The notes under the pieces: generated by a model
The model's database searches: none
What the model was told of the DNA's origin: nothing
The model's input: the letters and a program-made list of their open reading frames with translations, nothing else
Translations under genes and position numbers: made by a program
Assembly: GCF_900129875.1 (NCBI RefSeq)
Contig: NZ_FQXC01000010.1
Location: 1 to 55,690, forward strand
Source: Marivita hallyeonensis
GTDB lineage: Bacteria; Pseudomonadota; Alphaproteobacteria; Rhodobacterales; Rhodobacteraceae
Direction: 5' to 3'
DNA length: 55,690 nt
Shown: piece by piece, positions 1 through 55,690 of the stretch
How the letters are laid out: each line of letters starts with the position of its first letter
Position numbering within the stretch: position 1 is the stretch's first letter

Positions 1-23
1 CCTAAAATATGAAGCTCTGACAT
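1..23 (-). CDS. 5' end of a gene running off the left edge
   Basis: Only the first seven codons (Met-Ser-Glu-Leu-His-Ile-Leu) lie in the window. They are called because the ATG has a very good Shine-Dalgarno sequence, AAGGAGG, seven bases upstream on the minus strand (about 31-37). The gene lies 114 bases downstream of, and in the same direction as, the dehydrogenase gene that ends at 138, so it may belong to that transcript. The product cannot be recognised from seven residues. The 24-137 gap holds nothing else that I can see. Confidence 0.5.
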
Positions 24-137
24 TGGTTTCCCTCCTTCTTTCTAAACCGAGTCCATTATGAAACGGCAGGAGGGGCATCCAATCCATCACATTATCCGAA
101 AAAGCACCCAAACCTCGTCACTCCCTTTCAATAAGCC

Positions 138-1205
138 TCAGCCCAACTCGTTCCGCGCCAGCGCCTCAATCTCCTCCGCCACGCGCTTTGGCAGAGGAAT
201 CCCCTCCCGCATCCGCTTGGCCCGCAGGGTGCGTTCGCGGTCGCCGGGGATGAGGACGCGGTCGGTGTCGGTGCCGGGGGTCAGGCCTCGGACGAAATCG
301 ATATAGCCTGCCACCTCGGGAAAGATTGCGCCCTCGGCGTCCAGACGCGCGGGGTCGATGAAAACTGCCAGCAGCCCGTTGCCGAACGGATGCTCGGTCG
401 CGCCGTTGGTGCCGTTGCTGGTCAACGCGCCCGCCAGAAGCTCGCAGGCCAGCATCAGCCCGGACCCCTTGTGCAACCCGAAGGCCTGCAGGGCACCGTC
501 GCCGCCGCGCGGGTCCGGCACCGCGGATGAGACGCTCTCGCCATAAAGCACCGCCGGGTCTCGGGTCGGGCGACCGTCGCTGTCCACCAGCGCATCGACC
601 TTCAAAGGCGCGCCGCCCTGCGCCGCCACCAGCGCCTTTCCCTCGGCCACCATCGAGGTCGCGAAATCGAGGATGAAATCGTCGCCGCCCGGATTGGGCA
701 CGCCCACCGACACCGGCGCGGTGGAGGCTGCGCGCTGACCCGTCCCAAACGGCGCCACCAGCTGCGACCCGGCCACGTTCACGAACATGATCGACACCAG
801 CCCCTCTGCCGCCGCCTGTTCGGTATAGGCGCCGAGCCGTCCGATATGCCCGGCCCGCCGCAAGCCGATTCCGGCAAAGCCCCTGTCCTTCGCCATCGCG
901 ATCCCGCGCGCCACCGCATCCCGGGCAAGCCGTTGCCCCATGCCGCTGTTGCCGTCGAAAAGCGTGAATGCATCGAGCTCCACCATCGGGGTGAGACCCT
1001 GCCCCGCCCGGATCTGCCCGGTCTGCAACCACTGGTGATAGCGCAGGATTCGGATGATGCCGTGGCTGTCATGCCCCGTGGCGCTGGCGTCGGTCAGATG
1101 CTCCGCCACGCAACGCGCCTCGTCCTCCGCGCAGCCGCCCGCGCGCAGGATGTCGACCATGGTCTGCGTGATCTCTGCCGGATCGACTGTGACAGTCTCC
1201 ATCAT
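138..1205 (-). CDS. Ldh_2 family (malate/L-lactate-type) NAD(P)-dependent dehydrogenase
   Basis: This is a cytoplasmic oxidoreductase of the malate/L-lactate/ureidoglycolate/2,3-diketogulonate reductase family (Ldh_2), 355 residues, the usual length. The family signature GHDSHG is at residues 44-49, with the presumed catalytic His in SHG, followed by a GHIGRLG loop near residue 123. The start is the first of two adjacent ATGs, with AGGAGG nine bases upstream; longer readings would run through the divergent promoter. It is transcribed away from the dehydratase operon, and a TGGTATACCA operator lies 30 bases upstream. Members of this family interconvert 2-oxo and 2-hydroxy acids. A role in reducing or oxidising an acid-sugar intermediate is inferred; the exact substrate cannot be read from the sequence. 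Confidence 0.85.
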   Translation of the reverse strand: MMETVTVDPAEITQTMVDILRAGGCAEDEARCVAEHLTDASATGHDSHGIIRILRYHQWLQTGQIRAGQGLTPMVELDAFTLFDGNSGMGQRLARDAVARGIAMAKDRGFAGIGLRRAGHIGRLGAYTEQAAAEGLVSIMFVNVAGSQLVAPFGTGQRAASTAPVSVGVPNPGGDDFILDFATSMVAEGKALVAAQGGAPLKVDALVDSDGRPTRDPAVLYGESVSSAVPDPRGGDGALQAFGLHKGSGLMLACELLAGALTSNGTNGATEHPFGNGLLAVFIDPARLDAEGAIFPEVAGYIDFVRGLTPGTDTDRVLIPGDRERTLRAKRMREGIPLPKRVAEEIEALARNELG

Positions 1206-1235
1206 GGCGCTGCTCCTCCTGCCCCTGTTCGGAAT

Positions 1236-1249
1236 TTTGGTATACCAAA
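1236..1249. promoter_or_regulatory. Operator 1: TGGTATACCA palindrome between the Ldh_2 gene and the pentonate/otn operon
   Basis: A 14-base perfect palindrome (TTTGGTATACCAAA) lies 30 bases upstream of the leftward Ldh_2 start and 67 bases upstream of the rightward DapA-family start. It shares its ten-base core with six other intergenic sites in this window. It is the presumed binding site of the GntR/FCD regulator encoded at 40683. Confidence 0.85.
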
Positions 1250-1316
1250 TCGGCGCGAATGTGCTAGCCAAGTCACCGCGCCCTGCGCCAAGAAGACCAT
1301 CTGTGGAGGTTGCCCC

Positions 1317-2228
1317 ATGACTGCCTATTCCGGCATCTGGCCCGTCGCGCCTACGCCGTTTCACGACGATGGCAGCGTCGACCATGACGGGATGACACGC
1401 GTGCTCGATTGCATGATCGACCAGGGCGTTGACGGGATTTGCGTGCTGGCGAACTTCTCGGAACAGTTCCTGATTTCCGACGAAGAGCGTGAACGCCTGA
1501 CGCGCCTGTCGGTCGAACACATCGCGGGGCGCGTGCCGGTGATCGTCACGATCAGCCATTTCGCCACGCAGATCGCAGTCGAGCGTGCGCGTTTTGCCAA
1601 ATCGCTCGGCGCGGATGTGGTGATGATGATGCCGCCCTATCACGGCGCGCTGCTCAAAGGTACGGCAGAGCAAACCTTCGCGCAATTTCAGGCGGTTGGA
1701 GAGGTCGGTATCCCGATCATGATCCAAGACGCGCCGCTCTCAGGTGTCGATCTTCCTGTGCCGCTCCTCGTGCGGATGGCGCGCGAAATCGAGATGGTGA
1801 AGCTCTTCAAGATCGAATGCCCGCAAACCGCCGCCAAGCTGCGCGCACTGATCGCCGAAGGCGGGGATGCCATCGAAGGTCCGTTCGACGGGGAAGAAGC
1901 CATCACCCTGCTCGCCGATCTCGAAGCGGGGGCAACCGGGTCGATGACCAGCGCCCTGATCCCCGACCAGATCAAGCCGGTCCTCACCCATTTCGCTGCC
2001 GGTGATCTTGCACAGGCGGAGGCCGCCTATGCCCGCGTCTTGCCCGCCATCAACCACGAAAACCGCCAATGCGGCTTCCGCGCCGCAAAGGCTGCCATGG
2101 TCGAGGGCGGTGTGATCACATCCGACTTCTGCCGCCATCCAATCCCGCCGTTACATCCCGACACCCGCGCAGCACTTCTGCGCCTGATCCGCCCGCTTGA
2201 CCCGGTGGTTCTGCGTTGGGGCCGTTGA
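1317..2228 (+). CDS. DapA-family 2-keto-3-deoxypentonate dehydratase (L-arabinonate-type)
   Basis: A 303-residue class I aldolase/dehydratase of the dihydrodipicolinate synthase family. The Schiff-base lysine is about K165 (LFKIE) and the conserved tyrosine about Y108 (PPYHG). The substrate loop reads ANFSEQ, not the GTTGE type of true DapA. As I recall it, this resembles L-2-keto-3-deoxyarabonate dehydratases, which form 2-oxoglutarate semialdehyde. The next gene encodes the enzyme that would oxidise that product, which supports the assignment. The start has GGAGG eight bases upstream. It is the first gene of a six-gene operon reaching 7425, driven from the promoter at operator 1. A KDG aldolase or 5-dehydro-4-deoxyglucarate dehydratase is a possible alternative. 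Confidence 0.8.
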   Translation: MTAYSGIWPVAPTPFHDDGSVDHDGMTRVLDCMIDQGVDGICVLANFSEQFLISDEERERLTRLSVEHIAGRVPVIVTISHFATQIAVERARFAKSLGADVVMMMPPYHGALLKGTAEQTFAQFQAVGEVGIPIMIQDAPLSGVDLPVPLLVRMAREIEMVKLFKIECPQTAAKLRALIAEGGDAIEGPFDGEEAITLLADLEAGATGSMTSALIPDQIKPVLTHFAAGDLAQAEAAYARVLPAINHENRQCGFRAAKAAMVEGGVITSDFCRHPIPPLHPDTRAALLRLIRPLDPVVLRWGR

Positions 2229-2318
2229 GGCTTCGAAACCGCCGGATCTACAGGACCCCGACCGCACTCTACGTCTGACGCGATGCGCCGGACGACCAAG
2301 ACCAAAAGGACTTTGACC

Positions 2319-3836
2319 ATGAGCTTCACGCCCCACGGGAAACACCTCATCGCCGGGAACTGGACCGCGAGCGACAAAACCTTCACCTCCATGCCCGCGC
2401 ACGGCACCGCGCACAGCTTCAGCGCCGGAACAGCCAATCATGTTCACGCCGCGTGCGAAGCGGCGGAAGAGGCCTTCTGGAGCTACGGCTATTCCCCCCG
2501 CGAGGCCCGCGCGACATTTCTGAACGCCATCGCTGACGAGATCGACGCCCGTGCCGAGGCCATCACCCAGATCGGGACCGAAGAAACCGGACTGCCCGAG
2601 GCGCGCCTTCAAGGTGAACGCGGACGCACGGTGGGGCAGTTGCGCCTGTTTGCGACGCATATCCAAAAGGGCGCCTACCTCGACCGGCGTCACGATGAGG
2701 CGCTGCCCGATCGCACCCCCCTGCCCCGGCCCGATCTGAAGATGGTGCAACGCCCAATCGGCCCGGTCGCCGTGTTCGGCGCATCGAACTTCCCGCTGGC
2801 CTTCTCGACCGCCGGTGGTGATACGGCAAGTGCGTTGGCGGCGGGCTGCCCGGTGGTGGTCAAAGGTCACCCGGCGCATCCCAGTACGGGCGAGATCATC
2901 GCAGAGGCCATCCATGCCGCCATCCAGAAGGAAGGTGTGCACCCCGGCGTGTTCTCCTTCCTCCAGAGCAACGGCACCGATGTCGGCACCGCGCTGGTGC
3001 AGCATCCGCGGATCAAGGCCGTCGGCTTCACTGGATCGCTGCGCGGTGGACGGGCGCTTTACGATCTCTGCGCGGCACGGCCGGAACCCATCCCGTTCTT
3101 CGGTGAATTGGGATCGGTGAACCCCGTCTTCATCCTGCCGAACGCGCTGTCCAACCGGGCCGAGGCGATTGCCAAAGGCTGGGCCGGATCGCTGACAATG
3201 GGCGCGGGGCAGTTCTGCACCAACCCGGGTATCCTCGTGATGATCGACGACCCTGCCATCGACGGCTTCATCAGCGCCGCGAAAGACGCCCTGACCGAGG
3301 TGCAACCACAGACGATGCTGACCGAAGGGATCGCCGAGGCGTTCCGCGCGGGTCAGTCGGACGTGGCAGAGGCTCCGGTGAAAGAGGTGATCGCGTCCCC
3401 CTGCGAGGGTCGCGCCGCCGCGCCGTTTGTCTATGACACCGATGGGGACACGTTCCTCGCCAACCCGTCTTTGCACCACGAGGTGTTCGGCCCGCTGGGC
3501 TTGATCGTCCGCGCCAGCGACGAAGACCAGATGGCCGACATCGCCCGCGCGCTGGAAGGGCAGCTTACCTGCACGCTCCATCTCGATGAGGCGGACGTCG
3601 CACTTGGCACCTGCATGATGCCGATTCTCGAACGCAAGGCGGGGCGCATCCTTGCCAACGGATTCCCGACCGGCGTCGAAGTCGCGGACGCGATGGTGCA
3701 CGGCGGCCCCTACCCTGCCTCGACCAATTTCGGCGCCACCTCGGTTGGCACGCTGGCGATCCGGCGCTTCCTGCGACCGGTCTGCTACCAGGATATCCCC
3801 GACGCGCTCTTGCCCGGCGATCTGACGGGCGGCTAA
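2319..3836 (+). CDS. 2-oxoglutarate semialdehyde dehydrogenase (NADP-type aldehyde dehydrogenase)
   Basis: A 505-residue aldehyde dehydrogenase of the alpha-ketoglutaric semialdehyde dehydrogenase group. The catalytic cysteine is about C300 in GAGQFCTNPG and the general-base glutamate about E263 in GELGSVNP. The Rossmann segment FGASNFPLAF and the VGFTGS loop are present. It would oxidise 2-oxoglutarate semialdehyde to 2-oxoglutarate, the last step of non-phosphorylating pentonate (Weimberg-type), glucarate and hydroxyproline routes. The ATG at 2319 has AAAGGA eight bases upstream; an upstream in-frame ATG at 2283 has no such site. It follows the dehydratase gene by 90 bases, which show no terminator. 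The FAH-fold dehydratase (16580) and the IlvD-type dehydratase (26463) could feed it as well. Confidence 0.88.
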   Translation: MSFTPHGKHLIAGNWTASDKTFTSMPAHGTAHSFSAGTANHVHAACEAAEEAFWSYGYSPREARATFLNAIADEIDARAEAITQIGTEETGLPEARLQGERGRTVGQLRLFATHIQKGAYLDRRHDEALPDRTPLPRPDLKMVQRPIGPVAVFGASNFPLAFSTAGGDTASALAAGCPVVVKGHPAHPSTGEIIAEAIHAAIQKEGVHPGVFSFLQSNGTDVGTALVQHPRIKAVGFTGSLRGGRALYDLCAARPEPIPFFGELGSVNPVFILPNALSNRAEAIAKGWAGSLTMGAGQFCTNPGILVMIDDPAIDGFISAAKDALTEVQPQTMLTEGIAEAFRAGQSDVAEAPVKEVIASPCEGRAAAPFVYDTDGDTFLANPSLHHEVFGPLGLIVRASDEDQMADIARALEGQLTCTLHLDEADVALGTCMMPILERKAGRILANGFPTGVEVADAMVHGGPYPASTNFGATSVGTLAIRRFLRPVCYQDIPDALLPGDLTGG

Positions 3837-3858
3837 ACTGACCATCGGGGGGAGCATT

Positions 3859-4755
3859 ATGACACAGCAGAAATTGGCGGCCATTGGCCTTGGTTCGATG
3901 GGTTACGGCATCGCGCAATCAGCTTTGCGCGGCGGGCACATGGTCTGGGGCGTTGACATCAACACCGACCAGATGGCACGTTTGGTGAACGAGGGCGGGC
4001 AGGACGGCCCCCTGCCCTTCGCGGACCTGGACAGCGTCATCGTCTGCGTCCTGAACGCGGCACAGACCGAGGCGGTGCTGTTCGGCGAAGACGGGATCGC
4101 ACCGAAACTGACCAACGGCGCGTCGATCCTGTCCTGCGCAACGGTCCCACCCGCCTTCGCCAAGGACATGGAGGCGCGCTGCCAAGCCCTTGGCCTGCAC
4201 TATCTCGACGCGCCGATCTCGGGCGGGTCGGTCAAGGCGGCGAACGGACAATTGTCGATCATGGCCTCCGGCACGCCCGACGCGTTCACCGCGCTCCGCC
4301 CGGTGCTCGACAGCATTGCCGAGACGGTGTTCGAACTGGGTGACAGCGCTGGCGCGGGCAGTGCGATGAAGGCGGTGAACCAGCTTCTGGCAGGCGTTCA
4401 TATCGCGACAATGGCCGAGGCACTGACCTTTGGCATGACGCAGGGCGTGACCCCGGACAAGTTCGTAGACGTGATCAGCAAATGCGCCGGGAGCAGCTGG
4501 ATGCTGGAAAACCGCGCGCCGCATATCGTGGCGGGCGATTACACGCCGCACAGCTCGGTCAATATCTGGCCGAAGGATCTGGGCATCGTGCTCGATATCG
4601 CGAAGGACGCGAAATTCAGCGCGCCAATCACCGCCGCGGCGCTTCAGCAATTCGTGGCCGCCGCCGGGATGGGGCTGGGCCACGAGGACGACGCAGCGGT
4701 CGCCAAGGTCTATGCGCGTAACGCAGGCTTGACCTTGCCCGGGGAAGATACATGA
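3859..4755 (+). CDS. ltnD: L-threonate dehydrogenase, 3-hydroxyisobutyrate dehydrogenase family
   Basis: A 298-residue beta-hydroxyacid dehydrogenase. It has the N-terminal dinucleotide-binding loop GLGSMG (about residues 10-15), the substrate motif DAPISGG (about 116-122) and a catalytic lysine in SAMKAVNQ (about K173). LtnD oxidises L-threonate to 2-oxo-tetronate. The assignment rests on sequence resemblance and on the next three genes, which together form the known OtnK/OtnC/OtnI pathway. The start has GGGGGAG just upstream. Its stop overlaps the otnK start by four bases (ATGA), so the two are probably translationally coupled. A second, weaker LtnD-like gene is at 45334. Confidence 0.87.
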   Translation: MTQQKLAAIGLGSMGYGIAQSALRGGHMVWGVDINTDQMARLVNEGGQDGPLPFADLDSVIVCVLNAAQTEAVLFGEDGIAPKLTNGASILSCATVPPAFAKDMEARCQALGLHYLDAPISGGSVKAANGQLSIMASGTPDAFTALRPVLDSIAETVFELGDSAGAGSAMKAVNQLLAGVHIATMAEALTFGMTQGVTPDKFVDVISKCAGSSWMLENRAPHIVAGDYTPHSSVNIWPKDLGIVLDIAKDAKFSAPITAAALQQFVAAAGMGLGHEDDAAVAKVYARNAGLTLPGEDT

Positions 4756-6023
4756 CCACCCTGCTCGGCTGCATTGCCGACGATTTCACCGGCGCGACGG
4801 ATCTGGCCGGGCTGCTGGCCCGCAGCGGTGTCCGCGTGTCACTTCGCATCGGCGTGCCGACCGAGCCGCCTGAGGAGACCAGCCCGTTCGAAGTGATCGC
4901 GCTCAAGTCCCGCACCGCGCCTGTGACAGAGGCAGTCGCGGAGACGCAGAAGGCGCTCGAATGGTTGCAAGCCTCTGGTGCAAAACGTTTTTTCTGGAAA
5001 TACTGCTCCACCTTCGACAGCACGGCGGAAGGCAATATCGGCCCGGTCGCGGAGGCGTTGATGAAGACGCTCGGGACCGGCCAAACGATCTACTGCCCCG
5101 CCTTCCCCGAAAACGGACGTGCGATCTTCATGGGGTATCTGTTCGTCGGACAGCAGCCTTTGGCGGAAAGCCCGATGAAGGATCATCCGCTCACGCCGAT
5201 GCGCGACAGCAACCTGATGCGGTTGTTGGAACCGCAGGTGACCAGACCCGTGGGCCTCGCCGACCGCCTGACGGTTGCGCGTGGCGTGGAGGCGTTGCGC
5301 GCGCGGCTTTCCGACTTGCAGGCCGGGGGGTATGCACATGTGGTCGTCGATGCGGTGGCTGACGACGATCTGCACATCATCGCCGAGGCGTGCCAGGACA
5401 TGCCCCTGATGACCGGCGGATCCGCGGTCGCGATGCCCCTGCCCCATCTCTACAAGGCGCAAGGACTGCTGCCCGAGGATGCGCCAAGCACGCCAAAGCC
5501 GGACATCCCGAAGCAGACGATCATCCTGTCCGGCAGTTGTTCCGCCATGACCAACGCGCAGGTCGCGCGCTACGTCGATACGGGCGCGCCGACGTTCCGG
5601 CTTGATCCGCTAGAGGTGGCGAAGACCGGCGCGCAACCGGCGCTGGACTGGCTTGCCGGGCAGAACCTTACCCAAGCCCCCCTCATCTACGCCACGGCGG
5701 ACCCGGCGTCGGTCAAGGCGGCGCAAGAGGCGCTTGGCACCGCAAAGGCGGGTGTGCTCATCGAAGACACGCTGGCCGCCTGCGCTGTCGCTGCGCGGGA
5801 CATGGGCGCGCGGCGGGTGATCGTAGCGGGGGGCGAGACATCCGGCGCGGTGACCAAGGCGCTTGGTGTAACGCAGCTCGACATCGGAGCCGAGATCGCA
5901 CCGGGCGTGCCGTGGACCTTCTGCACCTCGGACGGGCACACCCTCGCGCTGACCCTGAAATCCGGGAACTTCGGGGCTGAGACCTTCTTCACCGACGCGC
6001 AAGACAGGCTTGACGCGGCATGA
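4752..6023 (+). CDS. otnK: 3-oxo-tetronate 4-kinase (DUF1537 four-carbon acid sugar kinase)
   Basis: A 423-residue kinase of the former DUF1537 family. The N-terminal sugar-binding motif ADDFTGATDLAG (residues 9-20) is clear. The C-terminal nucleotide-binding half carries the glycine-rich GGETSGAV segment (about residue 365). The known reaction is ATP-dependent phosphorylation of 3-oxo-tetronate to 3-oxo-tetronate 4-phosphate in L-threonate and D-erythronate breakdown. It overlaps ltnD and otnC by four bases each, so the operon is tightly coupled. Its length is normal, and no lesion is visible. Confidence 0.92.
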   Translation: MTTLLGCIADDFTGATDLAGLLARSGVRVSLRIGVPTEPPEETSPFEVIALKSRTAPVTEAVAETQKALEWLQASGAKRFFWKYCSTFDSTAEGNIGPVAEALMKTLGTGQTIYCPAFPENGRAIFMGYLFVGQQPLAESPMKDHPLTPMRDSNLMRLLEPQVTRPVGLADRLTVARGVEALRARLSDLQAGGYAHVVVDAVADDDLHIIAEACQDMPLMTGGSAVAMPLPHLYKAQGLLPEDAPSTPKPDIPKQTIILSGSCSAMTNAQVARYVDTGAPTFRLDPLEVAKTGAQPALDWLAGQNLTQAPLIYATADPASVKAAQEALGTAKAGVLIEDTLAACAVAARDMGARRVIVAGGETSGAVTKALGVTQLDIGAEIAPGVPWTFCTSDGHTLALTLKSGNFGAETFFTDAQDRLDAA

Positions 6024-6670
6024 GCAGCGAGGCCCGACTGCGCGAACAGATCTGCCTGCTCGCCAAATCGATGTTCGACCGCGGGCTGACCGGTGGCAGC
6101 ACCGGCAACATATCGGCCCGGACCGATGATGGCGGGCTTCTGGTGAGCCCCACGGGCACCAGCTTCGGCAGGCTCGACCCCGGCAGGCTCAGCCGCTTTG
6201 ACGCGCAAGGTACGCTGATCGGCGGCGACAAACCGACCAAGGAAATGCCGCTGCATTCCGCCTTCTACGACACGCGCAGCACCGCCGGGGCCGTGGTGCA
6301 TCTGCACTCCTGCCATTCCGTCGCGCTGTCGATGATGCCGGATGTCGACGAGGACAACTTCCTGCCGCCGCTCACGCCCTACGGGATCATGAAGCTGGGC
6401 AAGGTGAAGCTCCTGCCGTTCTTCCTACCCGGCGATCCAGCGATGGGCGAAGCCGTGCGCGGGCTCGCAGGCAAGCGCAGTGCAGTAATGCTGGCCAATC
6501 ACGGGCCGGTTGTGGCGGGCAAGGATGTCGAGGCTGCGTGCAATGCGGTGGAAGAACTGGAAGACACGGCCCGGCTTGCGATGTTGACACGCGGCCTCAG
6601 CCCCCGCGCGTTGACCGACGATCAGGTGCGCGCGGTGGTGATGAAATTCGATGTGGAGTGGGACGTATGA
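6020..6670 (+). CDS. otnC: 3-oxo-tetronate 4-phosphate decarboxylase (class II aldolase fold)
   Basis: A 216-residue class II aldolase/adducin-family protein. It shows the GGSTGNIS loop near residue 25, the phosphate-contact segment SPTGTS, and the zinc-binding HLHSCHS cluster near residue 96. OtnC decarboxylates 3-oxo-tetronate 4-phosphate to dihydroxyacetone phosphate, delivering carbon to glycolysis. It overlaps otnK upstream and otnI downstream by four bases each. A fuculose- or ribulose-phosphate aldolase would share the fold, but the neighbours fix the assignment. Confidence 0.9.
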   Translation: MSSEARLREQICLLAKSMFDRGLTGGSTGNISARTDDGGLLVSPTGTSFGRLDPGRLSRFDAQGTLIGGDKPTKEMPLHSAFYDTRSTAGAVVHLHSCHSVALSMMPDVDEDNFLPPLTPYGIMKLGKVKLLPFFLPGDPAMGEAVRGLAGKRSAVMLANHGPVVAGKDVEAACNAVEELEDTARLAMLTRGLSPRALTDDQVRAVVMKFDVEWDV

Positions 6671-7425
6671 AATTCTCGGCCAACCTGGGCTTTCTTTGGC
6701 AGGACCGCCCGCTGCCCGACGCCATCCGCGCCGCCAAAGCTGCCGGGTTCGACGCGGTCGAATGCCACTGGCCCTACGAAACACCCGCGGCCGAGGTTGC
6801 AGTTGCATTGAAAGAGACCGGGCTGCCGATGCTGGGTCTCAACACCCGTCGCGGCGATGTGGCCGGCGGGGAAAACGGGCTCTCCGCCCTGCCCGGCCGC
6901 GACGACGACGCGCGCTTGGCGATTGATGAAGCGGTTGCGTATGCCCAAGCCGTCACTGCGGACGCGATCCATTTGATGGCCGGGTTCGCGGACGGGACAG
7001 ACGCGCATGACACCTTCGTCCGCAACCTTCGGTACGCCTGCGACGCCGCGCCGGATCGGACGATCCTGATCGAACCGCTGAACCACTACGATGCGCCGGG
7101 CTATTTTCTGAAAACCTCCGGGCAAGCGATCCGCATCATCGAGGAGGTCGGCGCGTCGAACCTCAGACTGATGTTCGACTGCTATCACATCCAGCTCATG
7201 GAGGGCGATCTGACCCATCGGCTTCAGCGTCTGAAGCCGCAGATCGGTCACATCCAGTTCGCCTCGGTCCCGGATCGCGGCGCGCCGGATCGGGGTGAGG
7301 TGAATTACGGGCATGTCTTCGATGTGATCCGCGACATGGGGTACGACGCGCCGCTTGGGGCAGAGTACAAGCCCGGCGGTCCGACAGAGGACACGTTGGG
7401 CTGGCTGTCCATGATGCGGAGTTAA
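6667..7425 (+). CDS. otnI: 2-oxo-tetronate isomerase (hydroxypyruvate isomerase family)
   Basis: A 252-residue TIM-barrel xylose-isomerase-like protein of the hydroxypyruvate isomerase family. Metal-ligand candidates are in IEPLN (about residue 139), DCYH (about 177) and the late GAEYKP segment. OtnI converts 2-oxo-tetronate to 3-oxo-tetronate, linking LtnD or DenD to OtnK. The ATG at 6667 overlaps the otnC stop by four bases, which decides the start over a longer in-frame reading from 6538. It is the last gene of the operon. Its stop codon (7423-7425) lies inside the first parS palindrome of the replicon, and no terminator is visible between it and repA. Confidence 0.9.
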   Translation: MKFSANLGFLWQDRPLPDAIRAAKAAGFDAVECHWPYETPAAEVAVALKETGLPMLGLNTRRGDVAGGENGLSALPGRDDDARLAIDEAVAYAQAVTADAIHLMAGFADGTDAHDTFVRNLRYACDAAPDRTILIEPLNHYDAPGYFLKTSGQAIRIIEEVGASNLRLMFDCYHIQLMEGDLTHRLQRLKPQIGHIQFASVPDRGAPDRGEVNYGHVFDVIRDMGYDAPLGAEYKPGGPTEDTLGWLSMMRS

Positions 7426-7436
7426 CAGCTGTTAAC
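7421..7436. other. parS-like partition site 1
   Basis: The perfect 16-base palindrome GTTAACAGCTGTTAAC fits the published repABC parS pattern (GTT...GC...AAC). It is repeated exactly at 8964-8979, and the identity extends two bases to the left and three to the right. It begins inside the last codons of otnI, so the catabolic operon abuts the replicon directly. Confidence 0.88.
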
Positions 7437-7503
7437 AGCCGATATGCACGCCACTGGATTTTGTAGCGGCCGCTTGCGCACCCGCGACCTGTGGATATTT
7501 TTC

Positions 7504-7532
7504 TTGACTTAGCAAGGTGAATCGCGACCTAT
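7504..7532 (+). promoter_or_regulatory. Possible repABC promoter
   Basis: A good -35 box (TTGACT, 7504-7509) is followed by 17 bases and a poor -10 match (ACCTAT, 7527-7532). It lies about 50 bases upstream of repA, where a repABC promoter is expected. The -10 quality makes this tentative. The rest of the 7437-7580 gap shows no terminator or gene. Confidence 0.35.
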
Positions 7533-7580
7533 CGTGCCAAGTTGCGCAAATAAGCGCATTCGAGCAGGAAATAGGCAACC

Positions 7581-8762
7581 ATGTTCCAGACGGCCCCGAT
7601 AGAGGCAACGTCGCAGACCGAGCTTACACGCGAGATGGCCGCACGTCTAGAGGTGGCGTTGTCAACGCATCTGGAGCAGGCGTACGCCCCGGACAACCGC
7701 AAATATTTGAGACTATTCAGCGCTACAGAGACCGCTGACCTACTGGGCGTGACCGGCCAGTTCCTGCGCAAGTGCCACAGCGACGGCACCCTGCCCGAGC
7801 CCGACGTGAACCGGAACGGACGCCGGTTCTATTCTGGCGAAGAGCTGTTCGCCATTCGCCGCGCGCTTGAGGAAACGGCGCGGACGCCGGGCAAGTACGT
7901 TCCGGGACGGCGCGGCGACGACAAGCTGCAAGTGGTTCAGTTGATGAACTTCAAGGGCGGGTCGGCCAAGTCGACCTCTGCCATCCATTTGTGTCACTAT
8001 CTCGCCCTGCAGGGCTATCGCGTGCTGGCCATCGACCTGGACCCGCAGGGCAGTCTGACCGGGTTCTGTGGCATCCAGCCTGAGATCGAATTCGAAGGGA
8101 CGTCGATCTACGACGCACTACGCTACGAAGACCCGCTGCCCATGTCGGAGGTGATCGTCGACACCTATTTCCCGGGACTGGCGCTTGCCCCAGCAAAGCT
8201 GGTTCTGAGCGAGTTCGAGACGGAAACCGCCGTCTATGCGGGCCGTGGGATTTCGTTTTTCGAGCGGTTGAAACATGCCATCGACACGGTGGACGACCGT
8301 TTTGACGTTGTGATCATCGACAGCCCCCCTGCCCTTGGGTTCCTGACGCTCACTGGGTTATATGCCGCGACCTCGGTCCTGGTGCCGATGACGCCTTCGA
8401 TGCTCGACCTCGCGTCGACGCAACAGTTCATCGAGATGACCTCGGCCTATCTTGGTGTGATCGAGGAAACCGGCGTTCGGTTAAGTCACGATTTCTTTTC
8501 CTTTCTCATCGCAAGAGATGACCCAAGCGATATTCCAAGCCAGCAGATCGTGACGCTCATGCGTGCTCTGTTTCAGGATCGCGTGGTGCCATCGACCTCG
8601 TTGCGCAGCACGGCCGTTGCCGACGCGGCGATGCTCAAGATGTCGATCTACGAGGTGGCGCGCGCCGACATGATCCGGTCGACCTATGACCGGGCGCGCG
8701 ACAGCATGGATGCGGTTGGGGCGGACGTATCGCGGATGATTCAATCTGCATGGGGACGATAG
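7581..8762 (+). CDS. repA: RepA, ParA-type partition ATPase of the repABC replicon
   Basis: A 393-residue RepA. The N-terminal part carries a helix-turn-helix-like segment (TADLLGVTGQFLRKC, about residues 51-65) for self-repression. The deviant Walker A box FKGGSAKST is at about 124-132, with Walker A' DLDPQGS and Walker B VVIIDSPPALG further on. RepA segregates plasmid copies with RepB and parS, and normally represses the operon promoter. The start is the ATG preceded by AGGAAATAGG. RepB follows four bases after the stop. The order parS-repA-repB-ctRNA-repC is the classic repABC arrangement of alphaproteobacteria. Confidence 0.95.
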   Translation: MFQTAPIEATSQTELTREMAARLEVALSTHLEQAYAPDNRKYLRLFSATETADLLGVTGQFLRKCHSDGTLPEPDVNRNGRRFYSGEELFAIRRALEETARTPGKYVPGRRGDDKLQVVQLMNFKGGSAKSTSAIHLCHYLALQGYRVLAIDLDPQGSLTGFCGIQPEIEFEGTSIYDALRYEDPLPMSEVIVDTYFPGLALAPAKLVLSEFETETAVYAGRGISFFERLKHAIDTVDDRFDVVIIDSPPALGFLTLTGLYAATSVLVPMTPSMLDLASTQQFIEMTSAYLGVIEETGVRLSHDFFSFLIARDDPSDIPSQQIVTLMRALFQDRVVPSTSLRSTAVADAAMLKMSIYEVARADMIRSTYDRARDSMDAVGADVSRMIQSAWGR

Positions 8763-8766
8763 ACCG

Positions 8767-9732
8767 ATGGCAATGGGAAAGAACAAGACGGGCATCATGG
8801 CTGCGATCACCGCGGCCAACGAGGTGTCGAAAACCGGCGGGCAGGGCAGGGCGCAACCGTCTCTGCCGAAAGGCACCATCGGATCGGTGCGCGCCGGGCT
8901 TGGCGGCATTCAGGATGTCGATACGGACAAGATCCTGTCTTGGGGGCCGCAAGACCGGCTTGAGTTAACAGCTGTTAACAGCGGCGACGAGGATGTGCAG
9001 GACCTGCGCGATTCCATCCGCCTGTCAGGGCAGCAAGTGCCAGTGCTGCTCCGCCCGTCGCCCAATCGGGATGGGCATTTCGAAGTGATCTATGGCCGCC
9101 GCCGCATTCTGGCCTGCCACCAGATCGGCATCCCGGTCAAAGCTTTGATCCGGACGCTGGACGACTCCGATGCGCTGATGGCGAAAGGGCTTGAGAATGC
9201 GAGCCGCGCCGATCTGAGCTATTACGAGCGCGCCCGATTTGCGAAGGCAAGCCTAGCGATGGGCCACGACCGCGCCGAGGTGATCCAGGCGCTGGCGATC
9301 AGCAAGAACACACTGTCGCAGATGGAGCGAGTCACCCGGCTTGTACCCGATGCGGTCGGCGACGCCATCGGGGCCGCCCCGAAATCCGGGCGACCGAAAT
9401 GGATGGCACTTGCCGCAGCCTTTGAGGCCAAGAGCATGACCGACCGCCAGGCGTCTGCGATCTTCGAAGCGCTGGACGACGATGCACCCTCGGACGTGCG
9501 GCTTGAAGCGCTTCTGGATCACATCGCGAAACGTGGCCGACAGGAGCGTGCGCCCGCCAAGGAACGCAGCCCGGTCTCGGGAGTGCAGATCAAAAGCACA
9601 GGCTCTGCCGTCGCGCTGTCTGTCCGCAAAACCGGCGACACAGCGGCTTTCGCGGAATGGCTGGATGGCCAGCTGGACACCATGATCGAGACTGCCTTTG
9701 TGAGGTTCGAAAAAGAAACCCGCAAGGAGTAG
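8767..9732 (+). CDS. repB: RepB, ParB-type centromere-binding protein
   Basis: A 321-residue ParB/Spo0J-family protein. The ParB N-terminal domain contains YGRRRILACHQIG (about residues 111-123), matching the GxRR box. The central helix-turn-helix AEVIQALAISKNTLSQMERV (about 171-190) should bind parS. It partitions the replicon together with RepA. A second start (the Met two codons on) is possible. The gene contains the second parS palindrome in its own coding sequence at 8964-8979, encoding Glu-Leu-Thr-Ala-Val-Asn-Ser. Confidence 0.95.
   Translation: MAMGKNKTGIMAAITAANEVSKTGGQGRAQPSLPKGTIGSVRAGLGGIQDVDTDKILSWGPQDRLELTAVNSGDEDVQDLRDSIRLSGQQVPVLLRPSPNRDGHFEVIYGRRRILACHQIGIPVKALIRTLDDSDALMAKGLENASRADLSYYERARFAKASLAMGHDRAEVIQALAISKNTLSQMERVTRLVPDAVGDAIGAAPKSGRPKWMALAAAFEAKSMTDRQASAIFEALDDDAPSDVRLEALLDHIAKRGRQERAPAKERSPVSGVQIKSTGSAVALSVRKTGDTAAFAEWLDGQLDTMIETAFVRFEKETRKE
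8964..8979. other. parS-like partition site 2, inside repB
   Basis: A second exact copy of GTTAACAGCTGTTAAC, in the 5' third of repB. Two identical 16-base palindromes flanking repA are strong evidence that these are the RepB binding sites of this replicon. The sequence type could define its incompatibility group. Confidence 0.88.
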
Positions 9733-9788
9733 GGGCCGCACATCGCTGCGGTGAAACGAGGACACGAGCAACAAGAGGAGACAGGCAC

Positions 9789-9818
9789 AAAAAACCCCCG
9801 AAACCGAGGCTTCGAGGG
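9789..9818 (-). terminator. Rho-independent terminator of the ctRNA
   Basis: Read on the minus strand, CCCTCGAA pairs with TTCGGGGG (one G-U pair) around an eight-base loop and is followed by six T residues. The plus strand can form the matching hairpin in the repC leader, which is expected for antisense control of RepC. Confidence 0.8.
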
Positions 9819-9849
9819 CTGCAGCGCAAAAAGCGCAACATGTTTTGAC
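9789..9849 (-). ncRNA. Counter-transcribed RNA (incA-type ctRNA) between repB and repC
   Basis: On the minus strand a promoter (TTGTTC, 17 bases, TATGAA) is followed by about 60 bases and a Rho-independent terminator. This is the position, orientation and size of the small antisense RNA that limits RepC synthesis in repABC plasmids. The transcription start near 9849 is inferred from the -10 box. The opposite (plus) strand is the repC mRNA leader. The whole 9733-9937 gap is accounted for by this element. Confidence 0.82.
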
Positions 9850-9855
9850 ACAACT

Positions 9856-9884
9856 TTCATAGCAGCTCGCGAATCACAGAACAA
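9856..9884 (-). promoter_or_regulatory. Promoter of the ctRNA
   Basis: On the minus strand, TTGTTC at 9884-9879 and TATGAA at 9861-9856 are separated by exactly 17 bases. The start of transcription is expected about seven bases further on, near 9849. Confidence 0.7.
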
Positions 9885-9937
9885 CGAAAAACGCCTCTGG
9901 GTGAACAGCTTTTTTGTGCGCAAAGGCTATGAAAAAT

Positions 9938-11266
9938 ATGTGCGACACCCCCTATGGGGCACCGGCGACTCGCATATCGCCGGACGAAACCCGTATGTCC
10001 GCGCGTCCGACAGGTTGGCGCAAGGCAACGGCATCTTTGGCGGTGGCCGAAAAACTGGCAGAGGCCGGTGTAAACGCTACGGTCCCAAAATCACGGGCCT
10101 TTCTGGCGGTGAAACGTGTGGGCGCACAGATCGGTCTTAAAGCGGGCGATCTGATGCTTCTGGACACACTCGCTGCGTTCACACAGCCGCAGGATTGGGA
10201 GCAGGGCAGGCGGCCCATTGTTTGGCCGTCGAACGCCTATCTGGTTGATCGAACCGGCTTTTCCCTCTCCGCCCTGAAACGCCACACACGGCGTTTGGCC
10301 GACGCGGGTGTGATTGCGTTCTGCGACAGCCCCAATGGCAAGCGCTGGGGCCACAGGGACGCGGAGGGCGTGATTGTGGAGGCGTATGGCATCGACCTGT
10401 CGCCACTGGCCGCCCGCGCGATGGAATTCGAAGAACTGCACACGCAGCTTCAGAACGAGCGCGCCCTCTGCCAACGCCTGAAACGGCAAATCACCGTCAC
10501 CCGCCGCATGATCCGCGCGCGGATCGAGGCCGCGCTCACCGACGGGCTGAACGGCCCTTGGGAGCGATATCTGGCTGGCTTTGAGACCCTGTTGGGAAAG
10601 TTGCCCCGACGCGGAGTGGGCTCAGAGGGACTGGAACACCTCCTGGCAGGCTTTCACAGCCTCCTGGCACAGGTCGAACACGCGTATCTTGCGGCGTCGC
10701 GAGTGGACAACGCCTTGGAAAACCCCCGGCCAAATCCCGCGGCAAGCTTGGAAAAATCCCAAGAAATGGACCCCAAGGAGCCCAATTATGAACCGCACAT
10801 ACAAACTACCAAATATCATGGATCTGTAATCCGTAATCCCAAAGGAAACGAGCCACCAGCAACACTTCCAGTGAAACCTGCCTTTGAAAACGAGGATAGG
10901 GGAGCAACGCCGAAACCACCCTCTGAAAGGGTTTTGGACATTCGAACCGTGATGCAAGCCTGTCCGGAATTCGCCTTTTGGGCCCGGAACATGGTCGGTT
11001 GCCTGCGCGATTGGGGCGATCTTTTCCGCGCGGCCTGTGACCTCACCAAGATGATCGGCGTATCAGACAGAACGTGGCACACCACCCAGTCCATTATGGG
11101 CAAACAAACCGCCGTGACGGCGATGGCGCTTGTGTTCGACAAACACGCAAAAGGTGAAGTCTCCTCTGCAGGTGGCTACCTGCGCGGCATGGCCCGTAAA
11201 TCCGGAACCGGAGACCTCAATCTCGAACGCAGCATCTACGGGCGATTGAGCGGGCAGGGGGCGTGA
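9938..11266 (+). CDS. repC: RepC, replication initiator
   Basis: A RepC initiator of about 442 residues, the normal size. The N-terminal half contains a winged-helix-like region around WPSNAYLVDRTGFSLSALKRH and RRLADAGVIAF. In repABC plasmids RepC binds an origin inside its own gene. The start is uncertain: ATG 9938 has AAAGG eleven bases upstream, ATG 9929 has no usable site, and a TTG at 9914 is also in frame. The stretch 10750-10900 is visibly richer in A and T than the rest of the gene and is a candidate origin. The downstream gene is convergent. Confidence 0.92.
   Translation: MCDTPYGAPATRISPDETRMSARPTGWRKATASLAVAEKLAEAGVNATVPKSRAFLAVKRVGAQIGLKAGDLMLLDTLAAFTQPQDWEQGRRPIVWPSNAYLVDRTGFSLSALKRHTRRLADAGVIAFCDSPNGKRWGHRDAEGVIVEAYGIDLSPLAARAMEFEELHTQLQNERALCQRLKRQITVTRRMIRARIEAALTDGLNGPWERYLAGFETLLGKLPRRGVGSEGLEHLLAGFHSLLAQVEHAYLAASRVDNALENPRPNPAASLEKSQEMDPKEPNYEPHIQTTKYHGSVIRNPKGNEPPATLPVKPAFENEDRGATPKPPSERVLDIRTVMQACPEFAFWARNMVGCLRDWGDLFRAACDLTKMIGVSDRTWHTTQSIMGKQTAVTAMALVFDKHAKGEVSSAGGYLRGMARKSGTGDLNLERSIYGRLSGQGA
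10750..10900. other. Candidate origin of replication within repC
   Basis: This is an A/T-rich stretch within an otherwise G/C-rich repC. Published repABC origins lie in the central AT-rich part of repC, and this segment has that position. No iterons are evident by eye. Confidence 0.35.
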
Positions 11267-11334
11267 CAGTGGTGTAAACAATTGACTTTTAATAGAAATG
11301 CATCTGGAATGGCCTCATTGCCAACTTGTACAGC

Positions 11335-13278
11335 TCAGTCAGATTTGACCAATTCGCGTGCCTTCTCGATGATCCGATCCACGGTGATGCCGAAATGCTC
11401 ATAGAGGACATCCGCCGTTGCCGACGCGCCGAAGGTGGTCATTCCGATGAACGCGTCTTGCGGGCGGAGCCAGCGGGTCCAGCCGAAGGGGGATGCCGCC
11501 TCGATGGCGATGCGGGGGGCGGTGCCAAGGATTTCGGTCTGGGCCGCGGCGGGTTGCGTCTCGAAGAGCTCCCAACAGGGCATCGAAACGACGGCGGTTG
11601 GAATGCCTTCGGCCTCAAGCGCCTGTTGTGCCTCAATCGCGAGGCCCGCCTCGGTGCCCGTCGCGATCAGGGTGAGCGCACGGGATGCGGAGGGCTCGGA
11701 CAGCACATATGCGCCGGAGCGGGACCGGTTGGTGTCTGTGTCCTGCCGGACTTGGTCGGCCGGTTGACGAGAGAGCGCCAGAAGCGACGGGCCGTTGCGC
11801 GTTTCCAACGCGATCTGCCAGGCCTCTGCGGTTTCAACAGCGTCGGCGGGGCGGAAGACGCGCATGTTCGGCATCGCGCGGAAACTGGCGAGCACTTCGA
11901 TCGGCTGATGCGTGGGGCCATTGCTGCCGACACCGATGGAATCGTGGCTGAATACGAAGAGAACCGGCAACGCCATCAACGCAGCCATCCGCATTGCGGC
12001 GCGTTCGTAGTCGGAGAAGGCAAGATACGTCACGGCGATGGGTTGCAACCCGCCATGCGCCGCGATCCCGCAGGCCATCGCCCCCATCAAGTGCTCGCGC
12101 ACGCCACAATGCACATAGCTGCCGTTGCGGTCCGTCGCAGTGAATGCGCTGCGACGGCGTTTGTGATTGGTCGGCGCCTCCAGATCGGCGCAGAGGACCA
12201 GGGTATTCGGCATCGCGTCCATGAGCTGATCGCAGACGTCGCCGGAGGACTGGATTGTCGGCGTCGGCGCGTTGGGATGGGGCAGGGACGGCCATGGCGC
12301 GGGCAGGGGGCTTTGGTGCCAGCTGTCGAAGGGCTGCGCTTTGGGGTGGTCCTGCTTGCGGGTGCGCCATGCCTCCTGCGCGTCGCGCCCGCGCTGCATG
12401 GCGTTGTCCCAGTCCGCGTAGATCGTGTCAGGGATGTGAAACGCCGGGTGCGGCCAGTCGAGTGCCGCGCGCATCTCGATGCTGTCCTGATCGGTCAGTG
12501 GCGCGCTATGGCCGCCGCGCTGTCCTTCGAGACGGGGGATGCCGCGCGCAATTACGGTGCGGCAGGCGATCAGGCTGGGGCGGGGATCGGATTTGGCGCT
12601 GGTCAGCGCAGCATCAATGGCGTCGATATCGTGGCCATCGACTTCGATCACCTGCCATTGCGCGGCACGGAAGCGGGCCGGGATGTCTTCGCTGATGGAC
12701 AAAGACGTCGCGCCGTCATCGGTGATCTGGTTGTCGTCCCAGAGGAAGGTCAGTTTGCCAAGCTGAAGGTGCCCGACGAGAGAGATCGCTTCCTGTCCCA
12801 TCCCTTCTTGCAGACACCCGTCGCCGACGAAGGCCCAGGTGCGATGATCGACGAGGTCTGCGCCGAATTCGGCCTGCAAGCGTTGTTCCGCCACGGCCAT
12901 GCCGACGGCGCAAGCGATGCCTTGACCGAGGAGCCCGGTGGTGATCTCGATCCCGGCATGTTGTTCAATCTCCGGGTGACCTGCGCAAACGGACCCGAGC
13001 TTCCGAAAGGTTTTGATCGCGTCGAGCGACACCGCCTCGCAACCCGACAGATGTAGCAACGCGTAGAGCAGCATGGAGCCGTGCCCGTTGGACAGGACCA
13101 CACGGTCGCGGTCTGGCCAGAGCGGGTCTTTCGGGTCGACCTTGAGGTGATTGGCGTAGAGCGTCGCCGCAATCTCGGCCATGCCGAGGGGGACGCCCTG
13201 ATGGCCTTCGCCGGCGTTGCGGATGGCGTCGAGGGCCAGAAACCGGATGGCGTGGGCCATGGATTGAATGTCGGGCAT
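11335..13278 (-). CDS. tkt: Transketolase (full length)
   Basis: A 647-residue single-chain transketolase. The thiamine diphosphate motif runs from GDGCLQEG to DDNQIT, and SNGHGSM is near residue 60. A complete C-terminal pyrimidine-binding and transketolase_C half is present. It interconverts pentose phosphates with triose and heptose phosphates, using TPP and Mg. The ATG at 13278 has AGGA nine bases upstream. It is divergent from a 2-hydroxyacid dehydrogenase gene, with operator 2 between them, so it is probably part of the regulon. It is distinct from the split transketolase at 46221-48115. It ends 68 bases from the convergent repC stop. Confidence 0.9.
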   Translation of the reverse strand: MPDIQSMAHAIRFLALDAIRNAGEGHQGVPLGMAEIAATLYANHLKVDPKDPLWPDRDRVVLSNGHGSMLLYALLHLSGCEAVSLDAIKTFRKLGSVCAGHPEIEQHAGIEITTGLLGQGIACAVGMAVAEQRLQAEFGADLVDHRTWAFVGDGCLQEGMGQEAISLVGHLQLGKLTFLWDDNQITDDGATSLSISEDIPARFRAAQWQVIEVDGHDIDAIDAALTSAKSDPRPSLIACRTVIARGIPRLEGQRGGHSAPLTDQDSIEMRAALDWPHPAFHIPDTIYADWDNAMQRGRDAQEAWRTRKQDHPKAQPFDSWHQSPLPAPWPSLPHPNAPTPTIQSSGDVCDQLMDAMPNTLVLCADLEAPTNHKRRRSAFTATDRNGSYVHCGVREHLMGAMACGIAAHGGLQPIAVTYLAFSDYERAAMRMAALMALPVLFVFSHDSIGVGSNGPTHQPIEVLASFRAMPNMRVFRPADAVETAEAWQIALETRNGPSLLALSRQPADQVRQDTDTNRSRSGAYVLSEPSASRALTLIATGTEAGLAIEAQQALEAEGIPTAVVSMPCWELFETQPAAAQTEILGTAPRIAIEAASPFGWTRWLRPQDAFIGMTTFGASATADVLYEHFGITVDRIIEKARELVKSD

Positions 13279-13363
13279 CGCGCGGATCCTGTGTGGCGAC
13301 ATCTTGTGGTTCGGGTCGGTCGCGCGCTGTTGACACTTTCCCCGCCCCCGAGCACCATTGCAG

Positions 13364-13375
13364 ATGGTATACCAT
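13364..13375. promoter_or_regulatory. Operator 2: TGGTATACCA palindrome between tkt and the 2-hydroxyacid dehydrogenase gene
   Basis: The 12-base palindrome ATGGTATACCAT lies 30 bases before the rightward start at 13405 and 86 bases before the leftward tkt start. It has the same core as the six other sites. Confidence 0.85.
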
Positions 13376-13404
13376 TTTCCAAGACTGCGCATGAGGGGTG
13401 GGCA

Positions 13405-14343
13405 ATGACACAAACGCTGGCAATCGGGCCATATAACGAGAGCGAAAAAGCTGGCCTGACACAGGAACTTGCGCCGGTTTACCTTGATGGCCCATCGGGC
13501 GTTTCCGACCTCGATGCTGCGCAGCGAGAGGCGTTCACGGCGGTCGCGTATAAAGGCCACCACCCCTTTGGCGCAGCTGAAATGGCGCTTCTGCCGAATG
13601 TCGGCGTGATCGCGAATTACGGCGTGGGATACGACGCGATCGACGTCGCCGAGGCCTCGGCGCGCGGGATCACGGTGTCCAACACGCCCGGTGTTCTGAA
13701 CGACGATGTGGCCGATCTTGCCGTTGCGATGCTGATCATGCAGGGCCGCGAGATGGAGCATGCAAGCCAGTGGGCGCGATCCGGCAAATGGGCCGAGCAG
13801 GGGGAGTATCGGCTGAACCGCAAGGTGAGTGGTGGCACCGCCGGGATTGTCGGGCTGGGCCGTATTGGGCGCGAGATCGCGGACCGGTTAGCGGCCTTCA
13901 AGATGGACATCCACTACTGGTCGCGGTCGGCGAAGGACACGCCCGGCTGGACGCACCACGGCGATCCGGTCTCGCTCGCGCGGGCAGTGGATTACCTGAT
14001 CGTGGCGCTTGTGGGCGGGCCGGATACAGAAGGTTTCGTGTCGAAAGAGGTGATCGACGCGCTTGGTCCGCGCGGGATTCTGGTGAATATCTCTCGCGGG
14101 TCCACGGTGGAAGAAGGTGCGCTTCTGGACGCGCTGGAACGCGGCGCGATTTCAGGTGCTGGGTTGGACGTTTTCCAGAACGAGCCGAATATCGACCCGC
14201 GCTTCTATGCCTTGGAGAACGTCGTCATCCAGCCGCATCAGGGGTCCGGTACGGTCGAGACGCGTGCCGCCATGGCGAAGCTGCAGCGGGACAACGTTCT
14301 GGCGTATCTCGCTGGAGAAGATTTACTGACGCCGGTGAATTGA
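13405..14343 (+). CDS. D-isomer-specific 2-hydroxyacid dehydrogenase
   Basis: A 312-residue NAD(P)-dependent dehydrogenase of the glyoxylate/hydroxypyruvate reductase type. It has the Rossmann loop GLGRIG (about residues 152-157), the catalytic arginine in NISRGS, the glutamate in FQNEP and the histidine in QPHQGSGT. It would interconvert a short 2-oxo acid such as glyoxylate or hydroxypyruvate with its D-2-hydroxy acid. Such a reductase fits a window whose pathways may yield glycolate or glyoxylate, but the substrate is inferred. The start has GAGG eight bases upstream and operator 2 is 30 bases further up. Its 3' end meets the convergent enolase-superfamily gene across a G/C-rich repeat. 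Confidence 0.87.
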   Translation: MTQTLAIGPYNESEKAGLTQELAPVYLDGPSGVSDLDAAQREAFTAVAYKGHHPFGAAEMALLPNVGVIANYGVGYDAIDVAEASARGITVSNTPGVLNDDVADLAVAMLIMQGREMEHASQWARSGKWAEQGEYRLNRKVSGGTAGIVGLGRIGREIADRLAAFKMDIHYWSRSAKDTPGWTHHGDPVSLARAVDYLIVALVGGPDTEGFVSKEVIDALGPRGILVNISRGSTVEEGALLDALERGAISGAGLDVFQNEPNIDPRFYALENVVIQPHQGSGTVETRAAMAKLQRDNVLAYLAGEDLLTPVN

Positions 14344-14377
14344 TCTGGGGTCGAATGGGCTTTGCCCATCCGACCGG

Positions 14378-14428
14378 TTGGGGGGCCAGCCCCCCAAAGA
14401 CCCCCGGAGTTTATTGGGCAAGATGAAG
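14378..14428 (+). repeat. G/C-rich intergenic repeat, copy 1 (hairpin plus conserved tail)
   Basis: A perfect eight-base stem (TTGGGGGG/CCCCCCAA, loop CCAG) is followed by CCCCCGGAGTTT and GGCAAGATGAAG. The same layout recurs at 34902 and, diverged, at 28252. This copy sits between two convergent genes, where it could act as a terminator. A second small hairpin (ATGGGC/GCCCAT, 14355-14369) precedes it. Confidence 0.75.
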
Positions 14429-14430
14429 GG

Positions 14431-15594
14431 TCAGGCGATCTTGTACTTGGCAATCACCTGCGCGTCGGGAGTGACACCAATGCCCGGGGCTGTCGGGACG
14501 GATACGGTGCCCTTGCGCGCGACCTGATCCTGAATGTTGAGCGGCTCTTGCAGAAGGTCGTCGCGGAAGGTGTTGTGCGTTGTGTCGAACTCGAGCCACG
14601 GCGCGCGCGGGAAGAGGCCACCGGGTAGGGGTGGCATCGCGGCGAGCAGCTGGATGTTGGTGGCGACTGCAACGGCGCTGCCCCAGACATGGTTGATGAC
14701 CGGTGTGTGGTGCGCGTGGCAGAGCGCCAGGACGCGGAGGTATTCGCTGATCCCGCCTAACGCACAGACCTCGGGCTGGGCGATGTCGAGGCCGCGGTTT
14801 TCAAGGATCGCGCGCCAGCCCCAGCGGTTGAATTCGGCCTCTCCGCCCGAGATGTTCACCTTGAGCCCCGCGCGCAATTCGCGGTAGCCGTCGAGGTCTT
14901 CAGGGGCGATGGGTTCTTCGAACCAGTAGGCGTTCAGGTCGTCGAGGGCGCGACCGACATAGAAGGCATCGGACGTGGTGTAGCAATGGTTGGCGTCGAC
15001 CATGAATTCGAAGTCGGGGCCGATGCCGTCGCGCACGGCCTGACAGAGTTTCACATCGTCTTTCGCGCCGAGGCCCACCTTCATCTTGGTGGCAACGAAG
15101 CCCATATCGCGGATCGCCGCCGCCTCGTCCTTAAACCGGGCGACATGGTCCGCGATGCCTTCGCGCTTGAGCATCATGCCGTAGCCGTAGACCGGGATTT
15201 GGGTGCGATGCGCGCCGCCGATGAGTTTGTGCAGCGGCAGGTCTGCGACCTTTCCGGCGATATCCCAAAGCGCGATGTCGACGCCAGATAGCGACTGGAG
15301 CGGCATGCCTTTCTGCCCGTGATCGCGCAGGAGGTTGTAGACCTTGTGCCAGAGCACGTCGCGGTCGAGAGGGTCCTGCCCAAGGATCATCGGCTGGATG
15401 ACGCCTTCGACGATCCCCTTGTTCGCCACCGCCACCGGGCCGGGGCCGAAACACTCACCCCAACCGGTGACGCCTTCGTCGGTTTCGACCTCGACCAGAT
15501 GCGCGGTGCGGCGGGCATAGTATTGCTGCGAGTAGCCGAGTTCCTCGGGCAGGTCGTAGCCCAAGACGTGACTGGTGACGCGCGTGATCTTCAT
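14431..15594 (-). CDS. Enolase-superfamily (mandelate racemase/muconate lactonizing) acid-sugar enzyme 1
   Basis: A 387-residue member of the MR/MLE family. The KxK motif TKMKVG is near residue 168. The metal ligands follow in VDANH, WFEEPIAPED and ISGGEAE, and a late histidine lies in INHVWGS. Such enzymes abstract the alpha proton of an aldonate, aldarate or lactone, giving dehydration, epimerisation or cycloisomerisation. The sequence recalls galactarolactone cycloisomerase and sugar-acid dehydratase subgroups, but the substrate cannot be fixed. It is the last gene of the six-gene leftward operon that begins at idnD, and it overlaps denD by four bases. Confidence 0.82.
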   Translation of the reverse strand: MKITRVTSHVLGYDLPEELGYSQQYYARRTAHLVEVETDEGVTGWGECFGPGPVAVANKGIVEGVIQPMILGQDPLDRDVLWHKVYNLLRDHGQKGMPLQSLSGVDIALWDIAGKVADLPLHKLIGGAHRTQIPVYGYGMMLKREGIADHVARFKDEAAAIRDMGFVATKMKVGLGAKDDVKLCQAVRDGIGPDFEFMVDANHCYTTSDAFYVGRALDDLNAYWFEEPIAPEDLDGYRELRAGLKVNISGGEAEFNRWGWRAILENRGLDIAQPEVCALGGISEYLRVLALCHAHHTPVINHVWGSAVAVATNIQLLAAMPPLPGGLFPRAPWLEFDTTHNTFRDDLLQEPLNIQDQVARKGTVSVPTAPGIGVTPDAQVIAKYKIA

Positions 15595-16556
15595 GAGGCG
15601 GGTTTGTCGTCTTCGAGGTAGTAGCGGATGTTGTCCTCGAAGCTGTCGTCGGCCGTCAGGCCCAGCTTCAGGGACTTCTCGGGCGCCTGATCGTAGCGCC
15701 AGCCTTTGACGATGCGCTGGATGTCGGGCTGTGCCTCAAACCGGATGAGTTTCGCGGGTTCTGGCCCGGCGACGGCGGTCATCGCATCGATCAGTTGCCG
15801 CACCGACCAGATGCGCCCGGGCATCATCATGTTGCGGTTCATGCCGAGGTCGTCCTCGGCCAACTCCGCGCCTTTGATGAGGTTCTCAACGCATTTCCGG
15901 GGGCTGAGGTAGTAGTGCAGGAAATCGTCGTCGACCGGGCAGATCGCCTCCTGCCCGTTCAGCGGTTCGCGCAGGATCGAGGACATGAAACTTGACGCGG
16001 CGCGGTTGGGTTTGCCGGGGCGGACCGAGATCGTGGGCAGGCGGAACCCGCGCCCGTCGATGAAGCCTTTGCGGCTGTAATCGGTGAGGAGAAGTTCCCC
16101 GATGGCTTTCTGCGTGCCGTAGGAGGTTTGCGGGTTCAGGAAGGTGTGGTCGGTGATCGGATCGGGCACCTCTCCGCCGAAGACCGCGAGCGACGAGGTG
16201 AAGACGACGACGGGCTTGGTGCCCAACGCGCGGGCGCGTTCCAAGACGTTGATGGTGCCGGTCATGTTGATCTTATAGCCGAGGTCGAAGTCTTCTTCGG
16301 CATGGGCCGACACGATGGCGGCGAGCAGGTAGATCACGTGCGTATCCGCACCGATGCAGGCCTCCACCGACGCCGGATCGGCGATGTCGCAGGTTGCCGT
16401 CTCAACGGGGAAGGGGGCCTCGACCGGGGTCGGGTCCATGATGTCGGCGAGGGTGATCTTGCTGATCTCCTGCCCGCGCAGCGTTCCGCGTTTTGCAAGC
16501 GCCTGCGCCAGTTTCTGGCCGACCACGCCGCCGCCGCCAAGGATGAGGATGTTCAT
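15591..16556 (-). CDS. denD: D-erythronate dehydrogenase (extended SDR)
   Basis: A 321-residue NAD-dependent epimerase/dehydratase-family protein. It has the N-terminal loop GGGGVVG (about residues 6-12) and the catalytic YGTQK (about 147-151) with serines in VVFTSS. DenD oxidises D-erythronate to 2-oxo-erythronate, which would feed OtnI, OtnK and OtnC encoded 8-10 kb to the left. The gene is therefore on a different operon from its partners but under the same type of operator. GGAGA lies six bases before the ATG. The assignment rests on resemblance to DenD and on the presence of the otn genes. Confidence 0.83.
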   Translation of the reverse strand: MNILILGGGGVVGQKLAQALAKRGTLRGQEISKITLADIMDPTPVEAPFPVETATCDIADPASVEACIGADTHVIYLLAAIVSAHAEEDFDLGYKINMTGTINVLERARALGTKPVVVFTSSLAVFGGEVPDPITDHTFLNPQTSYGTQKAIGELLLTDYSRKGFIDGRGFRLPTISVRPGKPNRAASSFMSSILREPLNGQEAICPVDDDFLHYYLSPRKCVENLIKGAELAEDDLGMNRNMMMPGRIWSVRQLIDAMTAVAGPEPAKLIRFEAQPDIQRIVKGWRYDQAPEKSLKLGLTADDSFEDNIRYYLEDDKPAS

Positions 16557-16579
16557 CGCGATTCTCCGTTGTTCAATGT

Positions 16580-17689
16580 CTAAAGCAGGCCGCGGCCCGC
16601 GAGATTGCGCATCAGGGCGGCTGTGCCAAAGGTCCATTCCGGGCATTCGGTGGACAGTCGCACGGTGTTGCGCAGGGTTCCGAGGTGCGGTTCCTGGATC
16701 TCGACCACGTCGCCGGTGTGGTGGGTGAAGCCCTGTCCCGGTGCGTCGCGGTCCTTGGTGGGGGCGAACATCGTGCCGCAGAAAAGGACGAACCCATCCG
16801 GGTACTGGTGGTGCCGCCCGATAGTCTGCTGCGCCAGATCTGCCGGATCGCGGCTGATCTTCGTCATGGAGGACGTGCCGTCGAGGATAAAGTCATCCTC
16901 TCCGGTCACCGTCATGGTCAGTTCGGCGCGGCGCACGTCGTCGAGCGTGTAGTGATCGTCGAAGACGCGGATGAACGGGCCGATGGCGCAGGAGGCGTTG
17001 TTATCCTTGGCCTTGCCCAAGAGCAGGGCAGAGCGGCCTTCGACGTCGCGCAGGTTGACGTCATTGCCCAACGTTGCGCCGATGATAGTGCCTTGGGAGG
17101 TGATGCAGAGCACCACTTCGGGTTCGGGGTTGTTCCATTTGCTGATCGGGTGCAGACCGACATCCGCGCCGTAGCCTACGGCGCTCATCGGTTGGGATTT
17201 GGTGAAAACCTCGGCGTAGGGGCCGATGCCAACCTCCAGGTATTGCGACCAGAGACCTTCGGCTTGCAGGACCGATTTGACCTTCTCGGCCTCGGCGGAT
17301 CCGGGTTTCAGACCCGACAGGCTGTCGCCGATGTTCTTGCCGACCTTTTGCCGGATCGCGTTGGCGCGTTCGGGGTCGCCATCGGCCTGTTCCTCGATCA
17401 CGCGCTCGACCATGCTGTCGGCGAATGTCACGCCGCAGGCTTTGATGGCGTGCAGGTCAACCGGGGCGAGCAGATGGGGGGTCATGTCAGCGACGCTGCC
17501 GATATCCTCGCCCGGTGCGGTGCGAAGAATATCGGCGGGGCTGTCGCCCTCGCAGAGGTCGCGCATCGTCGGGATAGATTTCGACGTGATGTCGATCACC
17601 CGGTCGCCCCGGACAGTCACGACGCAGGGGCCAATGTTGGGCCGCCAGACGCGACCGGCGAGAAGGGCGTTGGAATCATTGGGCAGCAA
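16580..17689 (-). CDS. FAH-family 2-keto-3-deoxy-D-xylonate dehydratase (XylX-like)
   Basis: A 369-residue fumarylacetoacetase-fold protein. The segments NNPEPEVVL, GNDVNLRD, LLGKAKDNNASCAIGPF and the C-terminal NLAGRGLL match my memory of Caulobacter XylX closely. XylX dehydrates 2-keto-3-deoxy-D-xylonate to 2-oxoglutarate semialdehyde. The start is a TTG with GAGG six bases upstream; it gives an N-terminus LPNDSNALLAGR like that of XylX. The gene overlaps the upstream FAD-oxidase gene by 14 bases. With the IlvD-type dehydratase (26463) and the semialdehyde dehydrogenase (2319) it would complete a Weimberg route from D-xylonate, though the three genes lie on three operons. Confidence 0.85.
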   Translation of the reverse strand: MLPNDSNALLAGRVWRPNIGPCVVTVRGDRVIDITSKSIPTMRDLCEGDSPADILRTAPGEDIGSVADMTPHLLAPVDLHAIKACGVTFADSMVERVIEEQADGDPERANAIRQKVGKNIGDSLSGLKPGSAEAEKVKSVLQAEGLWSQYLEVGIGPYAEVFTKSQPMSAVGYGADVGLHPISKWNNPEPEVVLCITSQGTIIGATLGNDVNLRDVEGRSALLLGKAKDNNASCAIGPFIRVFDDHYTLDDVRRAELTMTVTGEDDFILDGTSSMTKISRDPADLAQQTIGRHHQYPDGFVLFCGTMFAPTKDRDAPGQGFTHHTGDVVEIQEPHLGTLRNTVRLSTECPEWTFGTAALMRNLAGRGLL

Positions 17690-19073
17690 GGGGCACCTCG
17701 TTCGTCGGTGGCAGCATTTTTCCGGGGTTCAGAATGTTTTTCGGGTCGAGCGCCGCCTTGATCGCGCGCATCGGGATCAGGGCATTGCCGTGTTCGGCCT
17801 CCATATGCCGCTGTTTGCCAAGGCCGATGCCGTGTTCACCCGACACCGTGCCGCCAAGGCGCAGGGCGGTCTTGCACAGATCGCTGGTGAATTGCTCGGC
17901 GCGCCGCATCTCGTCGGGATCGTTCGGGTCGACCGACAAACCGGCGTGAAAATTGCCGTCGCCGACATGGCCGACGATGGTGGCCGTCAGCCCGAGTTTC
18001 ACTGCGTCTTCCTGGGACTGGCGCACCGCTTCGGCGAGTTTTGAGATCGGCACGCAAACATCCGTTGGCCAGATATGCTTGCCCTTGCCCAACGCGGCAG
18101 AGGCGTAATGTGCATTGTGGCGCATGGCCCAAAGCGCGTTGCGGTCCTCCGTCGTGTCGGCGGTTTGCCAGCCTTCTGCGCCAAACTCCTGCGCGATCTC
18201 GGCGAAGGCTTTGCGCTGGTCCTCGACGGCGGCGGGGGAGCCGTGAAATTCGAGAAAGAGGTGCGGCAGTTCGGGAAGCCCCGCGTCGGAGTAGCGGTTG
18301 AACCCGCGCACCATCATGTGGTCGAGCAGTTCGATCCGCGCCATCGGGATCCCGCACTGGATTGTGGTGATGACGCAGTTCACCGCGTCCTCGACATCAG
18401 CAAAGCGGCAGGTGGCGGCGGTGATGGCTTCGGGTAGGCCGTGCAGTTTGAGCGTCAGTTCCGTGATGATCCCCAGCGTGCCTTCGGAGCCGATCAGAAG
18501 ATGCGTGAGGTCGTAACCGTTTGACGCCTTGCGCGCGGCGCTGCCGGTGCGGATCACCGTGCCATCGGCCAGCACCGCTTCCAGCGCGAGGATGTTTTCG
18601 CGCATCGTGCCGTAGCGCACGGCGGTGGTGCCGCTGGCGCGGGTGGCTGCCATGCCGCCCATGCTGGCATCGGCGCCGGGATCGACGGGAAAGAACAGGC
18701 CAGTACTGCGCAGGTCTTCGTTCAGCGCCTTGCGGGTGACACCGGGTTGGACGACGCAGTTGAGGTCTTCGGGATGCACCTTGAGCACGCGATTCATGTC
18801 GCGGAAATCGAGGCTTATCCCGCCGGAGGTGGCGAGGTGCTGTCCCTCCAGAGACGACGCCGCGCCATAGGGTGTGATGGGGCAGGCATGTTCCGCGCAG
18901 GTGCGGACGATGGTTTGCACGTCTTCGGTCGATGTCGGGTAGGCGACGGCATCGGGGGGCGTGTTGGGGTAATACGTCTCGTTCTGACCGTGCAGCGTCA
19001 GGTCAGCGGCGGAGGTGCTGATCCGGTCGCCCAGCTGCGCCTTGAGCGCGTCGATGCAAGCCGCGATGCTCAT
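17676..19073 (-). CDS. FAD-linked D-2-hydroxyacid (lactate/glycolate-type) dehydrogenase
   Basis: A 465-residue flavoprotein of the GlcD/D-lactate dehydrogenase (cytochrome) family. The FAD_binding_4 domain covers about residues 38-180, with SLEGQ and GADASMGGMAATRASG. The FAD-oxidase C domain has HVGDGNFHAGL and GEHGIGLGK. It would oxidise a D-2-hydroxy acid such as D-lactate or glycolate and pass electrons to the respiratory chain. The ATG at 19073 overlaps the lysE-family stop by four bases, which fixes the start. If the pathways here release glycolate or lactate, this enzyme could recover it. That role is inferred from context only. Confidence 0.85.
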   Translation of the reverse strand: MSIAACIDALKAQLGDRISTSAADLTLHGQNETYYPNTPPDAVAYPTSTEDVQTIVRTCAEHACPITPYGAASSLEGQHLATSGGISLDFRDMNRVLKVHPEDLNCVVQPGVTRKALNEDLRSTGLFFPVDPGADASMGGMAATRASGTTAVRYGTMRENILALEAVLADGTVIRTGSAARKASNGYDLTHLLIGSEGTLGIITELTLKLHGLPEAITAATCRFADVEDAVNCVITTIQCGIPMARIELLDHMMVRGFNRYSDAGLPELPHLFLEFHGSPAAVEDQRKAFAEIAQEFGAEGWQTADTTEDRNALWAMRHNAHYASAALGKGKHIWPTDVCVPISKLAEAVRQSQEDAVKLGLTATIVGHVGDGNFHAGLSVDPNDPDEMRRAEQFTSDLCKTALRLGGTVSGEHGIGLGKQRHMEAEHGNALIPMRAIKAALDPKNILNPGKMLPPTNEVPLAAQ

Positions 19074-19663
19074 GTTGTTGCCGTCCATGCGGCAAGGCCC
19101 ACGACTGCCAACATGGCCAGCGCCATGCCGATGTTGATGGCGCGTTGGGCGGCGTGGCTGAGGTTCAGCTCGTGCAGCACGGTGCCTGCCCAGAGCCAGG
19201 CAAGATGGATCGGAATCCAGATGGCGTTCATGATGATCACCTTGGTGATGATCTCGAACGTCAGGTTGTCGGGCGCGTAGCTGAACCCCGAGATCAGCGA
19301 GGTGTTGACCACATAGGCTTTGGGATTGATTGCCTGAAGCGCCACGCCGCCAAATACGCCGGGAGGCTGTTTCGCTTCCATGAAGGCGATCTTTGATCCG
19401 GCGAAGGCGATGCGCGCAGCGAGGTAGAGCAGGTAGCCAATGGAGGCGATCAGCAGAAGCGTGCGCAGCCATGGCACCGAGAGAACGACGGCAGCGACAC
19501 CGGTGATGACGGCCAGCAGCACGAGGTTGGTGCCGATGAAGAGGCCCAGCACGTATTTGAGTGAGGGCTTGAACCCGTAAGCCGCGCCGAACCCTGCCGT
19601 GGTCAGCACACCCGGTCCGGGCGTGATGATGAGCAGGATCACGGCAAGAGCGAAGGTTCCCAT
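19070..19663 (-). CDS. LysE/RhtB-family exporter
   Basis: A 197-residue membrane protein with about six hydrophobic segments and the family motif TPGPGVLTTAGFGAAYGFK near the N-terminus. LysE/RhtB proteins export amino acids or similar small metabolites across the inner membrane. It sits between idnD and the FAD oxidase, overlapping each by four bases or fewer. It is thus locked into an acid-sugar operon, and relief of an overflowing intermediate is a reasonable guess. GGAG lies nine bases before the ATG. Confidence 0.85.
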   Translation of the reverse strand: MGTFALAVILLIITPGPGVLTTAGFGAAYGFKPSLKYVLGLFIGTNLVLLAVITGVAAVVLSVPWLRTLLLIASIGYLLYLAARIAFAGSKIAFMEAKQPPGVFGGVALQAINPKAYVVNTSLISGFSYAPDNLTFEIITKVIIMNAIWIPIHLAWLWAGTVLHELNLSHAAQRAINIGMALAMLAVVGLAAWTATT

Positions 19664-20694
19664 CAGGCGAACTCCAACTGCACCTTCATCGCCTGCGTGC
19701 GGTCATTCGCGGTGGCGAAAGCCGTCGCGAACTCGGCCAGCGGGAAGCTGTGCGTGATGAGCGGGGCAAGGTCGATCAGGCCTTTCTGCATGAAAGCAAC
19801 GGCTTGGGCGAATTCCTCGTGGAAGCGGAAGGAGCCTTGGAGCGACAGTTCCTTTGCGGTGATCTGCATCATCGGCAGGGTCATGTCTCCCGAGAGGCCC
19901 AACTGTACCAAAATTGCGCGGGGCCGCAGAGCACTGACCATCGCGCGCAGGGCGGGTTCGGCGCCAGAGCATTCGAGCCCAATATCGACAGAACCTTTTG
20001 CGGCGGAGTATGGGGTCAGGGCTTCGGCGTTTGACATGGTGTTGAGAGCAACATCCGCACCCGCCGCCCTGGCGCGCTCAAGCGCGGTGTCCGAGATATC
20101 GGTCGCGATGATCTCGGCCGCTCCGGCGCGACGGGCGGCGAGGATCACCAGAACGCCGATGGGGCCGCAGCCGGTGACCAGAACACGCTTACCCAGTACG
20201 GTTCCGGCTTGCGTCATGGCGTGCAGGCAGACGGCGAGCGGTTCGGCCATTGCGGCCTCGGCCGGGGTCAGACCATCGGCTTTGACGCATTGGCTGGCTT
20301 CGGCGATCAGGCTTTCGCGAAACGCGCCCTGGATGTGCGGGAAGGGCATGGCCGAGCCGTAGAACCGCATGTTCAGGCACTGGTTCGGCAAGCCGCGCAG
20401 GCATTCCGTGCAAGTGGCGCAGGGGCGTGAGGGAGAGACAGCGACGAGGTCGCCGACGCTTAGTCCTTCGACGTCGGGTCCAACTTCGGACACGTGGCCG
20501 GACACTTCGTGCCCAAGGATCATCGGTTCGCGCAGTTTCACCGTGCCGAACCCGCCGTGGTTGAAGTAATGCAGGTCACTGCCGCAAATGCCGCCGCGCG
20601 CCATTGCAATGCGCACCTGACCCGGGCCAAGCGCTTCGGCCGGAGCATCGCCAAGGCGCAGATCCTTCGGCCCGTGCGCGTAGAGTGCTTGCAT
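19663..20694 (-). CDS. idnD: L-idonate 5-dehydrogenase (zinc alcohol dehydrogenase family)
   Basis: A 343-residue medium-chain dehydrogenase. The catalytic zinc site is in GGICGSDLHYFNHGG (about residues 35-49), with GHEVSGHV next. The structural zinc cysteines are in CATCTECLRGLPNQC (about 93-107), and the coenzyme loop is TGCGPIGV. It would oxidise L-idonate to 5-keto-D-gluconate. The divergent idnO-like gene would reduce that to D-gluconate. GGAGGG lies eight bases before the ATG, and operator 3 is 49 bases upstream. It is the first gene of a six-gene leftward operon. Confidence 0.85.
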   Translation of the reverse strand: MQALYAHGPKDLRLGDAPAEALGPGQVRIAMARGGICGSDLHYFNHGGFGTVKLREPMILGHEVSGHVSEVGPDVEGLSVGDLVAVSPSRPCATCTECLRGLPNQCLNMRFYGSAMPFPHIQGAFRESLIAEASQCVKADGLTPAEAAMAEPLAVCLHAMTQAGTVLGKRVLVTGCGPIGVLVILAARRAGAAEIIATDISDTALERARAAGADVALNTMSNAEALTPYSAAKGSVDIGLECSGAEPALRAMVSALRPRAILVQLGLSGDMTLPMMQITAKELSLQGSFRFHEEFAQAVAFMQKGLIDLAPLITHSFPLAEFATAFATANDRTQAMKVQLEFA

Positions 20695-20742
20695 CAGACG
20701 ACCCTCCCCAGCCTTCCGAAAACGCGGCTTGCGTCGCGCGGC

Positions 20743-20758
20743 AAATGGTATACCATTT
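20743..20758. promoter_or_regulatory. Operator 3: TGGTATACCA palindrome between idnD and the idnO-like gene
   Basis: A 16-base perfect palindrome (AAATGGTATACCATTT), one of the longest copies. It is 49 bases from the idnD start and 68 bases from the divergent SDR start. Confidence 0.87.
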
Positions 20759-20825
20759 TTGCCAAGTAAGAGCGTCGGCAGGGAATTGTCAAACACCCTG
20801 ACACGGCGGTCGACCGGGAGGAGAC

Positions 20826-21584
20826 ATGCCGAATTTCGATCTCACCGGCCGCGTGGCACTTGTCACCGGGTCGTCCAAGGGCATTGGCTTTGCGCTGTCG
20901 CAAGGCTTGGCCGAGGCGGGCGCGCGCATCGTGATGAATGCGCGCGGACTCGACGATCTGGAGACTGCGGCAGAGCGGTTGCGTGGGACTGGTGCCCAGG
21001 TGGACACGCTGCCATTCGACGTCACGGATGCGCAGGCCGCGCGCGACGCGATTGACGGGTACGAGGCGGACGGCCAGATCGATATCCTTATCAACAACGC
21101 CGGGATGCAGCATCGCGGGCCGCTTGAGGAGTTCGAAGTCGATGCTTTCGACAGGCTGATGCGGACCAATGTCAATTCCGTCTTCTACGTCGGACAAGCG
21201 GTTGCGCGGCACATGATCGGGCGGGGGCGGGGCAAGATCATCAACATCGCGTCCGTACAGACCAGTCTCGCCCGCCCCGGCATCGCGCCTTACACGGCGT
21301 CGAAAGGGGCGATTGGAAATCTGACCAAGGGCATGGCGACGGACTGGGCGAAGCATGGGCTGAACTGCAACGCCATTGCGCCGGGCTATTTCGAGACGCC
21401 GCTCAACGCCGCGCTGGTGGCGGATCCGGAGTTCTCGGCGTGGCTTGCCAAGCGCACACCACAGGGGCGGTGGGGCAAGGTCGAGGAACTGCAGGGCGCG
21501 GCGGTATTTCTGGCGTCGGACGCGGCGAGTTTCGTGAATGGGCACACGCTGTTTGTCGATGGTGGCATCACGGCAAGCCTTTGA
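20826..21584 (+). CDS. idnO: Gluconate 5-dehydrogenase-like SDR
   Basis: A 252-residue classical short-chain dehydrogenase. It has the coenzyme loop TGSSKGIG (about residues 15-22), NNAG, a serine in NIASVQ, and the catalytic YTASK with its Lys about four residues after the Tyr. It resembles gluconate 5-dehydrogenase (IdnO/Ga5DH), which reduces 5-ketogluconate with NAD(P)H. The divergent idnD supports this. GGAGG lies upstream of the start. It leads a three-gene rightward operon with a beta-hydroxyacid dehydrogenase and a PhyH-family oxygenase, and shares operator 3 with idnD. Confidence 0.8.
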   Translation: MPNFDLTGRVALVTGSSKGIGFALSQGLAEAGARIVMNARGLDDLETAAERLRGTGAQVDTLPFDVTDAQAARDAIDGYEADGQIDILINNAGMQHRGPLEEFEVDAFDRLMRTNVNSVFYVGQAVARHMIGRGRGKIINIASVQTSLARPGIAPYTASKGAIGNLTKGMATDWAKHGLNCNAIAPGYFETPLNAALVADPEFSAWLAKRTPQGRWGKVEELQGAAVFLASDAASFVNGHTLFVDGGITASL

Positions 21585-21597
21585 GGGGAGAGGGGAT

Positions 21598-22521
21598 ATG
21601 AGCGAGAAACTGACGGTTGGCTTTATCGGTGTGGGCCTGATGGGACACGGGATGGCAAAGAACATCCTGCAAGGCGGTTACCCGCTGGTCATCAAGGGCA
21701 ATCGCAACCGAACACCGGTGGAGAGCCTTGTCGGCATGGGCGCGACCGAGGTGCAGACCGCGCGCGAGATGGCGGAGCTGTGTGATGTGATTCATCTGTG
21801 CCTGTCGAACTCGCCCCAGGTCGAGGCGATCATCCGCGGGCCGGACGGCATTCTGGCGGGCGCCAAAGACGGTTTGATCGTCGTGGACACGACCACCGCT
21901 GATCCAACCTCGACCATGGCGCTGGCCGAGGAGATGGTGGCGCAGGGGGTGCATATGGTCGATGCGCCCTTGGGGCGGACGCCGAAAGAGGCGGAGGCCG
22001 GGACGCTCGATGCGATGGTGGGCGCGTCGGACGAGGCGTTCGCGACCGTCAAGCCGATCATCGAGTGCTGGTCTGGGTCGATCAATCACATCGGCCCGGT
22101 CGGCTCGGGCCACAAGATGAAGCTCATCATGAACTTCATGTCGATGTCGTATGCCAGTGTCTATTCCGAAGCGCTGAGCCTGGCCGTCAAATCGGGCCTG
22201 ACGCCGCAAACGGTGCGCGACGTGATGGGGCCGTCGCGGATGGGCTGCGGGTTCTTCGACACGTTCTTTTCGGCAGCGGTGGGGGGCGATCCCAACGCGC
22301 ATAAATTCGCCATCGCCAACGCGGCGAAGGACGTGCGCTACGTGGCCAACATGGCGATGGCGGCGGGTGTAATGAACCCCATGGGTGCGGCTGTGCGCAA
22401 CTATTTCGATCAGGCCGAGGCGGCGGGGAAAGGTCAGGATTACGTGCCGACCATCGCCAATCACATCGCCGGGCTGAACGGCGTCGATCTTCCGGAGGCG
22501 GTGAAGAAAGGCCAAAGCTGA
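21598..22521 (+). CDS. 3-hydroxyisobutyrate dehydrogenase-family oxidoreductase (paralog 2)
   Basis: A 307-residue beta-hydroxyacid dehydrogenase. It has the N-terminal GVGLMGHGMA loop, the substrate loop DAPLGRTP in place of the usual DAPVSGG, and a lysine-containing GSGHKMKLIMNF helix. The altered substrate loop, shared with the gene at 31445, suggests these two form a subgroup with another substrate than LtnD. The enzyme probably oxidises or reduces a short hydroxy acid. The start at 21598 has GAGGGGAGAGGGG upstream. It lies 13 bases after the SDR gene, and its stop overlaps the next start by one base (TGATG). Confidence 0.8.
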   Translation: MSEKLTVGFIGVGLMGHGMAKNILQGGYPLVIKGNRNRTPVESLVGMGATEVQTAREMAELCDVIHLCLSNSPQVEAIIRGPDGILAGAKDGLIVVDTTTADPTSTMALAEEMVAQGVHMVDAPLGRTPKEAEAGTLDAMVGASDEAFATVKPIIECWSGSINHIGPVGSGHKMKLIMNFMSMSYASVYSEALSLAVKSGLTPQTVRDVMGPSRMGCGFFDTFFSAAVGGDPNAHKFAIANAAKDVRYVANMAMAAGVMNPMGAAVRNYFDQAEAAGKGQDYVPTIANHIAGLNGVDLPEAVKKGQS

Positions 22522-23411
22522 TGCTGAGCGCGGAGCAGAAGCGGTTCTATAATGAAAACGGGTATCTGTTGGTCGAGAACGCGGTTACGGCCGAGCAACT
22601 TGAGCGACTGCGCGAGATCACCTATCGCCTGATCGATGCGTCGCGGGAGGTGACCGAGAGCAACGAGGTCTACGACCTCGACGCCGGTCACTCTGCAGAG
22701 GCCCCGCGCCTGACGCGGATCAAGCTGCCGCACAAGCGCGACCCGTATTTCTGGGATTTGATCCGCGACTCAAAGCTCACCGAGGTGCTGACTGACCTGC
22801 TGGGGCCGCATACCAACCTGTTGACCTCCAAGCTCAACACCAAGGCCCCGGGTGGTGGGCGCGCGGTTGAGTGGCATCAGGACTGGGCGTTCTACCCCGC
22901 GACGAATGACAGCCTTTTGGCCTTCGGTCTGATGCTGGAGGATGTGGACGAGGCCAACGGGCCGCTGATGGTGATCCCGGGCACGCATAAAGGCCCGATT
23001 CTGAGCCACATGGCGAACGGCTATTTCGCCGGGGCGATTGATCCCGACGATCCGCTGTTCGAGCGGGCGAAGGCGGTGACGCTGACCGGCAAGGCCGGCG
23101 ACATGACGGTGCATCATGCGCGCATCCTGCATGGCTCGGCCCCGAACATGAGCGACCGCAACCGGCTCATCCTGTTCTACGAATGCAGCGCGTCGGACGC
23201 GTGGCCGATCCTTGGCGCGTCGAGCTACATCCATTCGCTGGGTCAGCGTGCCTATTGGGACGATGTGCAGGAGCGGCAGATCACAGGTGAGCCGCAGCTT
23301 CAGGCCCGGATGGCAGACGTGCCAGTGGTGATGCCGCTGCCACCTGCGCCCGACACCGGGTCGATTTTCAAGACACAGGAAAGCGCGGGTGCGAAAAGCG
23401 CGTTTGGTTGA
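22521..23411 (+). CDS. Phytanoyl-CoA dioxygenase (PhyH) family protein 1
   Basis: A 296-residue Fe(II)/2-oxoglutarate dioxygenase-fold protein. The iron ligands HxD are in WHQDW (about residues 117-121). The distal His is in HHARILHGSAPN and a 2-oxoglutarate-binding Arg in MSDRNRLILFY. PhyH relatives hydroxylate small molecules. The substrate is unknown. It is the last gene of the operon from 20826 and is read with a one-base overlap to the dehydrogenase gene. A second, different PhyH gene is in the TRAP operon at 34957, so oxygenation may be part of more than one of these routes. Confidence 0.82.
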   Translation: MLSAEQKRFYNENGYLLVENAVTAEQLERLREITYRLIDASREVTESNEVYDLDAGHSAEAPRLTRIKLPHKRDPYFWDLIRDSKLTEVLTDLLGPHTNLLTSKLNTKAPGGGRAVEWHQDWAFYPATNDSLLAFGLMLEDVDEANGPLMVIPGTHKGPILSHMANGYFAGAIDPDDPLFERAKAVTLTGKAGDMTVHHARILHGSAPNMSDRNRLILFYECSASDAWPILGASSYIHSLGQRAYWDDVQERQITGEPQLQARMADVPVVMPLPPAPDTGSIFKTQESAGAKSAFG

Positions 23412-23441
23412 CGGGTCCGCGCGTTCGAAAGCGCGCGTACC

Positions 23442-23789
23442 CTAATCCGAACGGATGCGCTCAAGGATATGTGTCTTGTGATCCTGACCTCCGAAGAACA
23501 CGGCGAGCAGAAAGACTGTTTCTGACGTGTCATCGACGGTGAAATAGAGGATCGCGCGGTTCTTGGTGGTCCAGCGCAGGCCATCCATGACCTCGGGCCA
23601 GAGTGTGCCTTGATGCGGGGTATCACCCAACGCGTCGATGTCGTCCTCGATCCCGAGGAGACGCGTTTCCGCCTGATCGAGCGCGTCTCCGATCTCTGTT
23701 CCCAAGGCAACATAGGCGTCGACCAGAAAATCGAAGATCGCCTCTAGATCGTCCCGCGCTGCGGTCGATCTGAGAACCCTATAGCCCAT
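23442..23789 (-). CDS. ParE/RelE-type toxin
   Basis: A 115-residue basic-start protein with the ParE/RelE layout: YRVLRSTAARDDLEAIFDFLVD at the start and a late beta-strand pair containing RAILYFTVDD and FLLAVFFGGQD. ParE toxins poison DNA gyrase and RelE toxins cleave mRNA. The sequence favours the ParE-like plasmid stabilisation group but does not prove the target. It overlaps the antitoxin gene by 11 bases. It is slightly longer than typical ParE (about 95-105 residues). Confidence 0.82.
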   Translation of the reverse strand: MGYRVLRSTAARDDLEAIFDFLVDAYVALGTEIGDALDQAETRLLGIEDDIDALGDTPHQGTLWPEVMDGLRWTTKNRAILYFTVDDTSETVFLLAVFFGGQDHKTHILERIRSD

Positions 23790-24048
23790 GCGCGCGGCGC
23801 TTGCGGGTGATCATGTCACGGGTCGCAGAGCGCGCTGCGTCTGTTGTTTCGAAACCGCCGTCACGCCGGTCTGCAAAGAAGCTGCGGAGCGCGTTGAGTT
23901 CGGCTTCCTCCAGTTCCGTCTTGGTCTTCAGCAGGTCAAGGCTGTGCTGCACCACGGCGCTGACGCTGGAGAATTTGCCCTCTTCGACAAGGGACCGCGC
24001 GAATGCTTCTTGTTGCTCGGACATGGAAACCGACGCTTTGACGGACAT
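23779..24048 (-). CDS. ParD/CopG-type antitoxin
   Basis: An 89-residue ribbon-helix-helix antitoxin. It begins KASVSMSEQQEAFARSLVEEGKF and continues SSVSAVVQHSLDLL, the classic ParD pattern. The C-terminal acidic and basic tail would wrap the toxin. AGAGG lies eight bases before the ATG. The toxin start overlaps its 3' end, so the pair is co-translated. A perfect palindrome in the promoter is the likely autoregulatory operator. Confidence 0.85.
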   Translation of the reverse strand: MSVKASVSMSEQQEAFARSLVEEGKFSSVSAVVQHSLDLLKTKTELEEAELNALRSFFADRRDGGFETTDAARSATRDMITRKRRAHGL

Positions 24049-24066
24049 GGGAGTACCTCTTCGGAT

Positions 24067-24102
24067 ATGCTACTGAGTAGCATTTAGCCTTGTAGCGGTC
24101 AA
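24067..24102 (-). promoter_or_regulatory. Promoter and operator of the toxin-antitoxin pair
   Basis: A perfect 17-base inverted repeat (ATGCTACT-G-AGTAGCAT, 24067-24083) overlaps the -10 box. On the minus strand, TTGACC at 24102-24097 is separated by 17 bases from TACTCA at 24079-24074. Binding of the antitoxin here would block RNA polymerase. Confidence 0.7.
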
Positions 24103-24104
24103 CG

Positions 24105-24800
24105 TCACATCATCTTGGCACTGCCATCCGCCAGCATCGCCTCAACCGCGGGCATCTCGCAGTATCCGCCCTGCACCTTGGCATCGAGCGACACTTCCAG
24201 CTCTTGAATCGCGGTCAACTGCGCGATGACCGCGTCGATCCGGTCGAAGGGCACCACGACCACGCCGTCATGGTCGGCGACGATAATGTCGCCGGTTTCG
24301 ACATGCCGCCCCGCAAGCGTCGCGCCGAAGCCGACCTTCCCGGGTCCGTTGGAATAGGGCGAGTTCGGGCTGAGCCCCGCGCACCAAGCGGGTAGGCCTG
24401 CGGCAACGATGCCGGGATAGTCGCGCATCTGGCCGTCGGTGACGAACGCCGCGACGCCCTTGTTCTTCATCATGCCGCAGAAACGGTCGCCCGCAGCCGA
24501 GCAGTTTTTGTGCCCATGCACCGCCGCGACGATGATGTCACCCGGTTGCGCAATGTGCAGCGCGCCCATCGTGGCGAGGATTTCGGCGGGGCCATTATCG
24601 GCGACCAATGCCGGGCCGTGAGCGTGCAGCGGCAGGGAGCCATCGGTACAGACCGGCTGGATCGCCATGCCAAGCGCGCCCTGGCCCTCCATCGCGTCGC
24701 ACAGAAACCCGGTTGGGATATTCCTGAACGCGTCGATCTGGGCCTGTTTCGGGCGGCGGATGTCGGATTTGATCTGCAGCTTCGGGGGTTCTTCGATCAT
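24105..24800 (-). CDS. RraA-family protein (4-hydroxy-4-methyl-2-oxoglutarate aldolase-like)
   Basis: A 231-residue RraA-fold protein with GDIIVAAVHGHKNCSAAGDRF and the TDGQMRDYPGI signature (about residues 119-129). Catalytic members cleave 4-hydroxy-2-oxo acids to pyruvate; others are RNase E regulators. In this catabolic setting a divalent-metal aldolase or oxaloacetate decarboxylase activity is more likely than RNase E inhibition. GAGGAGG lies ten bases before the ATG. It follows azlD by 36 bases and is the last gene of the leftward operon that starts near operator 4. Confidence 0.8.
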   Translation of the reverse strand: MIEEPPKLQIKSDIRRPKQAQIDAFRNIPTGFLCDAMEGQGALGMAIQPVCTDGSLPLHAHGPALVADNGPAEILATMGALHIAQPGDIIVAAVHGHKNCSAAGDRFCGMMKNKGVAAFVTDGQMRDYPGIVAAGLPAWCAGLSPNSPYSNGPGKVGFGATLAGRHVETGDIIVADHDGVVVVPFDRIDAVIAQLTAIQELEVSLDAKVQGGYCEMPAVEAMLADGSAKMM

Positions 24801-24836
24801 GGTGTGGGTCCTCCTCGGTTGCCCTAGTGTCGCGGA

Positions 24837-25157
24837 TCACGTCAGAAAGTGAAGCGCATAAAATGTGCCCATCCCGGCGACGATGGCTCCGATGACGGAA
24901 CCTTTCAGCCCGACCAGAAAGGCGGCGCAGGCGGCGAGGATGCGCACGGGGTCGACCTCGCCCCCGGTGGCGTCGGGCCAGAGCACGAGCGGCGTGAAAA
25001 GCGCAGGGAAAACGGCGACCCCGACATAGCGCAGATGCAACAGCGCCCAGTCGGGCAGTTCTTTGCCGCCCAACAGGCCAAGAAACGAGAACCGGATTGC
25101 GAACGTGCCGATGCCCAGCCCGATGGTCAGAAGCCAAAACGTGGTGTCGTCGATCAT
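24837..25157 (-). CDS. azlD: AzlD-family branched-chain amino acid transport subunit
   Basis: A 106-residue membrane protein with about four hydrophobic segments, of the AzlD family. It partners AzlC in export of branched-chain amino acids or related compounds. The ATG at 25157 overlaps the azlC stop by four bases. Its presence in an operon that shares an operator with a sugar-acid dehydratase is unusual. Confidence 0.85.
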   Translation of the reverse strand: MIDDTTFWLLTIGLGIGTFAIRFSFLGLLGGKELPDWALLHLRYVGVAVFPALFTPLVLWPDATGGEVDPVRILAACAAFLVGLKGSVIGAIVAGMGTFYALHFLT

Positions 25158-25864
25158 GCCGCCCGCGCCTCGCGCCGTTTGAGGTAAAGCTCGGTCTGCG
25201 CGCCGACTGCCATGGCGATCAAAGCGGCGAAGATGATGCCGAGCGACCATGGCACCCATCCGAACGCGATGGCCATCGCGCAGGAGGTCAGGGCAGCGAC
25301 GACGTGGGGCAGGGACCGCAAGAGCGGCGCGGTCAGGGCAATGAAGCAGACCGGCACCGCGAAATCGAGCGACCAGCTGTCGGGGATCGCCTGTCCCATG
25401 ACCGCGCCCAGAAAGGTGCAGCCGTACCAGATCGGGCAGATCAGCATCATCGCGCCGAAGTAGTAGGCGACCTTGGCGTCCGGCGTCATCTCGGGCCGGT
25501 CCTCATATGTTTTGACCGCGACCGCGAAGGCCTGATCGACCATGAGGTAGGCCATCAAGGCACGCGTCCCAAAGCGCGCGTGGCCGACATGCGGGACGAG
25601 GGCGGCGGAATACATGGCCATCCGCAGGTTCACCGCCAGTGCGGTCAGAAGTGCGATGAAAACCGGCGCCTGATCCTGCAAGAGCGCCAGCGCGGTGAAC
25701 TGCGACGCCCCGGCGATCACCAGCACGGACATCGACATGGTTTGCAACACGTCCAGCCCGGCATCCCGCGCGACGACACCGAACAACATGGAGTAAGGGA
25801 CGACGATGAGGATAAACGGCGCGCAGTCGAGATAGCCGCGCCAGAAGGCTTTGGTTGGGGTCAT
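25154..25864 (-). CDS. azlC: AzlC-family branched-chain amino acid exporter subunit
   Basis: A 236-residue membrane protein of the AzlC family. It has several hydrophobic helices and the characteristic GASQFTALALL segment near residue 52 and NLRMAMYSAAL near residue 79. With AzlD it forms an exporter. The ATG at 25864 overlaps the stop of the preceding secreted-protein gene by four bases (ATGA), which fixes the start over a longer in-frame reading. Confidence 0.87.
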   Translation of the reverse strand: MTPTKAFWRGYLDCAPFILIVVPYSMLFGVVARDAGLDVLQTMSMSVLVIAGASQFTALALLQDQAPVFIALLTALAVNLRMAMYSAALVPHVGHARFGTRALMAYLMVDQAFAVAVKTYEDRPEMTPDAKVAYYFGAMMLICPIWYGCTFLGAVMGQAIPDSWSLDFAVPVCFIALTAPLLRSLPHVVAALTSCAMAIAFGWVPWSLGIIFAALIAMAVGAQTELYLKRREARAA

Positions 25865-26349
25865 CGCAGGCTTTGCGCCCGCATCTTGACCCGCAGATAG
25901 GCCAAGCCCGAAGCCGACGCTTCGCATTGCGCGCGCTGTCGGGCGATCTGGTTTCCGGTTGCCTCTGACCCGACCTTGGCCAGCTCCTCCATCCGGTCGC
26001 ACTGCATGAGGTTGGCAAGCAGATCGTATTTCAACTCCACCCCTGCGATCGCCGCGATCCGGTCATCGGCGGTTTCCGCGATGCGCTCCATTTCCGCGGA
26101 AATCCCGATGCGCCACGCCTCGCGCGCCTGATTGTAACAGAGCACCGCAGAGGCGGTCATATCGTCCGGCGTGGTCAGGCACCGCTGATGCGCTTCATCC
26201 ACGCAAGAGGCCGGATTTTGCTGCTGGACAAGCCGCGCCGCCAGACACGCGTCAGCGGCAACCAGGTTGACGTCTGCAGAGGCGGAGGAAGACAGGATAC
26301 AGAGCAGGGCGCTCGCCGTTTTCCGCCACCGCATAAAAACTGCGAACAT
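25861..26349 (-). CDS. Small secreted cysteine-containing protein (LprI-like)
   Basis: A 162-residue protein with a signal peptide of about 25 residues (basic MRWRK, hydrophobic SALLCIL, then SASA). The mature part is helical and has cysteines at spacings typical of the lysozyme-inhibitor LprI N-terminal/DUF1311 group, for example DACLAARLV, ASCVDEAHQRC and LCYNQAREAW. The family link is tentative. The start is the ATG with GGGGGA six bases upstream; an inner Met at 26334 is possible. It is the first gene of the operon with azlC, azlD and rraA, and operator 4 is 42 bases upstream. Confidence 0.65.
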   Translation of the reverse strand: MFAVFMRWRKTASALLCILSSSASADVNLVAADACLAARLVQQQNPASCVDEAHQRCLTTPDDMTASAVLCYNQAREAWRIGISAEMERIAETADDRIAAIAGVELKYDLLANLMQCDRMEELAKVGSEATGNQIARQRAQCEASASGLAYLRVKMRAQSLR

Positions 26350-26390
26350 CCTGTTTCCCCCGTTACACAGGCGTCATTTGCCCTTGCATT

Positions 26391-26400
26391 TGGTATACCA
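26391..26400. promoter_or_regulatory. Operator 4: TGGTATACCA between the azl operon and the IlvD-type dehydratase gene
   Basis: The exact ten-base core, flanked by ATT on the left and TTT on the right. It is 42 bases from the leftward start and 63 bases from the rightward dehydratase start. Confidence 0.83.
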
Positions 26401-26462
26401 TTTCGAAATGCTATGCCAAGCGCCCCATCCACGAGGGCGGACAGAATCCATGGGAGGGTAAG

Positions 26463-28244
26463 ATGTCGGACACCCGCGCCAACAAGCGGTTCCGCTCGCA
26501 GGAGTGGTTTGACAACCCCAACAACCCGGGCATGACCGCGCTCTATACCGAGCGCTATCAGAACAGCACCTTCACCCGCGAAGAGCTGCAAAGCGCCCGC
26601 CCCGTGATCGGTATCGCGCAGACCGGGTCCGACCTTGTGCCGTGCAACAAGATCCACGTCTTCCTGATGGACCGGATCAAGGCGGGCATCCGCGAGGCAG
26701 GCGGCATTCCGATGGAATTCCCGGTGCATCCGATCCAGGAGACTGGCAAGCGCCCGACCGCCGCCTTGGACCGGAACCTGCAATATCTGAGCCTCGTCGA
26801 AGTGCTGCACGGCTACCCGATTGACGGTGTTGTGCTGACGACCGGTTGCGACAAGACCACGCCAGCGATGCTGATGGGGGCGGCCACTGTGGACCTGCCC
26901 GCGATTGCGCTGAATGGCGGGCCGATGCTGGATGGCTGGTGGAAAGGCAAGCGCGCCGGATCGGGTGCGATCGTCTGGGAAAGCCGTCGCCTGCTGGCCG
27001 AGGGCAAGATCGACTACGAAGAGTTCATGAAGCGCGTCTGTTCTTCTGCGCCGTCGCACGGGCATTGCAACACGATGGGCACCGCCAGCACGATGAACGC
27101 GATGGCCGAGGCGTTGGGCATGAGCCTGACCGGCAACAGCGCGATTCCGGCCCCCTTCCGCGAACGGATGGCGATGGCCTATGAGACCGGCAAGCGGATC
27201 GTGGGGATGGTCTATGAGGACCTCAAGCCGTCCGATATCTTGACGCGTGAGGCATTTGAAAACGCGATTGTGGTGAATGCCGCGATTGGTGGATCGACCA
27301 ACGCGCCGCCGCATCTGCAAGCCGTTGCGCGGCATATCGGTGTGGACCTGCACGTGACGGACTGGGAGAAGCATGGCTTCGACGTACCGCTCATGGTCAA
27401 CATGCAGCCCGCCGGAGAATACCTTGGTGAGAGCTTCTTCCGCGCCGGCGGTGTGCCTGCGGTGATGGGCGAGTTGGTCAAGGCCGACCGCCTGCATCTG
27501 GATGTGATGACCGCAACCGGCAAGACGATGGGTGAGAACCTGAAAGGTTGGGAAAGCGAAGACACCGACGTTATCACCACCTACGCCAAGCCGATGCGCA
27601 CGAATGCCGGGTTCAAGGTGCTGTCGGGCAACCTGTTCGAGTCCGCGTTGATGAAGACGAGCGTCATTTCCAAAGATTTCCGCGATAGGTATCTGTCGGA
27701 ACCGGGCAACGAAGGTGTGTTCGAGGCCCGCGCTGTCGTCTTTGAGGGCCCCGAGGATTACCACGACCGGATCAACGACGCGTCGCTCGAGATTGACGAC
27801 CGCACGATCCTGTTCATTCGTGGGGTTGGATGCGTCGGGTATCCCGGATCGGCGGAGGTGGTGAATATGCTGCCGCCGGATGCGATTGTGAAGCAGGGGA
27901 TCAACCATTTGCCCACCGTGGGCGACGGGCGTCAGTCCGGCACGTCGGAAAGCCCGTCGATCCTGAACGCCTCGCCCGAGGCGGTCGTGGGCGGCGGATT
28001 GGCGTTCTTGCAGACCGGCGACCGCGTGCGGCTCGACCTCAATAACAGCACAATGAACGCGCTGGTGTCGGATGACGATTGGCAGGCGCGGATCGACGCG
28101 TGGCAAGCGCCGGAGCTGAAACACCAGACGCCGTGGCAGGAGATTTACCGAAAGCATGTCGGTCAGTTGTCCGACGGAGGCTGCCTCGAACTGGCGACGG
28201 CGTATCAGCGCATTCGCCATGATCTGCCGCGCGACAATCACTGA
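26463..28244 (+). CDS. IlvD/Edd-family sugar-acid dehydratase (D-xylonate dehydratase-like)
   Basis: A 593-residue iron-sulfur dehydratase. Segments such as RFRSQEWFDNP, GIAQTGSDLVPCN, TTGCDKTTPA, APSHGHCNTMGTASTMN and the C-terminal TPWQEIYRKHVGQL agree closely with my memory of Caulobacter XylD. The cysteines in PCN, GCDK and GHCNT are the expected cluster ligands. It would dehydrate D-xylonate (or L-arabinonate/gluconate) to the 2-keto-3-deoxy acid, the substrate of the two dehydratases at 1317 and 16580. A strong GGGAGGG site precedes the ATG, and operator 4 lies 63 bases upstream. The length matches the family. Confidence 0.88.
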   Translation: MSDTRANKRFRSQEWFDNPNNPGMTALYTERYQNSTFTREELQSARPVIGIAQTGSDLVPCNKIHVFLMDRIKAGIREAGGIPMEFPVHPIQETGKRPTAALDRNLQYLSLVEVLHGYPIDGVVLTTGCDKTTPAMLMGAATVDLPAIALNGGPMLDGWWKGKRAGSGAIVWESRRLLAEGKIDYEEFMKRVCSSAPSHGHCNTMGTASTMNAMAEALGMSLTGNSAIPAPFRERMAMAYETGKRIVGMVYEDLKPSDILTREAFENAIVVNAAIGGSTNAPPHLQAVARHIGVDLHVTDWEKHGFDVPLMVNMQPAGEYLGESFFRAGGVPAVMGELVKADRLHLDVMTATGKTMGENLKGWESEDTDVITTYAKPMRTNAGFKVLSGNLFESALMKTSVISKDFRDRYLSEPGNEGVFEARAVVFEGPEDYHDRINDASLEIDDRTILFIRGVGCVGYPGSAEVVNMLPPDAIVKQGINHLPTVGDGRQSGTSESPSILNASPEAVVGGGLAFLQTGDRVRLDLNNSTMNALVSDDDWQARIDAWQAPELKHQTPWQEIYRKHVGQLSDGGCLELATAYQRIRHDLPRDNH

Positions 28245-28251
28245 GATCGGA

Positions 28252-28300
28252 TTGGGGGCGCTGCCCCCAAACCCCCGGGAATATTTTTGAACCAGAGAAG
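28252..28300 (+). repeat. G/C-rich intergenic repeat, copy 2 (diverged)
   Basis: The hairpin TTGGGGGC/GCCCCCAA with a three-base loop, followed by ACCCCCGGGAATATTTTTG and a tail diverged from copies 1 and 3. It lies between the dehydratase and the SDR gene, which point the same way. Confidence 0.7.
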
Positions 28301-28316
28301 ATAAGGACCTGCGCTC

Positions 28317-29054
28317 ATGTCACAGAGCATCATCATCACAGGCGGCGGGCGCGGGATCGGCAAGGCGACGGCGGAGGTTTTTCTGAACGCGGGCTGGCAT
28401 GTAGGCGTGGTCGGGCGCACGGCTTCGGCGCTTCAGGACGTGGCGGACAGCCATGAGAACGCGCTGGCGATGCCCTGCGATGTGACGGATGAAGCCTCGG
28501 TAGCGGATGCGTTTGGCAAGGCGGCCGAGACCTGGGGGCATGTTGATGTGCTTTTCAACAATGCCGGCGTGTCTTTGGGCGCCGCCACGGTGGACGAGAT
28601 CGACGTCGCCGACTGGCGCAACCTGATCGACATCAACGTGACCGGCAGCTTCATCTGCGCCAAGGTCGCTTTTGGCCTGATGCGTGCGCAGGATCCGCAG
28701 GGCGGGCGGATCATCAACAACGGCTCGGTCTCGGCTTACGTGCCCCGCTACGGGTCGGCGGCCTACACCACGTCGAAACACGCGATCACCGGGCTGACTC
28801 GATCGATCTCTCTGGATGGGCGGGCGTTCAACATCGCGTGCGGCCAGATCGATATCGGCAATGCGCTGACCGACATGGCGGCGAAGATGACCAAGGGCGT
28901 GCCGCAGGCGGATGGATCGATTGCGGTGGAGCCGGTGATGGACGTGTCCAATGTGGCCAAGTCGGTGCTGCACATGGCGTCGCTGCCGTTGGAGGCGAAT
29001 GTGCAGTTCATGACGGTGATGGCGTCAGCGATGCCCTACATCGGTCGAGGTTAG
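28317..29054 (+). CDS. Short-chain dehydrogenase/reductase
   Basis: A 245-residue classical SDR with TGGGRGIGKA (residues 8-17), NNAG, a serine in NNGSVSAY and the catalytic YTTSK. It follows the xylonate-type dehydratase by 72 bases in the same direction and has AAGGA nine bases before the ATG, so it probably belongs to that transcript. The substrate is not evident; an aldose or hydroxy-acid dehydrogenase role in the same pathway is possible. The stop overlaps the convergent phosphoesterase stop by four bases. Confidence 0.8.
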   Translation: MSQSIIITGGGRGIGKATAEVFLNAGWHVGVVGRTASALQDVADSHENALAMPCDVTDEASVADAFGKAAETWGHVDVLFNNAGVSLGAATVDEIDVADWRNLIDINVTGSFICAKVAFGLMRAQDPQGGRIINNGSVSAYVPRYGSAAYTTSKHAITGLTRSISLDGRAFNIACGQIDIGNALTDMAAKMTKGVPQADGSIAVEPVMDVSNVAKSVLHMASLPLEANVQFMTVMASAMPYIGRG

Positions 29055-29794
29055 GCTGACACCCAGCCGGTGCCCACCGCGCGGGCCCATTCGGGGCGGT
29101 TCTGCGCCTTGGCAAGGGCGACCATCCCGCGCGGATCATAGGGCACCGAACGAAATGTGATCAGCCAACCGGCATGCTTTTGTTCAGCGATGGCGTATGA
29201 AGCATTGGGCGTTCCGGTCTGCATCTCGTGATAGACCGGATGATCGTCATCGTAACCCGGACAACCGACACTCCCCGGATTGAGGACAACTCTGCCATCG
29301 GTGAGGCGGACGACCCTTGGAACATGTGTGTGCGCGCAGAGGATCAGGCTGGCATCGATCCCCTGCGCCTCGGCTTCGATTTCCGCACGCGTGGACGCTC
29401 TGATCGTGCCGTCGTCTTCGACACGTTCGAGCCAATAGGCCAGATCGCTTGCCGGTGTGCCGTGGCAGAGGAAGACATCCTCGAAGACCGTCAGGGTCGG
29501 CGACAGCGTGCGGAGCCAATCAAGGTGTTCGGGGCGCAGTTGATCGTAGGCGACGCGGTCGGACGGGCCCATGTCCTCGGGGGTTTTTTCGATCAGCCAT
29601 CGGTCGTGATTGCCGCGGATGGATGGGAAATCGCGCGACATCAGAAGCTCGGCCGTACCATGCGCATCCAGTGGGCCGCTGAAATGGTCGCCGAGGTTGA
29701 CCGCATCTGTCAGGCCAAGCGCGTCCATATCCGCGAACACGGCTTTCAAAGCGTCAGAGTTCCCGTGGATATCGGCAAGGACAGCGAATTTCAT
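29051..29794 (-). CDS. Calcineurin-like metallophosphoesterase
   Basis: A 247-residue YfcE/MJ0936-type phosphodiesterase. The metal motifs are in order: ADIHGN (residues 7-12), GDHFSGP, GNHD, and CAHTHVP in place of the usual GHTH. It would hydrolyse a phosphomonoester or diester. The ATG at 29794 is placed by the family start just before FAVLADIHGN; the Shine-Dalgarno is weak. It is the last gene of the long leftward operon from 40516. Its link to sugar-acid catabolism is not clear. Confidence 0.82.
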   Translation of the reverse strand: MKFAVLADIHGNSDALKAVFADMDALGLTDAVNLGDHFSGPLDAHGTAELLMSRDFPSIRGNHDRWLIEKTPEDMGPSDRVAYDQLRPEHLDWLRTLSPTLTVFEDVFLCHGTPASDLAYWLERVEDDGTIRASTRAEIEAEAQGIDASLILCAHTHVPRVVRLTDGRVVLNPGSVGCPGYDDDHPVYHEMQTGTPNASYAIAEQKHAGWLITFRSVPYDPRGMVALAKAQNRPEWARAVGTGWVSA

Positions 29795-29824
29795 CCGGTG
29801 ACAGTGGCAGAGGCGGCGCAAAAA

Positions 29825-30712
29825 TCAACCGCCCTTCACCTTGCGCTCGCGCGCCCAGATGTAGAGGCCGGAGGCGATGATGATCGCGCCACCGCCAAGC
29901 GTGTAAATCGTGGGCCATGTGTTGAAGACGACGATCCCGGCAAACGCGGCAAAGACGATCTGGGCGTAGAACATCGGAGACAGGAGCGAGGCGTCAGCCC
30001 AGCGATGCGCTGTCGTGGCGGCGATGTGGCCCGTGGCTCCGAAAAAGCCGATCCCGCAGAAGACGACCCAGGCGGTCGGATCGGACGGCCAGGTCCAGCC
30101 TTTGATGACAAAGGGCAACAGGACGGCGGTGGCAACGGCGGAAGACCACACCTGTTGGGTCGCGTTGCTTTCGATGCCCGCGAGCATGCGGGTCATCACG
30201 AAATAAAGCGATGCCACGATCACCGACGTGATTGAGAACAGCATCGCGGGATGCCACTCCGCGCCCCAGGGCTGGGTGACCACCAGTACGCCGGAAAAGC
30301 CGACACAGACCGCCACGATGCGCCGGATGCCGACGGTTTCACCAAGCATCGGGATGGCCAGCAATGTGACGACGATTGGGATCGTGAACTGGATTGTGGT
30401 GGTGAGCGTGATCGGCAAATAGCTGAGCGCCAGAAAATTGAGAATCGTGCTGCCCAGAAGGCAGATAGATCGCAGGAATTGCAGTTTCGGACTTTGCGAG
30501 CGCAGCGCCGCGCGCCCCTCTTGCGGCAAATAGACGAGAAGCGCCACGATCAGGTGCCCGGCGTAGCGCGCGAACACGACCTGCAGCGCGGGCAGACCCG
30601 CGATCAGAAGCCATTTGGCCGAGGTGTCGATACAGGTGAATAGCGCCACCGCCAGCAGCATGACGCCAATGCCGGCGGCGGTTTTGTCTTCGCGGGGAAG
30701 AACGCCTACCAA
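29825..30712 (-). CDS. EamA/DMT-superfamily transporter
   Basis: A 295-residue membrane protein with about ten hydrophobic segments arranged as two EamA halves. It belongs to the drug/metabolite transporter superfamily; the substrate is unknown. It starts seven bases after the SDR stop in the leftward operon. It may export or take up a pathway metabolite. Confidence 0.83.
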   Translation of the reverse strand: MVGVLPREDKTAAGIGVMLLAVALFTCIDTSAKWLLIAGLPALQVVFARYAGHLIVALLVYLPQEGRAALRSQSPKLQFLRSICLLGSTILNFLALSYLPITLTTTIQFTIPIVVTLLAIPMLGETVGIRRIVAVCVGFSGVLVVTQPWGAEWHPAMLFSITSVIVASLYFVMTRMLAGIESNATQQVWSSAVATAVLLPFVIKGWTWPSDPTAWVVFCGIGFFGATGHIAATTAHRWADASLLSPMFYAQIVFAAFAGIVVFNTWPTIYTLGGGAIIIASGLYIWARERKVKGG

Positions 30713-30719
30713 GCGCGCC

Positions 30720-31448
30720 TCATATTGTCATACCGCCGTCGATGCTGATGCACTGACCTGTCATGTAGCGCGCCTCATCCGAACCGAGGTAGACCACGAG
30801 GTCGGCGATTTCGGGCGCGGTGCCGATCCGGCCCATCGGCTGCCGCGCGACGAAAGCCTTCATGGCGCCGTCATAGTCGCCCGTGGCCTTGAGGCGCTCA
30901 TGCAGGGACGGGCTGTCCACTGTTCCGGGGGCGATGGCATTGCAGGTGATCCCCTTGGTCACAAAGTCAGCGGCCACCGATTTGGTCAGGCCGACCACCG
31001 CCGCCTTCGACGTGCCGTAGATGCAGCGGTTGGGGAGGCCCTGCACGCTTGAGGCGACAGAGGAGATGTTCACGATGGATCCGCGGCCCGCATCGAGCAT
31101 GCCCGGCAAAGCGGCCTGAATGGCGTGCATCTGCGCGCGCACGTTCAGGTGCATCGCAAAAGCGAACTCATCATCCGTGACGTCAAGCACAGAACCGCCA
31201 TGCACGTGCCCGGCGCAATTGACGAGGATATCGGGCGCTGCGTCCTTAACGGCGCTTTGCAGCGCGGCCTTGTCCAGCACATCGAGCGCGAACGCTCGTG
31301 TCGCATCAAGCCCGTCAAGAAGGTCGCCGCGCAGATCCGTAGCGACCACCTCGGCTCCGTTGGCGATCAAGGCCTCGACGCAGGCGCGGCCAATACCCTG
31401 ACCGGCCGCCGTGACAAAGGCGCGTTTTCCGGAAAGCCGCCCGGTCAT
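30720..31448 (-). CDS. SDR resembling 2-keto-3-deoxy-L-fuconate dehydrogenase
   Basis: A 242-residue classical SDR. It has TAAGQGIG (about residues 13-20), the catalytic YGTSK, and CNAIAPGTVDSPSL. This last segment is typical of the DHRS6/2-keto-3-deoxy-L-fuconate dehydrogenase group. Such enzymes oxidise a 2-keto-3-deoxy acid to a 2,4-diketo-3-deoxy acid. The FAH-family gene at 41423 could then cleave that product. The ATG at 31448 overlaps the preceding stop by four bases, which settles the start over 31475. The reaction is inferred from resemblance and context. Confidence 0.75.
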   Translation of the reverse strand: MTGRLSGKRAFVTAAGQGIGRACVEALIANGAEVVATDLRGDLLDGLDATRAFALDVLDKAALQSAVKDAAPDILVNCAGHVHGGSVLDVTDDEFAFAMHLNVRAQMHAIQAALPGMLDAGRGSIVNISSVASSVQGLPNRCIYGTSKAAVVGLTKSVAADFVTKGITCNAIAPGTVDSPSLHERLKATGDYDGAMKAFVARQPMGRIGTAPEIADLVVYLGSDEARYMTGQCISIDGGMTI

Positions 31449-32323
31449 GACGTGCTCAGGTTTTTGCTCATCCAATCGACCATCTCTGACACCATCTTGT
31501 CGCCGTCACCGTCATTCTTGGCCGCCTTCAACGCGTCATCCGCACATCCGGACATACGACTGTGCAGCCCCAAATCCTGCGTCATTTGCCGATAATAGCC
31601 AACATCTTTCGACGCGTTCGCAATCGAGAAGGCGAGGTTCACATCGCCATCGACCGCATAATTGCGCACGAACTCCATCATGCCAGAGCGCAATGGGCCT
31701 GCGGCCATCACTTCGAACAGCGTTTGACGGTCGATGCCGGCCGCATCAGCGGTGGCAAAGGCTTCGGCCATCGCGCAGGCCGTCGTCATGCCGAAGTAGT
31801 TGTTGATCAGCTTGATCGTGTGACCGTTGCCGAGCTTGCCGAGGTGGAAGACGTTTTCGCCCAGCACATCCAGTACCGGTTTCACCCGGTCGAAGGCGGC
31901 CTTGTCACCGGCACACATGATGTTGAGCAACCCGTCCACCGCATGCGCGGGCGTGCGTCCCAAAGGTGCGTCCAGATAGGCGGCGCCCTTGGCCTCCATA
32001 TCTGCGCCGATCTTGATCGTTGACGCAGGCAGGGACGTGCCGAAATCGATCACAACCTGATCGGGCTTCACCCCGGCCAGCACGCCGTCATCGCCGTAGA
32101 CGCGGGATTCGACGTGGTCCGAGGTGCCCATGCAGAACATCACAACATCGGATTGCTCTGCCACCTCGCGGGCATGCGCGGCCTCAGTCGCGCCGCGCGC
32201 AAGCGCTTCTTCGACGCCGGTGCGGTCGCGGTTGCCAAGAACGATGACATCATAATCCGCCTTCTGCAGGCAGTCGACCATAGCGCGGCCCATCAGACCC
32301 AATCCGATATATCCAACCTTCAT
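31445..32323 (-). CDS. 3-hydroxyisobutyrate dehydrogenase-family oxidoreductase (paralog 3)
   Basis: A 292-residue beta-hydroxyacid dehydrogenase with the GLGLMGRAM loop at the N-terminus, the substrate loop DAPLGRTP and the lysine helix GHTIKLINN. It shares DAPLGRTP with the paralog at 21598, which sets these two apart from LtnD and the gene at 45334. GGGAG lies a few bases before the ATG at 32323. It follows the Gfo/Idh/MocA gene by 14 bases and overlaps the next SDR by four. Confidence 0.8.
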   Translation of the reverse strand: MKVGYIGLGLMGRAMVDCLQKADYDVIVLGNRDRTGVEEALARGATEAAHAREVAEQSDVVMFCMGTSDHVESRVYGDDGVLAGVKPDQVVIDFGTSLPASTIKIGADMEAKGAAYLDAPLGRTPAHAVDGLLNIMCAGDKAAFDRVKPVLDVLGENVFHLGKLGNGHTIKLINNYFGMTTACAMAEAFATADAAGIDRQTLFEVMAAGPLRSGMMEFVRNYAVDGDVNLAFSIANASKDVGYYRQMTQDLGLHSRMSGCADDALKAAKNDGDGDKMVSEMVDWMSKNLSTS

Positions 32324-32337
32324 CTCTCGTCTCCCTT

Positions 32338-33402
32338 TCAAATGCCGGTAAAGTCCCCGGGCACGTCGCTTGCGCGCACCGGTTGGCCCGTGCGCCCCGA
32401 CAGGGCAGCGGCCAGTGTGAGTTGCAATGCCTTCGCCCCGTCCACGCCAGTGCAGAGCACGTCATCTTCGCCGCCCTTCACCACATGTGCAAATCGGGTC
32501 AGCTGGTCGGCAATCGGGTCAATCCTGGGCAGCGCGACGGGCGGATGCCGGTGCAGGGGTTTGGACCATTCGATTTCGCTGTCGTCGCTGCGCCCCCAGC
32601 GGGTCAGCGACGGGAAGGCCAGCGCGCCATCGGTGCCTGTAACGCGCAGGTAGTCTTCGCCCGAGCCGGCGATGGCGGGGTTCTCGTAGCTGCCGGATTC
32701 GAAAGACCAGGGTGACGCGCCTGCATCGGACATCAGCACCGATCCCAGCGCGCCATTGGCAAAGCGCAAGGCCAGCGCGGCGGTGTCTTCGATGGCCAGT
32801 TTTCGGCGCGCCGAGGACAGAAGCGTCGTCACTTCGATAATGTCACCGACCAGAAAGCGCAGGAGGTCAATCTCGTGGCTGAGATTGGTCATCAGCGGAC
32901 CGGCACCGGGCTGTCGCCGCCACTCTGCATCGAAATAGGCAGTGTGCTTGCGGAGGGACCAAAAGGCCTGAAGGCCGACGAGATCGCCCAAATCCGCCAG
33001 CATCTCCCGCGCGAGGATGGTAAAGGGATGGCAGCGCCGATGGTGGCCGGTGTAAAACGGCAGTCCCTTCTGCGCCGCCGCCGTGATCAGCGTATGTGCA
33101 GCATCCACGGTGTGCGCGGTTGGTTTTTCGACCAGAACGGCCCAGCCTTTGTCGAAGCAGCGCATCGCGGTGGGCGCGTGATCCGGTGTCGGCGTGGCAA
33201 TGATCGCCGCCCTTGTCTGGCTTGGTACATCCTCCAGATCGGCCACCACGGGCAGTCCCTGCAGCGCCAACCGGTCGCGCGTGGCGTCGTGCGGCTCCAC
33301 AACCGCTACCAGATCGACCGCCGCGCTGCTCTGCGCGACGTCGATATGGCGCTGACCGATGGAGCCTGCGCCGATTACAACAAGGGGGACGGGCTGGCTC
33401 AC
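32338..33402 (-). CDS. Gfo/Idh/MocA-family oxidoreductase
   Basis: A 354-residue NAD(P)-dependent sugar oxidoreductase with the Rossmann loop VIGAGSIGQRH near residue 8, the signature VEKP near residue 92 and a catalytic HEIDLLRFL helix. Members oxidise sugars, inositols or sugar acids. The start is a GTG that forms a GTGA overlap with the altronate-type dehydratase stop. The substrate is unknown. Confidence 0.82.
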   Translation of the reverse strand: MSQPVPLVVIGAGSIGQRHIDVAQSSAAVDLVAVVEPHDATRDRLALQGLPVVADLEDVPSQTRAAIIATPTPDHAPTAMRCFDKGWAVLVEKPTAHTVDAAHTLITAAAQKGLPFYTGHHRRCHPFTILAREMLADLGDLVGLQAFWSLRKHTAYFDAEWRRQPGAGPLMTNLSHEIDLLRFLVGDIIEVTTLLSSARRKLAIEDTAALALRFANGALGSVLMSDAGASPWSFESGSYENPAIAGSGEDYLRVTGTDGALAFPSLTRWGRSDDSEIEWSKPLHRHPPVALPRIDPIADQLTRFAHVVKGGEDDVLCTGVDGAKALQLTLAAALSGRTGQPVRASDVPGDFTGI

Positions 33403-34889
33403 ATCGTGGCGCCGATTTGCCAGGGAACGAACTCGTAATCGCCAAGCCCCTGCGCTTCGGATTTGGACGGCTCGCCAGACGCCATCCGCAGCCACATCTC
33501 ATAGATCTCGCGGCCGACCTCTTCGACGGATTTGCCATCGGACAGGATCGTGCCCGCGTTGATATCCATGTCGTCGGACAGGCGGCTGTACATCTCGGTA
33601 TTGGTGGCGACTTTCATGGAGGGGCTGGGCTTTGCGCCAAAGGCCGATCCGCGCCCCGTGGTGAAGCAGACAAGAGTGCAGCCACTGGCGATCTGGCCAG
33701 TGACCGAGACCGGATCGTAGCCGGGGCTGTCCATGAAGGTGAAGCCCTTCGCGGTGACGGGTTCGGCGTATTTGTAGACGCCAGTCAAAGGTGTCGTTCC
33801 GCCTTTCGCCGCCGCGCCGAGGGATTTCTCAAGGATCGTCGTCAGCCCGCCCTGCTTGTTCCCGGGGGAAGGGTTGTTGTCCATGCTGCCATGATTTCGG
33901 GCGGTGTAGTCCTCCCACCAGCGGATCAGGTCGATCAGTTTCTCGCCCGTTGCACGATCCTTGGCACGGGCGGTGAGCAGGTGTTCCGCGCCGTAGATTT
34001 CCGGCGTTTCGGCCAGCACGCCCGTGCCACCTTGGGCCACGAGAAGATCGCAGGCGTACCCCACGGCGGGGTTCGCGGTCACGCCCGACCACGCATCCGA
34101 TCCGCCGCATTGCAGGGCGACCATCAGTTCAGAGGCCGGGACCTCTTCGCGTTTCGCTTCGTTGACGATGGGCAGCATCGCGTCGATCTTCTTGATGCCG
34201 AGTTGGATCGTCTTTTGTAGTCCGCCCACATCCTGAATGTTCATCGTCTGGAAAAGTGGGCCGGGCGTCAGGCCATAGGCTTCGACCAGCCAGTCGATCT
34301 GGTTCATCTCGCAGCCCAGACCCGCCATCAAGACCGCGCCGACATTGGGGTTGCGGGCGTAGCCCCACATCACGCGCTGCAGGGCCTCGAACCCATCGCC
34401 GCTCCCGGCCATGCCGCATCCGGTGCCATGCACGAAGGCGACGACGCCATCGACATTCGGATAGGCGGCGAGCTTGTCCGGCGTGAAATGCGCCGCGATC
34501 ATCCGCGCGGCGGTGGCCGAGCAATTCACGCTCGTCAGAACGGCGATGTAGTTGCGTGTGCCGACACGGCCGGTCACCCGTTTGTAGCCCATGAATGTGT
34601 CAAAGGTCTCCGCCGGCGGGGCAGGGCGCAGGTTGGTCGAGAACTCGTACTCTGTCTCGACGCCCCGGAATTCGAGGTTGTGCGTGTGGACGTGGGCACC
34701 CTTGGCAATGTCCTCGGCGGCGTAGCCGATGATCTGCGCGTATTTGCGGACAGGCAGGCCCTTGGCGATGGCCTCTGTCGCCATCTTGTGTCCGCGCGGG
34801 ATGAGTTGGATCGCGCCCTCGGCGCCAACTTCAAGCGGGCGGATCGCGGTGACGACGTTGTCTTGGTCTGACAGGCGGACGGTGTTCAT
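33399..34889 (-). CDS. uxaA: UxaA-family altronate/galactarate-type dehydratase
   Basis: A 496-residue dehydratase. The N-terminal SAF domain covers about residues 1-90, ending near HVHTHNLEF. The UxaA catalytic part contains NYIAVLTSVNCSATAA, GTGCGMA, GLGCEMNQ and QCGGSDAWSG. UxaA dehydrates D-altronate to 2-keto-3-deoxygluconate; close relatives act on galactarate or other hexonates. The KDG kinase at 52646 would use that product. The N-terminal SAF and C-terminal dehydratase parts are in a single chain, as usual. It lies after repeat copy 3 in the TRAP operon. Confidence 0.85.
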   Translation of the reverse strand: MNTVRLSDQDNVVTAIRPLEVGAEGAIQLIPRGHKMATEAIAKGLPVRKYAQIIGYAAEDIAKGAHVHTHNLEFRGVETEYEFSTNLRPAPPAETFDTFMGYKRVTGRVGTRNYIAVLTSVNCSATAARMIAAHFTPDKLAAYPNVDGVVAFVHGTGCGMAGSGDGFEALQRVMWGYARNPNVGAVLMAGLGCEMNQIDWLVEAYGLTPGPLFQTMNIQDVGGLQKTIQLGIKKIDAMLPIVNEAKREEVPASELMVALQCGGSDAWSGVTANPAVGYACDLLVAQGGTGVLAETPEIYGAEHLLTARAKDRATGEKLIDLIRWWEDYTARNHGSMDNNPSPGNKQGGLTTILEKSLGAAAKGGTTPLTGVYKYAEPVTAKGFTFMDSPGYDPVSVTGQIASGCTLVCFTTGRGSAFGAKPSPSMKVATNTEMYSRLSDDMDINAGTILSDGKSVEEVGREIYEMWLRMASGEPSKSEAQGLGDYEFVPWQIGATM

Positions 34890-34901
34890 GTCTATGTCTC
34901 A

Positions 34902-34948
34902 TTGGGGGCCAGCCCCCAAACCCCCGGAGTTTGTTTGGCAAGATGAAG
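34902..34948 (+). repeat. G/C-rich intergenic repeat, copy 3
   Basis: The hairpin TTGGGGGC/GCCCCCAA followed by CCCCCGGAGTTT and GGCAAGATGAAG, nearly identical to copy 1. It fills most of the 67-base gap between the PhyH gene and uxaA. In this operon it would be read on the minus strand, possibly as a stability or attenuation element. Confidence 0.75.
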
Positions 34949-34956
34949 AGGCAGGC

Positions 34957-35907
34957 TTAGGCGCAAGCCGGGCTGTCGGAGGTCCATCGGTGGATGGGAA
35001 TATGCGGTTTCGGGACGAGGTTCGTGCGGGCGTCGAGCCACATCTGTTTGTATGCGCGCCAGTCGCGGAGTTCGGAGTTCGGGTTCTCGCGCGAGCGCGC
35101 AACGAAATCGGGGAAATGCGCGCGCCCTGTCGGCTGGCCCGTCACGTTGTAGCGGATGTCGAAGGACCAGCGGAAACCGTCGGTCGTGTTGTCGAGGGCA
35201 GCGTGCGGTGTGAGCGGGTGGAAGATCACCGCGCCACCGGCTTTCACGGGTAAAGGCTGCGCCTTTGACTCGTCGATAAAGCCATCCGCGATGGAGGTCT
35301 GGCGCTTCGGACAATGCGGATACATCTGCGGTTTGCCGGGAATGACTTGCAGGCAGCCATTGTCGAGCGTCGCGTCCGTGATGGCGAGCCAGACTGTGAC
35401 CATTTTCGTATGGTCGCCATCTTCATGCGCTACGGCGCGGTCCTGATGCCAGTCGGTCGCCATGATATGCGCCGTTGTTTCCGTTGTACGAAGTGTACGG
35501 GACGGCGGTTTCAATCGTACATGTTGAATCGGGTTCGACGTGATCTCTGGCCCGATCAGATCTTCGACCATGTCGAGCAGTTGGGGGCAGGTGAGCATGT
35601 TGAACACCTCTGGCCCGATGTGGAACGGGGTGTCTGCTTCGATCTTTGATCCCGGCAGGGTGATGTCCATGGGCTGAAACCATTCGCAACCGGCGTCGTA
35701 GGCGACGAGCAGCTTTTGGAAGAAGTCCATGTCGCCTGGCGGCGGGACGCGGCCTTCGGCGTGCCAGGCGTCGTACATCTCGTCCAGCAAATTGGTGTAT
35801 TCGGCTTTGACCGCGTTGAGCATGTCGGGCGGAAGCACATCCTCGACAACCAGCACGCCGTCACGCTCGAAGCTTATGATCTGGTCGGCGGACAGAAACA
35901 GGCTCAT
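34957..35907 (-). CDS. Phytanoyl-CoA dioxygenase (PhyH) family protein 2
   Basis: A 316-residue Fe(II)/2-oxoglutarate oxygenase-fold protein. The HxD iron site is in DWHQDRAV (about residues 149-156). The distal histidine is in HPLTPHAALDN and the Arg in RWSFDIRY. The substrate is unknown. The ATG at 35907 overlaps the preceding enolase-superfamily stop by four bases. It is not a close copy of the PhyH protein at 22521. Confidence 0.82.
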   Translation of the reverse strand: MSLFLSADQIISFERDGVLVVEDVLPPDMLNAVKAEYTNLLDEMYDAWHAEGRVPPPGDMDFFQKLLVAYDAGCEWFQPMDITLPGSKIEADTPFHIGPEVFNMLTCPQLLDMVEDLIGPEITSNPIQHVRLKPPSRTLRTTETTAHIMATDWHQDRAVAHEDGDHTKMVTVWLAITDATLDNGCLQVIPGKPQMYPHCPKRQTSIADGFIDESKAQPLPVKAGGAVIFHPLTPHAALDNTTDGFRWSFDIRYNVTGQPTGRAHFPDFVARSRENPNSELRDWRAYKQMWLDARTNLVPKPHIPIHRWTSDSPACA

Positions 35908-36989
35908 GCGCGGACCCTTTCCAGTTTGTCCCAATCGAACGCCACGCCGTGCCCCGGCACGTCGCGGGCAATGGCGTGGCCTTCGGTGATGGCAAGCGGG
36001 GTTTCGACATAGTTGTCGAGGCCAAACCCGTGCGCTTCGAGATACGACCGGTTCGGGCAGGCGGCGAGCAGGTGGACGGTGATGTCATGCGCGCCGTGGC
36101 TGGTGACAGGCAGGTGAAACGCCTCGGCCAGGCGCGCGATCTTCATGAAGGGTGTGACCCCGCCGCAATTCGTGACGTCCGGTTCGGGGAAGGTGACACC
36201 ACCTTCGATGGCGGTGCGGAATTCCCACAGCGAGCGTAGGTTTTCGCCGGATGCGATGGGGATGCCGCCCTCGGTCAGGATACGACGGTGGCCTGCCGGG
36301 TCCTCTGGTGGGATGGGTTCTTCGAACCACACAAGGTCGAATTCACGGAAGGCGCGGGCGGCGCGCACGGCGGCGTCCACGGTGTATTTCATGTTCGCGT
36401 CGACCATCAGCGGAAGGTCGGGGCCGAAGGCGTCGCGCATGGCGACGATCTTGGCGACGTCTTCCCGCAAGAGGTCGCGGCCCACTTTCATCTTGATGGC
36501 GCGGTGACCGTTCGCGATGTTCTCGTGGGTCTGATCGACAAGTTCAGAAGGCGTAAGATCAAGGTCGATCCCGCCCGCGTAGCACGGCACCTTGGGATCA
36601 TATCCGCCAAGGAGTTGGTAAAGCGGCAGGCCCGCCTTGACCGCTTTCAAATCCCAAAGCGCCATGTCGAGAGCCGACAAGGCAAGAGCTGTCGGCCCGC
36701 CGCGCCCGCCATAGTGAAACGCCCACCACAGGTCTTTCCAGATCGCCTCGATCATCGCGGGATCGCGGCCCAGCACCATCGGTGTCATCTCGCGGGCGAG
36801 GATGTCGGCTATCGCACCACCATTCACGCCGCAGGTGAAGGTGTAACCGACACCCGTCGCGCCGTCGGAGTCCGTCACCCGTGCTGTCACGACTTCGAAG
36901 ACGGTCATGGTGCCGTGCATCGAGTCCTCCAGCGCCCGGGGCAGGGGGATCAGGTAGTGATCGGTCTGAACCCTGTCGAGCGTTGCCAT
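35904..36989 (-). CDS. Enolase-superfamily (mandelate racemase-type) acid-sugar enzyme 2
   Basis: A 361-residue MR/MLE-family protein. The catalytic KxK is in IKMKVG (about residue 165). The metal ligands are in VDANMKY, WFEEPIPPED and SGENLRS, and the HxD-type base is in SHGAHDIT. It resembles the talarate/galactarate and related acid-sugar dehydratases. It directly follows the TRAP transporter genes (four bases after dctM), so its substrate is probably what the transporter brings in. The exact acid sugar cannot be read from the sequence. Confidence 0.82.
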   Translation of the reverse strand: MATLDRVQTDHYLIPLPRALEDSMHGTMTVFEVVTARVTDSDGATGVGYTFTCGVNGGAIADILAREMTPMVLGRDPAMIEAIWKDLWWAFHYGGRGGPTALALSALDMALWDLKAVKAGLPLYQLLGGYDPKVPCYAGGIDLDLTPSELVDQTHENIANGHRAIKMKVGRDLLREDVAKIVAMRDAFGPDLPLMVDANMKYTVDAAVRAARAFREFDLVWFEEPIPPEDPAGHRRILTEGGIPIASGENLRSLWEFRTAIEGGVTFPEPDVTNCGGVTPFMKIARLAEAFHLPVTSHGAHDITVHLLAACPNRSYLEAHGFGLDNYVETPLAITEGHAIARDVPGHGVAFDWDKLERVRA

Positions 36990-36993
36990 GGCA

Positions 36994-38589
36994 CTAGAGG
37001 AACACCGTGATGATCGGCGGATAGGCCAGCAGCACGGCCAGAGCGAGCAGCTGCAGGCAAATGAACGGCAGGAAGCCCCGGAAGATGTCCGTCAGCGAGA
37101 TATGGGGCGGCGCCACCGATTTGAGGTAGAAGGCCGCCGGGCCGAACGGGGGCGAGAGGAAGCTGACCTGCATGTTCATACAGAACACCACGCCGAACCA
37201 GATCGGGATCATGCGCGGGTCGATGGTGCCGAGCCAGCCGATTTCCTCGGCCGGAAGTCGGACCACGATCGGCAGGAAGACCGGCATGATGAGAAGCACG
37301 ATCCCGATCCAGTCCATGAACATCCCCATGATAAGGAAGATGAGCATCATCATCAGGATCACACCCATGGTCGGCAGGTCATAGCCCACGATCAGGTTTG
37401 CCACGTAGGTGGGACCGCCCGCCAACGTGTAGGCGGCGGCCAGCGCCGAGGCACCGATGGTGACCCAGATGATCGTCCCGGTGGATCGCAGGGTTCGGAC
37501 CAGCGCATCCCAGACGATCTCGAAATTCATCTCGCGCCGCAGAAGGCCAATCACGAAGACCGCGACGACGCCCATGCCAGCGGCTTCGGTGATGCCGGTG
37601 ATCCCGCCGTAGATCGAGCCCATAACAACCCCGATCACAACAATAGGCGCGACGAGGCCCTTGCCCATTTGCCAGCCCCTACGCGTGCGTTCCGCACCGA
37701 CGACGAGGTAGGCGATGGCTGCGAAAATCGCGAAGGCGCCGATCAGGTAGGGGATATCCGCGACCATGCCGAGCGGAATGGGGTCGGTATTCTCAACCAC
37801 CTGATTGTCGCCGGTGGCCGTGAAGAACAGCGCGCGTCCCAAGAGAACACCGGAAATCCACATGCCCATCCGGGCGAGGAAGCCCAGGAACATCATGCGC
37901 TTCTCGTTGCCCTCTGGTTCACCCGGTACGGGTTCGGGCAGCGGCGCAAGCGATGGGTTCAGGTTCGTGCGCACCACGATGTAGACGATAAAGAAGGTGG
38001 CCAGCATGAAGCCGGGCAGGAAGGACGCGGTGAAAAGCGCCTTGATCGAGGTTTCCGTCACCAGCCCGTAGAAGATCAGAACAATTGACGGCGGGATCAT
38101 CGTGCCCAGAGACCCCGACGCGCAGATCGTGCCAATGGCGAGGTTCTGGTTGTAGCCGAGGCGGAGCATCTGGGGCAGGGCGATCAGGCCCAAAAGAACC
38201 ACCTCGCCGCCGATGATGCCCGACATCGCTGCCATGATTACCGCCATGATCGACGTCACGATGGCGATGCCGCCGCGTGTCCGGGACAGCCAGACATTGA
38301 GCGAGGAATACATGTCCTTCGCGATGCCGGATCGCTCGAGTAAGGCCGCCATGAAGATGAATAACGGGACCGATATCAGGACGTAGTTCGTCATCTGTCG
38401 GTAGACCGCCTGACCCACGACCGAAAGCGGCCCTTGTCCGAAGGTGCGGAACAGGATGTCGAAGTCGAACTTCAGAACCAGCGTCACCACCGCAAGGAAG
38501 GCAGAGGCAAAGCCAAGCGGCATCCCGATGGCCAGAAGCGCGAACATGGCCAGCAGGATAATGAGGCTGAGGGTGCCGATATCGACCAT
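36994..38589 (-). CDS. dctM: TRAP transporter large permease (DctM), long form
   Basis: A 531-residue TRAP large subunit, about 100 residues longer than the common form. The extra sequence lies around residues 215-325 and includes a charged, proline-rich loop (LPEPVPGEPEG) and more hydrophobic segments. The DctM core is clear, for example GPAAFYLKSVAPP. It forms the transport channel with DctQ and takes substrate from DctP by sodium or proton symport. GAGGTG lies upstream of the ATG, one base after dctQ. Confidence 0.88.
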   Translation of the reverse strand: MVDIGTLSLIILLAMFALLAIGMPLGFASAFLAVVTLVLKFDFDILFRTFGQGPLSVVGQAVYRQMTNYVLISVPLFIFMAALLERSGIAKDMYSSLNVWLSRTRGGIAIVTSIMAVIMAAMSGIIGGEVVLLGLIALPQMLRLGYNQNLAIGTICASGSLGTMIPPSIVLIFYGLVTETSIKALFTASFLPGFMLATFFIVYIVVRTNLNPSLAPLPEPVPGEPEGNEKRMMFLGFLARMGMWISGVLLGRALFFTATGDNQVVENTDPIPLGMVADIPYLIGAFAIFAAIAYLVVGAERTRRGWQMGKGLVAPIVVIGVVMGSIYGGITGITEAAGMGVVAVFVIGLLRREMNFEIVWDALVRTLRSTGTIIWVTIGASALAAAYTLAGGPTYVANLIVGYDLPTMGVILMMMLIFLIMGMFMDWIGIVLLIMPVFLPIVVRLPAEEIGWLGTIDPRMIPIWFGVVFCMNMQVSFLSPPFGPAAFYLKSVAPPHISLTDIFRGFLPFICLQLLALAVLLAYPPIITVFL

Positions 38590-38590
38590 C

Positions 38591-39406
38591 TTACTTCACC
38601 TCGCCGAGCGTTTGTTTGATCTTTTCGATTTCTTCTTCGTCGATATCGTCCGCCGGCGTGTGTTCGCCCGGTTCCTTGTCCCAGTCGGCAATCAGGTTGG
38701 ACACGGCCTGAAGCGTCACGGCAAGGATGATAATCAGGATGGCGGGTTTGACGGTGCCGGGCAGGGGCGGATCCCATGCCGTGCCAAAGGTCTCCATCCG
38801 CAGCATCCGGCGCATCGCGTCGTTATATCCGCCCCAGATCATGGCGAAGGTGAAGACACAGATCAGCGCAACTGAGATCAGATCGGACAGTTTCTGCAGC
38901 CAGCGCGGGAACATGTCGTAAATGATATAGATGCGGATATGGCAGCGCTGTTGCATGGCGTATTGGCCAGCGAACAGGAAGACGAACGCGGCGATCCAGA
39001 GCGACAGTTCATTCGCCCAAAGCGTCGGTCGACTGAACACGTAGCGCGAGACGACCTCGTAGAACATGACCAGCACGATGAAAGCGGTGGCGATCATGGC
39101 AAGGCGAGAGCAGATCAGCGAAAAGATGTCGAAGAACCCGTCAGGCTTGGTTTCGATCGAGACGGCCCAGTCAGACAGGTAGATCGATCCCAGCAGCAAA
39201 GACAGGAAGGTCAATGTCAGCATGGCCCAGACAACAGGGCGGCCCACGGGGCGGATCATCTCGTGCATGCCAAGTGCATCGTCGCCGAAGGCAATGCGGT
39301 TGAAGACAAGCCAGGCATAAAGGGCAAGCGTGATCACTATGCTCGCGATCATGGCCGTTCGCACCCGTTTTCGATACGATCCCAGCCACAGGCTTTCCTG
39401 TGTCAT
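38591..39406 (-). CDS. dctQ: TRAP transporter small permease (DctQ) with N-terminal extension
   Basis: A 271-residue small subunit, clearly longer than the usual 160-190. The C-terminal part (from about residue 100) is the normal four-helix DctQ domain with SRPTLWANELSLWI. The first 100 residues add two hydrophobic helices (about residues 18-36 and 58-76) and a linker. The tail is acidic (DDIDEEEIEKIKQ). GGGGGAG lies upstream of the ATG. It is paired with an equally enlarged DctM. Confidence 0.87.
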   Translation of the reverse strand: MTQESLWLGSYRKRVRTAMIASIVITLALYAWLVFNRIAFGDDALGMHEMIRPVGRPVVWAMLTLTFLSLLLGSIYLSDWAVSIETKPDGFFDIFSLICSRLAMIATAFIVLVMFYEVVSRYVFSRPTLWANELSLWIAAFVFLFAGQYAMQQRCHIRIYIIYDMFPRWLQKLSDLISVALICVFTFAMIWGGYNDAMRRMLRMETFGTAWDPPLPGTVKPAILIIILAVTLQAVSNLIADWDKEPGEHTPADDIDEEEIEKIKQTLGEVK

Positions 39407-39450
39407 AACGCGCGCTCCCCCTCGCGGACGATGATGGATGTTCTTGGATC

Positions 39451-39474
39451 AGCGGGCCCAATGGCGGGCCCGCT
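39451..39474 (-). promoter_or_regulatory. Stem-loop between dctP and dctQ
   Basis: A perfect nine-base stem (AGCGGGCCC/GGGCCCGCT) with a six-base loop lies in the 96-base gap after dctP. No T run follows. Such stem-loops after binding-protein genes are thought to protect the upstream mRNA or partly stop transcription. This gives more binding protein than permease. Confidence 0.75.
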
Positions 39475-39502
39475 GCAGCCTTTAGTCAAAGGCGGCGCAG
39501 GC

Positions 39503-40516
39503 TTAGTTGATCAAACCAAGCTGACGCAGATAGGCCTTGTGGCTTTCGACAAGCGCGCGGGTTTCCGGGTTCTTGTCGGCCCAGCCTTCCCAGGCTGTTT
39601 GTGCGGCCTGACGGAAGGTCGCGCGGTCTTCGGCAGACCAGTCATAAAGCGTGACGCCCTGTTCCTGCAGCGCTGCTGCGGCTTCGGAGTTCGCTTTTTC
39701 GTTGAAGAGCGCGATCTGGAAGCTCAGCTTCTGCCAGGCCGTATCGATGATGCGGCGCTGCTGGTCGGTCAGGCTGTTCCAGACATCGAGGTTACAGGCA
39801 AGGTGGTCCGACGGCATGGAGTGGAAGCCGGGGTAGGTGGCGTGCTTCACGATGTCATAGATGCCGAGGCCGACGTTGTTGGCGAGGCCTGATGCGTCTG
39901 CGCCGTCGATGATACCGGTTTCCAGAGCGGTAAAGATTTCGGTGAAGTCCATCACGATGGGCGAGGCGCCGAGTTCTTCGAAGATCTCGGTTTCAAGGCC
40001 CGGGGGCGACCGGAACTTCCAGCCTTTCAGGTCTTCGAACCCAGCGATCGGGCGCGAGGACGACAGCGATTCCTGGCCGTAGATCGACCAACCGATGAGC
40101 TGCATGTTCTGTTCGTTGTAAAGCGCCTGCGCGGCTTCGTAGCCGTCGCCGTAATAGAGCCAGCTATACTGCTGCCACGGGGTGTCGTAGCCACCCATGA
40201 TGTCGCCGACGAACTGGAATGCCGGGTTCTTGCCGGTCTGGTAGGCGCCGCCGGTCGCGTCGCAATCGACGATGCCGTTGATCGCCGCGTCAAAGGTTTC
40301 CACGGTCGCGACAACCGACGAAGAATAGAACATCTCGATGGTGATATCGCCGCCCGACATCACCTGCACGTCGTCGATCCAGCGTTGCAGGAACTGGCCT
40401 GTCGGATGCTCTGTCGCGTAATGTGTCTGAATGCGAAGCGTTACCGGTTCCGCGCTCACAGCGCCTGCCACCATCGCAGCCGCAGCTGTTCCCATGAAAA
40501 TGGACTTGAAATTCAT
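39503..40516 (-). CDS. dctP: TRAP transporter solute-binding protein (DctP)
   Basis: A 337-residue periplasmic binding protein with a 22-residue signal peptide (MNFKS, hydrophobic AAAAMVAGA, then VSA-E). The DctP-type core includes GLETEIFEELGASP, the FTEIFTALETGIIDGADA signature and the LGIYDIVKHATYPG segment. The arginine in KFRSPPG is the expected carboxylate contact, so the ligand is an organic acid, probably an acid sugar. GGGAGG lies seven bases before the ATG at 40516. It is the first gene of an eleven-gene leftward operon, with operator 5 and a second palindrome upstream. Confidence 0.9.
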   Translation of the reverse strand: MNFKSIFMGTAAAAMVAGAVSAEPVTLRIQTHYATEHPTGQFLQRWIDDVQVMSGGDITIEMFYSSSVVATVETFDAAINGIVDCDATGGAYQTGKNPAFQFVGDIMGGYDTPWQQYSWLYYGDGYEAAQALYNEQNMQLIGWSIYGQESLSSSRPIAGFEDLKGWKFRSPPGLETEIFEELGASPIVMDFTEIFTALETGIIDGADASGLANNVGLGIYDIVKHATYPGFHSMPSDHLACNLDVWNSLTDQQRRIIDTAWQKLSFQIALFNEKANSEAAAALQEQGVTLYDWSAEDRATFRQAAQTAWEGWADKNPETRALVESHKAYLRQLGLIN

Positions 40517-40558
40517 GTATTTTCCTCCCGTAGCAGTCTTGCGACCGCTTGTTTTGTG

Positions 40559-40573
40559 TTTGGTCTGACCAAA
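40559..40573. promoter_or_regulatory. Second type of palindrome upstream of dctP (TGGT-N3-ACCA)
   Basis: A perfect 15-base inverted repeat, TTTGGTC-T-GACCAAA, lies between operator 5 and the dctP start. TGGTNNNACCA is the spacing used by several FCD-type GntR proteins such as PdhR and LldR. It may bind another regulator, or the same one more weakly. Confidence 0.55.
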
Positions 40574-40584
40574 GTCTTTCCGAT

Positions 40585-40600
40585 GGATGGTATACCATCC
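40585..40600. promoter_or_regulatory. Operator 5: TGGTATACCA upstream of the TRAP operon
   Basis: A 16-base perfect palindrome (GGATGGTATACCATCC), 69 bases before dctP. It is 56 bases from operator 6 (centre to centre), close to five helical turns, so a regulator could bridge the two. Confidence 0.87.
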
Positions 40601-40640
40601 TGAAACGACGCTAGCGAAAGCCATGTCGACAATCAATATT

Positions 40641-40656
40641 TTTTGGTATACCAAAA
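40641..40656. promoter_or_regulatory. Operator 6: TGGTATACCA upstream of the gntR gene
   Basis: A 16-base perfect palindrome (TTTTGGTATACCAAAA), only 27 bases before the regulator's start codon. It is in the right place to block transcription, so the regulator probably represses itself. Confidence 0.87.
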
Positions 40657-40682
40657 TTTGAATTCTGGCACAGGGTGCGCAA

Positions 40683-41384
40683 GTGGTCGGTTCGGACGAC
40701 GGAAATTTTGATGTTGATACCGATGCTAGCCTGCCCGAACGCATCGCCGCGCAGCTTCGTCGCGATATCCTGAACGGGAAATTCGCGCCGGGCACCACGA
40801 TCAAGGAACGCGACAACGCAGCCGAGATGGGCGTCAGCCGAACCCCGATGCGCGAGGCGATTCGTATTCTCGCCAAAGAGGGGCTTCTGGTTCTGCGCCC
40901 CGCCCGCAGCCCCATCGTGTCGGAACCGTCGTTCAAACAGATTGCAGATAACATAGAGGTGCTGACGGCGCTTGAACTGTTGTCAGCCGACCTGGCCTGT
41001 CAAACCGCGACCGACGCGCAAATCAACGAAATCGTTCTGGCCCAGGACAGGTTCGCGTCGCAATACGATGTCCTTGAGCCGGTCGAGGTGTTCGAGTTGG
41101 ACATGCAGGTGCATCTCGCGATTGCACGCGCTTCGAATAACGACGTGCTGATTGAAACGCATCGGAGCATCCTCGGCCGCATGTGGCGCGCCCGTTTCCT
41201 GTCGGCGCGCCGACAGGACAGCCGGGATCGCGTGCTGCGCCAGCACGCATTGATCGTTGAAGGATTGAAACGGCGCGACGCGGACGCGGTGCGCGGGATC
41301 CTGTCCGACCATCTCGAACACATCCTCATCAAGGTGCGCGAGTATTTTGAACACGAAGAAGCGGAAACCGCCGAAGCGTCGTAA
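40683..41384 (+). CDS. GntR-family regulator, FadR/FCD subfamily (probable master regulator)
   Basis: A 233-residue regulator. The N-terminal winged helix covers about residues 17-80, with the recognition region VSRTPMREAIRILAKEGLL. The C-terminal FCD domain has metal-ligand candidates in DMQVHLAIA, RQHALIVEG and SDHLEHIL. FCD-type GntR proteins bind TGGT-ACCA-like palindromes and release them on binding organic or sugar acids. The start is a GTG with AGGG seven bases upstream. Seven copies of TGGTATACCA in the window, one in front of this gene, point to it as their binder. It is the only transcription factor gene seen in the catabolic part. Confidence 0.9.
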   Translation: MVGSDDGNFDVDTDASLPERIAAQLRRDILNGKFAPGTTIKERDNAAEMGVSRTPMREAIRILAKEGLLVLRPARSPIVSEPSFKQIADNIEVLTALELLSADLACQTATDAQINEIVLAQDRFASQYDVLEPVEVFELDMQVHLAIARASNNDVLIETHRSILGRMWRARFLSARRQDSRDRVLRQHALIVEGLKRRDADAVRGILSDHLEHILIKVREYFEHEEAETAEAS

Positions 41385-41422
41385 CCCCAAAAAAAGACCA
41401 TCTACTGAACAGGAAGGCTGAC

Positions 41423-42271
41423 ATGAAACTCTTGCGATTTGGTCCCAAGGGCCAGGAAAAACCCGGCATTCTGGATGCGGATGGACATGTGCGAGACCTG
41501 TCCGACCACGTGACCGATTTCGCAGGAGCGACCGTGTCGCTCGAAGCGCTCGACACGTTGCGGTCCGTGGACGTGGCTGCCCTGCCACTGGTGTCCGAGC
41601 CGGGGCGCATCGGAAGCTGCCTCGCCGCGGTGCCGAACTTTTTCTGCATCGGCCTCAACTATGCCAAACACGCAGAGGAAACCGGGGCCGAACCGCCGAA
41701 AGAGCCGATCCTCTTCTCCAAGGCCACGTCGGCCCTGTCCGGTCCGTTCGATCCGGTGATCATCCCACGCGGGTCGGTCAAAGGTGACTGGGAGGTCGAG
41801 CTCGGCGTCGTGATCGGCCGGACCGCGCTTTACGTCAGCGAGGACGACGCGCTGGACTACGTGGCGGGCTATTGCACGATCAACGACGTTTCCGAGCGGG
41901 AGTTTCAGATCGAAAAGGGCGGCCAGTGGATGAAGGGCAAATCCGCGCCGACATTTGGCCCGACAGGCCCCTACCTTGTGACGGCCGATGAGGTGCCTGA
42001 CCCGCAGAATCTACGCGTAACTCTGACCCTCAACGGAGAGACGGTGCAGGACTCCAACACTGACGACATGATCTTCACCGTGCGTGAAATCGTGTCCTAC
42101 ATGAGCCAGTTCATGGAGCTGCAACCCGGCGATATCATCGCCACCGGCACGCCCTCTGGCGTCGGCATGGGCATGAAACCACAGCGCTTCCTCAAACCCG
42201 GAGACGTGATGGAGGTCGAGGTCGAAGGGCTGGGCCGTCAGCGTCAGGTGGCAGAGGCGGCAGAAATCTAA
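41423..42271 (+). CDS. FAH-family 2,4-diketo-3-deoxy acid hydrolase-like protein
   Basis: A 282-residue fumarylacetoacetase-fold protein. It has IGLNYAKHAEETG (about residues 75-87), the metal ligands in DWEVELGVVIG and the GDIIATGTPSGVG signature. It resembles the 2,4-diketo-3-deoxy-L-fuconate/rhamnonate hydrolases and ureidoglycolate lyase-like proteins. The known hydrolases cleave a 2,4-diketo acid to pyruvate plus lactate or glycolate. The SDR at 30720 could supply its substrate. GGAAGG lies six bases before the ATG, 38 bases after gntR, so the two probably share operator 6. Confidence 0.78.
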   Translation: MKLLRFGPKGQEKPGILDADGHVRDLSDHVTDFAGATVSLEALDTLRSVDVAALPLVSEPGRIGSCLAAVPNFFCIGLNYAKHAEETGAEPPKEPILFSKATSALSGPFDPVIIPRGSVKGDWEVELGVVIGRTALYVSEDDALDYVAGYCTINDVSEREFQIEKGGQWMKGKSAPTFGPTGPYLVTADEVPDPQNLRVTLTLNGETVQDSNTDDMIFTVREIVSYMSQFMELQPGDIIATGTPSGVGMGMKPQRFLKPGDVMEVEVEGLGRQRQVAEAAEI

Positions 42272-42563
42272 AGGCTGAACGCGGACTGCTTCTCTCACAT
42301 CAGAGACGCTGGTTCGTTAAAAAAAGTGCGGTCTTGAGCCACTCAAACCGCATCTTTCCAGAATTGCGCTCTGGCGATTCGGCTTGGAGCGTACTCAGAT
42401 AACGCGACCTTCGCAGCGATTGTAATTTGTTTCCAGACGCTGCATCGTTAGAGTGCATAGGCTCACTATTCCGAGCCGTACTCGATGCAGGTTGTTTACC
42501 GCTTGCTCGTCCGCTGTCCGACTTGAACACAAAGCCTCTTCCCACTTTTGGAGAAACAGAATT

Positions 42564-44537
42564 GTGAAAGATACGATCATTTTCGAAGCCGGGAATTTTG
42601 GCAACAAGAAGATTTACGCGTATGACGGAGTAGCTGTTAGCGAATTATTCGACATTAGCGGCACATTGCGAACAGCCGAGGATATGTCGAACGGCTTCGC
42701 GTTTTATGAAAGCTCCGCAACCGATCCGATCTACGAACTCCGCGTCTATGATGCACAATCCGGCTCGGTGACGACCATTCATACCGAGGATGCCCTAGCA
42801 GGATCGGGGGCGCCGTTTCTGACTGAGTACCAAGGCGGCGTCATTTACAAGGATTACGCAGTCGCGGGCAGCGAGCCGATTCGCTTCTTGAACGAAGGCA
42901 CGACGATAACGCTCGTCGATGACAGCGAGTCACCGTTCAACGATCGCTTCAACGGTGGCGGACATTATATGGACTGGCTTGGCATTGCCGGAGACGCGAT
43001 TTATGCGGCGGGCGGTAACGCCGGTAATGAACTCGCAATCAGGACCGGTGCCATTGGTGGCACGGTATACGAAGACTTTCACGTGACTTCCAGTTCTGAA
43101 AACGGCAGCCCGCGTGACTTTGTCATGGGTGATGGCGGTGTCTACTTTGTCGCCAACTTCCCCAATGGTGGTGGCAGTGGGTTTTTCGCAGGTAGTAGCG
43201 GCATTGTCTTCGGTGATGCGGCCGGTAACGTCAATGTTTTAACAAAGCCAGACGATCCCGGCGGCAGTCCGTTCATAGGTGACATCGAATACGCTGGTGA
43301 CACTCTGTTTGTGTCGGGTCGGAGGCCTTTATCTACAACAGATACGTTCAATTCCGATACAGGACTGTTCCGATTGGACACAAACGCACCGTTTGCCCTG
43401 GAACTTATCGCGTCGGTCATCAACGGTGTTCAGATCACTCCAAGTCAATTGGTCGATTTCGGTGAAAACCTGCTATTTGTCTCCAACAACAACCTATTTA
43501 TTTCGGATGGGACAGGTGCGGGGACTCAACAGCTGACATCAAACCTGACCGGGCTGCAAACGGTCGTCTCAGGCACCTCCAAAGCCTTCTTCTGGGGAAC
43601 CACAGCTGAGGCAGGACAAGAACTTTGGGTGACCGATGGGACAGTAGCAGGGACATCTCTTGTGACTGACCTGAATCCCGGCACGTCCGGACAGCAAGGT
43701 CTTGCAATCACGGTTCTGGATGATGTCGCGCATTTTCAGGCGTTTGCAGATAATGTGGCCGGGCTCTTTGCATCGGATGGCACCGAAATTGGAACCGAAC
43801 TCGTTTTTGCAGGAGGTCGCACGCCTGTTGCCGTAACACTTGGTCAAGATGACCAGACTATAAGGCTTTTGAATGAAGGACTTGGTCCTCTACGCGGTGT
43901 CGTAGATGCAGCAGGTGTCGGAACCATCCGAAGCCGTGACCCCGGCACGCCGAACGATGACACAATTGGATCCTTGGGTCGTAGTGAACGTCTCGATCTA
44001 CGTGATGGGTTGGACAGATTCATCATTTCGTCTCGATCAGATAGCTTCACGTCGGAAGTCTCCGCTGACTCGATTGAGCTATCGAACGGCATAGAAACCT
44101 ACGTGCTTGATAGCGTCGAACGCATCACATTTGTCGATGGCACACTCGTTCTAGACACCGGTGCCGGCGAAACGGCTGGCGAAGCGTATCGCATTTACCA
44201 AGCAGCCTTCAGCCGGACGCCAGACAATGACGGTCTCGAATTCTGGTTAAACGTGATGGACGGCGGGATGAGTATTGATGAAGTCGCTGGTTTCTTTCTG
44301 ACATCAGATGAATTCGAAAGGACATATGGCACAAGTCTTTCAAATTCGGATTTTGTGAACCAACTCTATCTTAACGTACTGCAACGCCCCGGAGACCCTG
44401 AGGGGTTTGCGTTTTGGCGCGATGACCTGAACAGTGGAGATATCACCCGGGCACAAGTTCTCGCGCGGTTCGCAGAGAGTCCAGAGAACGTGCAAAATCT
44501 CGCGCCGCTTATAGATGACGGCTATTTCCTTATCTGA
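42564..44537 (+). CDS. Secreted-type DUF4214 protein with TDGT repeats
   Basis: A 657-residue protein. The middle has repeats of the type L-x-(V/I/A)-(T/S)-DGT-x-x-GT (about residues 313-330, 353-373 and 398-415). The end has two DUF4214 units, AYRIYQAAFSRTPDNDGLEFWL and QLYLNVLQRPGDPEGFAFW. There is no N-terminal signal peptide, which together with DUF4214 suggests type I secretion and an adhesive or surface role. The start is a GTG with GGAG about ten bases upstream. Base composition and codons are visibly poorer in G/C than in all neighbours. The gene is probably a separate acquisition unrelated to sugar acids. The 292-base gap before it is also A/T-rich and holds no gene I can support. 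Confidence 0.75.
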   Translation: MKDTIIFEAGNFGNKKIYAYDGVAVSELFDISGTLRTAEDMSNGFAFYESSATDPIYELRVYDAQSGSVTTIHTEDALAGSGAPFLTEYQGGVIYKDYAVAGSEPIRFLNEGTTITLVDDSESPFNDRFNGGGHYMDWLGIAGDAIYAAGGNAGNELAIRTGAIGGTVYEDFHVTSSSENGSPRDFVMGDGGVYFVANFPNGGGSGFFAGSSGIVFGDAAGNVNVLTKPDDPGGSPFIGDIEYAGDTLFVSGRRPLSTTDTFNSDTGLFRLDTNAPFALELIASVINGVQITPSQLVDFGENLLFVSNNNLFISDGTGAGTQQLTSNLTGLQTVVSGTSKAFFWGTTAEAGQELWVTDGTVAGTSLVTDLNPGTSGQQGLAITVLDDVAHFQAFADNVAGLFASDGTEIGTELVFAGGRTPVAVTLGQDDQTIRLLNEGLGPLRGVVDAAGVGTIRSRDPGTPNDDTIGSLGRSERLDLRDGLDRFIISSRSDSFTSEVSADSIELSNGIETYVLDSVERITFVDGTLVLDTGAGETAGEAYRIYQAAFSRTPDNDGLEFWLNVMDGGMSIDEVAGFFLTSDEFERTYGTSLSNSDFVNQLYLNVLQRPGDPEGFAFWRDDLNSGDITRAQVLARFAESPENVQNLAPLIDDGYFLI

Positions 44538-44578
44538 CAGCAAAGCACGACGGACGCGATGCGTGTTTGGCGAGCACT

Positions 44579-45337
44579 TTAATGAATCAAAGACCCGCCA
44601 TTCACATCAACCTCTGACCCGGTGACGTAAGCCGACAGATCCGACGCCAAAAACAAAGCGCAGCCCGCCACGTCTTTCGCTTCCCCGGCGCGGCCCATCG
44701 GGATGCCATCCAGCACCATCTGCCGCATCTCGGGTGTCAGTTTGCCCGCCGTGATGTCGGTGTCGATGAAGCCCGGGCAGATCGCATTGGCCCGCACGTT
44801 GTCCGGGGCGAGTTCCCGCGCCATGGCTTTGGTCAGGCCGAGGATACCCGCTTTTGCGGCCGAGTAATGCGGCCCGCCGAAGATGCCACCGCCGCGTTGC
44901 GCAGACACAGAAGACATGTTGACAATGCTTCCCGATTTGCGCGCGCGCATGTGCGGGATCAGAGCTTGCGACATGTACAATGTCCCGCGCAGATTGACAT
45001 CGAGCACGGCATCGTAGTTTTCCGGCGCGATCTCCATGAGCTTCAGCGGCTGGGTGATGCCCGCGTTGTTTACCAATATATCCACCGCGCCAAACTTCGC
45101 CTCCACATGGCTCGCCAGTTTCAGACACGCTGTCCGATCGGTCACGTCACAGGCAAGTCCGATATGCCCGTCGCCGCTCAGATCATTCGCCGCCGCCTGT
45201 GCCGCGTCACCGTCCAGATCGAGGATCGCCACACGGCAACCGTGTTCGGCAAACAGAAGCGCCGTCGCCTTGCCCAGACCCCGTGCGCTTGCGGCGCCGG
45301 TGATGATGGCGGTCTTGCCGGTGAGAAGAGCTGTCAT
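44579..45337 (-). CDS. Short-chain dehydrogenase/reductase
   Basis: A 252-residue classical SDR with TGAASARGLG (residues 12-21), NNAG, a serine in NMSSVSAQ and the catalytic YSAAK. AAGGA lies six bases before the ATG. It overlaps the LtnD-like gene by four bases. It is the last of four genes read leftward from operator 7. A dehydrogenase for a sugar or polyol is likely, but the substrate is unknown. Confidence 0.8.
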   Translation of the reverse strand: MTALLTGKTAIITGAASARGLGKATALLFAEHGCRVAILDLDGDAAQAAANDLSGDGHIGLACDVTDRTACLKLASHVEAKFGAVDILVNNAGITQPLKLMEIAPENYDAVLDVNLRGTLYMSQALIPHMRARKSGSIVNMSSVSAQRGGGIFGGPHYSAAKAGILGLTKAMARELAPDNVRANAICPGFIDTDITAGKLTPEMRQMVLDGIPMGRAGEAKDVAGCALFLASDLSAYVTGSEVDVNGGSLIH

Positions 45338-46224
45338 GGTGTGTCCTTCAGTTTTTGTCCCATCAACGCCTCGTAGGCGCGGATGACGCGGCTGTCGTCT
45401 TGTCGCCCGTGTCCCATGGCCGAAGCGGCGGTAAACATCTGGTACGCGGCGGCGGACAGGGGCAGGGGCACACCCGCGTCTTTGCCGGTCTGCAGGACCA
45501 ATCCGAGATCCTTGATGAAGATGTCAACGCTCGACGCAACCGGCGCATCGTCCTGCATCATCCGTGGCCCCCGGTCGGCGAGCATCCACGAATTGCCCGC
45601 CGCATTAGTGACGATGTCGTAAAGCGTCTGCGGATCGCACCCGGCTTTTGCGCCAAGCGCCATCAGTTCAGCCGCCACCGCCAGATGCACACCCGCTGCG
45701 AGTTGGTGTACCACCTTGTAGGTCGCGGCCTGTCCGGACTCATCGCCCAAGCGGTGCACGATGCCCGACACTGCATCGAGAACGGGCCCGGCGCGATCGA
45801 ACGCTTGCGCAGGACCGGACGCCATCACGGTCAGTGTCCCGGCTTCCGCCCCGACTTGACCACCCGAGACCGGCGCGTCCAGCAGAACATGCCCCGCCTC
45901 GGCCACCCGCGCCGCGATCTCTCGCGCATCCGATGGCGCAACTGTCGAAGACAGCATGACCGTGGCACCCGGCGCGAGGGCAGCCATAAGGCCTGTATCG
46001 AACAGAACCGCGCGCACCTGATCGGCGTTCACCACCATGATGAGAAGAAGGTCGGCCTCTTGCGCCGCTTCCTCCGCCGTATCGCATGGCACGCCACCCG
46101 CATCGCTGAAACGCTGGCGTGCCTCCGGCGACAGGTCGTACCCTTTCAGATCGATCCCCGCCTTCAGGATATTCCGCGCCATACCAAGGCCCATGGCACC
46201 CAGCCCGATGATTGAAGTGCTCAT
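45334..46224 (-). CDS. LtnD-like 3-hydroxyisobutyrate dehydrogenase-family oxidoreductase (paralog 4)
   Basis: A 296-residue beta-hydroxyacid dehydrogenase with the GLGAMGLGMA loop, DAPVSGGQVGA, and the lysine helix AATYKVVHQLAAGVH. Among the four paralogs here it is the one most like LtnD (compare NQLLAGVH, and GNSWM with GSSWM). It may oxidise threonate or a close branched analogue. It overlaps the transketolase C-terminal subunit gene by four bases. Confidence 0.8.
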   Translation of the reverse strand: MSTSIIGLGAMGLGMARNILKAGIDLKGYDLSPEARQRFSDAGGVPCDTAEEAAQEADLLLIMVVNADQVRAVLFDTGLMAALAPGATVMLSSTVAPSDAREIAARVAEAGHVLLDAPVSGGQVGAEAGTLTVMASGPAQAFDRAGPVLDAVSGIVHRLGDESGQAATYKVVHQLAAGVHLAVAAELMALGAKAGCDPQTLYDIVTNAAGNSWMLADRGPRMMQDDAPVASSVDIFIKDLGLVLQTGKDAGVPLPLSAAAYQMFTAASAMGHGRQDDSRVIRAYEALMGQKLKDTP

Positions 46225-47267
46225 TGCGCCACCCAGGATTTAACCGACTGACAGACTGCATCGACCGTCAGCCCATATTGTTGGTGTAGTGTCGGAAGCG
46301 CCCCCGCATCCAGAAACTCGTCCGGCAGGCCGATCTGGCGGAACGGCACATGCACACCGGCGCGCATCAGGGTCGCTGCAACCGCTTCGCCCAGACCACC
46401 CGTGACCGAATGGTTCTCCGCCGTCACAACCAGCCGCCCACCCTTCGCGGCTTCGGCTGTGATCGTCTCTGCGTCCAGCGGCTTGATCGTCGGCGAATGC
46501 AGCACGGCGCAGGACACGCCATCTTTGGCAAGCGCCTTTGCCGCGTCCAGAACCCGCATCGTCATGAAGCCGGACGCGATGAACAAAACATCCGATCCAT
46601 CATGGATCATCTGCGCCTTGCCGAGCTTGAACTGGTAATCGTAAGCGCCCAGCACGTTCGGCACTTGGCCGCGCAAAAGGCGCATGTAGACCGGGCCGGG
46701 ATGGTCGGCGATTACCTTCGTCGCCTGCATCGTATCGATGGCATCGCAGGGGTCCAGAACCGTCAGGTTCGGCATTCCGCGCATGATCGCCAGATCCTCG
46801 GTCGCCTGATGGCTGGGACCGTAGCCCGTGGTCAGGCCGGGCAGGGCGCAGCAGATTTTGACGGGCAGGTTTTCCTCGGCAATCGCCATGCAGATGAAGT
46901 CATAGGCCCGACGCGACGCGAAGACGGCGTAGGTCGTTGCAAAGGGCGTGAACCCTTCGCGCGCCAAGCCCGCGGCGGCGGAAATCATCACCTGCTCTGC
47001 CATGCCCATCTGGTAGAAGCGGTCGGGATACGCATTCGCGAAAACATGCAGGTCGGTGTATTTCGACAGGTCTGCGGACAGCCCGACAATATCGTCTCGG
47101 GTCTTGGCCAACTCGATCAGCGCGTTTCCGAATGGCGCTGCAATGGTGTCGCGGCCTTCGGAATCGAGCGAGGCGATCATAGCGGATGTCGCGACCTTGC
47201 TCTCTGGTACGGTGCGTGGCGTGTATTTCGACTTGCGGCGCGAATGGGGTGGGAAATGCTCGGTCAT
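46221..47267 (-). CDS. Transketolase-like protein, C-terminal subunit
   Basis: A 348-residue protein with the transketolase pyrimidine-binding domain (SADLSKYTDLHVFANAYPDRF, MGMAEQVMISAAAGLA, near residues 70-120) and the transketolase_C domain. It is the second half of a split, two-gene transketolase. The first half is encoded immediately upstream with a four-base overlap. Split transketolases of acid- and branched-sugar clusters, such as the AptA/AptB apulose-4-phosphate enzyme, have this form. The substrate here is inferred to differ from that of the full-length enzyme at 11335. Confidence 0.87.
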   Translation of the reverse strand: MTEHFPPHSRRKSKYTPRTVPESKVATSAMIASLDSEGRDTIAAPFGNALIELAKTRDDIVGLSADLSKYTDLHVFANAYPDRFYQMGMAEQVMISAAAGLAREGFTPFATTYAVFASRRAYDFICMAIAEENLPVKICCALPGLTTGYGPSHQATEDLAIMRGMPNLTVLDPCDAIDTMQATKVIADHPGPVYMRLLRGQVPNVLGAYDYQFKLGKAQMIHDGSDVLFIASGFMTMRVLDAAKALAKDGVSCAVLHSPTIKPLDAETITAEAAKGGRLVVTAENHSVTGGLGEAVAATLMRAGVHVPFRQIGLPDEFLDAGALPTLHQQYGLTVDAVCQSVKSWVAQ

Positions 47268-48115
47268 ACGGGCTTGCCCTCGTCCAGAATGGCCAAGGCC
47301 TTGGCCCACTCCTCGGGCTCGACACGCACGAAATGCGCCATCTCGCGCTCTTCGAGGAAGGGCACGCCCTTGCACATCTTCGTACGGCAGATGATGACGC
47401 GCGGTTTCGCTTCTTTGAGATGACGCGCGGTATCGAACGCGCTGACCAATGCGTCGAGGTCGTTGCCATCGACCTCCTGCGCATGCCAGCCGAACGCCTC
47501 CCATTGCGGCGCTTGCGGGCCGCTTGCCAAGGCATCCGTCGTCTTGCCATCGGCCTGCTGGTCGTTGAAATCGACCAAGCAGATCAGGTTGTCGAGCTTC
47601 CACTGCACCGCCGACATCACCGCTTCCCAGGTCGATCCTTCGCCAAGCTCTCCATCCGACATGAGGTTGTAGACAAAGGCCGGATTGCCCTTCCGCTTCA
47701 GACCCATCGCAGCGCCGACCGCAATGCCAAGGCCGTGGCCCAAAGACCCGCCCGTGATCTCCATTCCCGGCGTGTAGGCGGCCATGCCGGACATGGGCAT
47801 GCGCGAGTCATCCATGCCGTAGGTGGGAATCTCGCCTTCGGGCAAGACACCCGCCTCAATCAGCGCCGAATACAAAGCAATCGCATAATGGCCGATGGAC
47901 AGGTAGAACCGGTCGCGCCCCTCCCATTCGGGATCATTCGGCCGATAGGTCAGGGCGTGGAAATAGCTGACGGCCAGAAGATCGGCCGCGCCAAGCGCCT
48001 GACCGATATAGCCCTGACCCTGCACCTCGCCCATGAGCAGCGCATTGCGCCGGATTGCCCAGGCACGTTGCGCGAGACTCACATTGGGCCGCGATACCGC
48101 CGCTGCATCCGTCAC
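47264..48115 (-). CDS. Transketolase-like protein, N-terminal (TPP-binding) subunit
   Basis: A 283-residue protein with the thiamine diphosphate-binding half: SIGHYAIALYSALIEAG, GLGIAVGAAMGLKRKG, and SDGELGEG leading to DFNDQQADG. The start is a GTG with GGGGAGGAG upstream; longer in-frame readings would run through operator 7 and into the divergent gene. It is the first of four genes read leftward (split transketolase, LtnD-like, SDR). Confidence 0.87.
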   Translation of the reverse strand: MTDAAAVSRPNVSLAQRAWAIRRNALLMGEVQGQGYIGQALGAADLLAVSYFHALTYRPNDPEWEGRDRFYLSIGHYAIALYSALIEAGVLPEGEIPTYGMDDSRMPMSGMAAYTPGMEITGGSLGHGLGIAVGAAMGLKRKGNPAFVYNLMSDGELGEGSTWEAVMSAVQWKLDNLICLVDFNDQQADGKTTDALASGPQAPQWEAFGWHAQEVDGNDLDALVSAFDTARHLKEAKPRVIICRTKMCKGVPFLEEREMAHFVRVEPEEWAKALAILDEGKPV

Positions 48116-48186
48116 GCGCTCCTCCCCATCGTCCCCCTGTTTGCGCGGCAGGGAAGCACCACGCGCAGGTTTTGGCAATCTAAATT

Positions 48187-48196
48187 TGGTATACCA
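48187..48196. promoter_or_regulatory. Operator 7: TGGTATACCA between the split transketolase and DRL operons
   Basis: The exact ten-base core, in AAATT-TGGTATACCA-TTTCC context. It is 72 bases from the leftward start and 54 bases from the rightward start. Confidence 0.83.
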
Positions 48197-48249
48197 TTTC
48201 CCCACAGCACGATTAGGGTGCAAGACCAAAAGGTCGGGGAGGGAGAAAG

Positions 48250-49584
48250 ATGAATCTGTCATCCATGCTGGCAGCACGCGCCGACGCCGGGCAACCGGTC
48301 CGCATCGGCCTGATCGGTGCGGGCAAGTTCGGGTCGATGATCCTGAACCAGGCAAAGTACCTGAACGGATTACACGTGGTCGGCATCGCGGATCTGGACA
48401 TCGAGAAGGCGCACGCGTCGCTGGCCCGCGTCGGCTGGACCGAGAACCGCTTCGCCACGTCGCTGGACGACGCGCTTTCCACTGGCAAAACGCATGTGCT
48501 GGACGACGCGAAGGCGCTCTGTGCCTTTGACGGGATCGACTGCCTCATCGAGGCGACGGGCCATCCGCTTGCCGGGGTCCGCCATGCCTTGGCCGCCATT
48601 GAGCACGGCAAGCACGTTGTCATGGTGAATGTCGAGGCCGACATTCTTTGCGGCCCGATCCTTTCCAAGCGGGCACAAGAGGCCGATGTGATCTATTCGA
48701 TGGCCTATGGCGACCAGCCCGCCGCAATCTGTGAACTGGTCGACTGGGTCCATACCGCCGGGTTCGAACTGGTCGCGGCGGGTAAAGGCATGAACTTCGC
48801 GCCGCCTTACCGCTATTCGACCCCGGACACGGTTTGGAGCTTCTTCGGCTGGACCGAAGAGGAGGTGGCGAAGGGCGACTTCAATCCCAAGATGTACAAC
48901 TCCTTCACCGACGGCACCAAAGCCGCGATCGAGATGGCCGCCGTCGCGAATGCGACCGGGCTGGATTGCCCCGATGACGGGCTGGCCTTCCCGCCCGCCG
49001 GGCTGCACGATCTGGCGCAAGTCTTCAAACCGGTCTCCGAGGGTGGACGCCTCGACAGTACCGGTCTCGTCGATATCGCCGCCAGCCGCGAACCGGACGG
49101 ACGGGTGGTTTGGAACAACATCCAGTACGGCATGTTCGTGACCTTCAAAGCGCCTGACGCCTACGCGCGCGACTGTTTCCAGCAATACGGGCTGCTCACC
49201 GATGACAGCGGCTGGTACGCATCGATGTGGCGGCCCTTCCACCTCATCGGGTTGGAGACCAGCGTCTCCGTCCTCTCGGCCTGCCTCCGGGGTGAGGCCA
49301 CCGGCAGTTCCACCCGTTACCGCGCCGATGCCGTGGCGACCGCAAAGCGTGACCTGAAGGCTGGAGACTGGCTCGACGGAGAAGGCGGCTTCACTGTCTG
49401 GGCCAAAGCCATCCCCGCGCGGATCGCGGCCCCGATGGACGCGCTGCCCATCGGTCTGGCGCATCACGTGCGGCTCAAACGAGACGTCGCGCAAGACCAT
49501 GTCGTCACCTTCGATGATGTCGATCTGACCGAGGATCAGGACATCGTCGCGCTGCGTACAGAGCAGAAAGCCATGATGGAATAA
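48250..49584 (+). CDS. DXP-reductoisomerase-like (DRL) family NAD(P)H oxidoreductase with SAF domain
   Basis: A 444-residue protein. The N-terminal Rossmann domain has IGLIGAGKFGSMI (about residues 19-31) and LIEATGHP. A central catalytic domain has AAGKGMNFAPPYRYSTPD. A C-terminal SAF-like part starts near RADAVATAKRDLKAGDW. This layout matches the DRL family, first described in Brucella as an alternative enzyme making methylerythritol phosphate. Many members are annotated only as oxidoreductases. In this setting a rearrangement and redox step on a branched or keto sugar acid is a more natural role than isoprenoid synthesis. GGAGGGAGAAAG precedes the ATG. The family match is from memory. Confidence 0.7.
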   Translation: MNLSSMLAARADAGQPVRIGLIGAGKFGSMILNQAKYLNGLHVVGIADLDIEKAHASLARVGWTENRFATSLDDALSTGKTHVLDDAKALCAFDGIDCLIEATGHPLAGVRHALAAIEHGKHVVMVNVEADILCGPILSKRAQEADVIYSMAYGDQPAAICELVDWVHTAGFELVAAGKGMNFAPPYRYSTPDTVWSFFGWTEEEVAKGDFNPKMYNSFTDGTKAAIEMAAVANATGLDCPDDGLAFPPAGLHDLAQVFKPVSEGGRLDSTGLVDIAASREPDGRVVWNNIQYGMFVTFKAPDAYARDCFQQYGLLTDDSGWYASMWRPFHLIGLETSVSVLSACLRGEATGSSTRYRADAVATAKRDLKAGDWLDGEGGFTVWAKAIPARIAAPMDALPIGLAHHVRLKRDVAQDHVVTFDDVDLTEDQDIVALRTEQKAMME

Positions 49585-49659
49585 CCAAGCCAGACGCGCA
49601 TTTATGGTTTCCCTTTGCCCAAACTGCTCTACTCTTTCGTCATTCAAAAACAAAACCAT

Positions 49660-49677
49660 GGGACGCAATGACGTCCC
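49660..49677 (+). promoter_or_regulatory. Small stem-loop upstream of tctC
   Basis: A six-base perfect stem (GGGACG/CGTCCC) with a six-base loop lies in the 111-base gap before tctC, about 20 bases upstream of its ATG. It may stabilise or process the mRNA there. No promoter is obvious. Confidence 0.4.
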
Positions 49678-49695
49678 GTCCAGGGAGGACACTTC

Positions 49696-50649
49696 ATGAA
49701 TTTCAAAGCCGTTGCTGGCATCGTCGCCAGTGCATTCATTGCCACGACCGCTGTTGCGGATGACGCATTTCCGGAACGCCCGATCAACCTGATCGCGCCG
49801 TTCAATGCGGGTGGCGGCACCGACCTTCTGCTGCGCGGCTTCGCCCCGCATTTCGCCGAAGCCATCGGCGGTGAGGCGTTCGTGTCGAACATGGCGGGTG
49901 GGTCCGGCACGGTCGCCGCTTCGGCCCTGCAGGGCCAGCGCCCGGATGGCTATCAGTTGGGCTACTTCTCGATTACGGTGTCCACGATCCAGCCGCAGAT
50001 CAAGAACGTGCCTTATGGCGTCGATAGCTGGACGCCGATCTGTTCTGTCGCGGCCTCGCCGACATTGCTCTTCACCAATGCCGACACGCCTTACATGACC
50101 GCGCAGGATGTGGTGGATGCCGCCAACGCCAACCCCGGCGAATTGGTCTATGGCTCCTCCGGTCCTGGCGCGATGACCCACCTGACGACGGTGGCCGCCT
50201 TCGCCGGTCTCGGCATTCTGGACAAGCTGAAGCACCTGCCGTTCCAGGGCTCCGGCCCGGCCGTAAAGGAACTGACCGCCGGCACGATCCAGTTCTTCGG
50301 CGACACTGAAATCCTGATGAGCCGGGGCGATTTCCGCCCGCTGATGGTGTTCAACAACGAACGGCTTGAAACCTATCCCGATGTGCCGACGGCCACCGAA
50401 GTCGGCATCGAACCGCCCCTGAACGAGCTCTATCTCTGGGGCGGTCTTTTCGCACCAGCGGGGCTTGAGCCAGAGGTGACCGCCAAGCTCGAAGCGGCCT
50501 GTGAGGCTGCCGTCAATTCCGAAGGCTTCCAGGAGTTCGCGGCCAATTCCGGCACGGTGATCAATTTCCGTGGCGCGGAAGAGTTCGAAGCGTTCTTCCG
50601 TCAGCAATACGAAGCCAACGGCGCGCTGATCGAAGCGGCGGGTCTCTGA
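49696..50649 (+). CDS. tctC: Tripartite tricarboxylate transporter binding protein (TctC)
   Basis: A 317-residue periplasmic binding protein with a 21-residue signal peptide (MNFKAVAGIVASAFIATTAVA). The TctC/Bug-type core starts with FPERPINLIAPFNAGGGTDLLLR and includes NMAGGSGTVAA and the PYMTAQDVVDAA region. Bug proteins bind carboxylic acids through main-chain contacts in the GGGTD loop. The ligand is unknown, but an acid sugar used by the adjacent DRL/transketolase enzymes is likely. GGGAGG lies nine bases before the ATG. It follows DRL by 111 bases. Confidence 0.9.
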   Translation: MNFKAVAGIVASAFIATTAVADDAFPERPINLIAPFNAGGGTDLLLRGFAPHFAEAIGGEAFVSNMAGGSGTVAASALQGQRPDGYQLGYFSITVSTIQPQIKNVPYGVDSWTPICSVAASPTLLFTNADTPYMTAQDVVDAANANPGELVYGSSGPGAMTHLTTVAAFAGLGILDKLKHLPFQGSGPAVKELTAGTIQFFGDTEILMSRGDFRPLMVFNNERLETYPDVPTATEVGIEPPLNELYLWGGLFAPAGLEPEVTAKLEAACEAAVNSEGFQEFAANSGTVINFRGAEEFEAFFRQQYEANGALIEAAGL

Positions 50650-50656
50650 GGTCTTC

Positions 50657-50682
50657 GGGGCGGTCCCAAAGCGGACCGCCCC
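50657..50682 (+). promoter_or_regulatory. Strong stem-loop between tctC and tctB
   Basis: A perfect ten-base stem (GGGGCGGTCC/GGACCGCCCC) with a six-base loop fills the 35-base gap and ends two bases before the tctB ATG. It would hide any ribosome-binding region for tctB. Confidence 0.8.
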
Positions 50683-50684
50683 AT

Positions 50685-51149
50685 ATGCCCATGAATCGCA
50701 TCCTCAACGAACGGGTCTTCGTCCTGCTCGGCCTCTTTCTGGTCGGGGCAGGGCTTTATGCGTCGACCTTTCAGCAGACCTTCACCGCAGGCGTCGCCGC
50801 GCAATCACCAGTGTTCTTTCCGCGCATCATCCTGACCCTTTGGATGGGCCTCGCTTTGATCGCGCTTGTTCAAACGATGCAACGGACCGAGGCCAATGCC
50901 CCTGTCGCAAGCTGGTCCAGACTTGGTCTGCTTATTGTCGCCTCGGTCATCTACACCAACGTGATCGGGCGCGAAGGGTTCTTTATCCCTTCAGTCATTT
51001 TCGCCGCCATCAGCCTGCCGATCTTTGGCGTGCGCAATCCACTTCTCGTCGCGCTCTACGCCATAGCGGTTCCCGGCGCGCTGGTTCTGTTCTTCAACCA
51101 CATGCTGAGCATGCCCTTGCCGGTGTCTCGCTTCACACATCTGTTCTGA
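50685..51149 (+). CDS. tctB: Tripartite tricarboxylate transporter small permease (TctB)
   Basis: A 154-residue membrane protein with four hydrophobic segments, of the TctB family, encoded between tctC and tctA. The ATG at 50685 or the one two codons later at 50691 could be used; neither has a clear free Shine-Dalgarno, because the region upstream is a stem-loop. It is the small membrane subunit of the transporter. Confidence 0.87.
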   Translation: MPMNRILNERVFVLLGLFLVGAGLYASTFQQTFTAGVAAQSPVFFPRIILTLWMGLALIALVQTMQRTEANAPVASWSRLGLLIVASVIYTNVIGREGFFIPSVIFAAISLPIFGVRNPLLVALYAIAVPGALVLFFNHMLSMPLPVSRFTHLF

Positions 51150-51158
51150 GGCCCATCG

Positions 51159-52649
51159 ATGCTGTCAGCCCTTCCCGACGCCATTGCGATCCTGCTGACC
51201 TTCGAAGGGCTGCTGGTTCTGGTGATGGGCACCGTGCTTGGCATCGTCCTCGGGGCCATGCCTGGTATCGGGTCGACGGTTGCGGTCGCGATGGTCCTGC
51301 CATTCACGCTCACCATGGGGCAGGCGCCTGCGATCCTTCTGCTTCTCGCGGTCTATGCCGGGTCGGTCTATGGCGGCTCCATCGCCGCGATCCTCATCAA
51401 CACGCCCGGCACGCCCCAATCCGCTGCCACTTGCCTTGACGGCTACCCGATGGCGCAACGAGGGGAGGCCGGTCTGGCGCTTGGCTGGGCCACGGTCGCG
51501 TCCGTCATCGGCGGTCTCGTCTCGGCCATTGTCCTGATCTTCGCCGCGCCACAACTCGCCGCCTTTGCGCTTGAGTTCGGCCCGATTGAGACCTTCGCCC
51601 TCATCCTGCTTGGCATGACCTGCATCGTCTCGGTCTCAACCGGGTCGGTGATCAAAGGACTTCTCGCCGGGATGATCGGCATCTTCCTGTCCACCGTCGG
51701 CGGCGACCCGATCATCGGAGAGATGCGCTTTACCTTCGACAATTGGCAGCTCTTCGCGGGCTTCAACCTGCTTGCGGTCGTGATCGGTGTCTTCGCCCTG
51801 TCTGAAGTCCTGATGCGGGCGAGCGCGAAGCTGTCCCAGACATCAGAGCTGATCGACTTTAAGGGCGTGAAACTCCCAAGCCTCGCCATGTGGAAAGGCC
51901 GGTACAAGAACCTCGGCAAATCCGTTCTCATCGGGAACCTGATCGGCGTTCTTCCGGGGACAGGCGCCGCGACCGCCGCCTTCATCTCTTACGCCGAAGG
52001 GCGCAGGTCCTCACCCAATGGCGACAAATACGGCACTGGCGAACCCGACGGTATCGTCTCCTCCGAGGCAGCCAACAACGCCGTCACCGGGGGTGCACTG
52101 GTGCCGACCATGGCGCTTGGAATCCCCGGCGATGCCATCACCGCCGTGATGCTGGCCACGCTGACCCTGCACGGCATCACGCCCGGGCCGAAACTGGTCG
52201 AGGATAACCCCACCCTTATCGCCGCCATCTTCGCGGGCTTCTTCATCATCAACCTGCTGCTTTTGCCGCTTGGCATCCTCTTGTCGCGCGTCGCCGCCCC
52301 CATCCTGCGCGTGCGCGAGGCCTACATGATGACCGCCATCGTGCTTCTCTGCGCCGTCGGCGTCTATTTCGTGCGCGGCAACCCGTTCGATCTGCTTGTC
52401 ATGGGTGCCGCCGGCGTCGTCGGGTTCATCCTGCGCCGACAAGGCTTTCCGATGGCACCGCTGGTGATCGGTATGGTCCTCGGCCCGACACTGGAAATTA
52501 CGCTTCGTCAGGGGCTCATCCTGACCGACGGCAATTTCTTTGCCTTCTTCACCGGCCATCCCATTGCGCTGGTGCTCGGCGTGACTGCGGTGATCGCCCT
52601 GCTGTTCCCGTTCATCCGGCATCAGTTGGCGCGCAGACAAACCGTCTAG
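51159..52649 (+). CDS. tctA: Tripartite tricarboxylate transporter large permease (TctA)
   Basis: A 496-residue TctA with about twelve hydrophobic segments. The family signature GAMPGIGSTVAVAMVLPFT (about residues 30-48) is repeated in inverted topology as GVLPGTGAATAAFISYAEG (about 266-284). The second repeat element ALGIPGDAITAVML is present. It is the transport channel of the TTT system. GAGG lies eight bases before the ATG. The stop overlaps the convergent kinase stop by four bases. Confidence 0.92.
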   Translation: MLSALPDAIAILLTFEGLLVLVMGTVLGIVLGAMPGIGSTVAVAMVLPFTLTMGQAPAILLLLAVYAGSVYGGSIAAILINTPGTPQSAATCLDGYPMAQRGEAGLALGWATVASVIGGLVSAIVLIFAAPQLAAFALEFGPIETFALILLGMTCIVSVSTGSVIKGLLAGMIGIFLSTVGGDPIIGEMRFTFDNWQLFAGFNLLAVVIGVFALSEVLMRASAKLSQTSELIDFKGVKLPSLAMWKGRYKNLGKSVLIGNLIGVLPGTGAATAAFISYAEGRRSSPNGDKYGTGEPDGIVSSEAANNAVTGGALVPTMALGIPGDAITAVMLATLTLHGITPGPKLVEDNPTLIAAIFAGFFIINLLLLPLGILLSRVAAPILRVREAYMMTAIVLLCAVGVYFVRGNPFDLLVMGAAGVVGFILRRQGFPMAPLVIGMVLGPTLEITLRQGLILTDGNFFAFFTGHPIALVLGVTAVIALLFPFIRHQLARRQTV

Positions 52650-53572
52650 ACCGCGTCTTCAACCAACGCCCCCGGCGCCTGGATTACCCGGGCCGCCAAG
52701 TCCATTGCGCGTTGCGCGGCCTCGGGCAAAGGCTGACCCATGGCAAGACCTGACAGTAGACCTGCGGCAAAGCTGTCCCCGGCGGCGGTGCTGTCGATCA
52801 CCCTGCCAACAGGTGTGGGCGTCAGGGTGAACTGACCCGTCTCGGGCGACGTCGCCACCAGCGGCTCTGCGCCGTTCTTGACCACCACCGTGGTCGCACC
52901 GGCCTCGCGATACCGCGCAATCGTGTCGTCCGGACCTGCATCGCCAAAAAGCACCGTTTCCTCGTCGAAGCTCGGAAGCACGATGTCCGCCGCTGACGCC
53001 CCGAGCACCAATCCCGCTTTCATCGCGTCTTCGCTCTCCCACAACCGGGGCCGCAGGTTGGTGTCAAACGACACCGTCACTCCGGATGCCCGCGCCGCGT
53101 TCAACGCGTCCGTCAGCCGAAGCCGATGGTCAGGCGACAGGATCGCCAGCGTGATCCCCGAGAAATGGACCATCCGCGCACAACCCAGATGGGTGGACAG
53201 CCACGCCTCATCCGCCGCCAGCAACCGCGCGGCAGATTGCCCGCGCCAGTAGGAAAAGCTGCGCTCCCCATGGTCGGTCGAAATCATGTAAAGCCCCACG
53301 GTCCGGTCCGGCACTTCACGCAAAGGCGAGGTGTCGATACCTGCACTGCCCATGAAAGCCTGCATTTCGGCACTGGCCGTATCCGTGCCGATGGCGCTCA
53401 GATACCCGATGCCCTCATTCTCCGGCAAAAGCCGCCGCGCATACCACGCCGTGTTGAACGTGTCCCCCGCAAAACCGCGCCGATAGGTGTCCGAGCTGAG
53501 CTGCGCGAGCTCCACCATGCATTCCCCGACACATAAAAGCGTGAGGGGGCGGGTGTCAGGGACATGTGTCAT
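52646..53572 (-). CDS. kdgK: PfkB-family 2-keto-3-deoxygluconate kinase-like sugar kinase
   Basis: A 308-residue ribokinase-family protein with the N-terminal FAGDTFNTAWYARRL (about residues 34-48) and the C-terminal anion-hole and base motif DSTAAGDSFAAGLLSG. It resembles KDG kinases, which phosphorylate 2-keto-3-deoxygluconate to KDPG. Its substrate could come from the UxaA-type or IlvD-type dehydratases. No TGGTATACCA site is present upstream, so it may lie outside the regulon. No KDPG aldolase gene is in the window. Confidence 0.8.
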   Translation of the reverse strand: MTHVPDTRPLTLLCVGECMVELAQLSSDTYRRGFAGDTFNTAWYARRLLPENEGIGYLSAIGTDTASAEMQAFMGSAGIDTSPLREVPDRTVGLYMISTDHGERSFSYWRGQSAARLLAADEAWLSTHLGCARMVHFSGITLAILSPDHRLRLTDALNAARASGVTVSFDTNLRPRLWESEDAMKAGLVLGASAADIVLPSFDEETVLFGDAGPDDTIARYREAGATTVVVKNGAEPLVATSPETGQFTLTPTPVGRVIDSTAAGDSFAAGLLSGLAMGQPLPEAAQRAMDLAARVIQAPGALVEDAV

Positions 53573-53705
53573 GGCGTGTCTCTCAGGTCATCTTCGGTCG
53601 TCCCCGCATGTACCACGAAACGGGTCGCAGGAAAGGGAGGGCGACAACGGCCACCATTGTTGGCAAACGGGCCACTCCTGTGCCATGCTTCGGGAGGAGG
53701 GTGCC

Positions 53706-54521
53706 ATGACGTCCAAGACCGCAGGGTCCACACCACCGGATCATCTGACGCCGCAGCAGGCCATGCCCAAGGTCAATACGGTGACCGCGGCCGATATCGC
53801 CGCCGCGCTGAAGGCCGGCGTCTCCGACTTTCTGGCACGCCCCGTCATGAGCGGCTTTTTAGGTCTGTTCTACGCGGTTTTTGGACTCCTGCTCGTCTGG
53901 AGCCTGATTTGGTTCAACATGATCTGGATGATCATTCCCGCCGTCGTCGGCTTTCCGCTGGTCGCGCCTTTCGCCGCCGCGGGGCTTTATGAAATGTCGC
54001 GCCGGCTGCAAACCGGAGAGCAGTTCGGCTGGTCTGATATCCTCACGGTCATGGCCGATCAGCGCAATCGCGAAATGGGCTGGATGGCTTTTGTCACATT
54101 GTTCATTTTCTGGGTCTGGATGTATCAGGTCCGGCTTTGGCTGGCGATCATCCTGCAGGACGCCTCCTTCTCGGATTTCGACGGGTTCTTGAACACGGTC
54201 CTCTACACCCCGGACGGTTGGACCTTCCTGGCCATTGGCACCGGCGTGGGCGCGTTTCTGTCGGCTGCCCTGTTCACGGTAACCGTGATCGCCATGCCGT
54301 TGCTGCTCGACCGGGAGACCAATTTCGTGTCCGCCATGCTGACGTCCATTCGCGTCGTCGCGGAGAGCCCCTTCGTGATGCTCACCTGGGCGGCAATCAT
54401 CTCGGTCACCATGGTCGTGTCGATGGTTCCGGCGTTTCTGGGCCTGATCGTCACACTGCCGATCCTCGGGCACACCACGTGGCATCTCTATCAGCGGGCC
54501 GTCCCACCAGAGGAAGGCTGA
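53706..54521 (+). CDS. DUF2189-type integral membrane protein
   Basis: A 271-residue protein with an N-terminal soluble part of about 45 residues and six hydrophobic segments, resembling DUF2189 proteins. Features are TAADIAAALKAGVSDFLARP before the first helix and RPVMSGFLGLFYAVFG. The function is unknown. The ATG at 53706 has GGAGGAGGG upstream. It is divergent from the kinase gene; the 133-base gap shows no further feature. Confidence 0.72.
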   Translation: MTSKTAGSTPPDHLTPQQAMPKVNTVTAADIAAALKAGVSDFLARPVMSGFLGLFYAVFGLLLVWSLIWFNMIWMIIPAVVGFPLVAPFAAAGLYEMSRRLQTGEQFGWSDILTVMADQRNREMGWMAFVTLFIFWVWMYQVRLWLAIILQDASFSDFDGFLNTVLYTPDGWTFLAIGTGVGAFLSAALFTVTVIAMPLLLDRETNFVSAMLTSIRVVAESPFVMLTWAAIISVTMVVSMVPAFLGLIVTLPILGHTTWHLYQRAVPPEEG

Positions 54522-54577
54522 TCGATCCATCACCTTGTACCGTTGTACCGTTTTAACCCGTGGGAGGCCTGCCAGAT

Positions 54578-55465
54578 ATGTCGCCACCAAAGCTCTACCT
54601 TGGCCCGCTGACCGACAACCGCCGCTGGGACAGCGTCGACATCCGCCCCGACGACGTGATCGTCGTGACCCCGCCGAAATGTGGAACGACCTGGATGCAG
54701 ACCATCGTCGCCCTGCTGTTCTCGGGTGATCCGGAGGTCGAGACCGAACTCTCCGTCAAGATGCCCTGGGTCGATATCCGCGTCCGCGAGATGTCCGAGG
54801 TCGCCGCCCGGCTCGACGCCATGACCCACCGGCGCAGCATGAAAAGCCATACGCCGATGGACGGCCTGCCGCTCCACGATGAGGCGCAGTATCTCTGCGT
54901 CTTCCGGCACCCGCTGGATGCGCATTTCTCGTACCGCAAACACGTCCGCAACGTGCCGCTGCCGTGGTTCGATCTGTGGTATCCCGAGGACGACACCGAC
55001 GGCATCACCTTCCGCCGCTTCCTCGATGGCGGGGCCGAGGGCTTCGACACCGACGTAATGCCGCTGGCGCATATCCTGCAGCATTACAAAGCCGCAAAGG
55101 CCTTGGCCGACCGGCCCAACGTGACGCTCTTTCACTACGCCGACATGACGCGCGATCTGGCAGGCACGATGGAGACCGTTGCGGCGCTGCTCGACATCTC
55201 TCACCCGCGCGCGCTTGTGGACAAGCTCATTCAGGCCGCCACCTTCGACAACATGAAAACCAACGCCACCCGCTTCGCCCCCTCGGGCGGCAAAGGCTTC
55301 TTCAAATCCGATGCGGAGTTCTTCCACAGCGGCACCAGCGGCAAATGGCACGGCGTTCTGACACCCGACGAACTGGCGGCTTACAACGCGATGATGGACG
55401 CCCACCTTCCACCAGAGGAGCGGGCGTGGCTGGAATACGGGTCTGAGGGGACCAACCCAGGCTAG
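54578..55465 (+). CDS. PAPS-dependent sulfotransferase
   Basis: A 295-residue cytosolic-type sulfotransferase. The 5'-phosphosulfate loop is PPKCGTTWMQTI (about residues 32-43). The 3'-phosphate-binding segment FRHPLDAHFSYRKH follows, and GGKGFFKSDAEFF lies near the C-terminus in place of the usual GxxGxWK motif. It would transfer sulfate from PAPS to an alcohol or amine; the acceptor is unknown. The ATG has GGGAGG ten bases upstream; a GTG at 54560 is also in frame. There is no visible link to the sugar-acid regulon. Confidence 0.82.
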   Translation: MSPPKLYLGPLTDNRRWDSVDIRPDDVIVVTPPKCGTTWMQTIVALLFSGDPEVETELSVKMPWVDIRVREMSEVAARLDAMTHRRSMKSHTPMDGLPLHDEAQYLCVFRHPLDAHFSYRKHVRNVPLPWFDLWYPEDDTDGITFRRFLDGGAEGFDTDVMPLAHILQHYKAAKALADRPNVTLFHYADMTRDLAGTMETVAALLDISHPRALVDKLIQAATFDNMKTNATRFAPSGGKGFFKSDAEFFHSGTSGKWHGVLTPDELAAYNAMMDAHLPPEERAWLEYGSEGTNPG

Positions 55466-55620
55466 CGGAAACTCAGTTCGGGAGGGTGGGTCGGTGTCAG
55501 AAACCTCGCAAAACCCCAAAGGTTTCGCATGGGGTTTGTGGTCTGGGTAAGCATTTGGTCTTTTAGCCTAGGAGGGCGACGTGACAAAAACGACCGATAC
55601 CGGTGAAAAACTCCGCCTGA

Positions 55621-55690
55621 TCAGATGAGGCCATGTATCTTAGCGAACGGGTCCCAGTCTTTGTCCTCGTGCCAATCATACTCGCTCCAC
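55621..55690 (-). CDS. 3' end of an unidentified gene running in from the right edge
   Basis: The minus strand reads open from the window edge to a TGA at 55623-55621, ending with 22 residues that include WHEDKDWDPFAKIHGLI. The composition (acidic, tryptophan-rich, no rare codons) looks like real protein, but 22 residues cannot establish it. The 55466-55620 stretch holds an imperfect hairpin (AAACCCCA/TGGGGTTT, about 55512-55538) that might serve as a terminator, and nothing else I recognise. Confidence 0.35.
   Translation of the reverse strand, partial: WSEYDWHEDKDWDPFAKIHGLI

Follow-up and report, generated by a model that had tools for sequence, protein, structure and literature searches.

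The window analyzed here, a contig of 55,690 bases from Marivita hallyeonensis, carries seven exact copies of the palindrome TGGTATACCA, a GntR/FCD regulator gene, and a series of divergent operons for sugar-acid enzymes and transporters (Table 1). We regard the contig as a plasmid, as an earlier sequence-only reading had proposed, because its repA, repB, and repC genes score above the NCBIfam cut-offs; a comparison of the contig ends gave no overlap. All seven copies reported in that reading were located, and all are intergenic, as it had stated, spread over six intergenic regions. It had placed five of them between divergent operons, whereas all six motif-bearing regions are divergent, including the region at 26391, where the conserved minus-strand gene ORF162 starts 41 bases from the motif.

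Table 1. Predicted genes, operons, and operators of the window. "Target" denotes predicted regulon membership; gaps are in bases to likely start codons picked from the listed codons (predicted starts); scores are bits/cut-off.
Feature	Coordinates	Strand	Basis or position
Ldh_2-family dehydrogenase (ldh2), single-gene target	138..1205	-	Pfam Ldh_2, 291 bits
Putative operator TGGTATACCA	1238..1247		between ldh2 (-), gap 32, and dhdps (+), gap 69
Six-gene target operon	1317..7425	+	NCBIfam, Pfam
repA, repB, repC, plasmid replication and partition	7581..11266	+	NCBIfam, above cut-offs; outside regulon count
Transketolase, single-gene target, start uncertain	11335..13302	-	NCBIfam TIGR00232, 684.4/682.25
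Putative operator	13365..13374		between transketolase (-), gap 62 (or 86, 104), and 2-hydroxyacid dehydrogenase (+), gap 30
D-isomer 2-hydroxyacid dehydrogenase	13405..14343	+	Pfam
Six-gene target operon headed by idonate-5-dehydrogenase-like gene	14431..20694	-	Pfam, NCBIfam
Putative operator	20746..20755		between idnD-like operon (-), gap 51, and SDR operon (+), gap 70
Three-gene target operon: SDR (gluconate-5-dehydrogenase-like), 3-hydroxyisobutyrate-dehydrogenase family, PhyH dioxygenase	20826..23411	+	
Four-gene target operon: ORF162, AzlC, AzlD, RraA-like	24105..26349	-	
ORF162, 162 residues, faces ilvD	25861-26349	-	conserved
Putative operator	26391..26400		between ORF162 operon (-), gap 41, and ilvD operon (+), gap 62
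Target operon: IlvD/EDD dehydratase (PRK13017 subfamily), SDR	26463..29054	+	
Eleven-gene target operon headed by TRAP DctP-DctQ-DctM	29051..40516	-	
Putative operator O1	40588..40597		downstream of dctP -10; 71 bases to dctP start
Predicted dctP promoter TTGATT-N17-TAGCGT	40608..40636	-	between O2 and O1
Putative operator O2	40644..40653		upstream of dctP -35; 29 bases before regulator GTG start
GntR/FCD regulator, proposed repressor	40683..41384	+	Pfam GntR 57.7/27, FCD 83.8/24.3
FAA-hydrolase-family enzyme, regulator operon	41423..42271	+	downstream of gntR in many relatives
Four-gene target operon: transketolase N and C halves, L-threonate-dehydrogenase family, SDR	44579..48115	-	
Putative operator	48187..48196		between split transketolase operon (-), gap 71, and drl-tctCBA (+), gap 53
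Four-gene target operon: DRL-like oxidoreductase, TctC-TctB-TctA tripartite tricarboxylate transporter	48250..52649	+	

With operon extents as predicted, the putative regulon comprises ~45 genes in twelve divergent operons. The figure of roughly 40 genes in the sequence-only reading is borne out, as are its two transporters and its range of acid-sugar pathways; the transport genes are TRAP, the tripartite tricarboxylate transporter (TTT, TctCBA), and an EamA-family permease. The operon beginning at 1317 encodes DHDPS-family and ALDH-family proteins, L-threonate dehydrogenase (LtnD, NCBIfam 413.6 bits against a cut-off of 350), 3-oxo-tetronate kinase (OtnK, 548.4/350), 3-oxo-tetronate 4-phosphate decarboxylase (OtnC, 295.6/250), and an OtnI-like isomerase that falls below its cut-off (272.5/325). 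The operon headed by the idonate-5-dehydrogenase-like gene (IdnD-like, 343/469, below cut-off) also contains LysE-family, GlcD-like, FAA hydrolase, D-erythronate dehydrogenase (DenD, 392.4/325, above cut-off), and MR/MLE dehydratase genes, and the TRAP genes are accompanied by MR/MLE, PhyH, altronate/galactarate-dehydratase family, GFO/IDH, HIBDH family, SDR, EamA, and metallophosphoesterase genes. ORF162 has a signal-peptide-like N-terminus and no Pfam match; the RraA-like gene is assigned to its operon from a 36-base gap. The L-threonate-dehydrogenase-family gene beside the split transketolase (LtnD2) scores above its cut-off (362.1/350), while the transketolase halves have general transketolase/DXS-type NCBIfam matches only, all below cut-off. 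The DRL-like protein matches PDB 3upl/3upy (E 5e-60) and no NCBIfam model at E<=1e-20; the split transketolase and the DRL-like gene are reminiscent of apiose/apionate routes, which they may serve despite these NCBIfam results.

Dinucleotide-preserving shuffles of the contig contained a mean of 0.01 copies of TGGTATACCA, and none of 100 shuffles reached seven. A motif scan of the replicon and its relatives had been suggested as a check, and in the whole assembly (4,189,955 bases, 20 contigs) these seven are the only exact copies, all on the regulator's contig, compared to two copies for a reversed-pattern control. The sole one-mismatch copy in the contig, at 45704, lies within a gene and is probably due to chance. 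Confinement to one RepABC plasmid could also mean that the copies serve mobility or plasmid maintenance (as a repeat, a parS-like site, or an insertion target) rather than acting as operators. We consider this extremely improbable: the flanks of the copies differ beyond ~16 bp, no copy adjoins repABC, and in relatives these operons are preceded by the motif even on contigs as long as 1.7 Mb.

The regulator consists of an N-terminal GntR wHTH and a C-terminal FCD domain, which places it in the GntR/FCD (FadR/VanR) subfamily. The top Foldseek matches of its structure model (pLDDT 87.2) are 9isw (AlkR/VanR), 4p9f (McbR), and 7u5q, then chains of Atu1419 (VanR), with E. coli FadR ranking lower (E 4.4e-7); the modeled fold is thus nearest VanR-type structures, and we describe the protein as VanR-group-like. 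Among the aligned regulators, D140, H144, and H188 are invariant and H210 nearly so, and these residues may represent the Asp/Asn and three His metal ligands of that group. E42, R53, T54, and R57 do not vary among the 28 regulators aligned and correspond, at an offset of 8 as the match begins, to Glu34, Arg45, Thr46, and Arg49 of Atu1419, through which that protein contacts DNA according to the available excerpt (PMC7797058).

The sequence-only reading had also matched the core of the palindrome to the UxuR/ExuR operator, a match that the spacing supports for UxuR and not for ExuR. The regulator scores 39.0 bits against the UxuR model NF007588 (cut-off 442) and 38.2 bits against the ExuR model NF008571 (cut-off 396), so that orthology to either is rejected, as is the hexuronate (UxuR) reading in the sense of orthology; the gene content controlled by E. 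coli UxuR/ExuR likewise differs from that found here. UxuR and ExuR are nevertheless GntR/FCD proteins like this one, and the two bases between GT and AC in TGGTATACCA are shared with UxuR sites, whereas ExuR sites have three (PMC4494728, in part). The motif conforms to the rule for FCD operators, namely palindromic TKGT/ACMA with a GT-AC spacing of 2–3 bases, in the same partial source (PMC4494728).

Several copies occupy positions at which a bound protein could obstruct transcription. TGGTATACCA lies between the promoter-like -35 and -10 elements of ilvD, overlaps the promoter-like -10 of SDR_20826, and sits just past that of idnD and dctP (the promoter comparison excluded any site closer than 60 bases to the far end of the stretch searched). 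The gntR/dctP region carries two copies, of which O2 is 29 bases before the regulator's GTG codon, rather than 27 as first read. Removal of 10 duplicates (including L125, the same place as L047) from 57 regulator loci left 47 distinct loci, of which 31 have exact operator pairs 54–60 bases apart. Ten others carry the motif differently: three with a one-mismatch second copy at 55, one pair spaced 23, five single exact copies, and one single copy with a mismatch; the remaining six have no motif within 300 bp, allowing up to two mismatches. In one further comparison, locus L013 looked out of frame and was left aside. The layout O2-7 bp-TTGnnn-N17-TAnnnT-O1 recurs in 31 of 31 exact-pair loci; 2.3% of mononucleotide shuffles contain such a promoter pattern. 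Pair spacing is uncorrelated with how far O2 lies from the regulator match (r -0.09). The near-constant spacing hints that the two sites may co-operate. In FadR-subfamily divergons, too, the stretch between regulator and structural operon holds two sites whose separation is nearly constant, a class interpreted as co-operative in the portion of the source available (PMC4494728); the loci here add a conserved promoter between the sites. Near 40560 lies a third palindrome, TTTGGTCTGACCAAA; its core TGGTCNGACCA precedes the regulator in 1 of 54 loci, and we did not retain it as an operator.

The distance from O2 to the dctP -35 is 7 in 30 of the 31 loci, while that from the -10 to O1 varies from 8 to 13, a pattern that would suit an activator or dual regulator whose O2 site recruits polymerase and whose O1 site tunes expression. 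We find this quite unlikely. At the other promoters the operator falls within the spacer, overlaps the -10, or directly follows it, all polymerase-blocking positions, and the constant distance may be due instead to an overlapping gntR promoter, whose TCGAC is conserved at 25 of the 31 loci.

To assess conservation, regions were read from 19 relatives, homologues below 50% identity were dropped, and the motif was searched from 300 bases upstream to 60 bases inside each gene start. With genes divided into operon heads and others by the window's own arrangement, the exact motif precedes 77 of 111 operon-head homologues and 7 of 270 other genes; divergent partners share sites, so that heads are counted twice, and when each divergent region is counted once per genome the motif occurs at 54 of 73. 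These counts are not independent events, because the loci are related. The regions at ilvD (15/15), idnD/SDR (13/13), and dctP/gntR (18/19) nearly always carry the motif, as reflected in the individual genes (gntR 17/19, IlvD 15/15, SDR 13/13, IdnD 12/12), and it is also upstream of ORF162 in all 14 relatives where that gene was found. The remaining regions are less conserved: tkt/2hadh in 5 of 13 genomes, tktN/drl in 2 of 7, and ldh2/dhdps in 1 of 6 (by gene, 2HADH 5/12, TkN 2/7, DHDPS 1/6, Tkt 0/5, DRL 0/5). Judged by motif position, the regulon core is therefore family-wide and not plasmid-specific, and the breadth that the sequence-only reading took as its new part is only partly particular to this plasmid, the core being motif-headed across genera. 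One cultured relative whose cluster was read, Marimonas lutisalis, has a comparable layout. An operator before the regulator and before the same operons elsewhere, the pattern expected of a single-regulator regulon, is found in these sequences for the core, weakly for dhdps and tkN, and not for tkt or drl.

This uneven conservation would fit a functional regulon limited to the core (gntR/dctP, ilvD/ORF162, and idnD/SDR), with the copies at 1238, 13365, and 48187 being recent or accessory and mattering little. Such a restriction seems rather unlikely to us: the three copies are perfect intergenic 10-mers 30–104 bases from starts, and LtnD, ALDH, or MR/MLE homologues that seemingly head operons in relatives are also preceded by the motif.

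The motif is also associated with the regulator across genomes. In 32 genomes with the regulator, our own included, we counted 3–12 copies (median 6), compared to 0–3 (median 0.5) in 20 genomes without it (Mann-Whitney p 1.4e-9, among related genomes); the counts cover 20 of 46 relatives with a regulator match, 20 of 248 without, and 11 of 27 named loci. Across the 22 genomes with full site lists (11 of the 20 regulator-bearing relatives and all 11 named-locus genomes), 107 of 144 copies are found no more than 60 kb from the regulator's sites and 37 lie away. Individual genomes depart from the trend: G213 has a regulator match, no site in the 40 kb read, and eight copies elsewhere, and in G259 the motif (three copies) is rarer than the reversed control (six). 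The 37 distant copies, together with G168, in which sites lie near each of two regulator paralogues, indicate that other proteins may share the motif in relatives.

The sites could accordingly be common to at least two regulators, with a chromosomal FCD paralogue also binding, in a network rather than under one repressor. Besides G168, 10 of the 20 regulator-free genomes nonetheless carry 1–3 copies, and M. hallyeonensis has 16 FCD matches; the regulator, described in the sequence-only reading as the only GntR/FCD gene, is the only one on the plasmid, not in the genome. Of 13 copies of TNGTATACNA in this genome nine are symmetric, namely the seven of TGGTATACCA plus TCGTATACGA and TTGTATACAA, GTATAC-core palindromes that adjoin two other FCD genes. 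These two siblings differ from TGGTATACCA in the base beside the core, and the FCD paralogues thus seem to own separate operators. No copy of TGGTATACCA occurs in the ~3 kb around any of the 15 remaining FCD genes, and only one protein in the genome matches the regulator at E<=1e-40. We therefore regard site sharing as unlikely. Control of all copies by one local GntR/FCD regulator is, by contrast, well supported: regulator and motif co-occur, the motif is placed for autoregulation, and it is conserved before the same operons in other genera.

The motif precedes most sugar-acid operons and the repressor gene itself, and a good part of this layout recurs in relatives; thus, one switch probably controls ~45 genes. 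We propose, with high confidence, that a dimer of the regulator binds TGGTATACCA at seven places and represses the twelve divergent operons, its own included; binding, repression, oligomeric state, operon extents, and inducer are all predictions of this model. O1 and O2, ~56 bp apart, would bracket the dctP promoter and silence it from either side; O2 would in addition obstruct the promoter of the regulator gene, giving autorepression. A sugar acid or pathway intermediate would bind the FCD domain and release all operons together. A more ambitious version, which we offer tentatively, is a portable super-regulon in which one repressor and a perfect operator unify the plasmid's catabolic cargo (~45 genes, several routes, and two uptake systems), to be moved and induced as a unit. 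The operator-promoter-operator cassette would then clamp polymerase at the transporter promoter through two dimers, or one tetramer in a very small loop.

A local GntR regulator typically controls only a few genes, and ~45 under one of them, if true, would be an outlier: an unusually broad regulon, yet of a kind of system already known. For GntR-family regulons across Proteobacteria (LldR, BioR, GlcC, HypR, FadR, PdhR, NagQ, HutC), the part of the survey available gives per-genome averages of 4.4–7.6 genes (PMC5343134). Dozens of poorly characterized enzymes (PhyH dioxygenases, DRL-like, split transketolase, ORF162, AzlCD) would form a single testable unit in Rhodobacteraceae, and one screen for inducers could help link many of them to substrates. 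Among the titles and abstracts listed for a full-text literature search with the letters of TGGTATACCA, none concerned a bacterial operator; their subjects were viruses, cell biology, plants, fungi, and similar topics. Among the matches listed, we found no description of this regulon under UxuR/ExuR/FCD, apionate/erythronate/threonate, GguR/hexuronate, Rhodobacteraceae GntR TRAP, idnD GntR, Rhodobacterales RegPrecise, RepABC Roseobacter, apiose/DUF1537, or Atu1419, subscription papers and RegPrecise itself lying outside the search.

Among the closest known systems is Atu1419 of Agrobacterium fabrum (VanR group, PF07729), a repressor that binds the 10-bp palindrome ATGTATACAT and, as described in the excerpt available (PMC7797058), shares with our regulator the FCD domain, a catabolic cluster, an autoregulatory arrangement, and a 10-bp GTATAC-core palindrome; in our Foldseek comparison it is also a close fold match. 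Its operators likewise fall on the -10 or in the stretch separating it from the -35; they read ATGTATACAT rather than TGGTATACCA, the paired sites are 190 bp apart and looped by a tetramer rather than ~56 bp apart, three genes are repressed rather than ~45, and a folate is the proposed effector (PMC7797058, same excerpt). Rhodobacteraceae UxuR and Halomonas GguR, GntR-family proteins too, are predicted in the accessible part of PMC5507952 to co-control sugar-acid enzymes and transporters, as here; compared by gene content, the UxuR set differs in having an ABC transporter and UxaC, whereas the GguR regulon includes a TctABC transporter, as does ours.

The system is probably a local, autoregulated GntR/FCD regulon of unusual breadth. 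Its core is conserved across Rhodobacteraceae, and in this organism it sits on a 55.7-kb plasmid, where it would cover most of the catabolic cargo. All seven exact positions of the palindrome TGGTATACCA claimed in the sequence-only reading were borne out (0.01 expected from shuffling), and the same seven are the only copies in the whole 4.19-Mb assembly, which holds two of the reversed control (the motif spelled backwards). The window is an entire contig (C15, 55,690 bases). It carries repA, repB and repC, each above its NCBIfam cut-off, and is therefore all or part of a RepABC plasmid; comparison of its ends showed no overlap between them. All three flanking positions on each side are A/T in five of the seven copies, with one departure at copy 13365 and G/C flanks, symmetric in themselves, at copy 40588. 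Because the outer flanks are unlike from copy to copy, a spread repeat is ruled out.

Coordinates of the predicted operators and of the features discussed
Feature	Position	Strand	Remarks
Motif copy	1238		ldh2/dhdps
Motif copy	13365		tkt/2hadh
Motif copy	20746		idnD/SDR
Motif copy	26391		ORF162/ilvD
Motif copy O1	40588		dctP/gntR
Motif copy O2	40644		dctP/gntR
Motif copy	48187		tktN/drl
Transketolase, whole	11335-13302	-	
ParD-like antitoxin and short neighbour	23442-24048	-	neighbour of no known family
ORF162	25861-26349	-	162 residues, conserved, divergent from ilvD
Palindrome TTTGGTCTGACCAAA	40559-40575		beside O1
Regulator	40683-41384	+	GntR and FCD domains
Transketolase, split in two genes	46221-48115	-	
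DRL-family oxidoreductase	48250-49584	+	related to PDB 3upl/3upy; TctCBA next

With the start codons adopted here, the copies fall into six divergent intergenic regions rather than the five first claimed, the sixth, ORF162/ilvD, having been missed because ORF162 went unrecognised. Homologues of ORF162 (30-72% identity), likewise divergent from ilvD, have the motif within 250 bases upstream in all 14 relatives in which one turned up. The protein has no match in Pfam; it contains cysteine, and its N-terminus resembles a signal peptide by eye. Counting co-directional genes per operator (1+6, 1+1, 6+3, 4+2, 11+2 and 4+4) places about 45 genes behind operators, in keeping with the roughly 40 predicted to be controlled; the count uses our own gene calls and takes each co-directional run as a single transcript. 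The operator-headed runs do not take in repABC, the kinase at 52646, DUF4214, the sulfotransferase or the ParD-like genes.

To assess conservation, we looked in regions from 19 relatives for an exact motif between 300 bases upstream of and 60 bases inside each homologue of a window gene. The stretches read are uneven (0.4 to 43 kb per side of the regulator), so that targets farther off are missed, and the rows are not independent. The motif precedes 77 of 111 operon-head homologues versus 7 of 270 other genes, and these seven appear to include operon heads in the relative. By gene, it is found before gntR (17/19), ilvD (15/15), SDR_20826 (13/13), idnD (12/12) and dctP (12/17), and before 2hadh (5/12), tkN (2/7), dhdps (1/6), tkt (0/5) and drl (0/5); allowing one mismatch left the counts unchanged. 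Since divergent partners share sites, each region was recounted once per genome (54/73 with the motif in total), which separates a conserved core of three regions (idnD/SDR, 13/13; ilvD, 15/15; dctP/gntR, 18/19) from three that are partly or hardly conserved (tkt/2hadh, 5/13; tkN/drl, 2/7; ldh2/dhdps, 1/6). No homologue of ldh2 or tctABC at 50% identity or more was present in the regions read.

Among 295 evenly drawn genomes of the family, 47, including its own, match the regulator at E<=1e-40. The 20 genomes counted from the 46 relatives contain 3-12 motif copies each (reversed control 0-6), and 11 further genomes reached via named loci contain 4-9 (control 0-5); the 20 counted from the 248 genomes lacking a match contain 0-3, with copies present in 10 (control 0-23). 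The medians are 6 with the regulator (own genome added) and 0.5 without it, for which p = 1.4e-9 is to be read as indicative, owing to selection by similarity and shared ancestry. One genome, G259, has fewer copies of the motif (3) than of the reversed control (6). For 22 genomes the site list is complete; of their 144 copies, 107 lie no more than 60 kb from the sites at the regulator itself, and in 8 of these genomes every copy does. Among the 27 named loci, the closest regulator (84%) is that of Marivita sp. XM-24bin2, in which all six motif copies are on the 36.9-kb contig that carries the regulator.

Two exact copies 54-60 bp apart (56 bp in 17 cases) occur at 31 of 47 distinct regulator loci. 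On the dctP strand, all 31 pairs read O2, 7 bp (8 once), TTGnnn, 17 bp (18 once), TAnnnT, 8-13 bp, O1; among mononucleotide-shuffled spacers, 2.3% hold a promoter of this kind at any position and 0.13% hold one at gap 7. Near-constant spacing of two sites is read as a co-operative pair in section 16 of PMC4494728, and by that reasoning the O1/O2 spacing would fit such a pair better than two separate sites. The pair spacing does not vary with how far O2 lies from the point where the regulator match begins (r -0.09). Elsewhere, among the 17 rows for the ilvD operator, 15 have a TTG hexamer one or two bases ahead of it and 11 show A2 and T6 of a -10 at 17 bp; the idnD side has TTGACA in 12 of 14, and the SDR side has TTGnnn-N16-TACCAT, its -10 upon the operator, in 13 of 14. 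This placement relative to core promoter elements fits steric repression as a possible mechanism.

The palindrome TTTGGTCTGACCAAA shows the other FCD spacing (three bases). Its core precedes the regulator at 1 of 54 loci, and it may belong to a different FCD protein.

The regulator model (pLDDT 87.2) has VanR-type proteins as its nearest structures, among them Atu1419, which, according to PMC7797058, binds ATGTATACAT, a 10-bp palindrome whose position-3 guanine is read by Arg45. Arg45 corresponds to R53 (an offset of 8 residues, from the start of the match); R53, E42, T54 and R57 are invariant in 28/28 aligned regulators, as are L71, R72, P73, R75, S76 and P77 of the wing LRPxRSP, at which the genome's remaining FCD proteins deviate (that of locus L009 is nearest). 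The regulator is an orthologue of neither UxuR nor ExuR. Nor is it the only GntR/FCD gene at genome level, where there are 16 FCD matches; TGGTATACCA is absent from the ~3-kb loci around the other 15. Of 13 genomic occurrences of TNGTATACNA, nine are symmetric: the window's seven, TCGTATACGA and TTGTATACAA, the last two each adjoining a different FCD gene, which suggests that FCD paralogues may each read their own base next to a common GTATAC core. Two FCD genes other than the regulator, L014 and L008, have beside them the perfect palindromes ATTTCGTATACGAAAT and TTCTTGTATACAAGAA, candidate operators of sister regulators.

L-threonate dehydrogenase (two proteins), 3-oxo-tetronate kinase, 3-oxo-tetronate 4-phosphate decarboxylase, D-erythronate dehydrogenase and transketolase exceed their NCBIfam cut-offs. 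Proteins like idonate 5-dehydrogenase, galactarate dehydratase, 2,4-didehydro-3-deoxy-L-rhamnonate hydrolase and KDG kinase score under theirs and are thus assigned at family level only. The acid-sugar label is sound where C4 acids are concerned and plausible elsewhere. TRAP, TTT and EamA transporters lie behind operators. The DRL-family oxidoreductase has no NCBIfam match at E<=1e-20. Two transketolases share the plasmid, an operator before each, and the ParD-like antitoxin with its neighbour is a possible plasmid-maintenance pair.

In the plasmid collection, relatives of the regulator (E<=1e-40) occur on four records of 227-598 kb, all below 60% identity. On Loktanella plas1, gntR-FAA still lies next to TRAP genes and an otn-like cluster; on a Marivivens plasmid the relative neighbours glpK and genes for FAA and FAD-oxidase proteins, and the incomplete feature table lists no TRAP gene. 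The cluster is also present on a contig titled Enemella evansiae (L110, JAFKDC010000001.1), a title that looks wrong, since G002, a genome that has this contig too, is placed in the Rhodobacteraceae.
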